Positions 1 through 64,000 of a DNA stretch of 64,000 bases are shown one piece after another. The notes under the pieces were generated by a model. That model was not told the origin of the DNA. It searched no databases and saw only the letters and a program-made list of their open reading frames with translations. The DNA comes from an uncultured Faecalibacterium sp. (GTDB lineage: Bacteria; Bacillota; Clostridia; Oscillospirales; Ruminococcaceae). Location: the NCBI GenBank assembly GCA_934512105.1, contig CAKSWQ010000005.1, forward strand, positions 8,141 through 72,140, read 5' to 3'. Made by a program: the position numbers and the translations under genes. Numbering within the stretch: the stretch's first letter is position 1; each line of letters begins with the position of its first letter.

Positions 1-558
1 CAGCTGCTGCTGGGGTACGCGGGCAACCGGGGCAACTACCGGCTGTGCATCGAGCAGCGGGGAGAGTGGAAGGGGCTGACCGTGTGCGCCCACTGGCACA
101 CCCCCGGCGCAAGCGCGGCTACGCTGGTGGAAAACGGAATGCTGACCGTACCGGCGGCGGTGACGGCGGTGCCCGGCGCGGGATGCATCACCTTTGAGGG
201 CACAGACGGCAGCCGCACCGTGACCAGTGCCGATGTACGGTGTAAGGTGTGTGCCAACAGTGGTACGGCAGAGGGCACGATGCCTGCCCCGGCCACCCCT
301 GCGTGGGAGGCGCTGGTAGGGCTGCTGGGCACAGGCGGCATTTCCGCAGCGGAAAAACAGGCACTGCTGACCGTGCTGCGCACGCTGGCGGCGGGCAATG
401 AGGCTGCAACGGCGGCCTGCGACCGCCTGGCGGCGCTGTGGGGCACCACACAGCCGGAAAAGCCTGACCCACCGCAGCCGGATCCGCCGACAGACAAGGT
501 TTTCGCCGTGCTGGGACGGGCGATCCTTGGAAAAATGATCTTAGGGAGGAACGAATGA
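1..558 (+). CDS. phage tail-region protein, 5' end outside window
   Basis: The reading frame is open from the first base, so the gene starts upstream of the window; about 185 residues are visible. The end is proline-rich (repeated PDPP and PQP) and the last residues are basic. I do not recognise the family. It sits directly before a tail-fibre gene and shares an ATGA stop/start overlap with it, which places it in the structural, tail-tip part of a prophage late operon. An internal GTG at 82 is a possible but unnecessary start. A baseplate or tail-fibre accessory role is inferred from position only. Confidence 0.6.
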   Translation, partial: QLLLGYAGNRGNYRLCIEQRGEWKGLTVCAHWHTPGASAATLVENGMLTVPAAVTAVPGAGCITFEGTDGSRTVTSADVRCKVCANSGTAEGTMPAPATPAWEALVGLLGTGGISAAEKQALLTVLRTLAAGNEAATAACDRLAALWGTTQPEKPDPPQPDPPTDKVFAVLGRAILGKMILGRNE

Positions 559-1604
559 GCTACGAAAAACAGAATTTTGTGGACGGCCAGACTCTGACGG
601 CCGCCCATCTGAACCACATGGAAGCAGGCATCGCAGCGGCATCAGTCAATAAGGGCGACTCCGGTGCCGGAATCAGCGAGACCGCAAAAGAGCTGCTGCT
701 GAACCTGTTTGAAGACGCAGCCTACAAGACCAGCGATGCGCAGGATACCCTGAACGCCCTGCGGGCAGAGTGGGGCGGCAGTGCACAGGAGGTTCCGGTA
801 CAGAGCGTAAGCCTGAGCGCCGCGACCATGGCCCTGAACGAGGGTGAGAGCAAGACCCTGACCGCCACGGTGCTGCCCGCGAATGCCACCAGCCGTGTGG
901 TGGTGTGGCGCGTTTCTCCCACCGGTTTTGCCACGGTGGAAAAAGGCAAGGTGACTGCCGTAAAGGAGGGCAGCTGCACTGTGACCGCCACCGCAGGCGG
1001 CAAGAGCGCAAGCTGTACGGTGACGGTGGTGGCAGTCGAAACGGCAGAGCTGATCTACGACCTGCCCGGCGAGACGGCGCTGAGCACCGGTTTTGACACC
1101 GGACTGAAGCTGCTGGAACATGCCGCCACCGAAACACCGCAGTACACCATTCTGCTGGATCTGAAGCCCAGCGACAGCTACGAAGCCAATACATGGACAC
1201 AGGTGGTGCACTGCATGACAGAAACCGGCCAGTCGTGGACGACTACGGGCATCAATGTAGGCATCAACCCCAATGCCGGAACGCTGGGATTTACTTATTA
1301 CCGTCAGACGGGGCTTAACCTGTGCGACACCATTGCGCACTTTAAGACGCGCACGCGGTATGCGATGCAGATCGATGGGAAGAATTTCCGGGGTGGGAGC
1401 ACCCACTGTGCACTGAGCGGCTGGAATACCACCGGTTACTCGCTTTCTAACATACCGGAAAGTATGCTGATCGGCGGCGCGCGGGAACCGAACAGTACCA
1501 ACATCGTCCGATGTCTGGACGGCACGCTGTACCAGTGCAAGGTGTATAAGGGCCTGCTGAGCGATGCCAAGGTGAAGGCGTTCATTCAGGAGGGCACTGT
1601 ATGA
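555..1604 (+). CDS. phage tail fibre/receptor-binding protein with bacterial Ig-like domain
   Basis: A 349-residue protein. The N-terminus (FVDGQTLTAAHLNHMEAGI) is of the kind found at the start of Firmicute phage tail and upper-baseplate proteins. Residues about 78-160 form a bacterial Ig-like (Big_2) domain, seen in the VSLS..LNEGESKTLTATVLP start and the SCTVTATAGGKSASCTVTV end. The remaining half resembles a concanavalin/LamG-like beta-sandwich, which would suit carbohydrate binding. GGGAGG precedes the start. It overlaps both neighbours by ATGA, so the tail genes are translationally coupled. A role in adsorption to host or mucosal glycans is inferred. Confidence 0.75.
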   Translation: MSYEKQNFVDGQTLTAAHLNHMEAGIAAASVNKGDSGAGISETAKELLLNLFEDAAYKTSDAQDTLNALRAEWGGSAQEVPVQSVSLSAATMALNEGESKTLTATVLPANATSRVVVWRVSPTGFATVEKGKVTAVKEGSCTVTATAGGKSASCTVTVVAVETAELIYDLPGETALSTGFDTGLKLLEHAATETPQYTILLDLKPSDSYEANTWTQVVHCMTETGQSWTTTGINVGINPNAGTLGFTYYRQTGLNLCDTIAHFKTRTRYAMQIDGKNFRGGSTHCALSGWNTTGYSLSNIPESMLIGGAREPNSTNIVRCLDGTLYQCKVYKGLLSDAKVKAFIQEGTV

Positions 1605-2362
1605 TCTACGATATACAGGGCAACCCCCTGAACGCGGCAGGCGGCAACGTACTGTACGGCAAAAAGTATGTAGCCTGCGGAGACAGCTTTACCGCAGGAG
1701 ACGCGAACGGTTACACAGACGCAAACGGCTGCATCGGCACAAGCTCGGACTTCTACGACCAGAAGCTGAAGGTATGGAAAACGTATCCGTGGTGGATTGC
1801 GAAGCGCAATGAGATGACGCTGGTGAACGAGGCGGTCAGCGGCTCCGTTTTCACTAACATCACCGGGCGGCTTTCGCCATTTTCGGTGGAGCGGTACAAG
1901 GCGGTGCCGAAGGATGCAGACTACATCACCTTAATGTTCGGCCTGAACGAGTGCGAGCCGGACACGAAGCAGGGGTTTGACCCGGCTGCCATCATCGGCA
2001 CAAAAACAGACACCACAAATGCAACGGTGTGGGGCGCATACAATATCGTTTTCGAATATTTCATGAAGAACATCCCCTACGCGAAGCTGGGCGTGATCCT
2101 TGCGGACGCATGGATGACCACGGCCTACCGGACAGCGGCTAAGGAGATCTGCGCCTACTGGGGTGTGCCGGTGCTGGACCTGAACGACGAAGAGCACCCG
2201 CTGCTGATTACCGCACACGGCGCAGGCCGCGCGAACACGAGCGCCAAGGCGCAGCAGCTGCGCAACAACGCTTTTAAGCTGACCGCAAATAACATCCACC
2301 CGGGTCTGCGGGGCCACGAATACCGCAGTACGATCATCGAGAACTGGATGCGTGGGCTATAA
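1601..2362 (+). CDS. phage-encoded SGNH/GDSL hydrolase, possibly degenerate active site
   Basis: A 253-residue protein of the SGNH esterase fold. Block I is CGDSFTAG with nucleophile Ser29, block III is FGLNE instead of the usual GxND, and block V is NNIHPGLRGH with His233. The Asp that normally sits three residues before the catalytic His is Asn230. Family members remove acyl groups from glycans or lipids; in a tail operon this would fit surface-polysaccharide deacetylation on adsorption. The N-terminus (YDIQGNP) resembles that of the next protein, suggesting duplication. Whether it is catalytic is uncertain because of the Asn and Glu substitutions. Confidence 0.75.
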   Translation: MIYDIQGNPLNAAGGNVLYGKKYVACGDSFTAGDANGYTDANGCIGTSSDFYDQKLKVWKTYPWWIAKRNEMTLVNEAVSGSVFTNITGRLSPFSVERYKAVPKDADYITLMFGLNECEPDTKQGFDPAAIIGTKTDTTNATVWGAYNIVFEYFMKNIPYAKLGVILADAWMTTAYRTAAKEICAYWGVPVLDLNDEEHPLLITAHGAGRANTSAKAQQLRNNAFKLTANNIHPGLRGHEYRSTIIENWMRGL

Positions 2363-2377
2363 AAAGGGGGCGATAAG

Positions 2378-3055
2378 ATGGAAGTATACGACATTAACGG
2401 CCAGATTGTCAGTCCGCTGGCGGGAAAAAAGCTGTACGTTGCGGGCGACAGCATCGCCTACGGCAAGGGCAGCGCTGGCGGCTACGGCAAGTGTATTGCA
2501 GACCGGTACGGCATGACACTGACCAACGAGGCGGTGGACGGCGCAACGCTGACCCCGAACGTTAAAGTCAACGCATCCGGCGGCACCCGCAGCTGCATCA
2601 GCACGGTGGTGACAAACTCCACGGCGCTGGCAAAGGCAGACTACATTCTGCTGGAGGGCGGCGTGAACGATGCGTGGAACAATGCCGCAGTCGGCACACT
2701 GACCGAAGGGTTTACCACCTACGACGAAACGACCATGACCGGTGCATTGGAAAAGATGCTGGATTATCTGACAACGAATTACAGCGCAAAGCGCGTAGCC
2801 TATGTATTCCCGCATGGCGGGATGTTCAGCAGCACCGGCTTCGGATGGTACAAGACCTACAAGCCTGCCATCCTTGCCGCACTGAAAAAATGGGGCGTGC
2901 CCTACGTTGACATTGCGGAAACCACCCCGCCCATGGGCGGCTCCGGCATCAGCGCACTGGGCGATAAATACACCAGCGACGGCACGCACCCCAACAAGGC
3001 GGGCTACGAGCGGTTTTACATGGAGCCCATCGCAGCGCTGCTGAAGCGGCTGTAA
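2378..3055 (+). CDS. phage-encoded SGNH/GDSL hydrolase
   Basis: A 225-residue SGNH hydrolase with all expected blocks: AGDSIAYG (Ser25), GGVND in block III, and DGTHPNKAGY with Asp201 and His204. It follows the first SGNH gene by 15 bases, and its start (YDINGQIV) is similar, so the two are probably tandem paralogues that have diverged. There is no signal peptide, as expected for a virion-associated enzyme. The likely job is deacylation of capsule, teichoic acid or host glycans by the tail; the substrate cannot be told from sequence. Confidence 0.82.
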   Translation: MEVYDINGQIVSPLAGKKLYVAGDSIAYGKGSAGGYGKCIADRYGMTLTNEAVDGATLTPNVKVNASGGTRSCISTVVTNSTALAKADYILLEGGVNDAWNNAAVGTLTEGFTTYDETTMTGALEKMLDYLTTNYSAKRVAYVFPHGGMFSSTGFGWYKTYKPAILAALKKWGVPYVDIAETTPPMGGSGISALGDKYTSDGTHPNKAGYERFYMEPIAALLKRL

Positions 3056-3068
3056 GGGGGGGCGCACG

Positions 3069-3482
3069 ATGGCATTGCAGGCGTATTCTCTTGCCCGGGA
3101 CGGCAGCACCACCCTCTCGCCGCACTTCCATGTGCGGGAGTTTCGCTGCAAGGACGGCAGCGACCCGGTTTTCATCGACACAGCACTGGTAGAACTGCTG
3201 GAGCGTATCCGGGAGCACTTCGAAAAACCAGTGACGATCACCAGCGCCTACCGCACCCCGGCGCACAACGCCAAGGCGGGCGGGGCAAAGTTCAGTCAGC
3301 ACCTGTATGGCAGGGCAGCGGACATCCGGGTGCAGGGTGTGAGCGTGGAGGACGTAGCCGCCTACGCCGAAAGCCTGATGCCGGGCTGGGGCGGCGTAGG
3401 ACGCTACCCCGTCAAGGCAGGCCGGGCAAAGGGCTGGGTGCACGTTGACACCCGGGCAGACAAAGCCCGGTGGAGGGGGTGA
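3069..3482 (+). CDS. endolysin: M15 family peptidase (D-Ala-D-Ala carboxypeptidase type)
   Basis: A 137-residue zinc peptidase of family M15A. The ligands are visible: SQHLYGRAADI gives His78 and Asp85, and WVHVDTR gives His125. A short N-terminal segment HFHVREFRCKDG precedes the catalytic core. Single-domain M15 proteins of this length cleave peptidoglycan stem peptides. Its position between tail genes and a holin identifies it as the phage lysin. GGGGGG lies just before the ATG. Confidence 0.85.
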   Translation: MALQAYSLARDGSTTLSPHFHVREFRCKDGSDPVFIDTALVELLERIREHFEKPVTITSAYRTPAHNAKAGGAKFSQHLYGRAADIRVQGVSVEDVAAYAESLMPGWGGVGRYPVKAGRAKGWVHVDTRADKARWRG

Positions 3483-3487
3483 GCGCG

Positions 3488-3706
3488 ATGACAAGCATCA
3501 TCTCGGCCATCCTTGCGGGCGCGGTGACCCTGATCGGTGTACTGATCGCCAACAGCAAAAGCCAGGCGGTGACCGACACCAAGCTGGAAGAACTGACCCG
3601 GGAGGTGCGGGAGCATAACAACTTTGCCCGCCGCGTACCCATTTTAGAAGAACAGATGAAGGTGGCCAACCACCGCATCGCAGATCTGGAGAAAGAGAGG
3701 AACTGA
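3488..3706 (+). CDS. small phage membrane protein of the lysis module
   Basis: The ATG at 3488 is preceded by GGAGGGGG at suitable spacing, so it is preferred over an upstream GTG at 3470 that overlaps the lysin end. The 72-residue product has one N-terminal transmembrane segment (IISAILAGAVTLIGVLIA) followed by a charged, probably coiled-coil tail. Small proteins of this shape commonly lie between lysin and holin in Firmicute phages and may modulate lysis timing. The exact function is not known. Confidence 0.65.
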   Translation: MTSIISAILAGAVTLIGVLIANSKSQAVTDTKLEELTREVREHNNFARRVPILEEQMKVANHRIADLEKERN

Positions 3707-3710
3707 GCCT

Positions 3711-3965
3711 ATGAACGATACCCATTGCAAAATTTCTGCCGCCACGCTGGCGCGCACGGCTGCGCTGGCGCTGGCACTGACCAATCAGGTGCTGAGCGCC
3801 TGCGGCAAGCCCATGCTGCCCATCGAGAGTGCCACCGTAGAGCAGCTGGTGACCACCGGCCTGACCGTGACCGCCGCCCTTGTGGGCTGGTGGAAGAATA
3901 ACTCCTTCACCCCGGAGGCCATCAAGGCAGACGGCTATCTGGAACAGCTGCGGGAGAAGAAGTAA
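3711..3965 (+). CDS. phage holin, SPP1-like family
   Basis: An 84-residue protein with two hydrophobic segments (about 10-28 and 46-62) and the characteristic WWKNNSFTPEAIKADGYL tail of the SPP1-type holin family. Holins form membrane lesions that let the lysin reach the wall. It is the last gene of the prophage late operon; a strong hairpin follows within 50 bases. RBS GAGGAAC precedes the ATG. Confidence 0.88.
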   Translation: MNDTHCKISAATLARTAALALALTNQVLSACGKPMLPIESATVEQLVTTGLTVTAALVGWWKNNSFTPEAIKADGYLEQLREKK

Positions 3966-4006
3966 AGGCCGCCGCCGGGCAGGCGGGACGATTATTTTTG
4001 AATTTA

Positions 4007-4042
4007 GGGGGTCTGAAAAGCCTGCGGGCTTTTCAGACCCCC
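4007..4042 (+). terminator. 16-bp perfect hairpin ending the prophage late operon
   Basis: A perfect 16-bp stem (4007-4022 with 4027-4042) around a TGCG loop, followed by TTT. The core TCTGAAAAG and the AT-rich lead-in (ATTATTTTTGAATTT) recur at 60964-60999, so this is a repeated terminator type in the genome. Confidence 0.8.
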
Positions 4043-4049
4043 TTTCGTT

Positions 4050-4302
4050 GGGTAGCTTGAGCGAACGACAACCACCAGCTCCGCTGGTGGAGTAGAAAAT
4101 GCTTTAGCTATAAGATTCGAGCGAAGCGAGATGACAAGGAAATTGTCATCTTAGAAGATGCACTTTGCAGTGTAGCTCGTTAGAGCGGTAGGGCAGGTAA
4201 TGCAGATGAAAGATGCTTGCTCGTGGCCCCTTGCAGGGGCTTTGCTAGTAAAGTGCCCTTCTAGGGCTTACTCAAGCCACCGGCTCAGCCGGTGGTTTTG
4301 AC
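4050..4302 (+). mobile_element. non-coding IS200/IS605-like element with terminal hairpins, possible omega-RNA-like part
   Basis: About 250 bases without a convincing ORF, bounded by two near-identical hairpins in the same orientation: CCACCAGC-TCC-GCTGGTGG at 4072-4090 and CCACCGGC-TCA-GCCGGTGG at 4277-4295, the second followed by TTTTGAC. Subterminal same-orientation palindromes of this kind mark IS200/IS605 left and right ends. The right part carries further stems (GCCCC-TTGCA-GGGGC at 4226-4240 and GCCC-TTCTA-GGGC near 4255-4267), the layout of a TnpB guide-RNA scaffold. No tnpA or tnpB is present. Assignment to the family and the RNA role are inferences; exact ends are approximate. Confidence 0.5.
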
Positions 4303-4307
4303 TATAC

Positions 4308-4340
4308 AAAAAAACTCCCCCGGCGGGATGCCGGAGGAGC
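4308..4340 (-). terminator. rho-independent terminator of the ECF S-component gene
   Basis: Read on the minus strand: a GC-rich stem CTCCTCCGGC..GCCGGGGGAG followed by seven T. It lies about 60 bases past the stop of the ECF gene. Confidence 0.8.
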
Positions 4341-4397
4341 ATTCATTTTTCTATTCTAAACACGGATGCGCCGCCCTGACATGGTGCGCAGCCGGTC

Positions 4398-4997
4398 TTA
4401 CTTCAGGAACTTTGCCACGGCGCGGGCGACGATGCCGCCCAGAATGCCGGACACCAGAAATTCGGCAACGCCCTGCACGCCAACCAGCAGCACCACGAAC
4501 ATGAAGGGGTTGGCAGCGCCCTTGACGGACACCAGATTCTGCACATAGTCGCAGCCGTAGAAGGCCAGCACGATGTAGCCCATGAAGAACAGGGTGTTCA
4601 GGGCGGGTGCGGTCATGGCGCTGAGGATGTAGCTCCAGGTGCGGGACTTGTCCAGCTTCTGCAGAGCCTTGAAGATCAGGCCGCAGCACAGACCCATGAG
4701 CATACGCATGCCTACACACAGGATAAAGGTGTTCAGCGGGCTGACCTGAAACAGTGCGCCGGTCATGGCGGATGCGCCGGTGATGGCATCGTAGAAGCTC
4801 ACAGCGCCGAACACGCCGCCCAGCAGGGCACCCACGGCGGGGCCCATGGTGATGGCACCCACGGCGATGGGCAGGGTGAGGAAGCTCATGTACAGCGGGC
4901 CCATGGGCACACTGCCCAGACCGACAAGCTTCATCACCAGTTCAATGGCCACCAGCAGGGCCACACGAGTCAAGGTCTTCGTATTGGTATTCTTCAT
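4398..4997 (-). CDS. ECF transporter substrate-binding (S) component, possibly pantothenate-specific
   Basis: A 199-residue membrane protein with about six hydrophobic segments and the size and composition of ECF S components; MKNTNTKTLTRVALLVAIELVMKL is a typical start. It would capture a vitamin and work with a shared energising module encoded elsewhere. Minus-strand neighbours include an oxidoreductase and coaX, with coaBC divergent, so pantothenate is the most likely ligand, but this is contextual. AGGAGG lies 10 bases before the ATG. Upstream (4998-5152) is a 155-base gap with no gene. Confidence 0.78.
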   Translation of the reverse strand: MKNTNTKTLTRVALLVAIELVMKLVGLGSVPMGPLYMSFLTLPIAVGAITMGPAVGALLGGVFGAVSFYDAITGASAMTGALFQVSPLNTFILCVGMRMLMGLCCGLIFKALQKLDKSRTWSYILSAMTAPALNTLFFMGYIVLAFYGCDYVQNLVSVKGAANPFMFVVLLVGVQGVAEFLVSGILGGIVARAVAKFLK

Positions 4998-5152
4998 AAT
5001 TCAGTTTTCCTCCTGCTGCCGTTCCGCCCTTTGTTGTCGGATACGGCGCAAACCTGCCCGCTCTGTGCGGGTTTTGGGTGAATATTCAAATCTTTGGAAG
5101 CGCGTAGCTGTCAGGGCGTGTTCCAGAGAAAAATGCGTTAAAAAGCGGCTCT

Positions 5153-6136
5153 TCAGAACCGGTCGCCGGGGAAGCGCACCCCGGCGCTGCGGCGCGCCAC
5201 TGTGAGCACCCGGCTCACCGCGATGCTGGTATCCAGCATCCGGGTGCACAGCTCTTGGTCTCCAGTGGTCATGGCGCGGTAAAAGGCCTCGAACTCTGCC
5301 GCCTGCCGGGGACGGTCCCCGTTCAGGTTGTAGTGCTCCTCCCTGCCCTCGTTGGGATGGAAGGTCACGCCGCCGCAGTAGTTCGGGGTGGATTTTTGCA
5401 GGATATAGCCCTTGGTGCCCTGAATGATGCAGCGGGCAGGGGCTGCGCAGTCCTTGGCGGCAAGGCTTATGGCCTTAAAGCCGCTGTAATCCAGCATCAG
5501 CACACCGCTGGTGTCGATGTTGCGCTCCATGTTGGCGGCATACACCGCCTTGTTGGGCTCACCGAACAGACCCACGATGTAACTGACGTTGTACACGCCC
5601 AAGTCCATCAGAGCGCCGCCCGCGCACAGCGGGTCGAACACCGGCGGGGTCTGCCCATTGCAAAAGGCGTCGTACCGGCTGGAATACTGGCTGAAGCTGC
5701 ACTGCACCATGCGCACTGTGCCCACCCGGGGCAGCAGCTCCCGGAGCTTGGCGTAGTTGGGCTGGTACTGAGTGGTGATCGCCTCAAAGAGGAATAACCG
5801 CTTGCGCTGTGCCAGCGCAGCCAGTTCCTCGGTCTCGGCGGCAGTCACCGCCATGGGCTTTTCCACAATGACGTGCTTGCCCGCTTCCAGCGCCACCCGG
5901 GCGTAGCGGGCGTGTTGCAAATTGGGCACGGCGATATAGACCGCATCCACCCATTGCAGCAGCTCAAAAAAATTGGTGGTGTGCTGTGGAATCTGATATT
6001 GTGCACACAGCTCTGCGGCCTTTGCCGCCGAGCGCGGGGTGCTGCACACCGCCTGCACAGTAAACGGCGTGTGCTCCACAAGCCATGGCAAAAATTCCTG
6101 CACGATTTTACCCGTGCCAAGAATGCCCAGTTTCAT
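5153..6136 (-). CDS. Gfo/Idh/MocA family NAD(P)-dependent oxidoreductase
   Basis: A 327-residue protein with an N-terminal Rossmann fold (GILGTGKIV, GxGxx at residues 7-11) and the family's EKPMAVT motif near residue 95, where Lys and Pro contact the nicotinamide and substrate. The C-terminal half is the usual alpha/beta substrate domain. Members oxidise or reduce sugars, inositols or trans-dihydrodiols; the substrate is unknown here. AGGGAGAG precedes the start. It ends 28 bases downstream of coaX, so it is probably co-transcribed with it. Confidence 0.85.
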   Translation of the reverse strand: MKLGILGTGKIVQEFLPWLVEHTPFTVQAVCSTPRSAAKAAELCAQYQIPQHTTNFFELLQWVDAVYIAVPNLQHARYARVALEAGKHVIVEKPMAVTAAETEELAALAQRKRLFLFEAITTQYQPNYAKLRELLPRVGTVRMVQCSFSQYSSRYDAFCNGQTPPVFDPLCAGGALMDLGVYNVSYIVGLFGEPNKAVYAANMERNIDTSGVLMLDYSGFKAISLAAKDCAAPARCIIQGTKGYILQKSTPNYCGGVTFHPNEGREEHYNLNGDRPRQAAEFEAFYRAMTTGDQELCTRMLDTSIAVSRVLTVARRSAGVRFPGDRF

Positions 6137-6164
6137 AATGCTCTCCCTTATTCCTCTTGTCCCC

Positions 6165-7055
6165 TCAGCCTACCAGCGCCTCCGGCTCGCGGCGGGTGCG
6201 GCGGTTGGGGTACGGGTGCTTTGCCCGGGGGCGTCCCTGCTGACCGTAGTGTCTGCCGCCGCCATGGCTGCGGCCGTGCTCCTGCGGGGCGTTCAGCTGG
6301 TACAGCAGTGCCAGCCCCTTCATCAGCAGCTCCGGGTCATAGGTCAGGGGGTGGCGGCACAGCGGGGTGACGTACTTTGCCAGCCCGCCGGTGACCACCA
6401 GTGTAGCCGGGCAGCCCAGCTCCTCCTCAATGCGCTGCACCATACCGTCAATGAGCACGGCGGTGCCCAGCACCGAGCCGGACAGCATACAGCTTTCGGT
6501 ATTGGTGCCGATGGCTTTTTTCGGGGAGCCCAGATGCACCTGCGGCAGCTGGGCGCAGCGCTCGCCCAACGCGCGCAGCCCGGTGGAAAGGCCGGGGCAG
6601 ATCACGCCGCCCCGGAATACCCGGTCTTTGTCCACCACATTAAAGGTGGTGGCGGTGCCAAGGTCTACCGTGACGACCGGCAGCGGAAAGTTTGCCGCCG
6701 CGTAGGCGGCATCCACCAGCCTGTCCTTGCCCACGGCGCGGGGCTCGTCCACCCCTATGGTCAGCCCGGTGCGGATGTCCGGCGAAACAATGACCGGCTT
6801 TTTGCCGGTGTAGTGACGGGCGCACTCGGCCAGTGCCCCGGTGATCTGGGGCACTACGCTGGTAAGCACCGCACCCTCAAAGCGCATGGGGCGCTCCGGG
6901 TGGCGGCGGTGCGCAAAAATTTTATCCATTTCGGCACGATATTCCGCAGCCGTGCGGGTGCGCACCGTGTCCATGCGCGCCACAAAGCATACACGTCCGT
7001 CCCGGATGCCCCCAAGGGCGACGGTGGTGTTGCCTATATCAATGGCTAAGATCAT
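6165..7055 (-). CDS. coaX: type III pantothenate kinase
   Basis: Phosphorylates pantothenate in the first step of coenzyme A synthesis. The ASKHA-fold motifs are present: DIGNTT at residues 4-9, GKDRLVDA and DLGTATTFN in the middle, and VVTGGLA near the end. CoaX is usually about 255 residues; this one is 296 because of a roughly 40-residue basic tail rich in Gly, His and Arg after LLYQLN. The start at 7055 begins exactly at the conserved MILAIDIGNTT; longer frames run into the promoter region. It is divergent from coaBC, which acts later in the same pathway. Confidence 0.93.
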   Translation of the reverse strand: MILAIDIGNTTVALGGIRDGRVCFVARMDTVRTRTAAEYRAEMDKIFAHRRHPERPMRFEGAVLTSVVPQITGALAECARHYTGKKPVIVSPDIRTGLTIGVDEPRAVGKDRLVDAAYAAANFPLPVVTVDLGTATTFNVVDKDRVFRGGVICPGLSTGLRALGERCAQLPQVHLGSPKKAIGTNTESCMLSGSVLGTAVLIDGMVQRIEEELGCPATLVVTGGLAKYVTPLCRHPLTYDPELLMKGLALLYQLNAPQEHGRSHGGGRHYGQQGRPRAKHPYPNRRTRREPEALVG

Positions 7056-7113
7056 AATTCTGTTTTCCTTTTCAAAATAAAAGAAAAGAACCGGTTTGCT
7101 CTTTGTCAAGCGT

Positions 7114-7142
7114 ATTTTACCGCATTTTTGCTCAGGATACAA
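7114..7142 (-). promoter_or_regulatory. sigma-A-like promoter for coaX
   Basis: Minus strand: -35 TTGTAT (7137-7142) and -10 TAAAAT (7114-7119) with 17-base spacing, about 60 bases before the coaX start. Confidence 0.6.
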
Positions 7143-7161
7143 GTTCCCGGCAAAGATTTTG

Positions 7162-7190
7162 TTGTGCTGGTGGAAGTTTTGCATTATACT
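7162..7190 (+). promoter_or_regulatory. sigma-A-like promoter for coaBC
   Basis: -35 TTGTGC (7162-7167) and -10 TATACT (7185-7190), 17 bases apart, 50 bases before the coaBC start. It also shows that the in-frame ATG at 7201 is too close to the promoter to be the start. Confidence 0.7.
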
Positions 7191-7239
7191 AAGGTAAGAT
7201 ATGTGGAAAAGAACTGTTTTTCCGGGAGGTAAACGAACC

Positions 7240-8436
7240 ATGGATCTGAACGGCAAGTGCGTCCTGCTGGGCGTGAGCGGCGGTATTGCCGCCTATAAGA
7301 TGGCCAATGTGGCCAGTGCACTGCGCAAACTGGGTGCGGATGTAGAGGTCATTATGACCCGGAACGCCACCCAGTTCATCACCCCTCTCACCTTTGAGAC
7401 CCTGACCGGCCACAAGTGCATGGTGGACACCTTTGACCGGGATTTCAAGTTTGAGGTCACCCACATCTCGCTGGCAAAAAAGGCGGATGTGATCTTAGTC
7501 GCCCCCGCCACTGCCAACGTCATTGCCAAAATGGCGCACGGCATTGCGGACGATATGCTTACCACCGTGGTGCTGGCTGCCAAGTGCCCGAAGCTGGTAG
7601 CCCCCGCCATGAACACCGGGATGCTGGAAAACCCCATCACGCAGGATAACCTTGCCACGCTGGAGCGGTACGGCTTTACCGTCATCCCCTCCGAAAGCGG
7701 TGTGCTGGCCTGCAAGGATGTGGGCAGCGGACGCCTGCCCAAGGAGGAAGTGCTGCTGGAGCACATCCTGCACACCATCGCCCGCCCGAAGGATCTGGCA
7801 GGGCTGCGCATTGCCGTGACCGCCGGCCCCACGCAGGAGGCGCTGGACCCGGTGCGCTACCTGACCAACCACTCCACCGGCAAGATGGGCTACGCCCTTG
7901 CCCGCGCCGCCGCCATGCGGGGCGCAGAAGTGACCCTGATCCACGGGCAGACCGCGCTGCCGCCGGTCAAATTTACCACCGATGTGCCGGTGACCAGTGC
8001 CCGGCAGATGTACGAGGCAGTGACCAGCCGCTTTGACACCACCGATGTGCTCATCATGGCCGCTGCCGTGGCGGACTACCGCCCTGCCACCGTGGCAGAC
8101 GACAAGATCAAAAAGAAGGAGGGAGACCTCTCCATCCCGGTGGAGCGCACCGAGGATATCCTTGGCACCATCGGCCCCCGCAAGACCCACCAGTTCCTGT
8201 GCGGTTTTTCCATGGAGACCCGGGATCTTGTGGAAAACTCTTCCGCGAAGCTTGCCAAGAAGAATCTGGACATGGTGGTGGCCAACAACCTCAAGGTGGC
8301 TGGTGCAGGCTTTGGGGTGGACACCAATGTGGTCACCTTCATCACCCCGGACGGCACCCGGGAGCTGCCCCTGATGAGCAAGGCAGACGTGGCCGATGCC
8401 ATTCTGGACGAGATCCTGCGGCGGAAGGCAAAGTAA
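7240..8436 (+). CDS. coaBC: bifunctional phosphopantothenoylcysteine decarboxylase / phosphopantothenate-cysteine ligase
   Basis: Converts 4'-phosphopantothenate plus cysteine to 4'-phosphopantetheine. The N-terminal CoaC flavoprotein domain (about 1-185) shows GVSGGIAAYK, the active-site THIS histidine, PAMNTGMLENP and the Cys-containing ACKDVGSGRL flap. The C-terminal CoaB domain (about 190-398) shows NHSTGKMGYA, AAAVADYRP and the KIKKKEG segment. Length 398 is normal. GGGAGGT precedes the ATG at 7240. It is divergent from coaX, so two steps of CoA synthesis share one promoter region. Confidence 0.95.
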   Translation: MDLNGKCVLLGVSGGIAAYKMANVASALRKLGADVEVIMTRNATQFITPLTFETLTGHKCMVDTFDRDFKFEVTHISLAKKADVILVAPATANVIAKMAHGIADDMLTTVVLAAKCPKLVAPAMNTGMLENPITQDNLATLERYGFTVIPSESGVLACKDVGSGRLPKEEVLLEHILHTIARPKDLAGLRIAVTAGPTQEALDPVRYLTNHSTGKMGYALARAAAMRGAEVTLIHGQTALPPVKFTTDVPVTSARQMYEAVTSRFDTTDVLIMAAAVADYRPATVADDKIKKKEGDLSIPVERTEDILGTIGPRKTHQFLCGFSMETRDLVENSSAKLAKKNLDMVVANNLKVAGAGFGVDTNVVTFITPDGTRELPLMSKADVADAILDEILRRKAK

Positions 8437-8516
8437 TGCTGCCGGGATTTTGTTGTACACATATCACAAAAATCACAGAATATTTATGGTTCTTTCCGAA
8501 AATTCGGCCTTACCTG

Positions 8517-8545
8517 TTTATTTTATGCTGCAAAAATTATATAAT
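8517..8545 (+). promoter_or_regulatory. promoter for murC
   Basis: -35 TTTATT (8517-8522) and -10 TATAAT (8540-8545), spacing 17, about 70 bases before the murC start. Confidence 0.6.
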
Positions 8546-8617
8546 AAGGGTGTGTCCCTATGTTTGGAAGGAATCGGTCTGCACTGCAGCCGTTAATATT
8601 CGGAGGAGAGTCTTACT

Positions 8618-10003
8618 ATGTTCATGTACTCGGATTATAGCCAGCATCTGCTGGACAATGTAAAGAAGATCCATTTTATCGGCTGCGGCGGCAGCGGAAT
8701 GTATCCGCTGATCCAGATCCTTGCCGCCAAAAGCTACGAGCTGTCCGGCAGCGATGTGCTGGACGGCAGCATCATCCGCTACGAGCGGGAGATGGGCGTG
8801 AAGGTCAGCCTTGGCCACAATGCGGATAACGTTGTCGGTGCGGACATGGTGGTGTACTCTGCCGCCATCTCCAAGGACAACGTGGAGCTGAACGCAGCCG
8901 CCTCCTACGGCATTCCCACCGTGGAGCGCAGCGTGCTGCTGGGCTATGTGAGCCGCCTGTACAAGCAGAGCATCTGCGTGTCCGGCACCCACGGCAAGAC
9001 CACTACCACCTCCATGATCACCACCGCGCTGGAACTGGCTGGGCGTGACCCCTCTGCCGTCATCGGCGGCAAGCTGCCCCTCATCAACGGCTACGGCAAG
9101 GCCGGCAAGGGCGATGATATCGTTATCGAGGCCTGCGAGTTCGCCGAGACCTTCCTGAAGCTGACCCCCTACCTGTCCGTGGTGTTGAACATCGACAACG
9201 ACCATCTGGACTACTACGGCAGCATGGGCGAGCTGAAGTTCGCCTTCAAGCGCTTTGCCCTGATGACCCAGTTCATGATCTTTGCCAACGCCGACGACAA
9301 GAACACCATGGACGTGATGTACACGCTGGACCGCCGGGTGCGCACCTTTGCCATCGACAACCACGGCGACTACCGCGCTGTCAACGTCAACGAGTATAAG
9401 CCCGGCTTCTTCGAATTCGACCTGAAGGAGTGGAACACGACCGACACCACCCGCATCCGCCTGTCTGTGCCCGGCCGCCACAATATTTATAATGCACTGG
9501 CCATGTGCGCCGTATGCCGCTTTGTGGGCCTGACCGCAGAGCAGTGCGCCGAAGCCGCCCTGAACTTCAAGGGTGCAGGCCGCCGCTTTGAGGTGTACGG
9601 CGAGTGCAACGGCGCACTGGTCATCGACGACTACGCCCACCACCCCACCGAACTGCGCGCTACCCTGACCACCGCCAAGGAGATGGGCTACAAGCGCCTG
9701 ATCGCCGTCCACCAGCCGTTTACATACAGCCGCACCAAGATGCTGTTCAACGACTTTGTGGATGTGCTCAAGATCCCGGACATCACGGTGCTGACCCCCA
9801 TCATGGGCAGCCGCGAGCCCAACGACCCCACCATTACCAGCGCAAAGCTGGCAGCACAGATCCCCGGCGCTGTGCTGGTGGACAGCCTGCAGGAGGCCGC
9901 CGACTGGGTCAAGCAGAACGCACAGCCCGGCGATCTGGTCATCACCCTCGGCTGCGGCGATATCTATAAAGCCAGCAAGATGATGGTGGAAAAGGATCAG
10001 TAA
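8618..10003 (+). CDS. murC: UDP-N-acetylmuramate--L-alanine ligase
   Basis: Adds the first residue of the peptidoglycan stem peptide. The 461-residue protein has the N-terminal UDP-binding Rossmann motif (HFIGCGGSGMYPL), the Mur-ligase P-loop GTHGKTTTT near residue 127, the EACEFAETFL segment and NIDNDHLDYY in the central domain, and the DDYAHHPTE motif in the C-terminal domain. CGGAGGAGAG precedes the ATG. It is a single-gene unit, with its own promoter and a strong terminator after it. Confidence 0.95.
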   Translation: MFMYSDYSQHLLDNVKKIHFIGCGGSGMYPLIQILAAKSYELSGSDVLDGSIIRYEREMGVKVSLGHNADNVVGADMVVYSAAISKDNVELNAAASYGIPTVERSVLLGYVSRLYKQSICVSGTHGKTTTTSMITTALELAGRDPSAVIGGKLPLINGYGKAGKGDDIVIEACEFAETFLKLTPYLSVVLNIDNDHLDYYGSMGELKFAFKRFALMTQFMIFANADDKNTMDVMYTLDRRVRTFAIDNHGDYRAVNVNEYKPGFFEFDLKEWNTTDTTRIRLSVPGRHNIYNALAMCAVCRFVGLTAEQCAEAALNFKGAGRRFEVYGECNGALVIDDYAHHPTELRATLTTAKEMGYKRLIAVHQPFTYSRTKMLFNDFVDVLKIPDITVLTPIMGSREPNDPTITSAKLAAQIPGAVLVDSLQEAADWVKQNAQPGDLVITLGCGDIYKASKMMVEKDQ

Positions 10004-10032
10004 GCAGTATACTGATTTAAATAATTATAAAA

Positions 10033-10080
10033 ACAGGGAGCGCCCCGCAGCCGGATGGCTGCGGGGCGCTCTCTGTTTTT
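10033..10080. terminator. bidirectional terminator between murC and the MMPL operon
   Basis: A near-perfect 20-bp stem around GGAT, flanked by A and T runs, lies between two convergent genes, so it can end transcription from both sides. Confidence 0.88.
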
Positions 10081-10112
10081 ATATCTACGATTCTGGAAGG
10101 ATGTTGGCGTTA

Positions 10113-12023
10113 TCAGAACTTGAACAGATCCACGATGCGCTGCCACAGGCGGGTGAAGAAGTTGCCCTCCTTCACCGTCTCGGTCTCAGCCACAACGTTG
10201 TCGGCAGAAGCCACGGTCTCGGCGGTCTTGTAGACGAACTTCACGCTGCTCTCGGCGTCCTCGGGGGCACCGGCAAAGCTGGTGTAGTTTTCCAGCCGGT
10301 CGCTCATCTCGTCCAGCACGGTCTTGAGGCCGTGCAGCTGATCCTGATCCAGTGCGCCGGTCAGCTTGGAGATGCCCTCCTCGTTGAACTGGTTCAGACC
10401 ATCGTTCAGCTGGTGGGTGCCGTCATTCAGCTGGCTTGCGCCTTCGTTCAGGGTGTTCACGCCATCGTACAGGGTCTTGGTACCGGCGGCAAGCTGTGCG
10501 CTGCCGTCCTTGGCAGAGTGGGCACCGTCTGCGGCGGTCTGCACACCGGCGGTGTACTGGCCCACGCTGGAAACGAAGAGCTGGATCTTGGAAAGGCTGT
10601 CCTTCAGGGCACGCACATCGGCGATATCCTGACTGTTCTCCACCTGATACTTCAGCTCAGCCTTGGCGGTGTCCTTGGCCTCCTGACTGGTCAACAGCTG
10701 CACCAGACCGCACAGCATGGAGGGATCGTAGTTCTGCATCAGGCGCAGAGCGGCCTCCAGATCGTGGTTCGTCTTGGTTGCGGAAAGGTACAGGGCCAGA
10801 TCCAGCTGGCTGTCCTTGAAGCTGGGAGCCTGCTCCCAGATGGTGCGCACCATCTTGCGGCGGCCGGCAGCCAGCGTCTTGTCGTTCATGGTCAGAATGT
10901 TGTCGATGACCGCGGCGTAGTTGTCCCAGGTCATGTCGGTGTCGATCAGGCCGCCCTCTTTCAGGGTCTTGTTGGCAGAAGCCAGCACGCCGTCAGCCAC
11001 CTGCTGTGCGCCGCTGTTCAGGGCGCTGTTGTTGGCGCTCAGGGTGTCCAGACCGTTGGTCAGCTGCCCCAGACCCTCGTCCAGTGCGGCTGCACCGGTG
11101 TTCAGGGTGCTGGCACCGTCCAGCAGTGCCAGCACGCCGCTGGCCAGCTGGGTGGTACCATCCTCCAGCTGAGAAGCGCCGTCCAGCAGCTGGCTCATGG
11201 CGTCGTTCAGCTGGTTGATGCCGTCGGTCAGGTCGTTGATGCTGCTCAGGTCAAACACATTGTCGGTGCCCAGAGCCGCAGCGCTGGTGGCGCAGGCCAT
11301 CATCACCTGCGGGCAGGTCAGCTCAGTGACATCTGCTTCCACCGTGATGGTGTCCTGCAGATAGTCCTCGATGGTGTCCAGCTCGTCCGGCAGCAGACCG
11401 GACAGGGAGTCCTTCACGCCCGGCAGGGTGACAAAGGCAGCCACATTGCTCTTGGCGGCACTTTCCACCAGACCGTGAGCGGCCACCACGTTGGTGGCGT
11501 CCTGCCCGAAGATCACGCCCACAGCGGTGACCAGAGGGGTGACGATGGTGCGGTCGGTGCCGTTCACATTCACGGTGCCGGTCTCGTTGTTCTTCAGGGC
11601 GATGGTCATGGTCAGATGACCGCTCTTGCCGATCAGATCTTCCAGTGCGGCCTCCTGACCGTCCAGCGCGTAGGTAACGGTGGCCTGAATGGGCAGGGCG
11701 CGGTCGGTGTCACCTTTATAATATACATCGGTATCGTCGGTGTTCCACACCAGCTTTTCGCCGTTCTGGGTAAACTCGGCGCTGCTCTCGGTGTTCTGGA
11801 TGTTGGTCAGGGTGCTCTGGTCGGTCACATTGGACAGTCCGGAGGTGCTGTAAACGTGCTCGCTGACGGTGGTGCTCTGGATGGAGCCATCGGCGTTCAT
11901 CACAGCGTACACGGTCTCAGACTTGGTAAAGCTGCTGCCGCCTGCGGCAAAAGCCGGGGCTGCACAGCTGGCGGCGAGGGCAACTGCCAGCGCCGCACTG
12001 GCGAAACGAAGCGATTTTTTCAT
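10113..12023 (-). CDS. secreted helical-repeat protein, YhgE/Pip-like, partner of the MMPL exporter
   Basis: A 636-residue protein with a clear signal peptide (MKKSLRFASAALAVALAASC..APAFA, cleavage near residue 27). The centre and C-terminal third contain repeated 7- and 11-residue units of the form ASQLxDGTxQLxxG, as in the long coiled-coil part of YhgE/Pip-type and MMPL-associated proteins. No membrane anchor is visible at the end. It starts 6 bases after the exporter stop, with AAAAGGAG inside the end of that gene, so the two are translationally linked. A periplasm-like or wall-spanning adaptor for the exporter is inferred. Confidence 0.75.
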   Translation of the reverse strand: MKKSLRFASAALAVALAASCAAPAFAAGGSSFTKSETVYAVMNADGSIQSTTVSEHVYSTSGLSNVTDQSTLTNIQNTESSAEFTQNGEKLVWNTDDTDVYYKGDTDRALPIQATVTYALDGQEAALEDLIGKSGHLTMTIALKNNETGTVNVNGTDRTIVTPLVTAVGVIFGQDATNVVAAHGLVESAAKSNVAAFVTLPGVKDSLSGLLPDELDTIEDYLQDTITVEADVTELTCPQVMMACATSAAALGTDNVFDLSSINDLTDGINQLNDAMSQLLDGASQLEDGTTQLASGVLALLDGASTLNTGAAALDEGLGQLTNGLDTLSANNSALNSGAQQVADGVLASANKTLKEGGLIDTDMTWDNYAAVIDNILTMNDKTLAAGRRKMVRTIWEQAPSFKDSQLDLALYLSATKTNHDLEAALRLMQNYDPSMLCGLVQLLTSQEAKDTAKAELKYQVENSQDIADVRALKDSLSKIQLFVSSVGQYTAGVQTAADGAHSAKDGSAQLAAGTKTLYDGVNTLNEGASQLNDGTHQLNDGLNQFNEEGISKLTGALDQDQLHGLKTVLDEMSDRLENYTSFAGAPEDAESSVKFVYKTAETVASADNVVAETETVKEGNFFTRLWQRIVDLFKF

Positions 12024-12029
12024 AACGCA

Positions 12030-14129
12030 TTACTCCTTTTCAGACTTCTTGGCGTTGGCAGATTCAGGCACCATCCACTTCAGGGTGGTGTGGCGGATGA
12101 TCCAGTCACACAGCATCAGGGCGGCGGGCAGCACCACCAGAATGACCAGCATACTGATCAGAGCGCCGCGGGAGATCAGCAGGCAGATGCTCCGCAGCAG
12201 CTCCATCTTACTGATGGCAGCCACGCCGACCGTAGCGGCGAAGAAGGTCAGACCACTGGTCAGGATGGACTGGCTGCAGTGCTCCAGCGACTGCTGAGCA
12301 GCTTCCTTGGGGGTGCGGCCAAAGACGCGCTCCTCGTGATAACGGGTGGTCATCAGGATGGAGTAGTCCACGGTAGCGCCCAGCTGGATGGTGCCGATGA
12401 CGATGCTGGCGATGAAGGGCAGCTGCGTACCGGTAAAGTACGGGATGCCCATATTGATGGCGATAGCGGCCTCGATGCTGGCGACTAGCAGCACCGGGAT
12501 GGAGATGCTCTTAAAGGAGATGGCGATGATGGCGAGAACGGCCAGAATAGACCAGACGTTGACGTTCTTGAAGTCCACGTCTGCCACCTCGATCAGATCC
12601 TTGGTCATGGCGCCTTCACCGGTGATGACGCCCTCGGGGTCTACATTTTTGATCAGGCTGATCATCTTGTCCAGCTGGCTGTTGATGGCATCCGTGCCGG
12701 TCTTATAGGAGCTGTTGGCCAAAATCAGCTTGTAGCCGCCGGACTGCAGGATCTCCATAATGCTGTCGGGCAGCAGCTCGGTGTCAAAGCCCGGGCCGGT
12801 GATGGAGTCCAAACTTACCACCTGCGTGATGCCATCCACGTCCTTCAACTCGTCGCACAGGTCGGACACCTGCGTAGCGGTCAGGTCGTCATGCACCAGA
12901 ATGAAGTGGCTGGTAGTCATGCCGAAGTCCTCGCCCAGCTTGTTGGTGCCCACGATGCCGGTCAGGTCCTGCGGCAGCGAGTCGAACAGGGTGTAGTACA
13001 CGCTGGTCTTGTTCTGCGCAATGGCAAAGGGGATGAGGATGAGGATAAACACGACCACGATGGGCACTGCGTGCTTGGAAACAAAGTAGCTCAGCTTTTT
13101 CAGCTGGGGGATGACGGTGCGGTGCTTGTATTTTTCCACCCACTTATCAAAGGTAAGGATCAGGGAGGGCAGAATGACCACGGTGCAGATGACGCCCAGT
13201 GCCACGCCCTTTGCCATGACAAGGCCGATATCGCGGCCCAGCGTCAGGCGCATGGCGCACAGTGCAAGGAAGCCTGCAATGGTGGTCAGGCTGGAAGCGG
13301 AGATGGAGGTCATGGTCTTGCAGATGGCGCTGGCCATAGCCTCCTCGTTGGAGGAGCGCAGCTCCTTTTCTTCCTCGTAGCGGTGCAGCAGGAAGATGGA
13401 GAAGTCCATCGTAACGCCCAGCTGCAGCACGGTGGCCAGCGCCTCGGTGATGTAGCTGATCTGCCCCAGCAGGATGTTGGTGCCGAAGTTGTACGCAATG
13501 GGGAACAGCAGACCCAGCATGAACAGCAGCGGGGTGATGGTGCTCTCCAGCGAGAGGAACAGCACCAGCAGGCTGGCACCCACGGCGATCAGGATGTACA
13601 TGGGCATTTCCTGATTGACCAGCGCCTTGGTGTCCTGCAGGATGACGCTGATGCCGCCGAAGAAGCAGTCCTTGCGCAGCAGCTTTTCGATCTGCTTGAC
13701 GGCTTCCATGGTCTCGTCGCTGGCGCTGGGGGCGTCAAAGCGGACGATCAGCATGGTGGAATCATTCTTGCCGAACATGAACTGCTGCACATCGGCAGGC
13801 AGCATGGCGGTGGGGATGTTGGGGTCGATCACATCGCTGAGCCAGAAGGTCTGGGTGACGCCGGGCACGGCGTCGATCTCCTTTTTCATGGCGATGAGTT
13901 CATTGGTTGGCAGGCCCTCTACCGTGATCATACCGGTGGAGGCCAGATGGAAATCGTCCTCAAGGGCTACCTCGCCGATCATGGAGTCCAGATCCTGCGG
14001 CAGGTAGGTGAGGATGTCATAATTGATGCGGGTGGCAATGGCGCCGATCGCGGAAGGGATCAACAGCAGCACTGCCACTGTCAGGATCAGCTTGCGCAGA
14101 CGCACGATGCCTTGTGCGATCTTTTTCAT
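12030..14129 (-). CDS. MMPL/RND family transporter
   Basis: A 699-residue membrane protein with two similar halves, each a transmembrane helix, a large extracytoplasmic loop and a bundle of about five helices. LGVTMDFSIFLLHRYEEE in the first half and LGATVDYSILMTTRYHEE in the second carry the conserved Asp of the proton path in MMPL proteins. Family members export lipids, peptides or drugs. The ATG at 14129 has GGAGGG at 9 bases; a longer frame would run into the operator. Control by the adjacent TetR protein is strongly suggested by two operators at its promoter. Confidence 0.88.
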   Translation of the reverse strand: MKKIAQGIVRLRKLILTVAVLLLIPSAIGAIATRINYDILTYLPQDLDSMIGEVALEDDFHLASTGMITVEGLPTNELIAMKKEIDAVPGVTQTFWLSDVIDPNIPTAMLPADVQQFMFGKNDSTMLIVRFDAPSASDETMEAVKQIEKLLRKDCFFGGISVILQDTKALVNQEMPMYILIAVGASLLVLFLSLESTITPLLFMLGLLFPIAYNFGTNILLGQISYITEALATVLQLGVTMDFSIFLLHRYEEEKELRSSNEEAMASAICKTMTSISASSLTTIAGFLALCAMRLTLGRDIGLVMAKGVALGVICTVVILPSLILTFDKWVEKYKHRTVIPQLKKLSYFVSKHAVPIVVVFILILIPFAIAQNKTSVYYTLFDSLPQDLTGIVGTNKLGEDFGMTTSHFILVHDDLTATQVSDLCDELKDVDGITQVVSLDSITGPGFDTELLPDSIMEILQSGGYKLILANSSYKTGTDAINSQLDKMISLIKNVDPEGVITGEGAMTKDLIEVADVDFKNVNVWSILAVLAIIAISFKSISIPVLLVASIEAAIAINMGIPYFTGTQLPFIASIVIGTIQLGATVDYSILMTTRYHEERVFGRTPKEAAQQSLEHCSQSILTSGLTFFAATVGVAAISKMELLRSICLLISRGALISMLVILVVLPAALMLCDWIIRHTTLKWMVPESANAKKSEKE

Positions 14130-14171
14130 GAGAACCCTCCAGAATAGAAAGTTGATTGGGAATGCCCACAA

Positions 14172-14187
14172 AACTGACTGTCGGTCA
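14172..14187. promoter_or_regulatory. TetR operator, proximal copy
   Basis: AACTGACTGTCGGTCA contains the dyad TGAC..GTCA. It matches, in inverted orientation, the site at 14242-14257 with one difference. It lies between the MMPL promoter and the MMPL start. Confidence 0.75.
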
Positions 14188-14204
14188 TCTTCCGGGCAAA
14201 CACT

Positions 14205-14232
14205 ATTATATCCACCCCGGGCAGAGTGTCAA
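14205..14232 (-). promoter_or_regulatory. promoter of the MMPL operon
   Basis: Minus strand: perfect -35 TTGACA (14227-14232) and perfect -10 TATAAT (14205-14210), 16 bases apart. Consensus hexamers suggest a strong promoter held down by the flanking operators. Confidence 0.82.
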
Positions 14233-14241
14233 GCGGAAAAG

Positions 14242-14257
14242 TGACCGAAAGTCAGTT
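14242..14257. promoter_or_regulatory. TetR operator, distal copy
   Basis: TGACCGAAAGTCAGTT, the inverted counterpart of 14172-14187, lies just upstream of the -35 box of the MMPL promoter. The two sites bracket the promoter. Confidence 0.75.
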
Positions 14258-14295
14258 TTTTTATCATCGGCAAAAAATTGTATAGCAGACTGGGC

Positions 14296-14324
14296 TTGCA
14301 CAAACGGCAAAGGACTGCTAAACT
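14296..14324 (+). promoter_or_regulatory. promoter of the tetR-like gene
   Basis: -35 TTGCAC (14296-14301) and -10 TAAACT (14319-14324), spacing 17, some 75 bases before the start of the regulator. Confidence 0.55.
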
Positions 14325-14400
14325 AGGTAGCACAGACCGGACGCAGCACATACCTGCGTCCATATTTACGAAAGAGAGAAAAGAGGAATCTATCCAGAGC

Positions 14401-15003
14401 ATGAGCACCGTGGAAGGTAAGAAGCAGGAAAAACGCCGCGCCCTGCTGGATGCAGCCTACGAGCTGTTTCTGGAGCGGGGCACCGCCAAGACCAGCGTGG
14501 AGGATATCACCAGCCGTGCCAAGGTGGGCAAGGGAACGTTTTATCTGTATTTTCAGGATAAGGGCGCGGTGATGCAGGCGCTGCTGGGCCGGGTGAGCTA
14601 CCAGCTGCTGAGCGAAGCCTGCCTTGCAGTCGAGCAGCACACCGAGCTGGTGGATTTCCCGGACAAGATGGTGTTCGTCATCGACCATATCATCGAAGCG
14701 CTGCGGCAGGACGTGCTGGTGCTGCGGTTTCTGGAGCGCAACTTCGTCTGGCCCGGGCTGGATCAGATCGAAGCCAGCAGAGAAGCCGAGCCCCTGATGC
14801 GCAAGCTGCTGGCCATCGTGCTTTCCAGCCCGGAAATGGCCGGACGCAGTGAGCGGGAGGTCTACCAGCGCATCACCGCTTTGGGCAGTATGTGTATGTC
14901 GGTGTGTTATTCCAGCATTCTGGAGGGCAAGCCGGACAACATCGACGCCATGAAACCGGTGCTGTACGATATCATCCGCCGGGCACTTTTACCGGAAAAA
15001 TAA
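14401..15003 (+). CDS. TetR family regulator of the MMPL exporter
   Basis: A 200-residue protein. The N-terminal helix-turn-helix is clear (residues about 10-57: RRALLDAAYELFLERG, then TSVEDITSRAKVGKGTFYLYFQDK). The C-terminal ligand-binding half is helical and unspecific. The start at 14401 (MSTVEGKK) is chosen because the reading frame upstream overlaps the promoter; AGAGG lies about 14 bases before it. Divergent from the exporter and next to two matching operators, it most likely represses that operon until an exporter substrate binds. Confidence 0.88.
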   Translation: MSTVEGKKQEKRRALLDAAYELFLERGTAKTSVEDITSRAKVGKGTFYLYFQDKGAVMQALLGRVSYQLLSEACLAVEQHTELVDFPDKMVFVIDHIIEALRQDVLVLRFLERNFVWPGLDQIEASREAEPLMRKLLAIVLSSPEMAGRSEREVYQRITALGSMCMSVCYSSILEGKPDNIDAMKPVLYDIIRRALLPEK

Positions 15004-15080
15004 AAAAGAACGCATAAAAAGCACAAAAGGTCTTGCTTTTTGTAAAAAGCTGTGGTAAACTATCCAAGTCGATATGACAT

Positions 15081-15156
15081 GGACGGTTAGCTCAGCTGGT
15101 AGAGCATCTGCTTGACGTGCAGGAGGTCACAGGTTCGAGTCCTGTACCGTCCACCA
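15081..15156 (+). tRNA. tRNA-Val (anticodon GAC)
   Basis: A full cloverleaf: acceptor stem GGACGGT with ACCGTCC, D arm GCTCAGCTGGTAGAGC, anticodon loop TTGACGT giving GAC, T arm CAGGTTCGAGTCCTG, discriminator A and encoded CCA. Confidence 0.96.
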
Positions 15157-15164
15157 TACAGTTC

Positions 15165-15213
15165 GTACTCGAACCCGATTCTTTATGAAAAAGGGTTCGG
15201 GTACGTTTTTTGT
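15165..15213 (+). terminator. terminator after tRNA-Val
   Basis: Stem GTACTCGAACCC / GGGTTCGGGTAC with a 15-base loop and a T-rich tail. The following 300 bases (15214-15522) show no gene or clear RNA; a TATAAT at 15451-15456 could serve the CRISPR array but lacks a good -35. Confidence 0.75.
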
Positions 15214-15522
15214 TTACAGGAGGTTTGCGTTTGCGACAGCAACAAACACCCCAGTGGGGTGTTTGAGCAATAGAACGGTCTGTGTTAGCAGATGGAGGGG
15301 CTTTGCCCATACAAGTTCTGCGGCGAGAGTACACAGAGTGGTAAACGAGCAAAGGCAGTGAAAAATCTGCTGGACGGCTCTGGTGTTCAATGCATTTATC
15401 CTCCACCGTATAGTTCAAAAAAAGTTCTTTTCTTTTCTGGAAAATCGGGGTATAATATAGGTGTAATGTACAGCTTTCTGCTTTTTGCGGAAGATTTTCG
15501 TGATCTGTCAGCAAAGTTTGCT

Positions 15523-15861
15523 ATTGCAATTTATCCCCGTAAAACCCTCTCAGGCGCTGCGCGCCAGCTCTCCCGAAGGGAGAGCTTTTACAGCTGCCGT
15601 TACCCGGCGATAAGCTCCCCCTGAGAGGAAAGACTTCCCCCGCTCCGGGGGAAGATGTCGCGCAGCGACAAAAAGGGGAATCTGGCACGGCGTAAGCCGT
15701 GACTGAGAGGGTTCTCCCCGCAAGGGGACGGAAACGTTTTCAAGACTGTCGCCTTTGCCAGCTCGGCCACATTGCAATTTATCCCCGTAAGGGGACGGAA
15801 ACCCGTCAGAATCCATCTTACACACGATGAACGGCTCATTGCAATTTATCCCCGTAAGGGG
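15523..15861 (+). CRISPR. orphan mini-CRISPR array, first repeat split by a palindromic repeat
   Basis: A 32-base repeat beginning ATTGCAATTTATCCCCGTAA and ending GGGGACGGAAAC. The intact copy is 15771-15802. Copy 1 is split: its first 20 bases are 15523-15542 and its end is 15716-15735. Copy 3 (15838-15861) loses its last 8 bases, as terminal repeats do. The two spacers, 15736-15770 and 15803-15837, are both 35 bases and unrelated. The repeat has an internal CCCC..GGGG dyad. There are no cas genes in the window, so the array is orphan or a relic. Confidence 0.8.
15543..15713. repeat. CCCTCAGTC-family palindromic repeat inside a CRISPR repeat
   Basis: 171 bases with perfect 11-bp terminal inverted repeats AACCCTCTCAG / CTGAGAGGGTT. 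Subterminal hairpins GGCGC-TGC-GCGCC and CACGGC-GTAA-GCCGTG follow each end. An inner module (about 15632-15678, ACTTCCCCC..GGGGGAAG plus TGTCGCGCAGCGACA) is shared with 60789-60834. It is flanked by TCCCCGTAA and TCCCCGCAA, an apparent 9-bp target duplication. Confidence 0.8.
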
Positions 15862-15866
15862 CCAAA

Positions 15867-15918
15867 AAAGCACCTCTGCCACTGGCGTTTGCCAGCAGCG
15901 GAGGTGCTTTGCTTTTTC
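15867..15918 (+). terminator. terminator after the CRISPR array
   Basis: Stem AAAGCACCTC..GAGGTGCTTT with a T-rich tail directly after the last, degenerate CRISPR repeat. Confidence 0.7.
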
Positions 15919-15930
15919 TTATATTCTATT

Positions 15931-16062
15931 TTACAGGTTGGGAGCTGTGCCTGCCGGGATCGTCTTTGTGACAGGCAGCGCCTTGACGCCTTGCGGAACA
16001 TCCGGCTTCATGGGGCGGATCTCCTGCAGATAATCGGCCACATCCCGCAGGGTCTGCTGCAC
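15931..16062 (-). other. possible 43-residue ORF or gene remnant
   Basis: A minus-strand frame from GTG at 16062 to TAA at 15931, with AAGG about 9 bases upstream of the GTG. The product reads like real protein (QQTLRDVADYLQEIRPMKP, then PVTKTIPAGTAPNL) and uses codons typical of the neighbours, but I do not recognise it. It could be a small gene following the BASS transporter or the C-terminal stub of a lost gene. Confidence 0.3.
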
Positions 16063-16106
16063 AGGGAATGAACCTTGTGCAGCAGCCCCTTATGGATTGT
16101 ATAAGA

Positions 16107-17051
16107 TCAGTCCTTCTTCTCTGCGGTGCGGGCGAAGAAGTTGGCAAGGACGGCACCGGAAATGTTATGCCACACCGAGAACACAGCGCCGGGGATGGTT
16201 GCCAGCGGATACTGTGCAAAGTGAGCAGCGGCCAGCGAGGTGGCCAGACCGGAGTTCTGCATACCGACCTCGATAGAGATCGCGCGGCACTTGGTGGAAT
16301 CCAGTTTCAGCAGCTTGCCCACGCCAAAGCCGGTGAGGTAGCCCAGCAGGTTGTGCAGGATGACCACGGCAAGGATCAGCAGGCCGCTGGTCATGATCTT
16401 AGCAGAGTTTGCAGACACAACAGCGCAGATGATGAGCACGATGGCGGTGGTGGAGATCAGCGGCAGCACCCGGACAGCGTTCTGGGTGAAGGCGTGGAAG
16501 AAGTGGTTGACCACAAAGCCCAGTGCGATGGGAACCAGCACCACCTTGACGATGGACAGGAACATACTCATGGGGTTCACATCCACGCGCTGACCGGCAT
16601 ACAGCAGGGTGAGCAGCGGGGTGAGGAAGGGGGCCAGTACGGTGGAAACGGCAGTCATGCCGACGGACAGTGCAACGTCGCCCTTGGACAGATAGGTCAT
16701 CACGTTAGAGGAAGTGCCGCCGGGGCAGGTGCCCACAAGGATGACGCCGATGGCCAGCTCGGTGGGCAGGTGGAACACCTGCGTCAGCGCCCATGCAAGG
16801 AAGGGCATCAGGGTGAACTGTGCAATGCAGCCGATGATCACGTCCTTCGGGCGGCTGAACACCACCTTGAAGTCCTCCGGCTTCAGGGTAAGACCCATGC
16901 CGAACATGACGATGCCCAGCAGGGTGTTGACCCACGCGGTCTTTACTACGCTGAAGGTGGCGGGGAACAGCAGTGCCAGTGCCGCCACCACAATGACGAT
17001 GGCCGCCATGTACTTGCCCACAAAATCGCTTACTTTTTCCAATGTTTTCAT
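16107..17051 (-). CDS. bile acid:sodium symporter (BASS) family transporter, T-box regulated
   Basis: A 314-residue protein with nine or ten transmembrane helices. Family motifs are GMGLTLKPEDF near residue 51, GTCPGGTSSNVMTYLSKGD in the first core repeat and EVGMQNSGLATSLA in the second; these form the sodium sites of BASS proteins. Bacterial members carry pantothenate, keto acids or other organic anions as well as bile acids. The ATG at 17051 has AAAAAGGAG at 9 bases. A T-box leader lies upstream (17293-17585), so expression should rise when one aminoacyl-tRNA is uncharged; that points to an amino-acid-related substrate. Confidence 0.85.
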   Translation of the reverse strand: MKTLEKVSDFVGKYMAAIVIVVAALALLFPATFSVVKTAWVNTLLGIVMFGMGLTLKPEDFKVVFSRPKDVIIGCIAQFTLMPFLAWALTQVFHLPTELAIGVILVGTCPGGTSSNVMTYLSKGDVALSVGMTAVSTVLAPFLTPLLTLLYAGQRVDVNPMSMFLSIVKVVLVPIALGFVVNHFFHAFTQNAVRVLPLISTTAIVLIICAVVSANSAKIMTSGLLILAVVILHNLLGYLTGFGVGKLLKLDSTKCRAISIEVGMQNSGLATSLAAAHFAQYPLATIPGAVFSVWHNISGAVLANFFARTAEKKD

Positions 17052-17292
17052 GATGATACTCCTTTTTCCTTGGGTGTATCTGAAAAGTCGAAAATTTAGC
17101 CTATTTCTACAATCACAGCTGGATTTTGCGTGAATCAGCCTTGAAATCCACAAAGGATTCCTGCGGCTGTTTGCCTTAAATCCCGCTTGTGCTTGCGAAA
17201 TATTCGTCATTTTCTTTGTTTTCAGATACACCTTACACTTATTTTTGCGGATGCAAAGGCAATGAAACATCCGGAAAATGGCTTTCCCGCAA

Positions 17293-17585
17293 ACAAAAAC
17301 GCCTTTGCCCCTTACGGTTCGTAAGAGACAAAGGCGTATAAGCTCCTCTGCGGTACCACTCTTATTGCCGGTGCAAAGCCCGGCCCCTCAGTGCGCATCC
17401 AACAATGCGCGGCCCGTGATAACGGGGGCCTGCCGTTCCTGCTTACTGGGGCGGATCCACCGCCCATTCAGCCGGAAAGCTCGGAGAGGATCTTCCCGCG
17501 GACGCCCTGCACTGTCTTGCACCAGCCGACAGCTCTCTGCAGCATTCTTTCCGGGTACTCTTTCTCGTCATAGCCGAATATTTCA
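17293..17585 (-). promoter_or_regulatory. T-box riboswitch leader upstream of the BASS transporter
   Basis: Minus-strand RNA with the hallmarks of a tRNA-sensing T-box: a Stem I base pair set CCGGAAAG / CTTTCCGG, an AGAGAGC and GGCTGGTGCAAG region, the antiterminator bulge AGTGGTACCGC (complement of 17350-17360), and a terminator ACGCCTTTG..CAAAGGCGT with T run at 17293-17337. The specifier codon is not certain; codons in the segment before the Stem I closing strand include CTC (Leu) and TCC (Ser). The leader ends about 240 bases before the gene start. Confidence 0.85.
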
Positions 17586-17594
17586 CTGCCACGG

Positions 17595-17623
17595 AGTATA
17601 CTCCCCTCGGGGGCTGAAGTCAA
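17595..17623 (-). promoter_or_regulatory. promoter of the T-box leader
   Basis: Minus strand: -35 TTGACT (17618-17623) and -10 TATACT (17595-17600), spacing 17, directly upstream of Stem I. Confidence 0.75.
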
Positions 17624-17726
17624 GAGACGTGACCCCTCTGTTTTTTCATCTGGTTCACATCATGAGTGAAAACTGTTCAGCCAAGGATCGTCCGACCGGC
17701 TTTGCCGGGCGTGGGTCCTTTATAAA

Positions 17727-17762
17727 AAAGGCGAAGTGACCGCTGGCCACTTCACCTTTTGG
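17727..17762 (-). terminator. terminator of serC-serA
   Basis: Minus strand: stem GGTGAAGTGGCC / GGTCACTTCGCC followed by six T, 20 bases past the serA stop. Confidence 0.82.
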
Positions 17763-17782
17763 TGTCTTATGTATTTTTGCTG

Positions 17783-18943
17783 TTACAGGATGCGCACCCG
17801 GATGACGGCGGGGATGCTGCTCAGCTTCTCGCTCAGGCGGGCATCTACGGCACCGGTGGCATCCAGCATGGTGTAGGCCATGTTCTTTTTGCTCTTGTTC
17901 ACCATGTTTTCAATGTTCAGGCCCGCCTCGGTGGTCAGGGCGGTGATCTGGCTGATCATGCCCGGCTCGTTCTTGTGGATGATGCAGATGCGCTTGCCGC
18001 CGGCGCGGGGCTGGTGCACCTCCGGCAGGTTGACCGAGTGGGCAATGTTGCCGTTGCGCAGGTAATCGCTCAGTTCCTGCGCCGCCATGATGGCGCAGTT
18101 GTCCTCGGCTTCCGGGGTGGAAGCGCCAAGGTGCGGGGTGCACACGATGCCGGGACGGCCGAGAATGGCCTCGGAGGGGAAGTCGGTCATGTAGCCGGAC
18201 ACCTTGCCGTTGTCCATGGCCTCCAGCAGGGCGGCGGTGTTCACCAGCTCGCCGCGGGCGTAGTTCAGGATCTTGACGCCGTCCTTGCACAGGGCAAGGG
18301 TCTGGGCGTTGATGGTGTCCTTGGTGGTGGGCAGGTAGGGCACATGGATGGTGATGTAGTCGCACAGGGGCAGCATATCGTTCAGGTTTACGCAGTGGTG
18401 CACCTGACTGCTCAGGTTCCATGCGGCCTCAATGGAGATGTAGGGGTCGTAGCCGTAGACCTCCATGCCCAGCTCGATGGCGCAGTTTGCCACCCGGGAG
18501 CCGATGGCACCCAGACCGATGACGCCAAGGGTCTTGCCCTTGATCTCGTTGCCCACGAACTGCTTCTTGCCCTTTTCCACGCTCTTTGCCATGGCGGGAT
18601 CACCGGCCAGTCCCTGACACCACTGGGCGGCGGCGGCCACGTTGCGGCTGCCCGCGATGAGCATCCCGACGACCAGTTCGGCCACAGCGTTGGCGTTGGC
18701 ACCCGGGGTGTTGAACACCACGATGCCCTGCTCGCTGCAGCGCTCCAGCGGGATATTGTTCACACCCGCACCGGCGCGGGCGATGGCCAGCAGATTATCG
18801 TTGAAGGTAGTGTTCAAAAGGTCGGCGCTGCGCACCAGAATGCCGTCCGGGGCATCGGCATCCACCGAGACATCGAACTGGTTCTTGGGCAGCTTTGCCA
18901 GCCCCACCGGGCTGATGGCGTTGAGCGTTTTAATGGTGTACAT
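17783..18943 (-). CDS. serA: D-3-phosphoglycerate dehydrogenase
   Basis: First step of serine synthesis, NAD-dependent oxidation of 3-phosphoglycerate. The 386-residue protein has the catalytic-domain segment ARAGAGVNNIPLE, the NAD motif GVIGLGAIGSRV near residue 147, the catalytic Arg in NYARGELVN and His in TPHLGASTPEAE, and a C-terminal ACT domain (ICIIHKNEPGMISQITALTTEAGLNIENM) that usually senses serine. It is the short form without the extra allosteric domain. It starts 15 bases after serC with GAGGGG before the ATG, forming a serC-serA operon. Confidence 0.93.
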   Translation of the reverse strand: MYTIKTLNAISPVGLAKLPKNQFDVSVDADAPDGILVRSADLLNTTFNDNLLAIARAGAGVNNIPLERCSEQGIVVFNTPGANANAVAELVVGMLIAGSRNVAAAAQWCQGLAGDPAMAKSVEKGKKQFVGNEIKGKTLGVIGLGAIGSRVANCAIELGMEVYGYDPYISIEAAWNLSSQVHHCVNLNDMLPLCDYITIHVPYLPTTKDTINAQTLALCKDGVKILNYARGELVNTAALLEAMDNGKVSGYMTDFPSEAILGRPGIVCTPHLGASTPEAEDNCAIMAAQELSDYLRNGNIAHSVNLPEVHQPRAGGKRICIIHKNEPGMISQITALTTEAGLNIENMVNKSKKNMAYTMLDATGAVDARLSEKLSSIPAVIRVRIL

Positions 18944-18958
18944 ATCTGAAACCCCTCT

Positions 18959-20041
18959 TTATGCATTCTCTTTGCGGAACTTCTCCATGAAGTCCACCAG
19001 CTTGTCCACGCCCTCGGCAGGCATGGCGTTGTAGATGGAAGCGCGCATACCGCCTACCAGACGGTGGCCCTTCAGGTTCACAAAGCCCGCCTCGGTGGCC
19101 TCGGCGCAGAACTTTTTGTCCATGTCTGCGTTGGGGCTGGTAAAGGTGACGTTCATGGTGCTGCGGTAGCGGTGCTCCACCGGGTTCGTGAAGAACTCCT
19201 GCCCGTCCAGATAGTCATACAGCACCTTGGCCTTGGCTTCGTTGATCTTTTGCATATTGGCCAGACCGCCGATGTCGTTTTCCAGATACTTGAGCACCAG
19301 ACCGGTCATGTAGATGCACCAGCACGGCGGGGTGTTGTACATGCTGTCCTTCGCCAGCAGGGTGGTGTAGTTCATCATGGTGGGCACGTTGTCGGCGGCG
19401 TGACCCAGCAGGTCGTCCCGGATGATGGCAATGGCCATACCGGCGGGGGCTACGTTCTTCTGCACGCCAAAGTAGATGCAGCCGTACTTGCTCACGTCCA
19501 CCGGCTTGGAAAGGATCATGGAGCTCATATCCGCCACCAGCGGCACGCCCTCTACCTGCGGCAGCTCCACAAACTGGGTGCCGAAGATGGTATTGTTCTG
19601 GCAGATGTGGACGTAGCTGGCGTCCTTGTCGTAATCAATAGCGTTTACATCCGGGATATAAGTGAAGTTTTTATCCTTACTGGACGCTACGATCTTGGCC
19701 TCACCGAACTTGGCGGCTTCCTTGGCGGCCAGACCCGAGAAGTTGCCGGACACGATGTAGTCCGCCTTGCCGGTGGTCATAAAGTTCAGCGGCACCATGG
19801 CAAACTGCTGGGTAGCGCCGCCCTGAAAGAAGCCCACCTTGTAGTTATCCGGGATATTCATCACCCGGCGCAGGGAGGCCTCGGTGTCCTTGATGATGGC
19901 ATCGAACCACTTGCTGCGGTGGCTCATCTCCATCACGCTCTGACCGCTGTCGCCGTATTCCAGCAGCTCGGCCTGTGCCTGCCGCAGCACCTTTTCGGGC
20001 AGCATGCTGGGGCCTGCGCTGAAGTTATATACTCGTGCCAT
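18959..20041 (-). CDS. serC: phosphoserine aminotransferase
   Basis: Second step of serine synthesis, PLP-dependent transamination of 3-phosphohydroxypyruvate. The 360-residue protein begins MARVYNFSAGPSMLPE, the typical SerC start, has GGATQQFAM for phosphate/PLP binding, the ADMSSMI segment with the PLP Asp, and the Schiff-base Lys in YFGVQKNVAPAG. The start at 20041 has GGAGAGG before it; the longer open frame is not needed. No phosphoserine phosphatase gene is nearby. Confidence 0.94.
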   Translation of the reverse strand: MARVYNFSAGPSMLPEKVLRQAQAELLEYGDSGQSVMEMSHRSKWFDAIIKDTEASLRRVMNIPDNYKVGFFQGGATQQFAMVPLNFMTTGKADYIVSGNFSGLAAKEAAKFGEAKIVASSKDKNFTYIPDVNAIDYDKDASYVHICQNNTIFGTQFVELPQVEGVPLVADMSSMILSKPVDVSKYGCIYFGVQKNVAPAGMAIAIIRDDLLGHAADNVPTMMNYTTLLAKDSMYNTPPCWCIYMTGLVLKYLENDIGGLANMQKINEAKAKVLYDYLDGQEFFTNPVEHRYRSTMNVTFTSPNADMDKKFCAEATEAGFVNLKGHRLVGGMRASIYNAMPAEGVDKLVDFMEKFRKENA

Positions 20042-20123
20042 AATGAACCTCTCCTTTTCCTGTGATACACCTATCACGCAGCACCGCCTGTTTTGCGGTG
20101 CGTCTGTTGCTTTCCGTAGCCGT

Positions 20124-20153
20124 AGTATACCGGTTTTTCCATGCCGAAAACAA
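20124..20153 (-). promoter_or_regulatory. promoter of serC-serA
   Basis: Minus strand: -35 TTGTTT (20148-20153) and -10 TATACT (20124-20129), spacing 18, some 80 bases before serC. Confidence 0.6.
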
Positions 20154-20293
20154 GAGCATCTTTGCACAAAGATATGGCCCCTGTATCCCGGTTGATGGCA
20201 CAAAGCATACAAATGTACGCCGTGCAGGAACAAAATATAAGACAATTGTAAAAGATATGCACTATCCCTTGGTTTCATGCGGATTTTCCACCC

Positions 20294-20322
20294 TTGCATC
20301 TTTGGTGAAAATGCGGTATACT
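20294..20322 (+). promoter_or_regulatory. promoter reading into the BlaI-like gene
   Basis: -35 TTGCAT (20294-20299) and -10 TATACT (20317-20322), spacing 17. The palindromic repeat at 20352-20581 lies between this promoter and the gene, so the transcript would carry the repeat in its 5' leader. Confidence 0.6.
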
Positions 20323-20351
20323 GGGAATGCTGAGACAAATGTAAAAGAAAT

Positions 20352-20581
20352 AACTCCCTCAGGCAAAGCCGATAGGCTTTGCCAGCTCCCTCGGGGAGGG
20401 AGGCTCTGGCGGGTACCCCTTCCGTCTTGCCGCTTCGCGTCAAGCCACCTTCCCCAAGGGGACGGCTTTAGTGGTGGCGGGAAACTTCGCGGCATTGCCA
20501 TAAGGCGTCCCCTTGGGGGAGCTGGCTGCGAACGTAGTGAGCAGACTGAGGGGGTATTTCGGGAGCGCCTGAGAGGGCGTG
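20352..20581. repeat. composite palindromic repeat, CCCTCAGTC family
   Basis: Begins AACTCCCTCAGGC with hairpin GGCAAAGCC-GATA-GGCTTTGCC. It contains the inner module CCACCTTCCCCAAGGGGACGGC in reverse relative to other copies, then AGACTGAGGGGG, and a second end GAGCGCCTGAGAGGGC that is the exact complement of the start of the 60.5-kb copy. It looks like two elements joined or nested. Confidence 0.72.
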
Positions 20582-20613
20582 CCCACTAAAAAATATTTAC
20601 GGAGGTACAACAG

Positions 20614-21036
20614 ATGTACGGCTTACCGGATACCCTGCGGCCGCTTTCGGCGGCGGAAGAACAGGTGATGCTTGCCGTGTGGGCGTGCCCGGGCGCGGCG
20701 GTGCGGCGGGACATCAGCCAGAAGCTCAAAGCCACCGGCTGGGCGGCAGCCACGGTGCTGAATTTTCTCTACCGATTGGAGGAAAAAGGCTGGGTCAGGT
20801 CGGCAAAGCAGGGCAACTGCAATGTATATGTGCCGCTGGTCACCCGGCGGGCTTACGGCGTGTACTGTATGCGGCAGCGGCTGGACACCCTGTTTGACGG
20901 CGACCTTGCTGCCGCCGTCCATGCGCTGGTAAGCGAGAGCGGCTGCTCTCAGAGCGCCTTGGAACAGGCCATCCGGGTGCTGGAGGAGAAGCATCAGGAG
21001 ACCGAGGAGTACGACCTGTACGACCCCTACGGCTGA
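20614..21036 (+). CDS. BlaI/MecI/CopY family transcriptional repressor
   Basis: A 140-residue protein with the N-terminal winged helix of the penicillinase-repressor family (LSAAEEQVMLAVWACPGAAVRRDISQKL, then AATVLNFLYRLEEKGWVRSAKQGNCNVYVP) and a helical dimerisation tail. GGAGGT precedes the ATG. Most relatives work with a BlaR-type membrane sensor protease; none is encoded nearby, and the next gene is citrate synthase. The target is therefore unknown; citrate synthase or distant genes are possible. Confidence 0.82.
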   Translation: MYGLPDTLRPLSAAEEQVMLAVWACPGAAVRRDISQKLKATGWAAATVLNFLYRLEEKGWVRSAKQGNCNVYVPLVTRRAYGVYCMRQRLDTLFDGDLAAAVHALVSESGCSQSALEQAIRVLEEKHQETEEYDLYDPYG

Positions 21037-21066
21037 ATTGTTTTATTTTTGTTTACAAATGGTTGG

Positions 21067-21095
21067 TTGACACCGAAATATCCGTTCTGTAATAT
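21067..21095 (+). promoter_or_regulatory. promoter of citrate synthase
   Basis: Perfect -35 TTGACA (21067-21072), -10 TAATAT (21090-21095), spacing 17. Confidence 0.72.
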
Positions 21096-21154
21096 AAAAG
21101 CTATTGAAAAATGAGAAACTGATATGGACGAATAGGAAAGGAGCAGCCAGACAC

Positions 21155-22513
21155 ATGGATCATTTGCAGAATGTATTAAGCTACTTCGACCAGCAGCAGC
21201 CCCTGTGTGCAGAGCATGACCGCATCCCAAAGGACCTCTATCGGGAGTTCGGGGTCAAGGCGGGCTTGCGCGATGAGACCGGCAAGGGCGTGCTGGCAGG
21301 CCTGACCAACATCTCGGACATCCGGGCGTTCCAGTATGTGGACGGGGTCAAGCACCCGGCAGACGGTCAGCTGCTGTACCGCGGCTATGACGTAAAGGAC
21401 CTGATCAACGGCAGCCGCGGCAGCCGCTTTGCCTTTGAGGAGGCGGGCTATCTGCTGCTGTTTGGTCAGCTGCCCACCCCGGAGCAGCTGGAGCAGTTCT
21501 GCGCGGTGCTGGGCGAGTGCCGCACCATGCCCACCAACTTTACCCGCGATGTCATTATGAAGGCACCCAGCCACGATATCATGAACAGCATGGCGCGCAG
21601 CGTGCTGACGCTGGCCTCCTACGACCCCAAGGCGGCAGATTTAGATACCGCCAACGTGCTGCGCCAGAGCATCCAGCTGGCGGGCATCTTCCCCATGCTG
21701 GCGGTGTACAGCTACCACGCCTATAATCACTACGAAAAAGACGCCAGTATGTATATCCACCGCCCGGACCCCAGCCTTTCCACCGCAGAGAACTTTTTGC
21801 GGATGCTGCGCCCGGATATGCAGTACACCCCGCTGGAAGCCCGCGTGCTGGACGTGGCGCTGCTGCTGCACGCCGAGCACGGCGGCGGCAACAACTCCAC
21901 CTTTACCACCCGCGTGGTCACCTCCTCCGGCACCGACACCTACTCGGCCATGGCGGCGGCGCTGTGCTCCCTCAAGGGCCCGCGCCACGGCGGTGCCAAC
22001 CTGATGGTCATGCACATGATGCAGAACATCCGGGACAACCTCCACGATATCGAGGACGACGAGGAACTGGAAGCCTACCTGAAAAAGCTGCTCCATGGCG
22101 AGGCCTTCGACCGCAAGGGTCTGATCTACGGCATGGGTCACGCCGTCTACTCCCTCAGCGACCCGCGTGAGGTGGTGTTCAAGGGCTATGTGGAGCAGCT
22201 TGCCCACGAAAAGGGCCGGGACAAGGATCTTTCCCTCTACACCCGCATCGAGCGCATGGCACCCCAGCTGATCGCGCAGGAGCGCAAGATCTTCAAGGGC
22301 GTCAGCCCCAACGTGGACTTTTACAGCGGCTTTGTGTACGAGATGCTGGGCATCCCCATGGAGCTGTACACCCCGCTGTTTGCCGTGGCGCGCGTCATGG
22401 GCTGGAGCGCCCACCGCATCGAGGAGCTGCTCAGCGCCAACAAGATCATCCGCCCGGCCTACAAGAGCCTTGGCGGCACCCACGATTATATCCCGCGCAG
22501 CCAGCGGGCATAA
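21155..22513 (+). CDS. citrate synthase
   Basis: Condenses acetyl-CoA and oxaloacetate to citrate. The 452-residue protein carries the catalytic set: His in LHAEHGGGNNSTFTTRV, His in GMGHAVYSLSDPR, and Asp in SPNVDFYSGFVY, plus GPRHGGAN. The N-terminal 60 residues before YRGYDVKDL are a normal extension for this clostridial type. AGGAAAGGAG is 13 bases before the ATG at 21155. It stands alone with its own promoter and terminator; aconitase and isocitrate dehydrogenase are not adjacent. A 2-methylcitrate activity cannot be excluded. Confidence 0.93.
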   Translation: MDHLQNVLSYFDQQQPLCAEHDRIPKDLYREFGVKAGLRDETGKGVLAGLTNISDIRAFQYVDGVKHPADGQLLYRGYDVKDLINGSRGSRFAFEEAGYLLLFGQLPTPEQLEQFCAVLGECRTMPTNFTRDVIMKAPSHDIMNSMARSVLTLASYDPKAADLDTANVLRQSIQLAGIFPMLAVYSYHAYNHYEKDASMYIHRPDPSLSTAENFLRMLRPDMQYTPLEARVLDVALLLHAEHGGGNNSTFTTRVVTSSGTDTYSAMAAALCSLKGPRHGGANLMVMHMMQNIRDNLHDIEDDEELEAYLKKLLHGEAFDRKGLIYGMGHAVYSLSDPREVVFKGYVEQLAHEKGRDKDLSLYTRIERMAPQLIAQERKIFKGVSPNVDFYSGFVYEMLGIPMELYTPLFAVARVMGWSAHRIEELLSANKIIRPAYKSLGGTHDYIPRSQRA

Positions 22514-22544
22514 AAGGAACTCCCCGCTGCACAGTAACGATTAT

Positions 22545-22593
22545 GAAAGAAAGACACCGGACAGCCTTGCAGGCCGCCGGTGTCTTTCTTTTT
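22545..22593. terminator. bidirectional terminator between convergent genes
   Basis: Stem GAAAGAAAGACACCGG / CCGGTGTCTTTCTTTTT with A and T flanks between citrate synthase and the minus-strand hydrolase gene. Confidence 0.85.
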
Positions 22594-22605
22594 ATAAAAA
22601 TAGTT

Positions 22606-23712
22606 TTATTTGATGCAGCTTGCGCAGGGGGTATAGCCTGCGGCAATGGCTTCGTCATAGCTGGAAAAGAGGACTTGATTCTTTTCCGCAGGCAGGTTGG
22701 CGCAGGTGGGCAGATGGAACTTTTTGCTGTTCACGTTGCCGATGTAGGCCTGCTGTGCCGTGCTGGAGGACGACGGGTCGGTGGGGTTCAGCTGGCTGTC
22801 CGGCACAAAGTGCTCGGTGCCCACGGTGAAGTTCTGGCCGTCGCTGCCAATGGTAATGGTGCCTTGCAGGTCGGTGCGGTAGACGTCCACCTTTGCGTCC
22901 CGCAGGATGCTCAGGGTCTCCTCGTGCGGGTGGCCGTACTTGTTGCCCGTGCCGCAGGAGATGACGCCCATTTCCGGCAGAACAGCGTTCAGAAACAGGT
23001 AGCCGGTGCTGGTGCTGGAGCCGTGGTGCCCTACTTGCAGCACATCCGCTTTCAGGTTGGCACCGCTGTTTACAAGGTCGGTCTCGGCGGTCTTTTCCAT
23101 GTCGCCGGTCAGCAGAAAGCTGGTGTTGTCGTAGTCGATGCGCAGCACCAGCGAGGTGTTGTTGGTGTCGCTGTACCCGGTCACCGGGCCCAGCAGGGTA
23201 ACGGTGGCACTGCCCAGCGGCCAGACCGTGCCCACGGAGGGCACCTCCAATTGCAGCCCCTGCTGCCGGGTGTATTTGACAAAATCGTTGAAGCATTTGG
23301 TGGAGGCTTCCGTCACCGGGCTGTAAGCATGCCCTGCCGGGAACTTTGCCATTACGGCGGCAAGACCGCCCACATGATCCTCGTGGGCGTGGGAGCAGAA
23401 CACATATTGCAGCTGCTCCACCCCCTGCTTTTGCAGGTAGGATACCACCAGACTGCCGTCGTCCACGTTGCCGCCGTCGTAGAGCATGAACTGCCCGTCA
23501 CACTCCACCAGTACGCTCAGCGCCTGCCCTACATCAATGAAGTGCATCTCAAAGGGCTGGCTTGTCCCGGTGGAGGGCTTGACGATGTGTCCGCCGTTGC
23601 TGTCACAGGCGGTAAGCCCCAGCGCCAGCACAGCGGCCAGCGCCAGCGCAGCCAGCCGTAGGAACAGGCGGCGGGGGAGCAGAGTTACTTTTTCTTCTTT
23701 CCAGTTTTCCAC
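22606..23712 (-). CDS. ComEC C-terminal-like metallo-beta-lactamase-fold lipoprotein
   Basis: A 368-residue exported protein: lipobox LGLTACDS near residue 36, then a metallo-beta-lactamase domain like the hydrolase part of ComEC/Rec2 (HFIDVGQALSVLVE, CSHAHEDHVGG as HxHxDH, LTGDMEK, and LQVGHHGSSTST). The last 45 residues (IGNVNSKKFHLPTC..CASC) form a small metal-binding module resembling the Ada-type Cys cluster. A surface nuclease or phosphodiesterase is the best guess. It starts at GTG 23712, 28 bases inside the end of the radical-SAM gene, so it is translationally coupled to it. Confidence 0.8.
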   Translation of the reverse strand: MENWKEEKVTLLPRRLFLRLAALALAAVLALGLTACDSNGGHIVKPSTGTSQPFEMHFIDVGQALSVLVECDGQFMLYDGGNVDDGSLVVSYLQKQGVEQLQYVFCSHAHEDHVGGLAAVMAKFPAGHAYSPVTEASTKCFNDFVKYTRQQGLQLEVPSVGTVWPLGSATVTLLGPVTGYSDTNNTSLVLRIDYDNTSFLLTGDMEKTAETDLVNSGANLKADVLQVGHHGSSTSTGYLFLNAVLPEMGVISCGTGNKYGHPHEETLSILRDAKVDVYRTDLQGTITIGSDGQNFTVGTEHFVPDSQLNPTDPSSSSTAQQAYIGNVNSKKFHLPTCANLPAEKNQVLFSSYDEAIAAGYTPCASCIK

Positions 23713-25742
23713 GTTGCGCTCTCTTTCTGTTGATTATTCTTAGGTTTATGGCCGGGCGCAGAGTTGGGCGCAAAGCGTGCGCCCGGGCTGGGCTGACGGC
23801 CTGCCGGGGCGGCAGTACGGGTGTTTTTTCCGGTGCTGCGCCCCTTCTGGCTGGAATGTACGGTATAGGTGCCATCGTTGTGGATGGTCACCTCGGCGCT
23901 CTCTGCCCGGCGGGCGGTGCGCTGCACGGCGCGGCGGCCTGCGGCGGGTACCAGCAGAGGGATCAGGTCCTCCCGGTGGGTCAACTGCAAGGCCTTGACC
24001 ACCTTTTCTGCGTTGCGAGGCTCGTAGTATTGCAGCAGTGCGCGCTGCAAAGCCTTGCCCTCGGGGGTCTTTTCCACAAACACCGGCTTGAGGGTGTAGG
24101 GGTCAAGGCCGGTATAGAACATACAGGTGCTCACGGTGCCGGGGGTGGGGTAGAAGTCCTGCACCTGCTCCGGGCGCATGTGGTTCTTATAAAGGTACTC
24201 GGCCAGATAGACCGCGTCCTTCAGGGTGCTGCCCGGGTGGCTGGACATGAGGTAGGGCACCAGATACTGCTTTTTGCCCGCCTTCTTGCTCAGCTCGTAG
24301 AATTTATCCTTGAACTTATTAAAGGTCTCGATGGGCGGCTTACCCATGTAGGCAAGGGTGTTGGGGGCGCAGTGCTCCGGGGCGACCTTCAGTTGGCCGG
24401 ACACATGGTACTCCACCAGTTCCTTAAAGAAGGTATCGTCCGGGTCAGCCATCAGGTAGTCGAACCGGATACCACTGCGGATGAACACCTTTTTCACGCC
24501 CGGCAGCTCCCGCACCCGGCGCAAAATTTTAAGGTAGTCGCTGTGATCCACGATCATGTGGGAACAGGTGGTGGGGGCAAGGCAGTGCTTGCCGCCGGTG
24601 CACATGCCGCGCAGCATCTGCTCGCGGCAGGAGGGGAAGCGGAAGTTTGCGGTGGGGCCGCCCACATCGTGGATGTAGCCCTTGAAATCCGGCTCGTGGG
24701 TCATGCGCTCGGCTTCTGCCACGATGCTGTCCGCGCTGCGGCTGGTGACGCGGCGGCCCTGATGCAGCTGGATGGCGCAGAAGTTGCAGCCGCCGAAGCA
24801 GCCGCGGTTCTGGATGATGGAGAACTGCACCTCGCGGATGGCGGGCACGCCGCCCATGCTCTCGTAGATGGGGTGGTAGCGGCGGGTGTAGGGCAGGGCG
24901 TACACCTTGTCCAGCTCTCCGCGCACCAGCGGCTTTGCGGGGATGTTCTGCACCAGATACTTTTCGCTCTGCTTCTGCACGATGATCTGGCCGCTGACCA
25001 CATCCTGATTGTCCATCTGGATGCGGCAGGCCTTGGCGTAGGCGGTCTTATCGGCGGCAACCTTTTTAAAACCGGCGCACTCCACATACCGCTGGGGCAG
25101 ATGGTCGAAATCGGTCAGGTAGCAGGTGCCGTTCACGTCCGTGATGGTCTCCACCGGCTCCCCGGCGGCCAGACGGCGGGCAATCTCCACGGTCTGGTGC
25201 TCGCCCATGCCAAAGCTGATGAGGTCCGCGCCGGAATCCTCCGCGATGCTGGGCAGCACGGTGTCCAGCCAGTAATCGTAGTGGGCGAACCGGCGCAGGC
25301 TGGCCTCCAGACCGCCTAAGATCACCGGCAGATCGGGGTAGGCCTGCTTGGCAAGCTTTGTGTACACGGTGGCGCTGCGATCCGGGCGGGCACCGGCCTT
25401 GCCGCCGGGGGAGTATTCGTCCTCGGCGCGGGGGATCTTTGCCACGGAATAGTGGCTGACCATGCTGTCCACATTGCCGCCGCCGATGAAAAAGCCGTAT
25501 TTGGGCTTACCGAACCGCTTGAAATCCTCGCAGTCGGTGTAGCGGGGCTGCGCCAGCACGCCCACCTTGTAGCCCTCGGCCTCCAGCAGGCGGCTGATGA
25601 TGGCGGTGCCAAAGCTGGGGTGGTCCACATAGGCGTCACCGCCCACCACCACAAAGTCCAGCTGCTCCCAGCCCCGGGCTTCCATGTCCGCCCGGCTGAT
25701 GGGAAGAAATTCGGTGTAGATCTGGGGAGTAGAATGTTCCAT
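23685..25742 (-). CDS. YgiQ family radical SAM protein
   Basis: A 685-residue protein of the uncharacterised YgiQ family. It has an N-terminal B12-binding-like region (DFVVVGGDAYVDHPSFGTAII), the radical-SAM cluster motif GCFGGCNFCAIQ with three Cys, and the conserved GGKHCLAPTTCSH segment downstream. The last 90 residues are basic, with AAPAGRQPSP and a KKKK end. The substrate is unknown for the whole family. It lies 8 bases after the methyltransferase and overlaps the hydrolase gene. Confidence 0.9.
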   Translation of the reverse strand: MEHSTPQIYTEFLPISRADMEARGWEQLDFVVVGGDAYVDHPSFGTAIISRLLEAEGYKVGVLAQPRYTDCEDFKRFGKPKYGFFIGGGNVDSMVSHYSVAKIPRAEDEYSPGGKAGARPDRSATVYTKLAKQAYPDLPVILGGLEASLRRFAHYDYWLDTVLPSIAEDSGADLISFGMGEHQTVEIARRLAAGEPVETITDVNGTCYLTDFDHLPQRYVECAGFKKVAADKTAYAKACRIQMDNQDVVSGQIIVQKQSEKYLVQNIPAKPLVRGELDKVYALPYTRRYHPIYESMGGVPAIREVQFSIIQNRGCFGGCNFCAIQLHQGRRVTSRSADSIVAEAERMTHEPDFKGYIHDVGGPTANFRFPSCREQMLRGMCTGGKHCLAPTTCSHMIVDHSDYLKILRRVRELPGVKKVFIRSGIRFDYLMADPDDTFFKELVEYHVSGQLKVAPEHCAPNTLAYMGKPPIETFNKFKDKFYELSKKAGKKQYLVPYLMSSHPGSTLKDAVYLAEYLYKNHMRPEQVQDFYPTPGTVSTCMFYTGLDPYTLKPVFVEKTPEGKALQRALLQYYEPRNAEKVVKALQLTHREDLIPLLVPAAGRRAVQRTARRAESAEVTIHNDGTYTVHSSQKGRSTGKNTRTAAPAGRQPSPGARFAPNSAPGHKPKNNQQKESATWKTGKKKK

Positions 25743-25750
25743 AATTATCC

Positions 25751-26965
25751 TTATGCTTTTCTTTTTTTACATATAGTATTTGCTTCCGACATCTGTAACG
25801 CTATCTGCCGCTCAAAACTCGTCTCATAGCTTTCCAACACAATCATATTTTTAGGCAGTTGGTAACGTTCGCATTCTTTTACCGGCTCATTTACGATCAG
25901 GATATAAAATTGACAGTTGCGTTTATTTCCAGCGTCCTTCAGCAGTCCAGCAGCTTGAAGTACAGACTCATTCTCGCGCTGGATCTTCAACACTACGGGA
26001 GCACCTAGGTAATATTTTTTTAGAATCGCATCGATCCCTCGGTTGCGTTGTACTATATTACAATCAAATTGTTTTAAAATCGCAAGTTCTTTTTCACTTT
26101 TTGTTTGGAATGCCTGTGTTCCAAGGCGTAAAACTCTTGATTCGGTTTTTTTGAGTTCTTTCCAACGTCTGTTACATAATTTGATTGCGTCAGGGCTTTC
26201 ATCGATTCCGATTGATTCTCTTCCCAGTCGTTCTGCTGCGACGAGTGTTGTCCCGCTTCCGCAGAAAGGATCCAAAACTAAATCGTGCTCATCGGTACTG
26301 ATTTTTATGATCCTTTCTAGTAATTCAACTGGTTTTTGCGTTGGATATCCAACGCGCTCCTTTGCTTTTGGATTCAAAAAAGGAATTTCCCATACGTCAG
26401 AGAGAGGAACACCCAATTTTTCTTTTGCAAGAAGAATATTTCCGCTGCTATCCCTTCGGTATATTACTTTTCCGGTTTTATTTCTTTCCCGCTCTTGCAA
26501 AATCTGGTCGAGATTTGTCGTTGCAGAATACTCATTATAAAGGGTATGAAATTTGTAGCGGTTTGTTTTAGAATACCAAAAAATTGTTTGGTGTCCCGGA
26601 ATAAGCCCCTTCTTAGAATTTGACCATCGTTTGTAACTCCAGATAATCTCACTGCGGAAGTTTTTTTCGCCAAAAATATCATCTAAAATGGTTCGTAAAT
26701 AATGTGATGCTGAACTATCACAGTGTAAAAAAACGCTTCCTGTACAATTGATGATCCGATGAGTCTCTATTAGTCTATCTCTCATAAACTCAATGTACTC
26801 TTTTTTTGAATCCCAGTAATCTGAAAAGCAGTATTCAACTCCACTTGAGTCTTTTAATTTTTGTTTTGTTTGTGAAAAAAAAGGTGGATCAAGATAGACC
26901 ATGTCTATGGTTTCATCCTGAATACTTCTCATTGCTAACAGGCAATCATTCGTAATTAATTTCAT
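25751..26965 (-). CDS. site-specific DNA methyltransferase (N4-cytosine or N6-adenine)
   Basis: A 404-residue beta-class amino-methyltransferase: the catalytic motif DPPF comes early (VYLDPPFFSQTK), followed by a recognition region and then the SAM motif DLVLDPFCGSGTTLVAAERLGR. VGYPTQKPVELLERII is also conserved. The C-terminal 140 residues after the core are unassigned. It overlaps the endonuclease gene by 20 bases, with AAGGGA before the ATG at 26965, so the two form a type II restriction-modification pair. The AT-rich composition contrasts sharply with both flanks, a sign of transfer. Confidence 0.9.
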   Translation of the reverse strand: MKLITNDCLLAMRSIQDETIDMVYLDPPFFSQTKQKLKDSSGVEYCFSDYWDSKKEYIEFMRDRLIETHRIINCTGSVFLHCDSSASHYLRTILDDIFGEKNFRSEIIWSYKRWSNSKKGLIPGHQTIFWYSKTNRYKFHTLYNEYSATTNLDQILQERERNKTGKVIYRRDSSGNILLAKEKLGVPLSDVWEIPFLNPKAKERVGYPTQKPVELLERIIKISTDEHDLVLDPFCGSGTTLVAAERLGRESIGIDESPDAIKLCNRRWKELKKTESRVLRLGTQAFQTKSEKELAILKQFDCNIVQRNRGIDAILKKYYLGAPVVLKIQRENESVLQAAGLLKDAGNKRNCQFYILIVNEPVKECERYQLPKNMIVLESYETSFERQIALQMSEANTICKKRKA

Positions 26966-27593
26966 AAGCGTTATCCCTTGACTGCGCAATTACTTCTAAA
27001 ATCTCTAATAAATCGATTCCAGTAAACTCTGAGATATATTTCCATGCTGCATCGCCATAATAGTACTTTCCGCCTACTCCATGATAGAGCGTTTCCAATG
27101 TTTCTTGTATTTTTCTTGCTTGTGCACGCTGTGGATAATAAAACATAACTCGAACCGGCGTGTAGCCGTGTTCTTTGATTGCTTTCACGCGAGTGTGCTC
27201 TTTTGTGATATGATCTCCATCTGTTGTTGCGTCTCTCCACTTGATCTCATGTGCAATTGTTCCGACCAAACTATCGATTTCAAATGTTTTTGGACGAATG
27301 CTTAGAGTATTTAGAATTCGTTTCTTTTCAGCTTGAGGGTAGCGACTCCGAATACAGATTGCGGTTGCCTCCTCCAGAAATGCTCCGGCATATTTGTATA
27401 AAAATCGTCCTTTGTTTTGGTACAAATCAATTAAACTGCCTTCTTTATTTGTTACACCAAGAACCCGGTAAAGAAGATAGTGAGCATTATCATCTTTTTG
27501 CATTTCTTTTTCTCGCTGCAAAACCTGTTTTGCAAGTTCTTGTGCATAGTGGTCTGAAAGTTCTTTTATTTGAGTATAGACATTCATATCCAT
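26946..27593 (-). CDS. type II restriction endonuclease, probably ApaLI family
   Basis: A 215-residue protein. The segment AHEIKWRDATTDGDHITKEH contains E-x-K (EIKWRD) with preceding acidic residues, a PD-(D/E)XK-type catalytic centre. The overall sequence (YRVLGVTNKEGSLIDLYQNKGRFLYKYAGAFLEEA, FYYPQRAQARKIQETL, GGKYYYGDAAWKY) looks like the ApaLI family, whose prototype cuts GTGCAC; this is recalled, not searched. AAGGAAGG is 9 bases before the ATG at 27593. It sits between ftsK (16-base gap) and its methyltransferase. Low GC marks it as acquired. Confidence 0.78.
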   Translation of the reverse strand: MDMNVYTQIKELSDHYAQELAKQVLQREKEMQKDDNAHYLLYRVLGVTNKEGSLIDLYQNKGRFLYKYAGAFLEEATAICIRSRYPQAEKKRILNTLSIRPKTFEIDSLVGTIAHEIKWRDATTDGDHITKEHTRVKAIKEHGYTPVRVMFYYPQRAQARKIQETLETLYHGVGGKYYYGDAAWKYISEFTGIDLLEILEVIAQSRDNAYEINYE

Positions 27594-27609
27594 CTTCAAT
27601 GTCCTTCCT

Positions 27610-30468
27610 TTATTCCTCCGGTTGGTTCATCTGCATTTCCAGCCACTGCTGGCGGCTGATGAGCACGGCGCGGGGCTTTGCGCCCTCGTAGGGGCCGATG
27701 ATGCTCTTTTGCTCCATCTCGTCCATGATGCGGGCGGCGCGGGCGTAGCCCAGCTTGCAGCGGCGCTGCAACAGGCTGGTGGAGGCCTGACCGGCGTCGA
27801 TGACCACATCCACGGCCTGCTTGAACATGGGGTCGGAGCCTGCGTCCTCCTCGGCGTCGGCACCGCCGCCGCCCTTTTTGCCGTCCTGAATGGCGTGCTT
27901 TTCCATGGCCTCGATCATGGCCTCGTCATACTGCACGGTGGCGCTGGATTTGATGAAGTCCAGCACCCGGCTGATCTCTTCATCCCGCACAAAGGTGCCC
28001 TGAATGCGGGTGGGCTTTGGTGCGCCCACAGGCATAAAGAGCATATCGCCCTGACCCAGCAGCTTTTCTGCACCGGCACCGTCCAGAATGGTGCGGCTGT
28101 CCACCTGACTGGACACCGCAAAGGCGATGCGGCTGGGGATGTTGGCCTTGATCAGGCCGGTGATCACGTCCACGCTGGGGCGCTGGGTGGCAACGATCAG
28201 GTGCATACCGGCGGCACGGGCTTTCTGGGCGATGCGGCAGATGGAATCCTCCACGTCCTTGCCCACCACCATCATCAAATCGGCCAGCTCGTCGATGATA
28301 ATAGCGATGTAGGGCATCTTTTCCAGCTCCGGCTGCTCGGCAGCCAGCTTGTTGAAGGACTTGATATCGCGCACGTTGTTTTCTGCAAACAGGCGGTAGC
28401 GGCGCTCCATCTCCTGCACCGCGCTGCCCAGTGCACCGGCGGCCTTGCGGGGCTCGGTGACCACCGGCATCAGCAGGTGGGGGATGCCGTTATACTCGGC
28501 CAGTTCTACCACCTTGGGGTCGATGAGCAGCAGCTTGACGTCCTCCGGGCTGGAGCGGAACAGCAGGCTCATGATGATGCTGTTCACGCACACAGATTTA
28601 CCGCTGCCGGTGCTGCCCGCGATGAGCAGGTGGGGCATCTTGCACAGGTCTGTTACCTGCGCCACACCGGCAATGTCCTTGCCAAGGGCGATGCCCAGCG
28701 GCGAGCTCATGCGCAGAAAACTCTGGCTTTCAAAGATGCTGCGGATGTACACGGGGGTCTTTTTGTGGTTGGGCACCTCGATGCCCACGGCGGGCTTGCC
28801 GGGGATGGGGGCTTCCATACGCACGTCCGCCACCGCGAGGTTCAGGGCGATATCGTCTGCCAGCGAGGTGATGCGGCTGATCTTCACGCCCGCCATGGGC
28901 TGCAGCTCGTACCGGGTAACAGAGGGCCCGCGGGAGATATCCAGCACCCGGGTGCGCACGCCGAAGCTTTCCAGCGTGTCCACCAGCTTCTGGGCGTTGG
29001 CCTTCAGTTCCTCCTGTGCACCAGGGTCGCTTTCCTCCTGCGATTTTTCAAACAGCTCGATGGGTGGGTACTGGTACTCGTAGGTATCCACCGGCTCTGC
29101 TTCCTCGGCGGGGGCGGTGGCGGCTGCCTGCTCGGAGACGGAGGGCTTTTCCATGGCCGCTGCCACCAGCGAGTTGATGTCCTTTTCCTCTATCGGCTCG
29201 GCGGTGATGCTGATCCAGCCGTCCTCGTCCGGCGCAGAGCGGAACGCCACGGCGTTCTCGGCGCTCACCCGGGGCACGGCGGGCTGGATGGGCGCAGCCT
29301 CCGGCGGCTGCGGCATCTGCGGCTGCACCACCGGCGCTGCCGGTTGGACGATGGGGGTATCAAAAGCAGGGGCAGGTTCTTCCGGCTGCGGGGCGTCCTT
29401 GGCAAAGAAATCTGCCGCAGCGGTGACCACCGGGTCTGCCACGATGGGCGGCGGCGTGGGCTTGGGCGCAGGGCGCAGCGGGTCCTGCCCAAAAGTGCCG
29501 CCCGGCCCGACGATCAGCGGCTCAATGGGCTCGCTGCCGCCCTCGGAAAGGGCGGTGTGGTCGGGACCAAGGTCTACGTCAAAGGCGGCGCGGGGATGGG
29601 CAACGCTGACCCGCACCGGGGTGATGGGCGGTGCAGCAGGCTCCGGCTGAGCAGGGGCGGCGGGTGCGGCTTCAGCGTCCGCAGCGTCTGCTTCCATCTC
29701 CTGCGTTACCTTGTGTCCCCAGCGCAGCACGCCGGACATCCAGTCCGGTACACCCAGATGCAGCCCGGCGGGCTCGTCCGCTTCATCCAGCGGTTCGTCC
29801 TCGGCTTCGTCGTATTCCTCGTCGATCTCCTGCTCTGCCTGCCGGATGGCGGCGCGCTCGGCGCGGCGGGCAGCGCTCTGCTCTGCAAAGGCGGAGCCGC
29901 GGGCGCGGATGCCGCCGGTGACGGCGCACAGCCAGACCCAGACCTCGGCGGGGGTGATATCAAAAATGTACAGGCTGCCGCACAGCAAAAGCACGATCAT
30001 GATGAGGTTTGCCGCCGGGCGTCCGCACAGCAAAAGCAGCACGCCGCCCAGCACAAAGCCTATTGCGCCGCCGGAGAGCCATGCGCTGACGCCGTTGGCG
30101 TAGCAGGCAGAAAGCATTTGCAGCGCCGACAGCCCCTGCGGCTGGATATCGGAAAACACGATGACCGTGCCGCAGACAAAGACAAGCCCCAGCACCAACT
30201 TGAGGATGCGGGACAGCAGCTCCTCGCCCCGGGTGTACAAAACGGCCAGACAGCACACGGCTGCACCCAGCACAAAGCTGCCGCAGCCGAACAGCCCGAA
30301 CAGCACATCATGGAGCACCCGCCATGCGGAATCGCCCTGCACAAAGGCCAGCACCATCAGCAGCAGGCCGCCGAACAGGGTGCCAAGCCCTGCCGGGAGC
30401 CGCTGTTCTGCCTTTTTACGGCGGGCAGCAGTACGCCGTTTCGTTGATTTTCGCTTTTTCGTTGCCAT
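27610..30468 (-). CDS. ftsK: DNA translocase FtsK/SpoIIIE
   Basis: Pumps chromosome ends across the division septum. The 952-residue protein starts [13 protein letters not shown] (basic), has four transmembrane helices within about residues 25-180, a long acidic and proline-rich linker (about 200-470), the motor with Walker [15 protein letters not shown] and Walker [14 protein letters not shown], and a C-terminal winged-helix gamma domain ([35 protein letters not shown]) that reads orientation sequences. GGGAAGAGAG precedes the ATG. It follows tepA, as in Bacillus. Confidence 0.95.
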
Positions 30469-30562
30469 TCTACTCTCTTCCCCAACTTCCCATAGACACA
30501 ATATTTGATTTTACTATTGTACCACGCAAGGGCAAAAATGGCAAACCATAATGTTGTTTTTA

Positions 30563-31246
30563 TTATTCCCGCTCAATTTCCTTATACAGCCACGCCAGCG
30601 CGTCCGAAAGACCGCCCAGTTCGTCAATCAGCTTTTCCTTTACGGCGCGGCGTCCGTCCAGCACTGTGCCCATGTCCATCACCAGCTCCCCGGTGTGGAG
30701 CATCAGCTGGGTGTAGCGCTTTTCCGGCATACCGCTGTGGGCAGCTACAAAGCCGGTGATGCGCTGCTGCATCTGCTCGAAGCAGTGCATGGTCTGCGGC
30801 ACGCCCAAGATCAGCCCGGAGTGCCGCACCGGGTGCACCGTCATGGTAGCGGTGGGTACGATGAAGCTGTGCCGCGCACTGACCGCCAGCGGGATGCCGA
30901 TGGAGTGCCCGCCGCCCAGCACCAGCGTGGCGCTGGGCTTGGAGATGCTGGCGATCAGCTCTGCCAGCGCAAGGCCGGTCTCCACATCGCCGCCCACCGT
31001 GTTCAGCAGCACCAGCAGCCCCTCGATGCGGGGGTCCTCCTGCACTGCCACCAGCTGCGGGATGACGTGCTCATATTTGGTGGTCTTTTGCCCCTGTGGC
31101 GCTTCGGTATGCCCTTCGATCTGGCCGATGACGGTCAGGCAGTGGATGACATGACCGCCCCGGGTCAGGGTGACCGTGCCCAGATCCTCGATGTCCTCTT
31201 TTTCCATTCGGTGCTGCTCTGCGGGGGTGTCTTTTGCCGTATCCAT
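30563..31246 (-). CDS. tepA: ClpP-like protease, TepA/YmfB type
   Basis: A 227-residue member of the ClpP-like translocation-enhancing protein group. LVLLNTVGGDVETGLALAELI forms the oxyanion-strand region and VLGGGHSIGIPLAVSA holds the nucleophile Ser, as in TepA rather than true ClpP (which has GxAASM). TVHPVR supplies the His. Relatives in Bacillus lie next to spoIIIE, and the arrangement is the same here. The role is probably cytosolic peptide cleavage linked to export or to the cell cycle; the precise function is unsettled. It is the first gene of the minus-strand series. Confidence 0.85.
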   Translation of the reverse strand: MDTAKDTPAEQHRMEKEDIEDLGTVTLTRGGHVIHCLTVIGQIEGHTEAPQGQKTTKYEHVIPQLVAVQEDPRIEGLLVLLNTVGGDVETGLALAELIASISKPSATLVLGGGHSIGIPLAVSARHSFIVPTATMTVHPVRHSGLILGVPQTMHCFEQMQQRITGFVAAHSGMPEKRYTQLMLHTGELVMDMGTVLDGRRAVKEKLIDELGGLSDALAWLYKEIERE

Positions 31247-31367
31247 GCGCGTTCTCCTTCCGTAGCGGGGTCTTTGTGGGGTCAGTATCCCCCGGCGTCC
31301 GGGAAACTATGCAGGAGAGGGAATACCAAAAACTTTGTGAATTTTTTGCTTTTTTACAAATAGGTAT

Positions 31368-31395
31368 TTGACATTCGTCTATCATGCTGTATACT
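31368..31395 (+). promoter_or_regulatory. promoter of rex-tdk
   Basis: -35 TTGACA (31368-31373) and -10 TATACT (31390-31395), spacing 16, about 105 bases before rex. Confidence 0.7.
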
Positions 31396-31500
31396 TTAAA
31401 TAATATAACAGGATAAATTGGAACATCTCTCTGCGCGCAAAGAAGCCCCTTGCATGGCGGCAGAAGCTGCAGCGCGTTGGGCAGAAAGGAGAATTTTGCT

Positions 31501-32142
31501 ATGAACACCCCCCAGAAAGCATCGATCCCTGTGATCAAGCGTCTCCCCAAATATTACCGGTATCTGCGCTCTTTGCAGGCCGATGGCATTACCAGCATCT
31601 CCTCCCGGGAGCTGGCCTCTCAGATGGGCACCACCGCCTCGCAGGTGCGGCAGGACTTTAACTGCATCGGTGACGTGAACGGCCGGCAGGGCATCGGCTA
31701 CTCGGTGGAGAACCTGCTTTCCATTCTGGAAAGCCTGCTGTTCGGCAACGGCGACCGTCTGCCCACCATCCTGATCGGCTGCGGCCGCTTGGGCAAGGCT
31801 GTGAGCCGCTTTATCACCACCGATACCAACGGCTACAAGCTGATCGCTGCCTTTGATGTGGCAGAAAACGAGGTAGGCAAGGAGATCAGCGGCATCCGCA
31901 TCCGGCACATTGACGAGCTGGAGGCCTTCTGCGAGGAAAACAAGCCCAAGGTGGCGGTGCTCTGTGTGCCCCGCGACGGTGCACAGCAGGTCAGCGGACG
32001 GCTGGTGGATCTGGGTATTGAGGGCTTCTGGAACTTCTCCCACTATGACCTGTCGGTGCCGTACCCCAATGTGGTGGTGGAAAACGTCCATCTGGGCGAC
32101 AGCCTGATGAGTTTGGGCTACCGTCTGCGCAATCAGGAGTGA
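31501..32142 (+). CDS. rex: redox-sensing transcriptional repressor Rex
   Basis: A 213-residue NAD(H)-responsive repressor. The N-terminal winged helix is visible (IKRLPKYYRYLRSLQ, then ISSRELASQMGTTASQVRQDFNCIG), followed by a Rossmann domain (ILIGCGRLGKAVSRF) and the C-terminal domain-swap helix. It senses the NADH/NAD ratio and controls fermentation genes. Start at 31501 with AAAGGAG before it. Only four bases separate it from tdk. Confidence 0.95.
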   Translation: MNTPQKASIPVIKRLPKYYRYLRSLQADGITSISSRELASQMGTTASQVRQDFNCIGDVNGRQGIGYSVENLLSILESLLFGNGDRLPTILIGCGRLGKAVSRFITTDTNGYKLIAAFDVAENEVGKEISGIRIRHIDELEAFCEENKPKVAVLCVPRDGAQQVSGRLVDLGIEGFWNFSHYDLSVPYPNVVVENVHLGDSLMSLGYRLRNQE

Positions 32143-32146
32143 CGGC

Positions 32147-32752
32147 ATGGCAAAATTGTATTTCCGCTACGGTGCCATGAACAGCGGCAAGAGCACGGCG
32201 CTGATGCAGGTGGCACACAACTACGAAGAGCAGGGCATGAAGGTGCTCATTTTAAAGCCGCAGGTGGATACCAAGGGCGGCGGGGAACTGGTGAGCCGAC
32301 TGGGCGTGCGCCGCAGAGCAGATCTGCTGATCCCGCCGGAGCTGGATGTGTTCGAAGCCGTACAGGCGGCAAACACTGCTTCTGGGCCGCTGGCCTGTGT
32401 GCTGTGCGACGAGAGCCAGTTCTTCACCCCGGAGCAGGCCGAGCAGCTGTTTATGATTACGGTGGATCTGAACATCCCGGTGATCTGCTACGGTCTGCGG
32501 GCAGATTTTTCCCTCAAGGGCTTCCCGGGCTCTACCCGTCTGCTGGAGTTGGCGCACACCATCGAGGAGATGAAAACGATATGCACCTGCGGGCGCAAGG
32601 CCATCTGCAACTGCCGCAAGGTGAATGGGCAGTTCGTCTTTGAGGGCGAGCAGGTAGCCATCGACCTTGAAAACGATGTGCAGTACGTCAGCATGTGCCC
32701 ACAGTGCTACTTCAAGGCACGGCGGGCGTTCTACGCTGCAAAGAAAAACTGA
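32147..32752 (+). CDS. tdk: thymidine kinase
   Basis: Salvages thymidine to dTMP. The 201-residue type II enzyme has P-loop GAMNSGKSTALMQ, the DESQFF motif, lasso-domain zinc ligands (CTCGRKAIC and MCPQC) and the FEGEQVAID substrate segment. It is co-transcribed with rex through a four-base gap and ends before a strong terminator. Confidence 0.95.
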   Translation: MAKLYFRYGAMNSGKSTALMQVAHNYEEQGMKVLILKPQVDTKGGGELVSRLGVRRRADLLIPPELDVFEAVQAANTASGPLACVLCDESQFFTPEQAEQLFMITVDLNIPVICYGLRADFSLKGFPGSTRLLELAHTIEEMKTICTCGRKAICNCRKVNGQFVFEGEQVAIDLENDVQYVSMCPQCYFKARRAFYAAKKN

Positions 32753-32774
32753 GAGAATTTTAATATGTATATAA

Positions 32775-32808
32775 GCCGCTGCACCGCGCCGGGTGCAGCG
32801 GCTTTTTT
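32775..32808 (+). terminator. terminator of rex-tdk
   Basis: Stem GCCGCTGCACC / GGGTGCAGCGGC plus six T. Confidence 0.88.
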
Positions 32809-32825
32809 GCGGGTTTGCGGAAGAG

Positions 32826-33071
32826 TTACCCCCTCAGTCAAGCCCTGTCGGGCTTGACAGCTCCCCCAAGGGGACGCCTTTGCACTATGCCGGAAACCTT
32901 CCCGCCGCCACCAAAAGCCGTCCCCTTGGGGAAGGTGGCATCGCCGCAGGCGATGACGGAAGGGGTGACTTCGCAAGCAACGTTGCACTTTAGCCGCAAA
33001 CCTTCCCACCATGCCAAAGGCTCCCTCCCAGAGGGAGCTGGCAAAACCGATAGGTTTTGACTGAGGGAGTT
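32826..33071. repeat. palindromic repeat, CCCTCAGTC family, 246 bases
   Basis: Begins TTACCCCCTCAGTC and ends GACTGAGGGAGTT. The left subterminal hairpin is GTCAAGCCC-TGTC-GGGCTTGAC; the right is CAAAACC-GATA-GGTTTTG. An inner end CATCGCC-GCA-GGCGATG followed by GACGGAAGGGGT is shared with the 60.7-kb copy. The middle carries AAGCCGTCCCCTTGGGGAAG. Confidence 0.8.
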
Positions 33072-33097
33072 CAGTCCCCAACAAGCTGTATACAGAC

Positions 33098-33184
33098 TGA
33101 TATATCAATTTGTTGTGTTTGAGGGCGGCTACTGATATATCAACTGGGCGAAATACGCACGTTTTTTGCACTATTGATATATTA
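33098..33184. promoter_or_regulatory. three TGATATATCA palindromes upstream of the sugar ABC operon
   Basis: Perfect palindromes TGATATATCA at 33098-33107 and 33133-33142, and a one-mismatch copy TGATATATTA at 33175-33184, spaced 35 and 42 bases. They look like operator sites, for example of a GntR-type regulator. The rest of the leader to 33575 shows no gene; a further palindrome TTGTATACAA lies at 33508-33517. Confidence 0.45.
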
Positions 33185-33575
33185 GTTCTGACAGGGCATT
33201 TGTTCGCCGCAGGGAAGAAGGAACAGCGGGAAAGCAGTGCGGACAGCAGCTGCAAAGCGTAAAATTTTACAGTCAGAGCAGTAAATGTGGCAGGAATTAT
33301 TGAATTTTCGATGTTATGCCCCTGTTGCATCCCAGATTTTTATGCAAGTCATTGAAGTATACAAGTTGCACAGTTTTTCGGCGCAAGTTTATTCATTTCG
33401 GCAAGGACGTCGAATCTGTTCTGAAAACAAGAGCAATATTTGTACGTTTTTATCTTGTATCACTGTAAATTGCATCTTTCTTTTTCTTGCAGCTTTTGTT
33501 ATCATAATTGTATACAAGGGGGTGTGTGCAGAACCCCCCTACATGAAGATGTTTTCTATTAGGAGGAGAACAAAA

Positions 33576-34964
33576 ATGAGCAAGGCAATTTCTCGTCGTA
33601 ACTTCCTGATGGCTACCGGCGCTGTCGGTGCTGCAGGTCTGCTGGCTGCTTGCGGCGGCAGCTCCGCTTCTTCCACCGCTTCTTCCGCAGCTTCTCAGGC
33701 TCCCGCTGCTTCCGCAGATGAGAGCTTGGCTCTGTCTGACGGTCCCGTCAATCTGAGCATCAGCTGGTGGGGCGGCGACAGCCGTCACGCTGCTTACCAG
33801 AGCGCTCTGGAGGCTTTCCAGGCTGAGCACTCCAACATCACCGTGGAGCCTACCTTCGCCGCATGGTCCGGCTGGGAAGAGAAGATGGCTGCTGCTTTCA
33901 TCGCAGGCAACGCACAGGATGTCTGCCAGGTGAACTGGAACTGGCTGTACAACTACTCTGCTGACGGCAGCAAGTTCGTGGACCTGAACACCACCTCCAA
34001 GTTCATCGACCTGACCCAGTGGGATTCCGCTGCTATGGACGCTTGCTATGTGGCCAACAGCCAGCAGTGCGTGCCCGTCTCCATGACCGGCCGTATCTTC
34101 TACTGGAACATGACCACCTTTAATAAGGCTGGCATCACCGAGGTTCCCAAGTCTCTGGACGATCTGATGGCTGCCGGTAAGGCTTTCCAGGAGAAGCTGG
34201 GCAACGATTACTACCCCATGCACCTGGGCGCATACGACCGTATGATCCTGATGGTGTTCTACCTCGAGTCCAAGTACGGCAAGGACTGGGCAGATCCCGT
34301 TACCTCCACCCTGAACTACACCGAGGACGAGATCGCTGAGGGTCTGGCCTTCATCAAGAGCCTGGTGGACAACCACGTCATGATGAACCTGAAGACCTAC
34401 TACTCTGCAAACTCCGATACCGCTACCCACCAGTCCAACGAGTGGATCACCGGTAAGATCGCAGGCATCTTCGAGTGGGATTCCGCTGCTCCCAAGTACG
34501 CTTCCGCTCTGGACGACAGCAACAAGGACGGCTTCACCGTCGGCGAGGAGATCAAGTTCGGCGACAACAACGGCGGCTTCTCCAAGGTGTCCATGGGTCT
34601 GGCTATCACCAAGACCTGCAAGAACGTTGCCGAGGCTGCTACCCTGATCAACTTCCTGCTGAACGAGGAGAAGGGTGCTTCCATCATGGGTTCTGAGTGC
34701 GGCATCCCCGCTTCCAAGGCTGGCCTGAAGTTCGCTCAGGACGCAGGCGCTGTCAAGAGCCTGGTTGCTGACGCAAATGCCAAGGTCATGGCCTTCACCA
34801 CCAACAAGCTGGATCCCCTGTTCGAGAACAACGACCTGAAGGCTTCCGGCACCGGCATCTATCAGGAAGTGTTCGACAACATCGACTACGGCGATCAGAC
34901 CCCTGAAGAGGCTGTCGAGACCCTGCTGGACGGCATGGAGTCTGTTGGCTACACCGTCGGCTAA
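33576..34964 (+). CDS. carbohydrate ABC transporter substrate-binding lipoprotein
   Basis: A 462-residue family-1 extracellular solute-binding protein. The N-terminus SRRNFLMATGAVGAAGLLAAC combines a twin-arginine-like start with a lipobox, so it should be a surface lipoprotein. A Ser/Ala-rich linker follows, then the CUT1-type fold (SISWWGGDSRHAAYQSALEAF, PVSMTGRIFYWNM). Codon choice is biased as in highly expressed genes. AGGAGGAG precedes the ATG at 33576. Next to two permeases and pectin hydrolases, it probably binds galacturonate- or rhamnose-containing oligosaccharides. Confidence 0.9.
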   Translation: MSKAISRRNFLMATGAVGAAGLLAACGGSSASSTASSAASQAPAASADESLALSDGPVNLSISWWGGDSRHAAYQSALEAFQAEHSNITVEPTFAAWSGWEEKMAAAFIAGNAQDVCQVNWNWLYNYSADGSKFVDLNTTSKFIDLTQWDSAAMDACYVANSQQCVPVSMTGRIFYWNMTTFNKAGITEVPKSLDDLMAAGKAFQEKLGNDYYPMHLGAYDRMILMVFYLESKYGKDWADPVTSTLNYTEDEIAEGLAFIKSLVDNHVMMNLKTYYSANSDTATHQSNEWITGKIAGIFEWDSAAPKYASALDDSNKDGFTVGEEIKFGDNNGGFSKVSMGLAITKTCKNVAEAATLINFLLNEEKGASIMGSECGIPASKAGLKFAQDAGAVKSLVADANAKVMAFTTNKLDPLFENNDLKASGTGIYQEVFDNIDYGDQTPEEAVETLLDGMESVGYTVG

Positions 34965-35149
34965 GCTTGACACACTGACAGCAACCTGAACCGGGCAGCT
35001 GTTCTTTGAACTAAATAGGGGCACCTGCCGCCCGTACGGCAGATGCCCTTGTTTTTTCAGAAAATGGTTATCAAATCTTGAAAGAATTATTACCGGTCTG
35101 TGACCTGCTGCACTGTTCGCTTCAAAATCCTGCAAAAGGAGGACTTCGG

Positions 35150-36079
35150 ATGAAAAAAAGTAATGCGCCCGCCGGCGCACGCACTCCGTTCCAGAAATGG
35201 GTCGATAAGTATCAGGGTCTGTTTTATCTGATCCCTTGGATCATCGGCTTTGTCGTCTTTAAGGCGTTCCCCTTCGGTCAGTCGCTGTATTACAGCTTTA
35301 CCGATATGAACTTCTTCAAGGACGGCACCAGCTTTGTTGGTCTGGCCAACTACATTACCGCATTCCACACCAAAAAGATCACCAAGGCGCTGATCATCAC
35401 CTTCAAGTACGCCTTTATCACCGTGCCCCTGAAGCTGATCTTCGCACTGTTCATCGCCTACATCCTGAACTTCAAGATCGCCTGCGTCAACCTGTTCCGC
35501 ACTGTGTACTACATCCCCTCCATTCTGGGCGGCTCTGTGGCTATCGCTGTGCTGTGGAAGGCAGTGTTCAGCGTGGACGGTCTGCTGAATACCGTGGTTC
35601 GCGCTGTCACCTTTGGTGCGGTGCAGGGCCCCGAGTGGTTGTCTGACCCCAACTACGCACTGTGGATCATCTGCTTCCTGCGTATATGGCAGTTCGGTTC
35701 CGCCATGGTGCTGTTCCTTGCTGCACTGAAGGGCGTGCCCGCAGACCTGTACGAGGCTGCTACCATCGACGGCGCCGGCAAGTGGCGTCAGTTCTTCTCC
35801 ATCACCGTTCCGATGATCACCCCCATCATCTTCTACAACCTGGTCACTCAGATCTGCCAGGCTTTCCAGGAGTTCAACGGCCCCTACATCATCACCAACG
35901 GTGGTCCCCGTGGTTCCACTACCCTGATCTCCCTGCTGGTTTACAACTACGCATTCAAGTCCTACGACATGGGCATGGCTTCTGCTCTGGCATGGATCAT
36001 GTTCATCATCGTCTGCGTCCTGACGATCATTGCGTTCACCAGCCAGAAGAAGTGGGTCTACTACTCGGATGAAAGGTAA
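35150..36079 (+). CDS. sugar ABC transporter permease (MalF type)
   Basis: A 309-residue inner-membrane subunit with six transmembrane helices. The EAA loop that docks the ATPase is EAATIDGAGKWRQFFSITVP near residue 200. AAAAGGAGG is 9 bases before the ATG at 35150. The 185-base gap after the binding-protein gene holds GC-rich and T-rich stretches that may lower expression of the permeases relative to the binding protein. Confidence 0.92.
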   Translation: MKKSNAPAGARTPFQKWVDKYQGLFYLIPWIIGFVVFKAFPFGQSLYYSFTDMNFFKDGTSFVGLANYITAFHTKKITKALIITFKYAFITVPLKLIFALFIAYILNFKIACVNLFRTVYYIPSILGGSVAIAVLWKAVFSVDGLLNTVVRAVTFGAVQGPEWLSDPNYALWIICFLRIWQFGSAMVLFLAALKGVPADLYEAATIDGAGKWRQFFSITVPMITPIIFYNLVTQICQAFQEFNGPYIITNGGPRGSTTLISLLVYNYAFKSYDMGMASALAWIMFIIVCVLTIIAFTSQKKWVYYSDER

Positions 36080-36089
36080 GGTGACCAAT

Positions 36090-36947
36090 ATGGGAATGAA
36101 AGCATCGAATAAGATCGCAACCTTTTTCAAGTACTTCGTGCTGATTCTGGTTGGTGTCATCATGATCTATCCTCTGCTGTGGATGATCAGCGCTACCTTC
36201 AAGGATAACAGCGAGATCTTTGCAGGCATCAGCCTGTGGATCAAAAAGCCTACGCTGGATGGCTACCGCAACGCCCTGAACAACTTCGGCGGTTCCATCA
36301 ACATCCTGCAGGCTATGCTCAACACTTACAGCTACGTCATCCCCAAGGTGATCTGCACTGTGGTGTCTGCCTGTGTTGCCGCTTACGGCTTTGGCCGTTT
36401 CGACTTCCCCGGCCGCAAGCTGCTGTTCAACATCATGCTGGCTACTCTGTTCCTGCCGCAGGTCGTGCTGAACGTGCCGCAGTACCTGCTGTACAACAAG
36501 TTTGGCTGGGTGGACAGCCCCTTCTATCTGGCTATCTGGGTGCACTGCGCATTCGCTACCGAGACCTACTTCGTGTATCAGCTGGTGCAGTTCATGCGCA
36601 ACGTCCCGCGTGATCTGGACGAGGCTGCCGCCATTGACGGCTGCTCCTCCTTCCAGACCCTGTACAAGGTCATCGTGCCCATGCTGGGACCCGCTCTGGT
36701 GTCCTGCGCACTGTTCCAGTTCATGTGGAGCTGCAACGACTTTATGGGCCCGCTGCTTTACGTCAGCACCCCCGGCAAGTACCCCATGTCCCTGTTCGTC
36801 AAGCTGTCCATGGACGGTGATACCGGCTTTGCATGGAACAAGATCCTTGCTCTGTCCCTCATCTCCATCCTGCCGCAGCTGATCGTATTCTTCTGTGCAC
36901 AGGATCAGTTCGTTGAAGGTATCTCCGCAGGTGCCGTCAAGGGCTAA
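36090..36947 (+). CDS. sugar ABC transporter permease (MalG type)
   Basis: A 285-residue permease with six helices and the EAA loop EAAAIDGCSSFQTLYKVIVP. The ATG at 36090 with AAGGTGA before it is favoured; it begins 10 bases after the first permease. As for most CUT1 systems in Firmicutes, no ATPase gene is present, so a shared MsmK-like ATPase encoded elsewhere is expected. Confidence 0.92.
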   Translation: MGMKASNKIATFFKYFVLILVGVIMIYPLLWMISATFKDNSEIFAGISLWIKKPTLDGYRNALNNFGGSINILQAMLNTYSYVIPKVICTVVSACVAAYGFGRFDFPGRKLLFNIMLATLFLPQVVLNVPQYLLYNKFGWVDSPFYLAIWVHCAFATETYFVYQLVQFMRNVPRDLDEAAAIDGCSSFQTLYKVIVPMLGPALVSCALFQFMWSCNDFMGPLLYVSTPGKYPMSLFVKLSMDGDTGFAWNKILALSLISILPQLIVFFCAQDQFVEGISAGAVKG

Positions 36948-36975
36948 TGCGCCATAAGAACATCTGACCAAGACC

Positions 36976-37020
36976 AACACCCCCTGTGCTGCTCCCAACG
37001 GATGGCACAGGGGGTGTTTT
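36976..37020. terminator. bidirectional terminator after the permeases
   Basis: Stem AACACCCCCTGTGC / GCACAGGGGGTGTTTT between convergent permease and AraC genes. Confidence 0.85.
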
Positions 37021-37030
37021 GGTGAAAGCG

Positions 37031-37858
37031 TTATTTCTTCTGCTTTTTGCGGTACTGCAGAGGGCTGATGTCCGTCATTTCGCGGAACACGCGGCGGAAG
37101 TGGGCGGCGCTGGCAAAACCAGTCTGCTCGGCAATATCGCTGATGGAAAGTTCAGTAGTCTCCAGCAGCTTCTGCGCAGCCTCGATGCGGCGGTTGTTCA
37201 GGTAGTCCACAATGGACTGCCCGGTCACCCGCCGGAACAGGCGGCTGAGATAGTAGGGGGAAAGGTAGAACCGCGCCGCCACCTCGGTAAGAGAAAACTT
37301 TTGCCGGTAGTTGGCGGCAAGGTAGGCGCACACCTGCTCAACAGTCTCGTTGCGGGGGCGCGCCACGGCGCTGCTCTCGGCAAGGCACTCCTGCTCTACA
37401 TAGTGCAGGATCAGCAGCAGGTACAGCCCGCCGGGGTAGTCCTGCTCCGGCATGGCAGTGCGCATCATCTCCAGCAGGGTGCGCAGGCGGCGGGTCCACG
37501 GTACCGGGCCGTACAGCACCGTGGCCTCCCCGGGCACGAACAGCCGGGCAAAATCCCGCTGGGTGGTGCTGCGCAGCTCGTGCAGGGCACTGAGCGGGAA
37601 CCGGCAGCCCACCAGCTCCGGTACGGCTGCACCGGCGGCGGTGAGCTGCGCATCCCCCGCACCCAGCAGCAGCGCGCTGCCGGGGTTCAGCAGTAGGCTG
37701 TTTTCCCCCATTTGCAGGGTGCAGCTGCCCTCGCTTACCAGCAGAAAGGTGCACATCTCCTCGTCTGCCGTCAACTCCAGTTTGCTGCCGGTCAGCCGCA
37801 CGGTGTCCGCCTTTACCTTCGCGTTGATCTTTTCCCGTTCCGCTTTCATTTTGCGCAT
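37031..37858 (-). CDS. AraC family regulator, probably of the pectin locus
   Basis: A 275-residue protein with an N-terminal cupin-like sensor region (about 20-100) and a C-terminal AraC-type double helix-turn-helix: VAARFYLSPYYLSRLFRRVTGQ and ISDIAEQTGFASAAHFRRVFREMTDISPLQYRK. It is divergent from the GH28-GH105 pair across a 100-base spacer and convergent with the ABC transporter, the usual position for a local activator. The inducer is presumably a pectin fragment; this is inferred. Confidence 0.88.
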   Translation of the reverse strand: MRKMKAEREKINAKVKADTVRLTGSKLELTADEEMCTFLLVSEGSCTLQMGENSLLLNPGSALLLGAGDAQLTAAGAAVPELVGCRFPLSALHELRSTTQRDFARLFVPGEATVLYGPVPWTRRLRTLLEMMRTAMPEQDYPGGLYLLLILHYVEQECLAESSAVARPRNETVEQVCAYLAANYRQKFSLTEVAARFYLSPYYLSRLFRRVTGQSIVDYLNNRRIEAAQKLLETTELSISDIAEQTGFASAAHFRRVFREMTDISPLQYRKKQKK

Positions 37859-37960
37859 CCTTTCCGGAAACAGCCCTCCCGATCACCGGGAGAGCGCTTT
37901 TCCTCATGATACCACGTCTGCCCCGTGGGGGCAAGACAAACTCACAGGAGGTTATTTCGC

Positions 37961-39517
37961 ATGAATCTGACCCTGATCCGTTCCATGACCCGCAGCGCCG
38001 TTTTCGAGCTGGAAAACGAGCTGTGCTACCGTCCGGCACACCCCTTTACTGTTGCCCTGAACGGCAAAACGGTATACGAGGCCTGCAACACCAACGTGTT
38101 CTCCCTGTTCTCCCTGCTGCCCGGCACCACCTATACGGTGGAGGTGCAGGCCGAAGGTGAGACCCTGAAGCTGGATTTCACCACCGAGACTGAGACCTTC
38201 TTCGTGGATGCTTCCCGCTACGGTCTGGTGGCTGACGGCGAGACCGACAACACCGTACGGCTGCAGGCGGCGCTGTCCACCTGCCCCAAGGGCGGCACGG
38301 TGTATGTGCCCGCCGGACGTTACCGCACCGCCAGCCTGTTCATGAAGAGCAACACCACCTTGTATCTGGAAAAGGGCGCTGTGCTGCTGGGCGATAACGA
38401 CCGCACCCATTACCCCATCCTGCCCGGTGTGCTGCCCAGCGAGAACGAGGTGGACGAGTACTACCTGACCGGCTGGGAGGGCAACCCGCTGGACAGCTTT
38501 GCAGGTCTTTTGAATATCACGCAGGTGCATGACGTGGTGGTGACCGGCGAGGGCACGCTGGACTGCGATGCCGAAAACGGCGACTGGTGGGTGAACCCCA
38601 AAGTCAAGCGCATCGCATGGCGTCCCCGCGCCGTGGCTGCGGTGGACAGCGAGAACGTCTGCCTGCACGGCATCACGGTGCAGAACAGCTTCTCCTGGAC
38701 CATCCACCCCATCTTTGTCAAGCACCTCGACCTGCTCAACTTCAACATCAACAACCCCTACAACGCCCCCAACACGGACGGCATCGACCCCGAGAGCTGC
38801 GAGTATATCCGCATCATCGGCATGAATATCCATGTGGGCGACGACTGCATCGCCATGAAGGCCAGCAAGGTCTTTCTGGGCATGAAGCTGAAGCGCAGCT
38901 GCGAGCACACCGTCATCCGCAACTGCCTGCTGGACAAGGGCCACGGCGGCATCGTCATCGGCAGCGAGATGAGCGGCGGCGTCAAGGACATGGTGGTGAC
39001 CCAGTGCCTGATGGACCACACCGACCGTGGTCTGCGCGTCAAGACCCGCCGCGGCCGCGGCAACACCGCCGTCATCGACGGGCTGGTGTTCCGCAACGTG
39101 GAGATGCGGGGCGTCAAGGCACCCTTTGTCATCAATATGTTCTACTTCTGCGACCCGGACGGCCACGGCCCCTATGTGCAGTGCCGCGAGCCGCTGCCGG
39201 TGGACGAGTACACCCCCAAGCTGGGCAGCCTGACCATGGAGAACATCGTGGCCACCGATGCTCAGTTCGCGGGCTGCTACTTTGACGGCCTGCCGGAGCA
39301 GCCCATTGAGCGGGTGACCATGCGGGATGTGAGCATCACCTTCGACCCCAACGCCAAGGAGGGACAGGCTGCCATGGCCGACAACCGTCCACTGGTGAAA
39401 AAGCTGGCCATCTATGCCGAGAACGTCAAGGAGATCGAGCTGCACAACGTGAAGATCGAGGGCTACGAGGGCGAGCGGCTGCACTTTGTCAACGTAGGAC
39501 ATTTTGAGGAGGACTGA
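37961..39517 (+). CDS. glycoside hydrolase family 28 (polygalacturonase type)
   Basis: A 518-residue protein: N-terminal beta-rich domain (about 1-85), then a right-handed beta-helix. All GH28 signature elements are visible in order: NTDGIDPESC, GDDCIAMK (catalytic Asp pair), GHGGIVIGSE (His) and RVKTRRGRG (Arg/Lys). There is no signal peptide, so it acts in the cytoplasm on imported galacturonides or rhamnogalacturonan oligomers. CACAGGAGG precedes the ATG at 37961. It is followed after three bases by GH105. Confidence 0.92.
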   Translation: MNLTLIRSMTRSAVFELENELCYRPAHPFTVALNGKTVYEACNTNVFSLFSLLPGTTYTVEVQAEGETLKLDFTTETETFFVDASRYGLVADGETDNTVRLQAALSTCPKGGTVYVPAGRYRTASLFMKSNTTLYLEKGAVLLGDNDRTHYPILPGVLPSENEVDEYYLTGWEGNPLDSFAGLLNITQVHDVVVTGEGTLDCDAENGDWWVNPKVKRIAWRPRAVAAVDSENVCLHGITVQNSFSWTIHPIFVKHLDLLNFNINNPYNAPNTDGIDPESCEYIRIIGMNIHVGDDCIAMKASKVFLGMKLKRSCEHTVIRNCLLDKGHGGIVIGSEMSGGVKDMVVTQCLMDHTDRGLRVKTRRGRGNTAVIDGLVFRNVEMRGVKAPFVINMFYFCDPDGHGPYVQCREPLPVDEYTPKLGSLTMENIVATDAQFAGCYFDGLPEQPIERVTMRDVSITFDPNAKEGQAAMADNRPLVKKLAIYAENVKEIELHNVKIEGYEGERLHFVNVGHFEED

Positions 39518-39520
39518 CCC

Positions 39521-40666
39521 ATGACCCATGAAGAGATCCTGTCCATGCTGGGCGATTATGTGGACTACCTGATCGCCAATTCCAGCGCCGAGGCACCGAT
39601 GTGGAACATCGAAAAGGTGCGCAGCGGCAAGCCCAACAAGTGGAACTACATCGACGGCTGCATGATCACCGCCTGCCTGAGCCTGTACAAGACCACCGGC
39701 GACGAGAAGTATCTGGAATTCTCCAAGGAGTTCATCGACTACTTTGTGCAGCCGGACGGCTCCATCAAGACCTACGACCCCAAGGAGTATAATCTGGACA
39801 ACGTGAATCAGGGCAAGAACCTGTTCATCCTGTACGACATCTACGGGGACGAGAAGTACCGCAAGGCCATCGACACCATCCGCAGCCAGCTGCTCACCCA
39901 GCCCCGCACCAAGGAGGGCAACTTCTGGCACAAGGACATCTATCCGTGGCAGGTGTGGCTGGACGGCACCTATATGGCGCAGCCCTTCTACATGGAGTAC
40001 GAGACCCGCTTTAACAAGATGCAGGGCTGCATCGACAGCTACAAGCAGTTCATGAACATCAAAAAGCACATGCGGGACGAAAAGACCGGCCTGTACTACC
40101 ACGGCTACGATGAGAGCCGCCAGATGTACTGGGCAGACCCCGAGACCGGCTGCAGCCCCAACTTCTGGCTGCGCGCCATGGGCTGGTTCCTTGTGGCAAT
40201 GGTGGATGTGCTGGAGCGCATGGACGAGCAGCTGTACAACGAGTACCGCGGCATCATGGCCATGCTCAAGCAGACCGTAGAGGATATGCACAAGTTCCAG
40301 GACGAGCAGAGCGGGATGTTCTGGCAGGTCATCGACCACCCGGAGGCCGAGGGCAACTATCTGGAGACCAGCGGCACCGCCCTGTTCGCCTACGCGGTGC
40401 TCAAGGGCGTGCGTCTGGGCTATCTGCCCAAACGGATGGCTGCATGGGCGGAGAAGGCCTTCTACGGCACCTGCGACCGGTATCTGTCCAAGAACCCGGA
40501 CGGCAGTTTGCAGCTGGACGGCATCTGCCTTGTGGCAGGTCTGGGCGGCAAGGATCACCGTGACGGCTCTCTGGCCTACTACTTCAGTGAGCCGGTGGTC
40601 TGCAACGACGCCAAGGGCGTAGGCCCGCTGGTGCTGGCCTATACCGAAATGATCGCACGCAAGTAA
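39521..40666 (+). CDS. glycoside hydrolase family 105 (unsaturated rhamnogalacturonyl hydrolase)
   Basis: A 381-residue (alpha/alpha)6-barrel enzyme like YteR: WNYIDGCMITA, the catalytic Asp in WQVWLDGTYMAQPF, WADPETGCSPNFWLRAMGWF, and FWQVIDHPEA. These remove the unsaturated uronic acid left by pectate or rhamnogalacturonan lyases. No signal peptide. Its start lies three bases past the GH28 stop with GAGGA before it, so the two are co-translated and act on the same imported oligomers. Confidence 0.92.
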   Translation: MTHEEILSMLGDYVDYLIANSSAEAPMWNIEKVRSGKPNKWNYIDGCMITACLSLYKTTGDEKYLEFSKEFIDYFVQPDGSIKTYDPKEYNLDNVNQGKNLFILYDIYGDEKYRKAIDTIRSQLLTQPRTKEGNFWHKDIYPWQVWLDGTYMAQPFYMEYETRFNKMQGCIDSYKQFMNIKKHMRDEKTGLYYHGYDESRQMYWADPETGCSPNFWLRAMGWFLVAMVDVLERMDEQLYNEYRGIMAMLKQTVEDMHKFQDEQSGMFWQVIDHPEAEGNYLETSGTALFAYAVLKGVRLGYLPKRMAAWAEKAFYGTCDRYLSKNPDGSLQLDGICLVAGLGGKDHRDGSLAYYFSEPVVCNDAKGVGPLVLAYTEMIARK

Positions 40667-40684
40667 CAAAAAACAGGGTATAGC

Positions 40685-40726
40685 AGGGCTGAGCAGCTGC
40701 AAAAAGCGGTTGCTCAGCCTTTTTGT
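40685..40726 (+). terminator. terminator of the GH28-GH105 operon
   Basis: Stem GGCTGAGCAGCTGC / GCGGTTGCTCAGCC and five T. Confidence 0.8.
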
Positions 40727-40824
40727 GTATCTTTTTCAGCCCCTTGCATAAACCGCCTGCCGCTGTCCCACACTAAGCCCAGAAAAGTTCCCGTACACAA
40801 AACGGACAGATGGGAGTAACAAGC

Positions 40825-41589
40825 ATGGAGCAGATCAAAAAATTTCTGCACGGCAAGGGCTTTGCTCTGCTGCTGACCGCGAGCCTGCTGGCTGCGGCTG
40901 CGGCGGGGGTGTGGGCGGTGCGCGCCCTGCGGGCAGAACTGCAAAAAAGTCTGGATGGGCTGAACGCCCCCGGCACCACCCAACAGACCACCCCGGAAGA
41001 AGAACCGGACTGGGACGCACAGGAGGATACCACATGGCAGCAGCCCGTGACCGACGTTGCAAACAGCAAGGCAGATGTGCCGCAGCAGACGCCCTCTGGG
41101 GCGTCCTCTGGTGCGCAGTCTGGCTCTGGTTCGCTGCGCGAACCCTCGGCACTGCAAGGCGCATCCTCGCCTGCCAGCAGTTCGGCACAGCCTGCCGCCG
41201 CGCCCTCTATGCCGGGGCGCGTGCTCAACGCCTTCAGCGGTGACGAGCTGGTCTACAACAAAACGCTGGGCGACTGGCGCACCCACAACGGCGTGGACTA
41301 CGCCTGCACGCAGGGTGCTGCGGTGGCAGCTCCTGTGGCGGGCAGGGTGGTGTCTGCCGGGGCAGAGGGCAACTGGGGCACCGTGGTGGTGCTGGAGGAT
41401 GCCGCCGGCCACCTTTGGCGGCTGTGCGGTGTGGCGGACCCTGCCGTTAAAGCCGGGGACACCGTAGCCGCCGGGCAGAAGCTGGGCGCAGTGGGCACGG
41501 TCGGCTGCGAATGCGCCGAGGAGAGCCACATTCATGTGGAGGTAAAGCAGGGCGAGAGCTACCTCGACCCGGCAAAGCTGCCGGAGTAA
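40825..41589 (+). CDS. M23/LytM peptidase, SpoIIQ-like membrane protein
   Basis: A 254-residue protein with one N-terminal transmembrane helix (FALLLTASLLAAAAAGVWAV), a long Ser/Ala/Pro-rich low-complexity linker (about 45-125) and a C-terminal LytM domain. The zinc ligands are intact: THNGVDYA gives HxxxD and ESHIHVEV gives HxH. The layout of short cytoplasmic tail, anchor, linker and LytM matches SpoIIQ. GGGAG is 8 bases before the ATG at 40825. If the host does not sporulate, it may be a retained wall endopeptidase. Confidence 0.82.
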   Translation: MEQIKKFLHGKGFALLLTASLLAAAAAGVWAVRALRAELQKSLDGLNAPGTTQQTTPEEEPDWDAQEDTTWQQPVTDVANSKADVPQQTPSGASSGAQSGSGSLREPSALQGASSPASSSAQPAAAPSMPGRVLNAFSGDELVYNKTLGDWRTHNGVDYACTQGAAVAAPVAGRVVSAGAEGNWGTVVVLEDAAGHLWRLCGVADPAVKAGDTVAAGQKLGAVGTVGCECAEESHIHVEVKQGESYLDPAKLPE

Positions 41590-41597
41590 GCAAACCA

Positions 41598-41628
41598 TAA
41601 AAGGGGCTGCAATAGCGGCTCCTTTTTT
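41598..41628 (+). terminator. terminator between the M23 gene and the MFS gene
   Basis: Imperfect stem AAAGGGGCTGC / GCGGCTCCTTTT with G-T pairs and a T run. Confidence 0.6.
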
Positions 41629-41634
41629 GCGGTG

Positions 41635-42828
41635 TCAGGCGGTACGGCGCGTTTGCAGCAGCCAGAGGACCAGCGCCGAAAGCACCCCGGCTGCCAGCAG
41701 GACATCTGCCGGGTGCGCAGCCCAGTGCTGGAAAGCACTGCCATAGGCTGTCTGCCCGATGGGCTGGGTCAGGCAGGCCAGCACGGAGAGGCAGGCGGTG
41801 GTTTTGCCCAGCTGTGCCTGCGGCACCAGCACTTGCAGCTGCGCAAAGAACCACACATTGAACAGCGCCGCCACAGCCATAAACAGGGCGCCCAGCACCA
41901 GAATGCTGCCGAACTGGAGTGCGGGGAATCGGATGGCAAGGCCCAGCGCGGCGCACACGCCGCTGAGCGTCAGCAAAAGACCTGTGCCGCTGCGAATGGG
42001 ATGCCGGACAAAGACGGTTCCGGCCAGTACGCCGCCTAAAATGCCGCCCGCGCTCAGCACCGCCTGCACAAGGCCAAGGGAGGCGTCACTTTTTTGCAGG
42101 GTCTGTACCACCAGCACCGGAACCCCTACGGTGAGGGCAGGGACTTCCAGCAGGTTTACAGCCGCCATGGCGGCAGCTAATTGCAGCACCGCAGCCTGCC
42201 CGGCGAGAAACTGCGCACTTTCCCGCAGGTCAGCCCACAGAGAACGGACGGAGAGCCTTGTGCCCGATGGGACATCCTGTGGAATGCGCAGACAGAACTC
42301 CATCCCGGCGGAAAGTGCAAAGCAGCCGCCGCAGAGCGCCAGCAGCCCCCGGATGCCGAGGTGTTCCAGCAGAACAGCACCCAGCAGGGGGCCGAGAAGC
42401 TCGTCCACGGTATCCACCAGCTGGATGACCGCGTTGCCGCGCAGCAGCTGGGTGCCGTTCAGCAAAAGGGGCAGACAGGCGCGTACCACGGGCTGGTAAA
42501 GCCCCTGAATGGCGTACAGACTGCCCAGCACGGTCAGGATCAGCGGAAGCAGGGGCAGATGCGGCAGTCCGGCAGCGGCTGCCGCCGAAATACCGGCGGT
42601 CACCAGATCCAGCAGCGCCATCAGGCGGGCTTTACGGCAGCGGTCTGCCAGCGCGCCGCCGGTCAGCATTCCGGCCAGAGCAGGCAGCATGGCCAGCGCA
42701 GTGATACCGCCGTACAGCGCAGCGGAACCGGTCTGCCGCAGCAGGTACAGCGGCAGCGCAAACCGCAGGGCGGCATTGCCGAACAGGGAAATGATCTGCC
42801 CGAGGACGATGAGGAAAAAAGTGTTCAT
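41635..42828 (-). CDS. MFS transporter, probable drug or metabolite exporter
   Basis: A 397-residue protein with twelve predicted helices. The family loop between helices 2 and 3 is GGALADRCRKARLM. It starts 80 bases after the TetR gene and a TetR operator overlaps that gap, so it is the regulator's target. The substrate is unknown. GGAGG precedes the ATG. Confidence 0.87.
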   Translation of the reverse strand: MNTFFLIVLGQIISLFGNAALRFALPLYLLRQTGSAALYGGITALAMLPALAGMLTGGALADRCRKARLMALLDLVTAGISAAAAAGLPHLPLLPLILTVLGSLYAIQGLYQPVVRACLPLLLNGTQLLRGNAVIQLVDTVDELLGPLLGAVLLEHLGIRGLLALCGGCFALSAGMEFCLRIPQDVPSGTRLSVRSLWADLRESAQFLAGQAAVLQLAAAMAAVNLLEVPALTVGVPVLVVQTLQKSDASLGLVQAVLSAGGILGGVLAGTVFVRHPIRSGTGLLLTLSGVCAALGLAIRFPALQFGSILVLGALFMAVAALFNVWFFAQLQVLVPQAQLGKTTACLSVLACLTQPIGQTAYGSAFQHWAAHPADVLLAAGVLSALVLWLLQTRRTA

Positions 42829-42848
42829 GGGAACCTCCTATTTTTGAA

Positions 42849-42867
42849 TACAGACCGTTGGTCTGTA
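42849..42867. promoter_or_regulatory. TetR operator before the MFS gene
   Basis: Palindrome TACAGACCGTTGGTCTGTA centred 30 bases upstream of the MFS start, with perfect arms ACAGACC / GGTCTGT. Confidence 0.78.
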
Positions 42868-42907
42868 AATGCGTATAAAAAAGGGCGGAGCGTTCCGCCC
42901 GGAAAAT

Positions 42908-43552
42908 TCAGTTTTTGGCCGGTGTGCACAGCTGCACCAGCTGTTCGGCCTGTGCATCCGTCAAAAGATCCAGCCCAAGCGCGTGGGTCATTTGCTGAAA
43001 CACGAGGTTCCGCGCCCGCTGCTGGGCTGGCGTGGTGGGACGCGTCTGGGGGGAGAGCCAGATGTCTGCCAGCACGAACAGCGCTTCCGCCAGCGCATTG
43101 GCATCGGCGGTGTGGATGGAGCCGTCCGCCATACCCTGCCGGATCATGGGCGCGATACACTCCGGAGCCAGATGCGCTTCAATGTTGTCTAGCTCCATGG
43201 CAAGGAACTGCGGGTTGCTGCACAGGTGCGGTAAAGTCTGGGCGATCTGCTGCTGCCGCTGCCCGGCAAAGGAAGCTGCAAACACCGCCTGCAGCTTCTG
43301 CAGCCCGGTCAGGGCGGGGTCGTCCCGGATACGGCGCAGCGGCTCCCACATCTGGTCGCCCAAACGGTCCCCGACGCGCTGCGCGATCTCCTCCTTGGAG
43401 CGGAAGTGATGGTACACCGCCCCTTTGGAAAGCTTTGTGGCATCAATGATGTCCTGCAGGGTGGTATTCTGGTAGCCCTTCTGGATAAAGAGCAGGGCGG
43501 CGGCGTCCAGAATTTTTTCCACGGTCTGCTCTGGGTATTTGTTGCGCGGCAT
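42908..43552 (-). CDS. TetR family regulator of the MFS exporter
   Basis: A 214-residue protein beginning MPRNKYPEQTVEKILDAAALLFIQKGYQ, followed by the recognition region TTLQDIIDATKLSKGAVYHHFRSKEE. The start at 43552 is chosen because the open frame upstream crosses the operator at 43570-43588; GGAG precedes it. Matching operators lie before this gene and before the MFS gene, so it should repress both itself and the exporter. Confidence 0.88.
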   Translation of the reverse strand: MPRNKYPEQTVEKILDAAALLFIQKGYQNTTLQDIIDATKLSKGAVYHHFRSKEEIAQRVGDRLGDQMWEPLRRIRDDPALTGLQKLQAVFAASFAGQRQQQIAQTLPHLCSNPQFLAMELDNIEAHLAPECIAPMIRQGMADGSIHTADANALAEALFVLADIWLSPQTRPTTPAQQRARNLVFQQMTHALGLDLLTDAQAEQLVQLCTPAKN

Positions 43553-43569
43553 GGCAGATGCTCCTCTTT

Positions 43570-43588
43570 TACAAACTAACGGTCTGTA
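43570..43588. promoter_or_regulatory. TetR operator before its own gene
   Basis: TACAAACTAACGGTCTGTA; its complement TACAGACCGTTAGTTTGTA matches the operator at 42849-42867 at 17 of 19 bases. Confidence 0.75.
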
Positions 43589-43670
43589 AAAAGAATACAA
43601 CAGCCCGGCGGCTTTGTCAAGAGGGTAAAGAACCGAAAATCCATTCATTTCCTGCGGCGCTGCATTGCTT

Positions 43671-43698
43671 TTGCGCGGGGTTTCTGGTATGATACAAT
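43671..43698 (+). promoter_or_regulatory. promoter of the flavoprotein-cmk-plsC-ispH operon
   Basis: -35 TTGCGC (43671-43676) and -10 TACAAT (43693-43698), spacing 16, some 30 bases before the first gene. Confidence 0.55.
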
Positions 43699-43730
43699 AG
43701 AATCAACAGACGATTTTGGGAGGATGACAG

Positions 43731-45023
43731 ATGGCAAGGGTTTTGATCGTGGGAGCCGGGGCAGCCGGACTGATGGCGGCGGGTGCCGCCGTGCGGCAGG
43801 GACATCAGGTAACGGTGCTGGAGCATACCGAGAAGCCCGGGCAGAAGATCCTTGTCACCGGCAAGGGACGCTGCAACGTGACCAACGACTGCCCGGCAGA
43901 GGAGTTTTTGCGCCATGTGCGCACGAACCCGCGCTTTTTGTACTCCTCGCTGGGGGCGTTCCCCCCGGCAAAGACCATGGAGCTGTTCGAGGCTTTGGGC
44001 GTGGAGCTGAAGGTGGAGCGCGGCCGCCGGGTGTTCCCGGTATCGGATAAGGCCGAGGAGATCCGGCAGGCGCTGCTGCGCTATGCGCAGGATGCTGACA
44101 TTGTCTATGACGGCGCAAAAAAGCTGCTGCTGGAAGACATCGTGCCGGAGGCAGAGCCCGCCCCGGCGGCACCGGAAAACCCGCGCCACCCCAAAAAGAA
44201 AAAGGCAGGCCCGGCGCTGCGCTGCGTGGGCGTGCGGGGCACTTCCGGCAGGGAGTACCGGGCAGATGCGGTGTTGGTAGCCACCGGCGGCGTAAGCTAC
44301 CCCACCACCGGCTCTACCGGCGATGGCTACAAGCTGGCGCAGCAGGCGGGGCACACCCTTGTGGAGCCGGTGCCCAGTCTGGTCAGCCTTGTCAGCCGGG
44401 ACCCGGACTGCAAAAAAATGATGGGTCTGGCGCTGAAAAACGTCACCCTGACCCTGCTGGAGGATGGCAAGGCCATTTTTGACGAGCAGGGCGAGATGCT
44501 GTTTACCCACTTTGGCATCAGCGGGCCGCTGACCCTGAGCGCGTCCAGCCATCTGGGGGATATGAAAAAGCATAAGTACATCGCGGAGATCGACCTGAAG
44601 CCCGCTCTGAGCGAGGAGCAGCTGTATGACCGCATCACCCGGGACTTTGCCCTGCTGGCAAACCACGCGGCGCAGGGGGCGCTGGTCAAGCTGCTGCCCT
44701 CCAGTATGCAGCCGGTGATGGTGGCGCGCTGGGGCATCGACTCCGCCACCAAGGCAAACCAGATTACCCGGGAGCAGAAACGGGAACTGGTGCAGCTGGT
44801 CAAGCACTGGCAGGTGCCCATTGACGCCCGGGGCGACCTTGCCCACGCGGTCATCACCAGCGGCGGCGTATCGGTGCGGGAGGTAGACCCCAAGACCATG
44901 CAGAGCAAAAAGGCGCTGGGACTGTACTTTGCGGGCGAGGTGCTGGATGTGGACGCCTATACCGGCGGCTACAATCTGCAAATTGCTTTCTGCACCGCAC
45001 AGAGCTTTGCGAATAATCTGTAA
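43731..45023 (+). CDS. HI0933-like (BaiN/YhiN family) NAD(P)/FAD-dependent oxidoreductase
   Basis: A 430-residue flavoprotein: the FAD dinucleotide motif VGAGAAGLMAAGAA at residues 7-20, KPGQKILVTGKGRCNVTN typical of the HI0933 family, VLVATGGVSYPTTGSTGDGY, and the C-terminal GLYFAGEVLDVDAYTGGYNLQIAF closing the FAD site. Functions proposed for relatives include bile-acid intermediate reduction (BaiN), but most members are uncharacterised. In this setting, first in the cmk-plsC-ispH cluster conserved among Clostridia, it is likely a housekeeping protein. Confidence 0.9.
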   Translation: MARVLIVGAGAAGLMAAGAAVRQGHQVTVLEHTEKPGQKILVTGKGRCNVTNDCPAEEFLRHVRTNPRFLYSSLGAFPPAKTMELFEALGVELKVERGRRVFPVSDKAEEIRQALLRYAQDADIVYDGAKKLLLEDIVPEAEPAPAAPENPRHPKKKKAGPALRCVGVRGTSGREYRADAVLVATGGVSYPTTGSTGDGYKLAQQAGHTLVEPVPSLVSLVSRDPDCKKMMGLALKNVTLTLLEDGKAIFDEQGEMLFTHFGISGPLTLSASSHLGDMKKHKYIAEIDLKPALSEEQLYDRITRDFALLANHAAQGALVKLLPSSMQPVMVARWGIDSATKANQITREQKRELVQLVKHWQVPIDARGDLAHAVITSGGVSVREVDPKTMQSKKALGLYFAGEVLDVDAYTGGYNLQIAFCTAQSFANNL

Positions 45024-45077
45024 AAAACAGCGCAGTCCATTTTGCTGTGTACTATATATAAATAAGGAGAACATATC

Positions 45078-45746
45078 ATGGTATCTGTTGCGATCGATGG
45101 GCCTGCGGGTGCAGGCAAATCCACTCTGGCACGCCGTCTGGCGGCAGAGCTGGGCTATATCTATGTGGACACCGGTGCAATGTACCGCGCCATCGGCCTG
45201 TACGCCCTGCGCGCGGGCAAGGATCCCAAGGACAATGCGGCGGTGGATGCCCTGCTGCCTGAGATCGAGCTGCGGCTGGCCTCCATTGCGGGCGAGCAGC
45301 ACATCTACTTAAAGGACGAGGACGTGAGCACCGCCATCCGCACCGAACAGGCCGGCATGGCAGCCTCTGCCGTGGGTGCAAACCCCGCTGTGCGGGCATT
45401 TTTGCTGGACTTGCAGCGCAGCATGGCCAAAAAGCAGGATGTGCTGATGGACGGCCGGGATATCGGCACGGTGGTGCTGCCGGACGCTACGGTGAAGATC
45501 TTCCTGACCGCCAGCCCGGAGGCACGCGCCACCCGCCGCTGGAAGGAGTATCAGGCCAAGGGCATCGACACCCCCTACGAGGAAGTGCTGGCAGATGTGA
45601 AGCAGCGGGACTATCAGGACACCCACCGCGCCGCCGCCCCGCTGAAGCAGGCAGAGGACGCCGTGCTGCTGGATACCTCGGCGCTGGATTTTGAGCAGAG
45701 CCTTGACGCCATGAAGCAGATCATTGCCCAAAAGATCGGCGGATAA
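45078..45746 (+). CDS. cmk: cytidylate kinase
   Basis: Phosphorylates CMP and dCMP. The 222-residue protein has P-loop DGPAGAGKSTLA, the acceptor segment YVDTGAMYRAIGLYAL, the DGRDIGTVV motif with the CMP-binding Arg-Asp, and LTASPEARATRRWKEYQ in the lid. ATAAGGAG lies 11 bases before the ATG. It is second in the four-gene cluster ending in ispH-rpsA. Confidence 0.95.
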   Translation: MVSVAIDGPAGAGKSTLARRLAAELGYIYVDTGAMYRAIGLYALRAGKDPKDNAAVDALLPEIELRLASIAGEQHIYLKDEDVSTAIRTEQAGMAASAVGANPAVRAFLLDLQRSMAKKQDVLMDGRDIGTVVLPDATVKIFLTASPEARATRRWKEYQAKGIDTPYEEVLADVKQRDYQDTHRAAAPLKQAEDAVLLDTSALDFEQSLDAMKQIIAQKIGG

Positions 45747-45769
45747 AACAAACAGGACAGGAATAGAAA

Positions 45770-46381
45770 ATGGTACTATATTATATTCTGGTGCCCCTTG
45801 CATGGCTTGTGTGGCACATCGGTTTCCGCATCCGGGTGGAGGGCCGCGAAAACCTGAAAAAGGTGCAGACGAAGGGCTATATCCTTGCGCCCACCCATGT
45901 GTCTGCCATCGACCCGGTGTTCATCGTCGTCACCCGGTGGGGCAGGCGGATGGTGGTGTTTGCCAAAAAGGAACTGTTCGAGATCAACGCCTTTCTGACC
46001 TGGTTCTTCCGCTGCTGCGGCGGTGTGTGCGTCCGCGGTACCAAGGACGAGATGGCGGTCATCTCCCGGACGGTGGAAGCCTGCAAGCAGGGAAAGACCC
46101 TGCTCATCTTCCCGGAGGGCACCCGCGAAAAGGAGGGCAAGCTTCTGCCCCCCAAGAGCGGCCTTTTTGTCATTGCCGCCGAGGCCGGGGTGGACGTTGT
46201 ACCCTGCCGCATCTTCTATGATACCCCGGACGGAAAAATGCACCTGTTCTGCAAGGTGCGGGTGGTCTACGGCGAGCCGATGCCCGCAGCACAGTTTGCC
46301 ATGGAGGGCCGCCGGGATACCAAAAAGCTCCGTGCCAACAAGCAGGCACTGCTGGAAGCATGGGAAAAGATGGGGGTGTAA
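45770..46381 (+). CDS. plsC: 1-acyl-sn-glycerol-3-phosphate acyltransferase
   Basis: Makes phosphatidic acid from lysophosphatidic acid at the membrane. The 203-residue protein has a hydrophobic N-terminus, block I as PTHVSAIDP (HxxxxD is His-Val-Ser-Ala-Ile-Asp), [18 protein letters not shown] as the substrate-binding block, and [11 protein letters not shown]. The stop at 46381 is two bases before the ispH start. Confidence 0.92.
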
Positions 46382-46383
46382 AA

Positions 46384-48294
46384 ATGGAGATTCATCTGGC
46401 GAAAACGGCGGGGTTCTGCTTCGGCGTGAACCGCGCCGTGGAACTGACCTACGGACTGCTGGCCGAGGGGCACAGGGTGGCAACGCTTGGCCCGCTGATC
46501 CACAACCCGCAGGCGGTGGAGGATATGCGGCGCAAGGGCGCACAGGTAGTAAACACCGTGCAGGATGTGCCTGCCGGGTGCGAGGTAGTCATCCGCAGCC
46601 ACGGGGTGCCCCGCAGCGTTTACGATGAGCTGGAGACGCGCGGCATCCCGTACCATGACGCCACCTGCCCCTTTGTGCAGAAGATCCAGCGCATTGCCGC
46701 GCAGGCCGAAAAAGAGGGTGCGGTGCTGCTGGTGGCGGGGGATAAGAACCACCCGGAGGTGCAGGGCATCGTGGGACATACCCGGGGCGAGGTGTTCGTT
46801 TTTGCCGATTTAGCCGAGTTGGAGGCGTGGAACGGCCCTTCTGACCCCCAAAAACCCCTTTTTGCAGTTGCACAGACCACATTTCAGGTGACAAAATGGA
46901 AAGAAAGTTCGGAGTTTCTCAAAAAAGCCTATACAAACGCCCGAATTTTTGATACAATATGTAATGCGACGTGGGCGAGGCAACAGGAAGCGGAAGACCT
47001 CAGCCAACAATGCGACATCATTGTTGTCATTGGCGGTCATCATTCTTCCAATACCCAAAAGCTGGTACAGGTCGCCGCAAAACACACGCGTGCCGTAACG
47101 GTCGAAACAGCGAGCGAACTTCGGCCGGAATGGTTTGCAGATGTTAAAGTGGCGGGCGTGACAGCCGGGGCTTCAACGCCATCGTCTATTATTGAGGAGG
47201 TACTTAACAGTATGAGCGCAGAAATCAATGACAGCATGAGCTTTGAGGAGATGCTGAACGCATCCGAGGAGAAGCGTGTTCATGCAGGCAGTATTGTGAA
47301 AGGAATCGTGACCAGCATCTCTGCCAACGAGATCCAGGTGGATATCGGTGCGAAGCAGACCGGCTTTGTCAAGCTGAGCGAGCTGACCGATGATTCCTCC
47401 GCCAAGGTCGAAGACCTGGTGAAGGTTGGCGATGAGCTGGACCTCATCGTCGAGAAGGTTATGGATCAGGATGGCGTTATCCAGCTCTCCCGCAAGAAGC
47501 TCGCATCTCGCAAGGGCATGGAAGAGATCGCCAAGGCAGCAGAATCCGGTGAAGTCGTCGAGGGCGATGTCACCGAGTTCAACAAGGGCGGCGTTGTCGT
47601 CAACGTCAAGGGCGTCAAGGTGTTCGTTCCCCGTTCTCAGGCCACTATGCGCCGCGACGAGGACTACACTGCTCTGGTCGGCCAGCACGTTCAGCTGGTC
47701 GTCACCGAGTGCTCCGGCCGCAAGATCGTGGGCAGCATCAACAAGGTGACCGCTGAGCAGAACAAGGCAAAGCGCGAGGAGTTCTGGGCAAACGTTGAGG
47801 TGGGCAAGAGCTACACCGGCGTTGTCAAGAGCCTGACCTCTTATGGTGCATTCGTTGACATCGGTGGTGTTGACGGCCTGTGCCACATCAGCGAGCTGAG
47901 CTGGAACCGCATCAAGCACCCCTCCGAGGTCGTCTCCGTTGGTGACACCATCGAAGTGTATGTCAAGGACATCGACACCGAGAACCACAAGGTCTCTCTG
48001 GGCTACAAGAAGTCCGAGGACAACCCCTGGGAGCAGCTGAAGAACAACTACCCCATCGGCAGCACCTTCCATGCTCCGGTCGTTTCTCTGACCAAGTTCG
48101 GTGCATTCGTCCGCATCCTGCCGGGTGTTGACGGTCTGGTCCACATCAGCGAGATCAGCAATGACCGCGTTGAGAAGGTCTCCGACGCACTGAAGGTCGG
48201 CGATATGGTCGATGTGAAGCTGCTGGATGTTGACTTCGACAAGAAGCGCATCAGCCTGTCCATGAAGGCTCTGCTGAACGACGACGCTGAGTAA
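46384..48294 (+). CDS. ispH: IspH - ribosomal protein S1 fusion
   Basis: A 636-residue fusion known from Clostridia. Residues 1-276 are IspH (final step of the MEP isoprenoid pathway) with the three cluster Cys in [22 protein letters not shown] and [10 protein letters not shown], and [13 protein letters not shown]. From residue 277 (MSAEINDSM) follow four S1 domains ([46 protein letters not shown]), ending in SLSMKALL. A near-ideal ribosome-binding site, GAGGAGGT, precedes the in-frame ATG at 47212, so free S1 is probably also made. Codon use shifts to a high-expression pattern in the S1 half. Confidence 0.94.
47194..47214 (+). promoter_or_regulatory. internal ribosome-binding site and start inside ispH-rpsA
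   Basis: GAGGAGGT at 47195-47202, nine bases before ATG 47212, in frame, exactly at the domain junction. It would give a 360-residue S1 protein without IspH. Confidence 0.65.
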
Positions 48295-48390
48295 TCAGCC
48301 CTTCGTGCAAAAGCATAGCTTCTGACACAATGCGATCTGCAGCCCCGTTGCCGGGAAAACGGCGGCGGGGCTGTTTTTGTTAACAAAGCC

Positions 48391-48984
48391 ATGATAAAAT
48401 TTTTCAAAAAGCACTGGGAAGTGCTCAGCTACCTGATCTTCGGCGTGCTGACCACCCTGCTGAATATTGTGCTGTATGCACTGTTCAACAAGCTGTTCGG
48501 CTACACTGCCGCCAACAGCTGGGGCAATGTGCTGGATAATGCCTTGTGCATCCTGTTTGCCTACTGCACCAACCGCGCGTTCGTGTTTCGCAGCAAGACC
48601 ACCGGCAAAGCCATGGCGAAAGAGTTCGGCACCTTTGTCACCTGCCGTCTGGGCACCATGGTGCTGGATGCCGCCATCATGATCGTGGGCGGCAATCTGC
48701 TGGCAGCGCAGGGTGCGGCGCTGATGGAGAGCCTGTTGACGGGGGTGTTCACCCGCTTGCAACCGGAAACACTGGCAGGCGTTGCTGTGTTTTCGGCAAG
48801 CTCTACGGCAGCAGGGGCATCGGTGGCAGTCATCGGCGGCGCGGATGGTCCAACGGCAGTTTTTGTGGCGGCGGGTGCTGCACAAAGCCTGTGGGGTCTG
48901 TGCGTCAAGGTATTCTCCAACGTGGTGGTCGTGGTGCTGAACTATGTATTCAGCAAGCTGATCATCTTTAAAAATCGTAAGTGA
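48391..48984 (+). CDS. GtrA family membrane protein with GGADGPT-containing insert
   Basis: A 197-residue protein. Residues 1-100 and 168-197 match the GtrA-like four-helix family used in moving lipid-linked sugars (YLIFGVLTTLLNIVLYALF, NRAFVFRSK, FVTCRLGTMVLD, NYVFSKLIIFKNRK). Typical members are about 130 residues; here some 60 residues (about 105-167) are inserted before the last helix. The insert contains ASVAVIGGADGPTAVFV, which resembles the signature of the beta subunit of sodium-pumping decarboxylases. The role of the insert is unknown. No glycosyltransferase lies beside it. Confidence 0.82.
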   Translation: MIKFFKKHWEVLSYLIFGVLTTLLNIVLYALFNKLFGYTAANSWGNVLDNALCILFAYCTNRAFVFRSKTTGKAMAKEFGTFVTCRLGTMVLDAAIMIVGGNLLAAQGAALMESLLTGVFTRLQPETLAGVAVFSASSTAAGASVAVIGGADGPTAVFVAAGAAQSLWGLCVKVFSNVVVVVLNYVFSKLIIFKNRK

Positions 48985-48985
48985 G

Positions 48986-49122
48986 AACCCTCTCAGTCGC
49001 CTGACGGCGACAGCTCTCCCGAAGGGCGAGCTTTTTTGCAGGAGAAGGAAACGTTTCCCTTCAATGAGAAAGCTCCCCCACTCGGGGGAGCTGGCACGGC
49101 GCAAGCCGTGACTGAGAGGGTT
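48986..49122. repeat. palindromic repeat, CCCTCAGTC family, 137 bases
   Basis: The cleanest copy: 13-bp perfect ends AACCCTCTCAGTC / GACTGAGAGGGTT, left hairpin GTCGCC-TGAC-GGCGAC, right hairpin CACGGC-GCAA-GCCGTG, and inner AGCTCCCCCACTCGGGGGAGCT. It begins two bases after the GtrA stop. Confidence 0.85.
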
Positions 49123-49157
49123 TTACAAATCAACAACACTTTAGGAGGTACGGTATT

Positions 49158-49292
49158 ATGAAACGTGGTCTGAAAGGGTTCGCATTCCTGGTCTCTGGTC
49201 TGGTGCTGGGCATCATTGGTGCAACGGTATCGGTGACTGCGATTGCACTCAGCGCTGTGGGCATGGCAAAGGTGCGCCGTGCCAGCAAGTAA
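49158..49292 (+). CDS. 44-residue single-span membrane peptide
   Basis: An ORF with an excellent ribosome-binding site (TTAGGAGGTA) and ATG at 49158. The peptide has a basic start (MKRGLKG), one long hydrophobic segment (FAFLVSGLVLGIIGATVSVTAIALSAVGMA is the span) and a basic end (KVRRASK). It ends 18 bases before deoC, so it is probably co-transcribed with it. I do not recognise a family. It could be a small regulatory or stress membrane peptide. Confidence 0.65.
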   Translation: MKRGLKGFAFLVSGLVLGIIGATVSVTAIALSAVGMAKVRRASK

Positions 49293-49310
49293 AACAACGG
49301 AGGAACGAGC

Positions 49311-49976
49311 ATGAACCGCGAAGAGATCCTGTCCCATGTCGATCATACTCTGCTGAAGCCGGAGGCCACTTGGCCCCAGATCCAGCAGCTGTGTGACGAA
49401 GCCATTGCAAACCACACCGCATCCGTCTGCATCAACACCTGCTATGTCAAGCAGGCTGTGGAGTATATGGCAGGCCGCATCCCTGTGTGCTGCGTGGTGG
49501 GCTTCCCTCTGGGTGCCATGGATACCGCCAGCAAGGCCTTTGAAGCCAAGACTGCCATCGAGAACGGCGCAGCCGAGGTGGATATGGTCATCAACATCGG
49601 CCGCCTGAAGAACAAGGAGTACGACGCCGTCCGCGAGGATATCCGTGCCGTCAAGCAGGCTGTGGGCGATAAGATTTTGAAGGTCATCATCGAGACCTGC
49701 CTGCTGACCGAGGAAGAGAAGGAAAAGATGTGCGACATCGTCTGCGAGGCCGGTGCCGACTACATCAAGACCAGCACCGGCTTTTCCACCGCAGGTGCCA
49801 ACTTCCACGATGTGGAGCTGATGGTCAAGGGCGTGCATGGCCGCTGCAAGGTCAAGGCTGCCGGCGGCATTTCCACCGTGGAGGATATGGAGACCTTCCT
49901 TGCACTGGGCGCTGACCGTCTGGGCACCTCCCGCGCTGTCAAGATCCTGAACGGCGAGCAGGCAAAGGGCTACTAA
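49311..49976 (+). CDS. deoC: deoxyribose-phosphate aldolase
   Basis: Splits 2-deoxyribose 5-phosphate into glyceraldehyde 3-phosphate and acetaldehyde. The 221-residue TIM barrel shows DHTLLKPEAT at the start, CVVGFPLGAMDTASKAFE, DMVINIG with the active-site Asp, the Schiff-base Lys in DYIKTSTGFSTAGA, and the second Lys in VKAAGGIST. CGGAGG precedes the ATG. With tdk elsewhere in the window it belongs to deoxynucleoside salvage. Confidence 0.95.
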   Translation: MNREEILSHVDHTLLKPEATWPQIQQLCDEAIANHTASVCINTCYVKQAVEYMAGRIPVCCVVGFPLGAMDTASKAFEAKTAIENGAAEVDMVINIGRLKNKEYDAVREDIRAVKQAVGDKILKVIIETCLLTEEEKEKMCDIVCEAGADYIKTSTGFSTAGANFHDVELMVKGVHGRCKVKAAGGISTVEDMETFLALGADRLGTSRAVKILNGEQAKGY

Positions 49977-50043
49977 GCTTTCTGCAAAAAAAGTATTTCG
50001 GCGAAGCTCTGGGCTTGGCTGAACTGCAAAGGATGATTTCCTC

Positions 50044-50082
50044 AAAGGCTGCTGCACAAATTGCTGTGCAGCGGCCTTTTTT
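50044..50082 (+). terminator. terminator of deoC
   Basis: Stem AAAGGCTGCTGCACA / TGTGCAGCGGCCTTTTTT. Confidence 0.82.
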
Positions 50083-50192
50083 GCGCCCAAGCCTTGCCAG
50101 CAGGGCGCGGCAGGGTGTATAATACAATCAGGTATTGTATAAAACAGGGGCTGTCTGCCTTATGGGGCAAGGCGGGCAGAGGAGGAACTGCA

Positions 50193-51362
50193 ATGAATAT
50201 ACCCGAGATCCTTGTGGCCAATGGCACAGGGGCGGTGCTGGTAAGCTTTCTGCTTTTACTGCGGGTGCGCGGCGAGAGTAAAAACAGCATTGGAACAGCG
50301 CTGTTCTGCCGGATGCTGGTGGTGACGTTGCTGGCACAGGCCACAGAGACGCTCAGCTTTCTGCTGGACGGCGTGCCCGGCGCGGCAAGCCGGTTCTGGC
50401 TGTACCTTACCAACACCGTCTGCACCGGCGCTACCGTGAGCGTGGGCTTTGCGTGGTGTCTGTATGTGGACTTCCGGGTCTACCGCAGCACCGGACGTCT
50501 GCGCAAAAAGCACCTGCTGCTGGGCGCACCGCTGCTGGCGGTTCTGCTGTTGCTGCTGGCAAACCTTTTTGGCATGGGATGGATCTTTACCATCTCCGCG
50601 GACAACGTTTACCGCCGCGGCCCGCTGAACATTTTGCTGTATCTGCTGCTGTTCAGTTATTATGCCGAGAGCGTGTGGCAGGTGCATAAGGCCAGGCGCG
50701 ATGGCATTACGGTGGAGTTTTTCCCGGTGTACTACTTCGTGGTCACTTGTGCGGTGGGCACGGTGTTACAGGGCGCGTTCTACGGTATGGCTTTCGGCTG
50801 GCTGTCGGTGGCCATCGCCTTTGTGTTCGTGGACAGCCAGACCCGCAGCCTGAGCGGCTATACCGACGAGTTGTCCGGCCTGTTTGGGCGCAAGTACATG
50901 AACTACTGTCTGGAGCGCATCCACGCCACACAGGAGAAGGACGTTTACGGCATTATGATGGACGTGAACTGCTTCAAGGAAATCAACGACACCTACGGTC
51001 ACGCCGAGGGCGACCGGGCCATTCAGGAGATTGGACACATCCTGTCCGGGGCACTGGTGGCAAACTCGGTGGCCATCCGCATGAGCGGCGACGAGTTCAT
51101 GGTGCTGATCCGACACGGCTCGGAGGAGCTTTTAGATAAGACCTGCGCCGCCATTGAGCAGCGGGTGCAGCACTATAACGCCACCGCCCCGGCGGGCAGC
51201 TTTCAGCTGTCCTTCTCCACCGGTGTGGCAAAGTACGAGGGCGGCAGCGTGGAAAAGTTTCTGGTGGAGCTGGATCAGCGGATGTACGCGGAAAAGCGCG
51301 CCTTCCACGCCGCCCGGGACGGCCATGCCGCACCGGAGCAGGAGAATGCTCCATCAATTTAA
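50193..51362 (+). CDS. membrane-bound GGDEF protein (putative diguanylate cyclase)
   Basis: A 389-residue protein with about six N-terminal transmembrane helices (to about residue 215) and a C-terminal GGDEF domain: DELSGLFGRKYMNYCLE at its start, MMDVNCFKEINDTYGHAEGD, and the signature loop as MSGDEFMVL, where the first Gly is Ser. The metal-binding Asp (MMDVN) and DEF are kept, so activity is plausible but not assured. The ATG at 50193 has GAGGAGGAA before it. No EAL or PilZ partner is nearby. Confidence 0.85.
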   Translation: MNIPEILVANGTGAVLVSFLLLLRVRGESKNSIGTALFCRMLVVTLLAQATETLSFLLDGVPGAASRFWLYLTNTVCTGATVSVGFAWCLYVDFRVYRSTGRLRKKHLLLGAPLLAVLLLLLANLFGMGWIFTISADNVYRRGPLNILLYLLLFSYYAESVWQVHKARRDGITVEFFPVYYFVVTCAVGTVLQGAFYGMAFGWLSVAIAFVFVDSQTRSLSGYTDELSGLFGRKYMNYCLERIHATQEKDVYGIMMDVNCFKEINDTYGHAEGDRAIQEIGHILSGALVANSVAIRMSGDEFMVLIRHGSEELLDKTCAAIEQRVQHYNATAPAGSFQLSFSTGVAKYEGGSVEKFLVELDQRMYAEKRAFHAARDGHAAPEQENAPSI

Positions 51363-51392
51363 AAGGAATGTCTAAAATAAGTGCGACTTATC

Positions 51393-51421
51393 TTGACAAT
51401 CTGACGCTGCAATGATAGAAT
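51393..51421 (+). promoter_or_regulatory. promoter of metK
   Basis: -35 TTGACA (51393-51398) and -10 TAGAAT (51416-51421), spacing 17, upstream of the riboswitch. Confidence 0.78.
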
Positions 51422-51446
51422 ATGTGGCGTACCAATTGAATACCGA

Positions 51447-51541
51447 CTTATCAAGAGCGGCTGAGGGGACAGGCCCTGTGAAGCCCGACAACCTGCGCGA
51501 GAGCGTAAGGTGCCAAATCCTGCGGGAAACCGGAAGATAAG
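51447..51541 (+). promoter_or_regulatory. SAM-I (S-box) riboswitch
   Basis: The aptamer closes with CTTATC / GATAAG and holds the conserved AAGAG..GGCTGAGGGGAC, GGCCCTGTGAAGCCCG, CAACC and AAGGTGCCAAATCCTGC blocks. It senses S-adenosylmethionine, the product of the downstream metK enzyme. Confidence 0.94.
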
Positions 51542-51545
51542 AGTG

Positions 51546-51585
51546 CAACGCTCAGAGCTTTCGGCTCTGGGCGCTTTTATTTTTC
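51546..51585 (+). terminator. expression-platform terminator of the SAM riboswitch
   Basis: AACGCTCAGAGC-TTTC-GGCTCTGGGCGCT followed by a T-rich run, 60 bases before metK. It would form when SAM is bound. Confidence 0.85.
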
Positions 51586-51643
51586 AGAACAAACTTGATG
51601 GAATGGTAAATACACGCAACTGCAACATTTTAGGAGGCAAAAA

Positions 51644-52798
51644 ATGGCTAGACACCTGTTTACTTCGGAGTCCGTCACCGAGGGACATCCCGACAAGATC
51701 TGCGACCAGATCTCTGACGCAATTCTGGACGAGATCCTGACCCACGACCCCGATGCCCGCGTGGCCTGCGAGACCTGCGCATCCACCGGCCTTGTGCACA
51801 TCATGGGCGAGATCACCACCAGCTGCTATGTGGACTTCCAGAAGGTCGTCCGCGAGGTGGTGGCCGATATCGGCTACACCCGCGCAAAGTACGGCTTTGA
51901 CGCCGACACCTGCGCCGTCATCTCCAACATTGACGGCCAGAGCCCCGACATTGCACTGGGCACCAACGATCAGGTGGGCGGTGCAGGCGATCAGGGCATG
52001 ATGTTCGGTTATGCCTGCGACGAGACCCCCGAACTGATGCCCATGCCCATCAGCCTTGCCCACAAGCTGGCAAAGCGCCTGACCGCCGTGCGCAAGAGCG
52101 GCGAGATGGACTACCTGCGCCCGGACGGCAAGAGCCAGGTGACCGTGGAGTACGACGAGAACAACAAGCCCGTGCGCGTGGACGCCGTGGTCATCTCCAG
52201 CCAGCACAGCGAGAGCGTGAGCATGGAGCAGCTGCGGGCAGACGTGATGGAAAAGGTCATCAAGGCTACCATCCCCGCCGAGCTGCTGGACGAGAACACC
52301 AAGTACTACATCAACCCCACCGGCCGCTTTGTTGTGGGCGGCCCGCAGGGCGATACCGGCCTGACCGGCCGTAAGATCATCGTGGACACCTACGGCGGTT
52401 ATGCACGCCACGGCGGCGGTGCCTTCTCCGGCAAGGACCCCAGCAAAGTGGACCGCAGCGCAGCCTACGCTACCCGCTGGGTGGCAAAAAACATCGTGGC
52501 TGCGGGTCTGGCAAAGCAGTGCGAGGTGCAGGTGGCCTACGCCATCGGCGTGGCAAAGCCTGTGTCCATCATGGTGGATACCTTCGGCACCGGCATTGTG
52601 GCAGACGAGAAGATCGAGCAGGCTGTGGAGAAGGTGTTTGACCTGACCCCCGCCGCCATTATCCGCGAGCTGGATCTGCGCAAACCCATCTATCGCCAGC
52701 TGGCTGCCTACGGCCACATGGGCCGCGAGGATCTGGGCGTGAAGTGGGAGAACACCGACCGCGTGGACGCTTTGAAGGCTGCCGTGGCTGCCCTGTAA
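51644..52798 (+). CDS. metK: S-adenosylmethionine synthetase
   Basis: Makes SAM from methionine and ATP. The 384-residue protein has [20 protein letters not shown] at its N-terminus, [12 protein letters not shown], the ATP-site [21 protein letters not shown] and [16 protein letters not shown]. Length and all motifs are standard. TTAGGAGG precedes the ATG. Controlled by the SAM-I riboswitch upstream as a feedback loop. Confidence 0.97.
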
Positions 52799-52833
52799 AA
52801 AGCGTCTTGCCCTGATAAAAGGTAAGTGAAGAG

Positions 52834-52866
52834 AGACCGCTGCACCCGACCGTGCAGCGGTCTTTT
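52834..52866 (+). terminator. terminator of metK
   Basis: Stem AGACCGCTGCAC / GTGCAGCGGTCT and a T run. The 270 bases that follow (to 53139) hold no gene and no clear promoter hexamers. Confidence 0.88.
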
Positions 52867-53139
52867 TGCGTCACAGGGGAAAGAAAAGGGTACGGCAAAA
52901 GTACTACTTTTCCTCAAAAATCAGAGGATAGTTGCGAAATGGTAAAGATTTGGTCGTGTTTTTGTAAGAAACTCACATTCTCTTGAAGGAAAAGGAAAAA
53001 CAGCTGTGCAAGGCGCAGAAAATCCACACATGAAACAAATTGATATGGAACAATCGACAAAATGTGATAAAATAAAACTAGATATGCGCACTTGTGTGCA
53101 TGGTACGGATGGTAAACAGCAATAAGGAGTTATGTGACT

Positions 53140-54282
53140 ATGTCTATTGAAATTTCCCCTAAGTCCTTCTTTGAGCAGCCCAGTGTGGCGGATATGCGGC
53201 TGATCGCCTGCCCCGGTGCCGAGGAGCTGACCGGCCTGATCGACAAGCACCTTGTCCGTTGGGCAAAGGCTGCCGGAATTGAAAAAGACACCTTCATTAT
53301 TTCCTGCGACTGCCCCCGCTTCCAGAGCGGCGATGCCAAGGGTTTGGTCAAGGAGTCTGTCCGCGGCGACGATATCTTTATCGTGGTTGACCCGGGCAAT
53401 TACAGCGTCACCTACAAGCTGTTCAACTACGAGAACCACATGTCCCCGGACGATCACTTTGCAAACCTGAAGCGTCTGATCCAGGCTGTGGCCGGTAAGG
53501 CACACCGCGTTTCCGTGATCATGCCCAGCCTGTACGGCGGCCGTCAGCACCGCCGCGTGGTGCGCGAGAGCCTGGACTGCGCTGTGGCGCTGCAGGAGCT
53601 GCAGACCATGGGTGTGCGCAACATCATCACCTTTGACGCACACGATCCCCGCGTGCAGAACGCAGTGCCCCTGATGAGCTTTGATAACGCCATGCCCACC
53701 TATCAGGTGCTGAAGAGCCTGCTGAAGAAGGACCCCACCCTGTCCTTCGACAAGGAGAAGTTCACCGTGGTCAGCCCGGACGAGGGCGCTATGAACCGCA
53801 ACATGTACTTCTCCAGCGTGCTGGGCTGCAACCTTGGTATGTTCTACAAGCGCCGCGACTACACCCGCGTGGTGAACGGCCGCAACCCCATCGTTGCCCA
53901 TGAGTATCTGGGCGAGAGCGTAGAGGGCAAGACCGTCTTTATTGCAGACGATATCATTGCTTCCGGCGAGAGCATGCTGGAGGTTGCCAGCAACCTGAAG
54001 GAGCGCGGCGCTGCCAATATCATCGCCAACGCCACCTTCCCCTTGTTCACCAGCGGTCTGGAGAAGTTCGACAAGGCTGTGGCAGACGGCACCCTGACCT
54101 ACGTTGTGGGCACCAACCTGACCTACCGTATGCCCGAGCTGCTGACCCGCGACTGGTATGTGGACGTGGATGTTTCCAAGTACGCTGCCTACTTTGTGGT
54201 GGCACTGAACCACGATATGTCCGTTTCCAGCATCATCGACCCCCTGAAGAAGATCGAGAACCTGCTGGCAAACCGCAAGTAA
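53140..54282 (+). CDS. prs: ribose-phosphate pyrophosphokinase-like protein
   Basis: A 380-residue member of the PRPP synthetase family, longer than the usual 310-320. Recognisable parts are DIFIVVDPGNYSVTYKLFNY, the flexible-loop region SVIMPSLYGGRQHRR, TFDAHDPRVQNAVP (the usual DxHxxQxQ metal site appears as DAHDPRVQ), VVSPDEGAM, and the PRPP-binding loop VFIADDIIASGESM. The ATG at 53140 is used; a GTG six bases upstream is possible, and AAGGAG serves either. The divergence from standard Prs leaves open a variant substrate or regulation. Confidence 0.82.
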   Translation: MSIEISPKSFFEQPSVADMRLIACPGAEELTGLIDKHLVRWAKAAGIEKDTFIISCDCPRFQSGDAKGLVKESVRGDDIFIVVDPGNYSVTYKLFNYENHMSPDDHFANLKRLIQAVAGKAHRVSVIMPSLYGGRQHRRVVRESLDCAVALQELQTMGVRNIITFDAHDPRVQNAVPLMSFDNAMPTYQVLKSLLKKDPTLSFDKEKFTVVSPDEGAMNRNMYFSSVLGCNLGMFYKRRDYTRVVNGRNPIVAHEYLGESVEGKTVFIADDIIASGESMLEVASNLKERGAANIIANATFPLFTSGLEKFDKAVADGTLTYVVGTNLTYRMPELLTRDWYVDVDVSKYAAYFVVALNHDMSVSSIIDPLKKIENLLANRK

Positions 54283-54295
54283 AAAGCTGTTCCAA

Positions 54296-54327
54296 AGCCC
54301 CTGCACCCTGCGTGCAGGGGCTTTTTT
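54296..54327 (+). terminator. terminator of prs
   Basis: Stem AGCCCCTGCAC / GTGCAGGGGCT and six T. Confidence 0.88.
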
Positions 54328-54334
54328 GTGTGGG

Positions 54335-54475
54335 ACACCCCCTCAGTCTTTGCTGCGCAAAGCCAGCTCCCCCAAGGGGACGCCTTTTGGCGCTGCCGCA
54401 AAGTTTCCCGCCGCCGCTAAAGCCGTCCCCTTGGGGAAGGTGGCTTGACGCGAAGCAGCAAGACGGAAGGGGTGC
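54335..54475. repeat. palindromic repeat, CCCTCAGTC family, about 140 bases
   Basis: Begins ACACCCCCTCAGTC with hairpin CTTTGC-TGC-GCAAAG, carries AGCTCCCCCAAGGGGACGCC and AAGCCGTCCCCTTGGGGAAG, and ends with the imperfect hairpin CTTGACGCGAAGCAGCAAG and GACGGAAGGGGTG. Confidence 0.75.
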
Positions 54476-54627
54476 AAGCCTGAGAAGGCGAACCCCGCCC
54501 TTTTTGCGTTTTTAAGCGTTGTCTGTTAAGTTTTTGAAAATTCGTGCCGGGGGCTTTGCAAATCCCGATGGGTTTATGCTATATTTAAGTTGAAATACTT
54601 TGCATTCTGACAGAAAGGAAAAACGCC

Positions 54628-55332
54628 ATGGAGCATTTTGTGGAGTTTGAAGATGTCTGTAAATATTACCAGACCGGCAGTGTGAAGATCGCTGCTGCCG
54701 ACCACCTGAATTTCTATGTGGACAAGGGCGAGTTCTGCATCATTGTGGGGCCATCCGGCGCGGGCAAGACCACCTTGCTGAACATTCTGGGCGGCATGGA
54801 CAACTGCGACGAGGGCAATGTCTGGCTGGACGGCCGCAACGTGAGCCGCTTTTCGGCCCGGGAGTTGACCACCTACCGCCGGTATGACGTGGGCTTTGTG
54901 TTCCAGTTCTACAACTTGGTACAGAACCTGACCGCGCTGGAAAACGTGGAGCTTGCCAGCGAGATCTGCCGCGACCCGCTGGACCCCGCCGAGACTTTAC
55001 GCAGCGTGGGGCTGGGCGAGCGGCTGAACAACTTTCCGGCGCAGCTTTCCGGCGGCGAGCAGCAGCGGGTGTCCATTGCCCGCGCACTGGCCAAAAACCC
55101 CAAGCTGCTGCTCTGCGACGAGCCCACCGGTGCGCTGGACTACCGCACCGGCAAGCAGGTGCTGGGTCTTTTGCAGGATACCTGCCGTAAGACCGGACGC
55201 ACCGTCATTGTTATTACCCATAACACGGCACTGACCGGTATGGCTGACCGCATCATTCAGGTGCGCAGCGGCCGCATCGTGTCCAATCAGGTCAACGAGC
55301 ACCCGGTGCCGGTGGAACAGATCGAGTGGTGA
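54628..55332 (+). CDS. ABC transporter ATP-binding protein (MacB/LolD type)
   Basis: A 234-residue ATPase: Walker [14 protein letters not shown]-loop [21 protein letters not shown] typical of the MacB/LolD group, signature [16 protein letters not shown], Walker [13 protein letters not shown] and switch ITHN. AGAAAGGAAAAACGCC precedes the ATG. It overlaps the permease gene start by seven bases. Confidence 0.94.
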
Positions 55333-58300
55333 GAACTGTGCAGAAAAGTTACCGCAAAAATATCCTGCGCGAGATGAAAAGCAGCATCAGCCGGGTGGTG
55401 TCCCTGTTTGGCATCGTGGCGCTGGGCGTGATGATGCTCACCGGCCTGATGTGCATTGCCCCCGATATGCGCACCGCTGCCCAGAAGTTCTATGTGCAGC
55501 AGAATGTGTTCGACCTGCGGGTGCTGTCCACCCTTGGTCTCAGTCAGAGCGATATCGACACCATTGCCGCTGTGGACGGGGTGGACGCCGTGCAGGCGGT
55601 GAAGTATCAGGATGTGGAAGGCCACTGGACAGGGGACGAGCAGACCACCGTGGCGCGGCTGTATCAGCTGCCCGCCGACCCGCAGGCCGATACGCCGGAG
55701 AACATGAACCGCCCGGTGCTGCTGTCTGGCCGGATGCCGGAAGCTGCCGGGGAGTGCGTGGTGCATGTGATGGGCCACGGCAGCCCGGTGGAGCTGGGCA
55801 CCCAATTGACCCTGCCGGAGGAGACCGAGGGGGTCAGCGGGCAGGTGTTCACGGTGGTGGGCACGGTGCAGGACCCGCTGCATTTTTCCACCGATTCCGA
55901 GAGCAGCACCGTGGGCGATGGCCAGCTGGACTGCATCCTGTTTGTGCCGGAGGGCACTTTGACCGCAGATTATTATACGGTGTGCTATATCAAAGCAGAA
56001 AACGCCGGACTGTATGATAATTATTCCGATGAATATCAGGCCGCAGTGGATGCTGTGGCCGAGAACCTCAAGGCCATCCAGAGCGTGCAGTGCACCGCCC
56101 GGCGGGAAGAACTGATGGATACCGCCAACGACAAACTGACCGAAGCGCGCGCGGAGTACGACAGCCAGAAGGCCGAGGCAGAGCGCCAGTTCGCCGAAGC
56201 CGAGGCGAAACTGACAGATGCGCAGCAGCAGCTGGACGCCGCCAAGGCACAGCTGGAAGCTGGCGAAAAGGAACTTGCTGCCCAGAAGGAGGCTTTGCCG
56301 GATACCATGCAGAGCGGCGCCGACCAGCTGGTGACCAGCGAGGAACAGGTGCTGGAATTTGAGGAACAGTTACAGCAGATTGAGCTGCTGGTCAACCTGA
56401 AAAAGGTGGCAGACCCCTTGCTGACCTACGCGGACACTGCTCTGCGCAACGCCGAAAAGGCGCTGGACGAGGCCGAGCCGGAGGACGAGGATTACATTGA
56501 ACTGCGGGATGCGCTGGCCAAAGCGCAGGCCGCTTACGACAACATCTATAACCAGCTGCAAGGCTATCAGCAGCAGCTGGACGCGGGCAAGCGGCAGATG
56601 TACCAGCAGGGGCTTATTTCCTCGCCCAGCCTCTCCAACGACCAGCTGGTGACCGAGGCCAAGGCCGCGCTGCGCAAGATAAAATTGCAGCTTTTGCAGG
56701 GGCAATTGCAGCTGACCACCGGTACCGCCAGCGCCTACACCCAGTTCGATGCTGCACAAAAGCAGCTGGAAGAGGGCTGGGAGGAATACAACGCCGGGCA
56801 GACCCAGTTGGAAGAATCCCGCACCGAATACGAGAGCCAGAAGGCCGAGGCTGAGCAGAAGCTGGCGGACGGCCTTGCCCAGCTGAACGACGCCGAGGAG
56901 CAGGTGAGCCAGATCAAAAAGGGCGAGTGGTATGTGCTGGACCGCACCTCCACCATGAGCTGCGTCACCTTTGCCCAGTACGCCGACCGCATGGACGCCA
57001 TTGCCCGGGTGTTCCCGGTGTTCTTCTTCCTTGTGGCGGCGCTGGTGGCTACCACCACCATGACCCGCATGGTGGACGAGAACCGCCTGCAAATGGGCAC
57101 CTTAAAGGCGCTGGGTTACTCCAATTTCAGCATCGCGGGCAAGTATTTGTTCTACGCGCTGCTTGCCACCATACTGGGCAGCATCGTCGGCATGGTGGTG
57201 GGCTTTGTGGTGTTCCCCATCATTATCTGGAACGCCTATCAGATGGTGTTCACCCTGCCCACCTTCACCCTACACTTCTACCCGGGCATGGCAGTTGCCA
57301 GCGTGGGCATCAGCGCCGCCGTCATCGGCTTTGCTACATGGTTTGCCTGCCGTTCCAGTCTGGCCGAAAAGACCGCAGCCTTGCTGCTGCCCCGGGCCCC
57401 GGTGGCGGGCAAGCGCATCCTGATGGAGCGCATCACCCCGCTGTGGCAGCGGATGTCCTTCTCCCAAAAGACCACCGCCCGCAACCTGTTCCGGTATAAA
57501 AAGCGGTTCTTCATGACCGTGCTGGGCGTGGCGGGCTGCACCGCGCTGCTGCTTATCGGCTTTGGCATACAGGATTCCCTGCTGCCCATCGTCACGAAGC
57601 AGGCCACGGAGCTGACCCACAACGATATGTCCATCACCCTCAGCGACCCCAAAGCCCTGACCATGGAGCAGGGGCTGGCAGACGCGCTGGACAGCAACAG
57701 CGCCGTACAAAACTGGAGCGCGGTGTATACCAAATCCACCACCATCTACAATGCCGAAGGCCAGAGCGCCAGCGTGAGCATCGTGGCAGCCGCCAAGGAC
57801 AGCGACCTGACCCGGTACGTTACCTTCCGCACCCGCAAGGGGCACAAGGCCATCAGCTTTGACAGCGGCAGCGCCATCCTGACCGAAAAGACCGCCGAGA
57901 ATCTGGGGCTGCACACCGGCGATACCTTCTGGGTGGAAAACGCCGAGGGTGTCCGGGTGGAGATGACCCTGACCGGCATCACCGAGAACTATATGTTCAC
58001 CCGGCTGTACCTCCCCCGCGCACAGCTGGAAAGCCTGCTGGGCACGGAGGATATCCCGTGGAACACGGTCTACGGTCAGACCACCTGCACCGATGCTGCC
58101 GGGTACAACGCCCTGCGCACCGACCTGCTGGAGTGCAACTACGTCAGCAGCATCAGCTTTACCGAGGACACCACCGAACTGTTCGATAACCTCATCGTCA
58201 GTCTGGGCTATGTGGTGGTGCTGATCATCATCTGCGCGGCGGCGCTGGCGGCTGTGGTGCTGTATAACCTGATCAGCGTCAACCTTGGGGAGCGCAAAAA

Positions 58301-58604
58301 GGAGCTGGCTACCATCAAGGTGCTGGGCTTCTACGATCAGGAGGTGTACCGCTACATCTTCCGTGAGATCGAGCTGCTGGCGCTCATCGGCTCCGGCGTG
58401 GGTCTGGCGCTGGGTGTGCCGCTGCACAAGTTCATCGTGCTGACCGTGGAGATGGATCAGCTCATGTTCATCCGCACCATCGCCCCTCGCAGCTACCTGC
58501 TGGCGGTGGCGCTGACCATGGTGTTTACCGTGGTGGTCTGCTTTGTCATGCGGCGGCACGTCCGGCATATCAGCATGGTGGAAAGCATGAAAGCCCCGGA
58601 GTAA
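55326..58604 (+). CDS. FtsX-like ABC transporter permease with long coiled coil
   Basis: A 1092-residue permease. After one N-terminal helix (SLFGIVALGVMMLTGLMCI) comes a large extracytoplasmic region whose middle (about 260-530) is a heptad-rich coiled coil (repeats such as AEAEAKLTDAQQQLDAAKAQLEAGEKEL cut by acidic linkers). Two FtsX domains with three helices each follow (about 560-680 and 960-1090), separated by a MacB-like periplasmic-type domain. The start is GTG at 55326 or 55329, coupled to the ATPase stop. Such pairs export lipids or peptides or regulate wall enzymes; the substrate is unknown. Confidence 0.9.
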   Translation: MVRTVQKSYRKNILREMKSSISRVVSLFGIVALGVMMLTGLMCIAPDMRTAAQKFYVQQNVFDLRVLSTLGLSQSDIDTIAAVDGVDAVQAVKYQDVEGHWTGDEQTTVARLYQLPADPQADTPENMNRPVLLSGRMPEAAGECVVHVMGHGSPVELGTQLTLPEETEGVSGQVFTVVGTVQDPLHFSTDSESSTVGDGQLDCILFVPEGTLTADYYTVCYIKAENAGLYDNYSDEYQAAVDAVAENLKAIQSVQCTARREELMDTANDKLTEARAEYDSQKAEAERQFAEAEAKLTDAQQQLDAAKAQLEAGEKELAAQKEALPDTMQSGADQLVTSEEQVLEFEEQLQQIELLVNLKKVADPLLTYADTALRNAEKALDEAEPEDEDYIELRDALAKAQAAYDNIYNQLQGYQQQLDAGKRQMYQQGLISSPSLSNDQLVTEAKAALRKIKLQLLQGQLQLTTGTASAYTQFDAAQKQLEEGWEEYNAGQTQLEESRTEYESQKAEAEQKLADGLAQLNDAEEQVSQIKKGEWYVLDRTSTMSCVTFAQYADRMDAIARVFPVFFFLVAALVATTTMTRMVDENRLQMGTLKALGYSNFSIAGKYLFYALLATILGSIVGMVVGFVVFPIIIWNAYQMVFTLPTFTLHFYPGMAVASVGISAAVIGFATWFACRSSLAEKTAALLLPRAPVAGKRILMERITPLWQRMSFSQKTTARNLFRYKKRFFMTVLGVAGCTALLLIGFGIQDSLLPIVTKQATELTHNDMSITLSDPKALTMEQGLADALDSNSAVQNWSAVYTKSTTIYNAEGQSASVSIVAAAKDSDLTRYVTFRTRKGHKAISFDSGSAILTEKTAENLGLHTGDTFWVENAEGVRVEMTLTGITENYMFTRLYLPRAQLESLLGTEDIPWNTVYGQTTCTDAAGYNALRTDLLECNYVSSISFTEDTTELFDNLIVSLGYVVVLIIICAAALAAVVLYNLISVNLGERKKELATIKVLGFYDQEVYRYIFREIELLALIGSGVGLALGVPLHKFIVLTVEMDQLMFIRTIAPRSYLLAVALTMVFTVVVCFVMRRHVRHISMVESMKAPE

Positions 58605-58742
58605 TGTTTACAAGTCGTTCATAAAATGAGCATAATTCCGTAGGATTTTTCGGGTATCATAAAATCACCGGGAGGGGGAGAGCCGCAAGCCCCCTCTCAG
58701 GGACATGATTCCTCCTATACCCCAAACCAAATACCGCAAAAG

Positions 58743-58786
58743 GCCGCGCCTCATCTGAACCAGCAGATGAGGCGCGGCTGTTTTTG
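58743..58786 (+). terminator. terminator of the ABC exporter operon
   Basis: Perfect 15-bp stem GCCGCGCCTCATCTG / CAGATGAGGCGCGGC followed by TGTTTTT, about 140 bases past the permease stop. Confidence 0.87.
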
Positions 58787-58820
58787 TAAAGGCTGCGATT
58801 TCTTTTCGATTGCACACAAA

Positions 58821-58871
58821 AGCACCCCCTGTGGTCTGTACGGGTAGACCGCAGGGGGTGCTTGGCTTTTT
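58821..58871. terminator. terminator of the purine permease gene
   Basis: Stem AGCACCCCCTGTGGTCT / AGACCGCAGGGGGTGCT with flanking A and T tracts, 15 bases from the minus-strand stop. Confidence 0.8.
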
Positions 58872-58885
58872 AGATGCGCAGGGAA

Positions 58886-60256
58886 TTAGAGGAACACATA
58901 CTTGAGGATGAACAGCACGGTGAGTACATACATCAGCGGGCTGATCTTCTTCTCCTTGGCCTTGCCGGTGACCACGTTGATGATGGTCCAGGAGATGATG
59001 CCAATGGCGATACCCTCGGAGATGCTGTAAGCGGTGGGCATAGCCAGAATGGTCAGGAAGGCGGGGATGCCCTCGCTGGGATCATTGAAGTCGATCTTGA
59101 CGGCAGAGCCCATCATGTAGAAGCCCACGATGATCAGAGCCGGAGCGGTAGCAAAGCTGGGGATGGTGAGGAACAGCGGGCTGAAGATGGTAGCCAGCAG
59201 GAACAGCACACCGGTGGTCATAGAGGTCAGACCGGTGCGGCCGCCCTCGGTAACGCCGGAGGCGCTCTCCACGAAGGTGGTGGTGGTGGAAGTACCCAGC
59301 ACAGCGCCCACGCAGGTGCCGATGGAGTCTGCCATCAGTGCGCCCTTGATGTGGGACAGACGGCCGTCCTCGTCCAGCATATCAGCCTTGGAGGCCACGC
59401 CGATCAGGGTGCCCAGCGTGTCGAACAGGTCCACGAACAGGAAGGAGAACATCACGGCGAAGAAGTTCAGCGGGCCGACACCAGAGAAGTCGGTCTTGAA
59501 CACCTGACCAAAGGTCTGGCCCAGTGCGGTGAAGTCGAAGCTGACAAAGGCGGTGGGGATCACGGAGTACATGCCGGCCTCCACATCGGGGACGTAGATG
59601 CCGGTCAGCTCGCACACGATGCCCAGCAGCCAGGTGATCAGGATGCCGTACAGGATGCCGCCCTTGACCTTTTTGACCAGCAGGATGGCGGTGATGACCA
59701 CGCCCAGCAGAGCAAGGATAGCGCCCACGCCCACGCTGTGGAAGGTTGCGCCCTTGAAGTGCTGGTAGGTGACCAGCGTGGAATCGCTGTTGACGATCAG
59801 CTTGGCGTTCTGCAGGCCGACAAAGGCCACGAACAGACCGATGCCCACGCTGACGGCGCTCTTCAAGGTCATGGGAATGGCGTTGAAGATGCCCTCGCGC
59901 ACATTGGTCAGGGACAGTGCGATGAAGATGACGCCCTCAACAAAGACAGCCATCAGAGCCAGCTGCCAGCTGTAACCCATGGTCAGCACGACCGTGTAGG
60001 CAAAGTAGGCGTTCAGGCCCATGCCGGGAGCCAATGCAAAGGGGTAGTTGGCCAGCACAGCCATCAGTGCGGTGGCAATAAAGGATGCCAGCGCGGTGGC
60101 GATCAGCACAGCCTTGGAATCCATGCCCGCTGCGGACAGGATGTTGGGGTTGACGGCAAGGATGTAAGCCATGGTCATGAAGGTGGTGATACCGGCCATG
60201 ATCTCGGTCTTTACATCGGTGTGGTTTTCTTTCAGGTGAAAGAACTTTTCTAACAT
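58886..60256 (-). CDS. NCS2 family purine permease (AzgA/PbuG type)
   Basis: A 456-residue transporter with about 13 helices. AzgA-type markers are TEIMAGITTFMTMAYILAVNP, LAPGMGLNAYFAYTVVL, FVDLFDTLGTLIGVA and GTSTTTTFVESASGVTEGGRTGL. These proteins import hypoxanthine, guanine or adenine with protons. AGGAGG is 6 bases before the ATG. The 140-base leader contains a CTCCGCCG..CGGCGGAG hairpin followed by TGTTTTATT, which could act as an attenuator, but no purine riboswitch core is visible. Confidence 0.9.
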   Translation of the reverse strand: MLEKFFHLKENHTDVKTEIMAGITTFMTMAYILAVNPNILSAAGMDSKAVLIATALASFIATALMAVLANYPFALAPGMGLNAYFAYTVVLTMGYSWQLALMAVFVEGVIFIALSLTNVREGIFNAIPMTLKSAVSVGIGLFVAFVGLQNAKLIVNSDSTLVTYQHFKGATFHSVGVGAILALLGVVITAILLVKKVKGGILYGILITWLLGIVCELTGIYVPDVEAGMYSVIPTAFVSFDFTALGQTFGQVFKTDFSGVGPLNFFAVMFSFLFVDLFDTLGTLIGVASKADMLDEDGRLSHIKGALMADSIGTCVGAVLGTSTTTTFVESASGVTEGGRTGLTSMTTGVLFLLATIFSPLFLTIPSFATAPALIIVGFYMMGSAVKIDFNDPSEGIPAFLTILAMPTAYSISEGIAIGIISWTIINVVTGKAKEKKISPLMYVLTVLFILKYVFL

Positions 60257-60264
60257 GAGAAACC

Positions 60265-60312
60265 TCCTGCTTCCAATAAAACACTCCGCCGGTTGCAGAC
60301 GGCGGAGAAAGA
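60265..60312 (-). promoter_or_regulatory. leader hairpin of the purine permease mRNA, possible attenuator
   Basis: Minus strand: CTCCGCCG-TCTGCAAC-CGGCGGAG followed by TGTTTTATT, ending about 20 bases before the ribosome-binding site. The structure suggests an attenuator, but no known ligand-binding core precedes it. Confidence 0.35.
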
Positions 60313-60485
60313 ACAGCTCCCATTTTATCAGCTGAAAACGTTCTTGTCCACATCAGAAACACATAAACTTCGCAATTTGTTCAAATTTTCTTAAATAAGT
60401 ATGACTTATCCACCAAAAAATCCGACGTTTTTTGGTAGTTTGGACGGAATGCAGGCATTTTGTGCAGAAAAAATGTCTGCGAAAA

Positions 60486-60870
60486 AGGCTCGCCCTCTCA
60501 GGCGCTCCCGCGCCAGATTCCCCCAAAGGGGGAGCCAAGCCGTAAAGCTTATCGCTAAAGTATTCTGTGTAATGGGGAAGTTTCTAACTCAAGCGCAAAG
60601 TTTGCGGGCGCGCCAGAGGCTCCCTCCCAGAGGGAGCTGGAAAAACCGTCAGGTTTTGACTGAGGGAGTTCAGGCAGTTACCCCCTCAGTCTGCTCACTG
60701 CGTTCGCAGCCAGCTCCCCCAAGGGGGCGCCTTTGCGTGGCTACCGCAGAGTTTCCCGCCACTACTAAAGCCGTCCCCTTGAGGGCTGACTTCCCCCGGC
60801 CGGGGGAAGATGTCGCGCAGCGACAAAAGGGGGAGTGTGGCATCGCCGCAGGCGATGACGGAAGGGGTTC
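60486..60870. repeat. cluster of palindromic repeats, CCCTCAGTC family
   Basis: At least two adjoining elements. The first runs from GCCCTCTCAGGCGCTC near 60489 to GACTGAGGGAGTT at 60658-60670, with right hairpin AAAACC-GTCA-GGTTTT. The second runs from GTTACCCCCTCAGTC at 60677 to GACGGAAGGGGTTC at 60870, with right hairpin CATCGCC-GCA-GGCGATG. The second contains the ACTTCCCCC..GGGGGAAG and TGTCGCGCAGCGACA module also found in the CRISPR-embedded copy. No gene is seen between 60257 and 61195. Confidence 0.78.
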
Positions 60871-60957
60871 AGCCAACAAGAAACTTTCCCGCCGCGCCGC
60901 CGCTTCCGCAGGAAGCAGGCGCAGCAGCTGACGTTTGCCTTTACGACCCCACCCGTG

Positions 60958-60999
60958 AAAAAAGGGTTTCTGAAAAGTCCGCAGACTTTTCAGAAACCC
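60958..60999 (-). terminator. 16-bp perfect hairpin, probable terminator of the M16 protease gene
   Basis: Stem 60964-60979 with 60984-60999 around CGCA; on the minus strand it is followed by TTTTTT. Same design as the hairpin at 4007-4042. The 196 bases between it and the protease stop contain GC-rich inverted segments but no gene. Confidence 0.75.
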
Positions 61000-61195
61000 A
61001 AAATTTAAAATAATTTTTCCGCTGATTATGGCCAAAGTGCAACGACGACGACCGCCGCCAGTGGCGGAAACAGGGAGGAGTTGTTGGGGCAGCGGCCAGC
61101 AAGACGCAAGTGCCGCCCAAGGCACGATGCGGATGCTGGGTGCCGCAACCCGATAAGCGGCGGCCATTTAAAATCGTCCCGCCCGAGGGCAGTGC

Positions 61196-63949
61196 TTACA
61201 GCGTTTCTACCCGGTCGAACAGATCCTTCGCGGCTTCCACGGCGTCCTTGCTGCCAAAGGCCACCCGAACGCCGCCGGACAGCACATCAGACAGGGCTGC
61301 GGCCTGTGCTTTGAGCAGGGCGGCGTCCACGCTGCACAGCGCCTTGCGGTCGGCGGTGCGCATTTCGTCCGTGATGCCGCAGAAGTACCGGTGATCCAAC
61401 TCCCGGGCGGTGGCACGCGCCTTGCGGGGCGTGTCCAGCTTGGCGGCGGTGCCCACGATGAACTCGTCCAGATCCCGGGCGGTGTAGTCCCGGGCGGCAA
61501 GGGCGGCAGGAGCGGCTGCAAAGGTATCGTAGCTTTCCCGCAGGTGGGGGTCCCGGTAGGTGTACAAAAACTCGATGCCGTCTGCACAGAGCATTCCGGT
61601 GCCGTAGGCACCGCCCACCTCCCGGATGGTGTGCCACAGGTATTCGTAGCTCATCACCCGCGCCAGTACCCGGCGGCGGCTGTCCCGGGGCATGGGCCAT
61701 GCCAGCACATCGTAGTTCACGCCGCCGTCAATGATAAAGGCTTCGTTCACCGGGGGCGTCAGGGGCTGGGTGTAGGGCTGTGCCGGGGTGCGCTGCGCAG
61801 CGGCAAAGCGGCTTTCCGGCAGCAGGGTGCGCAGCTTTTCCAGTGCGGCTTCGGTGCCGTGCAGGCTGACGGTCAGGGCGGCGTTTTGCAGCACCCGGCG
61901 GCGCACAGCATCCAGCTTTGCGCCCAGTGCCGCCCAGTCGGCCTTTTCCAGCAGACCGCACAGGAAGTGGTAGTAGCTCACGCCGGTGCAGGCTTCGTCC
62001 GCAGCGCCCTCTACATAATAATGGGCGCGGGCGCGGGTGGAGGCAAACTCGTTGCCCTGCTGGATGAACAGCTGCTCCATGCGCAGCTTCAGCTGGCTGA
62101 CCACCCGGGCATAGGCGGCTTCGGCGGCAGCGCCGGTAAGGACGGTATCGTACAGCCACTCGCCGCCGATCTCCACCGCCTTTTCCAGGCTGCGCTCCAG
62201 CAGGCTCAGGCAGAGGGTGAGCTTGGCGTGGCAGGGAGTGCCCTCCTGCCGCCCGGTCCAGAGATCCAGCTGGGCGCGGCTGTCGCCCAGCCATGTGCTG
62301 CGCAGGGTGTTCAGCTGCTGGGCGGTATGGGCGGGGGTGTCCAGCTCGTCCAGCACATCGGTGAGCAGGTTCAGGTATTGCAGCTCCTCCGGGGTGATGC
62401 TGCCCAGATCATAGTAGAAATTCAGGTACAGGCTGCCGGCAGAGGGGTGGCGCAGCAGGGTGGCACCGGCCAGCTGCTCGGCGCTGCCCTGCGGGGCGGT
62501 ATCGCCCGCGCCAAGGTCGGCGGCGGTGAGGGGGTGCTCCAGCACCAGCTTGCCGTCGGTGCGCACCGGGGCGGCGTCGTCCTCGGCTTTGGGTGCGGTG
62601 GGGATCTGCACCACCTGCACCGGGGCGGGGGCGAACAGCTCCCGCAGCAGGGTGTCAAACCAGCCCTCCTCCAGCTTGCTGCGCAGGGCAGCGAAAAGCT
62701 TATCCGTGTGCAGCAGCAGGGCGGCATCGCCGGTATGCAGCCAGCCGGTGGCAGCGTCGATGGCGTCCAGCACGCCGTCCGGCAGACTGCCCGGGCGCTC
62801 CAAAGAAGCAAACTCGGCCTCGTTCAAGGCGGCCAGCAGCAGGTCGTGGGGGATGCCGGTCTTTAGCAGCTCGTCCACAGCCTTGCGCACGGCGGGGGCA
62901 AATTTGCGGGCAGAATCCGCCGTAGCACCGCGCAGCAGCAGCTCCAAGGTGGGCTGCAGGGTGCTGTCGTCAAAGCCGATGTCGATATCTGCGCCCAGCT
63001 GCTCGGCCAGCAGCGCGGCCTTGAGGGGGGAGCTGTTGGTGCTCAGCAGCGCACCCAGCAGGATCTCCACGCCCAGCTGCCGCTCCCGGTCGGCAAATGC
63101 GCCGGTGTACCATGCCAGTGCGCACTGCACCTCGTCCGGCTTGGGCTGGTCGGTGTAGTAGGGCAGCTCCACGAACGCGCCGGGCTGCTCGTCCTGCATC
63201 GTCAGGCGGGGACGGGCAGCGGCCTTGGGCATCTTGGACAGGTAGTCCTGATCCAGCCGCGCCAGCTTGTCGGCCATATCCATCTTGCCGTACAGGGTGA
63301 TGCAGCAGTTGTCGGCGCTGTAATGACGGCGGTACACCCGCTGGTATTTCTCGTAGGTCAGGGCGGGGATGGACGCCGGGTCGCCGCCGGACACAAAGCC
63401 GTAGGCGGTATCCGGGAACATGGCCCGCTGCAGGGCGTTTTGCAGCTGGGCGTCCGGGGAGGCCAGCGCGCCCTGCATCTCGTTGTAGACCACGCCGCTG
63501 ACCGTGCCGTCCGCATCCCGGTGCCAGCCCTCCTGCTCGAACACGGCAGAGTCCACCATGGCCAGCGGGCAGAACACCGCGTTCAGGTAGACGTCCATCA
63601 GGTTGCAGAAATCAGTCTCGTTGGGGGTGGCAAAGGGGTAGACCGTCTTGTCCGGGAAGGTCATTGCATTGAGGAAGGAGGCCATGCTGCTTTTGAGCAG
63701 CTGCACAAAGGGAGAACTGACCGGGTATTTTTCGCTGCCCGCCAGCACGGAGTGCTCCAGAATGTGGAATACGCCGGTGTCATCGGACGGAAAGGTGCCG
63801 AAGCCGATGCCGAAGGCCTTGTTGACGTCCTCGTTCTCCACCAGCAGCACGGACGCACCGCTGACGTCATGGGTGAGCAGGGTCAAAGTACCGTGCTGCT
63901 CGGGGCAGTCCTCGGTGCGCAGGACGGTATAACCGGGATAGTGTGCCAT
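61196..63949 (-). CDS. M16C family metallopeptidase (presequence-protease type)
   Basis: A 917-residue insulinase-superfamily protease. The inverted zinc motif HxxEH is HILEH at about residues 62-66 (GVFHILEHSVLAGSEKYP), and SFLNAMTFPDKTVYPFATPNE with the distal EMQGALASPDAQLQNAL region carrying the third ligand Glu. The two halves form the clamshell typical of PreP/Cym1 relatives, with the second half lacking the zinc motif. No signal peptide. These degrade short unfolded peptides in the cytosol. GGAGAA is 8 bases before the ATG. The remaining 50 bases of the window hold no gene start. Confidence 0.9.
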   Translation of the reverse strand: MAHYPGYTVLRTEDCPEQHGTLTLLTHDVSGASVLLVENEDVNKAFGIGFGTFPSDDTGVFHILEHSVLAGSEKYPVSSPFVQLLKSSMASFLNAMTFPDKTVYPFATPNETDFCNLMDVYLNAVFCPLAMVDSAVFEQEGWHRDADGTVSGVVYNEMQGALASPDAQLQNALQRAMFPDTAYGFVSGGDPASIPALTYEKYQRVYRRHYSADNCCITLYGKMDMADKLARLDQDYLSKMPKAAARPRLTMQDEQPGAFVELPYYTDQPKPDEVQCALAWYTGAFADRERQLGVEILLGALLSTNSSPLKAALLAEQLGADIDIGFDDSTLQPTLELLLRGATADSARKFAPAVRKAVDELLKTGIPHDLLLAALNEAEFASLERPGSLPDGVLDAIDAATGWLHTGDAALLLHTDKLFAALRSKLEEGWFDTLLRELFAPAPVQVVQIPTAPKAEDDAAPVRTDGKLVLEHPLTAADLGAGDTAPQGSAEQLAGATLLRHPSAGSLYLNFYYDLGSITPEELQYLNLLTDVLDELDTPAHTAQQLNTLRSTWLGDSRAQLDLWTGRQEGTPCHAKLTLCLSLLERSLEKAVEIGGEWLYDTVLTGAAAEAAYARVVSQLKLRMEQLFIQQGNEFASTRARAHYYVEGAADEACTGVSYYHFLCGLLEKADWAALGAKLDAVRRRVLQNAALTVSLHGTEAALEKLRTLLPESRFAAAQRTPAQPYTQPLTPPVNEAFIIDGGVNYDVLAWPMPRDSRRRVLARVMSYEYLWHTIREVGGAYGTGMLCADGIEFLYTYRDPHLRESYDTFAAAPAALAARDYTARDLDEFIVGTAAKLDTPRKARATARELDHRYFCGITDEMRTADRKALCSVDAALLKAQAAALSDVLSGGVRVAFGSKDAVEAAKDLFDRVETL

Positions 63950-64000
63950 TTTTATTCTCCTTTACGGGATGTTTTTCACAGAGGATGCGCCTGCGGCTCA

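What the first reader, a model, noticed from the sequence alone, without database searches (positions are those of the whole stretch)
15543..60870. Modular palindromic repeat family with covarying subterminal hairpins
At least six intergenic loci (15543, 20352, 32826, 48986, 54335, 60486) share ends CCCTCAGTC / GACTGAGGG and inner palindromic modules. Just inside the ends each copy has a hairpin whose stem sequence differs but stays paired: GGCGC/GCGCC, GGCAAAGCC/GGCTTTGCC, GTCAAGCCC/GGGCTTGAC, GTCGCC/GGCGAC, CTTTGC/GCAAAG on the left; CACGGC/GCCGTG, CATCGCC/GGCGATG, CAAAACC/GGTTTTG on the right. Conserved pairing with changing sequence suggests selection for, or regeneration of, the hairpin itself, as RNA structure or as a transposition or replication signal. 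Seeing the covariation is direct; the cause is inference.
Basis: partly seen in the sequence, partly recalled or inferred. Interest (0 to 1): 0.72.

Follow-up and report, generated by a model that had tools for sequence, protein, structure and literature searches.

The report
Gut-bacterial repeats with interchangeable DNA hairpins
Short repeats scattered through Faecalibacterium and related gut bacteria carry a tiny hairpin at each end whose letters differ from copy to copy yet stay paired; the pattern fits single-stranded DNA shape better than RNA, and copies with the same body can carry different hairpins.

Summary
In about 2 Mb of sequence, 305 of 314 ends defined by flanking motif alone carry a subterminal hairpin, 162 different ones. 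Covariation exceeds all 500 shuffles in three fixed-length classes. Three further results narrow the cause. (1) Read from inside the element outward, at both ends, 255 of 305 loops are GNA or GNNA and 1 is the reverse type (ordinary hairpins: 61 and 66 of 671); such loops on G-C pairs are a known DNA mini-hairpin motif (PMC4686876). Wobble pairs are nearly absent. (2) The pyrimidine tracts on either side of the hairpin are mirror images, the inner one pairing with a purine tract: the layout of an intrastrand triplex, as in E. coli BoxC. (3) Hairpins and elements turn over far faster than flanks: 10 of 50 orthologous end pairs keep the hairpin; one orthologous half-element is identical but for its hairpin. 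One insertion shows a 9-bp duplication inside a CRISPR repeat; no transposase was found. Best reading: a MITE/REP-like family whose DNA mini-hairpin is conserved as shape and exchanged or regenerated in place. New variant of a known kind.

The parts
15543..15713 (.). full element (AACCCTCTCAG type), inserted in a CRISPR repeat; left end with hairpin GCGC-TGC-GCGC at 15543-15574, right hairpin CACGGC-GTAA-GCCGTG from 15686; a second module nested in its right half
15534..15542 (+). left copy of 9-bp target duplication, TCCCCGTAA
   Evidence: right copy differs by one base
15715..15723 (+). right copy of 9-bp target duplication, TCCCCGCAA (one base lies between it and the inverted repeat, as in L113)
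   Evidence: the insertion at the same base in L113 has a perfect 9/9 duplication TTGCGGGGA
20352..20390 (+). left half-element, AACTCCCTCAG end with hairpin GGCAAAGCC-GATA-GGCTTTGCC
   Evidence: orthologue in L114 has GCAAAACC-TGAT-GGTTTTGC
20415..20555 (.). full element of the ACCCC type next to and inside the previous one; ends 20415-20455 and 20515-20555
32828..32966 (.). full element; left end 32828-32867 (TCAAGCCC-TGTC-GGGCTTGA), right end 32928-32966 (CATCGCC-TGC-GGCGATG read outer to inner)
33033..33071 (-). end of a further copy, AACTCCCTCAG with CAAAACC-TATC-GGTTTTG
48986..49122 (.). full element; ends 48986-49020 (TCGCC-TGAC-GGCGA) and 49084-49122 (CACGGC-TTGC-GCCGTG); absent at the orthologous site in L033/L115 and L040
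54337..54473 (.). full element just downstream of a terminator-like hairpin; ends 54337-54373 (CTTTGC-TGC-GCAAAG) and 54433-54473; absent in L040
60493..60670 (.). full element; left hairpin GGCGC-TCCC-GCGCC at 60501, right end 60632-60670 (AAAACC-TGAC-GGTTTT)
60680..60868 (.). adjacent full element; left end 60680-60720, right hairpin CATCGCC-GCA-GGCGATG from 60841 ending in GACGGAAGGGGT, a nested module in between

Best explanation
This is a family of short, non-coding, MITE/REP-like interspersed repeats of Clostridia whose conserved feature is single-stranded DNA shape. Each end is built as: outer pyrimidine tract (Y1) - variable mini-hairpin (hp1) - inner pyrimidine tract (Y2) - short loop - purine tract (R). 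Y2 pairs with R; Y1 is the mirror of Y2, so the strand read from inside outward could fold as a purine-motif intrastrand triplex (Y, R, then a second R as third strand), with hp1 as the linker, capped by a very stable GNA/GNNA DNA loop. Two such ends in inverted order make an element of about 100-210 bp. Shown: the anatomy, the pairing, the loop rule and its polarity, the mirror rule, insertion polymorphism, rapid turnover of elements and hairpins at orthologous sites, and one orthologous half-element identical but for its hairpin. Inferred: that the fold forms in the cell; that it is selected as DNA; that elements spread by transposition with a 9-bp duplication by an unidentified enzyme; and that hairpins change by short-patch exchange with other copies and/or by template switching when DNA polymerase meets the fold, which copies one arm from the other and so keeps the pairing.
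For: 305 of 314 flank-defined ends fold. Covariation in three classes. Loops inner-to-outer GNA/GNNA 255 of 305 and TNC/TNNC 1, against 61 and 66 of 671 ordinary hairpins; loop plus two innermost G-C pairs in 231 of 305 ends and 108 of 162 distinct hairpins, the motif described in PMC4686876 (passages seen). Few wobble pairs. Mirror: of 201 ends with an asymmetric Y2, Y1 is its mirror within one mismatch in 175 and a direct copy in 3; the bases flanking hp1 are A..G or C..C in 299 of 303, as expected if a purine tract ending GAGC or GAGG takes a third strand; an exact purine partner of Y2 (5 nt or more) was found in 250 of 305 ends (printed before the script stopped). Two copies with identical bodies and both hairpins different. 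Orthologue with flanks 94.7% identical, next 75 bp identical and hairpin ACC-TGC-GGT versus AAAGCC-TAC-GGCTTT. 9-bp duplication TTGCGGGGA in a CRISPR repeat.
Against: The mini-hairpin rule is weaker outside Faecalibacterium (19 of 37 ends in G040, 26 of 46 in G044). Overall 1817 of 1950 pairs are Watson-Crick; 113 of the 133 others are T-C or C-T, mostly at a fixed outer place. My hairpin caller maximises Watson-Crick pairs with up to 3 nt of slip, which inflates pairing, and the end search only admits listed pyrimidine-rich motifs, which limits tract variety. The mirror rule rests on few tract types (22 pairs of 7-mers, 4 exact mirrors, one of them symmetric), and 18 ends of the CCTCATCCG type miss it by two. 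A general target duplication is not seen: 5 of 84 full elements against 2.55 by shuffling, maximum 8. No helper: Y1 transposases do not track the repeats, and of 10 ORFs tested between widely spaced matching ends none is a transposase by Pfam, 5 matching nothing. The hairpin-only change is one clear orthologous case, and that locus also differs by a nested module in its other half. No in-vivo data.
Confidence: 0.55

Rival explanations
1. The hairpins are RNA elements (terminators, mRNA-stabilising stem-loops or small RNAs) in transcripts of neighbouring genes, and covary because the RNA fold is selected.
For: Many copies lie between a stop codon or terminator and the next ribosome-binding site (seen in the junctions printed; not counted). 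Covariation itself fits RNA. REPs elsewhere are thought to be transcribed and to act as RNA (PMC3733652, abstract).
Against: Loop polarity is mirrored between the two ends, so a transcript carries the favoured loop at one end only; GNA triloops (153 of 184) and non-GNRA tetraloops predominate; G-T 0.4% of pairs against 6% in tRNA stems. No Rfam family over the elements at gathering score in the whole window, nor at E<=1 in 15400-20700 apart from weak CRISPR-repeat matches beside the 15543 copy (the other loci were not searched at that level).
Confidence: 0.15
2. Hairpin diversity is purely shuffling: a fixed pool of old hairpins is moved among copies by short-tract gene conversion, with no new hairpins made and no selection on the fold.
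For: 35 of 166 hairpin sequences occur in two or more genomes; in six genome samples 137 of 284 ends carry a hairpin that recurs in the same sample; some core hairpins occur in both end types (10 of 162) and under two or more outer tracts (15 of 162). An element is inverted between G001 and G063 at one locus.
Against: 131 of 166 hairpin sequences were seen in one genome only and 147 are singletons within their genome sample (samples cover only part of each genome). Neutral shuffling does not explain the loop rule, its polarity or the pairing over 162 distinct hairpins.
Confidence: 0.2
3. Ordinary decayed MITEs of a DDE insertion sequence: the subterminal hairpin is only a by-product of palindromic end sequences, and turnover reflects repeated insertion at hot spots.
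For: Inverted ends, empty sites, one 9-bp duplication, and three different elements at one site in three genomes with an empty site in a fourth (L112:9358).
Against: A transposase that reads sequence would hardly tolerate 162 different subterminal hairpins between conserved motifs; no helper found; no general duplication.
Confidence: 0.1

Closest known systems
BoxC / PIT / TM-ECO intrastrand triplex repeats of E. coli and other bacteria (PMC4666352; abstract, section 3 part 1, sections 15, 16, 19 and some passages read)
   Same: Pyrimidine tract, purine tract and a second purine tract on one strand (class II order); occur as inverted pairs too; loci unusually unstable between strains; no known function.
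   Different: TM-ECO is CCCTCNCCC-N3-6-GGGNGAGGG-N3-GGGNGAGGG, and that search took loops of 1-6 nt; here the second loop is a variable hairpin of 12-31 nt in the folded set, and tracts of about 7 nt differ between subtypes, so that search would not have found these. TM-ECO was reported from proteobacteria. The triplex itself was not tested here.
CGTC-tagged REPs (PMC3733652; abstract, outline and passages seen)
   Same: Tag next to a hairpin (CGTC in 75 of 305 ends, AGTC in 174), CCA tail (198 of 305), inverted dimers, no dedicated transposase.
   Different: The paper's table gives stems of 8-9 bp and loops of 4-5 nt; here 31 of 305 stems are 8-9 bp and most loops are 3-4 nt. Faecalibacterium, Clostridi*, Ruminococc* and Firmicutes do not occur in its main text. 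Mirror pyrimidine tracts are not mentioned in what I saw.
REPINs / GTAG REPs moved by RAYT (PMC3116915, PMC8266576: search listing and start of abstract only)
   Same: Two inverted hairpin units with a short spacer.
   Different: No GTAG tag at these ends; no Y1 transposase in genomes rich in the repeats (G006, G016, G021, G040) and one or more in several without a match (for example G012, G033, G045).
Integron attC sites and IS200/IS605 ends (recalled, no call)
   Same: Sequence-variable or structure-defined single-stranded hairpins recognised by shape.
   Different: No integrase or Y1 association shown; a 9-bp duplication at one insertion speaks against those chemistries for that copy.

Membership tests
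BoxC/TM intrastrand triplex repeats | Three tracts (Y, R, third strand) on one DNA strand with mirror sequence | tested here: met
   175 of 201 asymmetric ends within one mismatch, 185 of 303 ends exact over 7 nt; CCTCATCCG type (18 ends) not met; purine partner found in 250 of 305
BoxC/TM intrastrand triplex repeats | TM-ECO consensus with 9-nt tracts and loops of 3-6 and 3 nt | tested here: not met
   tracts about 7 nt, second loop a hairpin of 12-31 nt
BoxC/TM intrastrand triplex repeats | Forms a triplex in vitro | not testable with these tools
   needs CD, NMR or footprinting
CGTC REP | CGTC (or TGTC, CCTC) tag and CCA tail flanking the stem | tested here: inconclusive
   both in 69 of 305 ends; AGTC tag in 174, CCA tail in 198
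CGTC REP | Stem 8-9 bp, loop 4-5 nt | tested here: not met
   31 of 305 stems 8-9 bp; 184 triloops, 119 tetraloops, 2 of five nt
REPIN / RAYT system | Y1 (RAYT) transposase in the genome | tested here: not met
   G006, G016, G021, G040 have 20-30 pattern matches and no Y1_Tnp
MITE of a DDE transposon | Terminal inverted repeats | tested here: met
MITE of a DDE transposon | Target-site duplication | tested here: inconclusive
   perfect 9 bp in L113, 8 of 9 in the window copy at the same base; 5 of 84 elements overall, shuffled mean 2.55
MITE of a DDE transposon | Autonomous relative with the same ends | tested here: inconclusive
   14 widely spaced matching end pairs in part of each genome; longest ORF of 11 intervals, 10 tested: 5 non-transposase families, 5 without a Pfam match
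Structured RNA family (Rfam) | Match to a curated model | tested here: not met
   whole window, gathering scores; 15400-20700, E<=1

The most novel reading that the evidence does not exclude
A hairpin-switching DNA element: ends fold on one strand as a purine triplex closed by a hyperstable GNA/GNNA mini-hairpin; forks stall there, and template switching rewrites both hairpin arms together, so a copy gains a new, still paired hairpin while its body is untouched. The hairpin is then a self-renewing structure kept by replication chemistry plus selection on shape; I know of no such case in an interspersed bacterial repeat family, and this one is spread across much of Clostridia.
Probability: 0.2. 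Interest if true: 0.82.

Novelty: new variant of a known kind. Interest (0 to 1): 0.64.

Why it matters
If right, it offers hundreds of natural, closely related copies in which DNA secondary structure, not sequence, is what persists: a direct testing ground for whether single-stranded DNA folds form and are selected in bacterial cells, for how palindromic arms stay matched (selection, exchange or template switching), and for why intergenic spacers of common human gut commensals differ so much between strains. Copies with identical bodies and different hairpins make the question of mechanism directly testable by strain series.

Tried and rejected
Guide idea (stem matches the insertion site): 35 of 273 stems occur in their own outer flank against a shuffled mean of 38.5; rejected. 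Y1/RAYT helper: no correlation. Autonomous relative: none recognised between matching distant ends, but 5 of the 10 ORFs tested have no Pfam match, so this is open. General target duplication: not found. A conserved extension beyond the inverted repeat: only AGCNNN before CTCGCCC stood out in the column consensus; longer shared flanks looked, by eye, like a neighbouring terminator repeat. Scripts that failed: BLAST gap costs not accepted, redone; index error after its first two printed lines, redone. Papers: nine searches of the held open-access library listed no title or abstract start that describes this family in Faecalibacterium or Oscillospirales; the RepRanger survey of REPs (PMC12306157) does not name Faecalibacterium, Oscillospir*, Ruminococc* or Clostridi* in its main text. 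Subscription journals are not in that library, so it may have been described there.
Full report
WHAT IS THERE. The window is from Faecalibacterium: the 55326-58604 protein has relatives of 96-97% identity in three F. prausnitzii/Faecalibacterium sp. genomes, and the nearest whole genome held, G001, shares 31% of its sampled 31-mers; a G001 contig has the length of one of strain APC923/51-1, whose genome gives the same match list. The pattern CCCTCAG-N14-40-CAGCTCCC has 33 matches in G001 and none for the reversed control; the slightly looser form occurs in 30 of 61 genomes (G001 and 60 relatives), with 36 in G001, 66 in G044 and 30 in G040 (reversed controls 0, 1, 0). In a sample of 148 genomes of the class a still looser pattern matches in 88, but it has background; 15 of the 148 have at least 10 matches with reversed controls of at most 10% of that, in 8 families (my count; the hairpins of these were not checked one by one). 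So the family is spread, patchily, over Clostridia.

ANATOMY. I fetched stretches of six genomes and, with the window and three named loci, searched for ends by flanking motif alone, leaving the hairpin region free: 314 ends, of which 305 fold as a hairpin, with 162 distinct stem-loop sequences. Stems run from 4 to 12 bp. An end reads, from outside in: pyrimidine tract Y1, then CAG or CCG, the hairpin, then CAGCT or CCACCT with pyrimidine tract Y2, a short loop and a purine tract complementary to Y2; that partner was found by exact match of at least 5 nt in 250 of 305 ends, most often after 3 nt (156, printed before that script stopped on an error). Two ends in inverted order, 84 such pairs in my Faecalibacterium set, make the full element; half-elements alone are frequent in the listings of G040 and G044 (by eye). 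Within one subfamily of one genome bodies are nearly constant while hairpins differ; two copies have identical bodies and different hairpins at both ends.

COVARIATION. On three alignments of distinct equal-length hairpins (26, 33 and 18 sequences) 98.6, 92.9 and 97.6% of cells are standard pairs; covariation scores 0.282, 0.499 and 0.401 were not reached in 500 shuffles, and sliding the partner by 1-3 columns lowers them to 0.214 or less. Some pairs take all four Watson-Crick types. Not every measure stands out: the number of further pair types was reached in 30, 302 and 407 of 500 shuffles, and the number of pairs with a double change in 1, 22 and 140.

DNA OR RNA. Read from inside the element outward, the loop is GNA in 153 of 184 triloops and GNNA in 102 of 119 tetraloops; the closing pair is C-G in 292 of 305, and 1 of 305 loops is of the reverse type. 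In 671 ordinary hairpins of these genomes (stem at least 7, more than 250 bp from any end) the two polarities are equal, 61 and 66. Loop plus two innermost G-C pairs holds in 231 of 305 ends, and variation rises from the loop outward: the first pair is C-G in 150 of 162 distinct hairpins, the fifth is spread over all four types. PMC4686876 (passages) describes GNA or GNNA loops on at least two G-C pairs as extraordinarily stable DNA mini-hairpins. Because the polarity is inside-to-outside at both ends, a transcript would have the favoured loop at one end only. GNRA, the stable RNA form (recalled), is 33 of 102. G-T and A-C mismatches are 7 and 7 of 1950 pairs, against 19 G-U and 2 A-C of 300 pairs in 25 tRNAs; my caller penalises G-T, so part of this deficit is built in, but in the three alignments, where G-U counts as a pair, 3 of 532 cells are G-U. 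Of the 133 non-Watson-Crick pairs 113 are T-C or C-T, mostly a fixed outer position.

MIRROR TRACTS. Y1 tracks Y2 as a mirror: CCCTCTC with CTCTCCC, CCCCCTC with CTCCCCC, CCCCTTC with CTTCCCC, CTCCCTC with itself. Of 201 ends with an asymmetric Y2, 175 have Y1 as its mirror within one mismatch and 3 as a direct copy; the identity at the variable positions is 0.76 against 0.66 for shuffles within genomes (0 of 500 reach it). The bases next to the hairpin are A..G (211) or C..C (88) in 299 of 303. This is the layout of an intrastrand triplex with the hairpin as linker. PMC4666352 (abstract, section 3 part 1, sections 15, 16 and 19, and passages) describes such repeats (BoxC, TM-ECO) as abundant, without assigned function and tied to instability of their loci; its search took loops of 1-6 nt, so this arrangement lay outside it. 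The number of independent tract types is small, the end search admits only listed pyrimidine-rich motifs, and one type (CCTCATCCG, 18 ends) does not fit.

TURNOVER. Between related genomes, elements are present in one and absent in another at about twenty intergenic sites (counted by eye), the window's 48986 and 54335 included. Outside the inverted repeats 4-26 bp often differ as well, so most junctions are not clean. I compared ends whose outer 300 bp is conserved (at least 85% over 120 bp, reaching within 40 bp) and that carry an end in both genomes: 58 pairs, 10 with the same hairpin, 2 one base apart, 46 different. After dropping 8 pairs from overlapping loci, 50 remain: 38 with a different body and a different hairpin, 4 with a different body and the same hairpin, 6 with the same body and hairpin, 2 with the same body and a changed hairpin; pairs, not loci, are counted, and some share a locus. 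Ordinary hairpins, treated alike except that absence also counts, are identical in 263, at least 80% alike in 170 and different or absent in 151 of 584. In the clearest case (L128 against L140) the outer motif and the next 75 bp are identical and the hairpin changes from ACC-TGC-GGT to AAAGCC-TAC-GGCTTT, a matched change of length in both arms; the same locus also differs by a nested module in its far half. At L095/L144 the element is inverted between two genomes with flanks 98-99% identical and one hairpin replaced. At L112:9358 three genomes carry three different elements within a few bases of one site and a fourth is empty.

MOBILITY. In L113 the element splits a CRISPR repeat, next to intact repeats, with a perfect 9-bp duplication TTGCGGGGA; the window's 15543 copy sits at the same base with 8 of 9 matching. 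This is the best evidence for transposition. It is not general: 5 of 84 elements show such a duplication against 2.55 expected by shuffling. No helper was found: Y1 transposases are absent from several rich genomes, and of 10 ORFs tested between widely spaced matching ends 5 belong to non-transposase families and 5 match nothing in Pfam.

CHROMOSOMAL PLACE. With dnaA as origin, matches fall 24/5/0 over the thirds from origin to terminus in G062 and 9/0/1 in G064 for the first pattern, 36/22/10 in G064 and 28/15/10 in G006 for the second (all four P<0.01, also after clustering; G006's length is rounded). G021, counted by hand and not tested, is 14/6/5. Cause unknown.

CONCLUSION. The repeat family, its covarying hairpins and the DNA-type loop rule are well supported. 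The triplex fold, transposition in general and the route by which hairpins change are inferences. It resembles BoxC triplex repeats in tract layout and CGTC REPs in hairpin tag and tail, but fails a defining feature of each, so I file it as a new variant of this kind of repeat, not as a member of either.

Noticed in passing
window 15520-15866; L113:15101-15800: Remnant of a CRISPR array (repeat ATTGCAATTTATCCCCGTAAGGGGACGGAAAC) interrupted by the 15543 element; at the corresponding place L113 still has several intact repeats.
   Followed up: partly
G040 loci L073 and L074 (reverse strand, downstream of the ends at 10,886 and 2,325): Arrays of the form AGTGATATT-[short hairpin]-AGTGATATT with a different GCTTCGC-type stem in each unit: a second repeat with constant spacers and changing, paired stems.
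   Followed up: no
window 15640-15690, 60790-60835; L128 near 3225-3300: A nested module, CCCCC-TTTTGTC-[hairpin]-GACATCTTCCCCC, sits inside the stem next to hp1 in several copies, as if half-elements insert at one internal spot.
   Followed up: partly
L097:698-792 and L105:2443-2537 (G001): A different 93-bp insertion with long inverted ends, present in G001 and absent at those sites in the compared G062/G063 loci: another MITE-like element.
   Followed up: no
L098 near 17,160-17,250, L109 near 13,150-13,240: A repeated terminator-like hairpin (AAAAAGCATCTGCAAC...GTTGCAGATGCTTTTT) that several elements adjoin.
   Followed up: no
window 58605-58818: A segment of about 210 bp present in the window and L033 and absent in L040; not of this family.
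   Followed up: no
window 17321-17580 (-), 51445-51543 (+), 15081-15153 (+): T-box leader, SAM riboswitch and a tRNA gene by Rfam.
   Followed up: no
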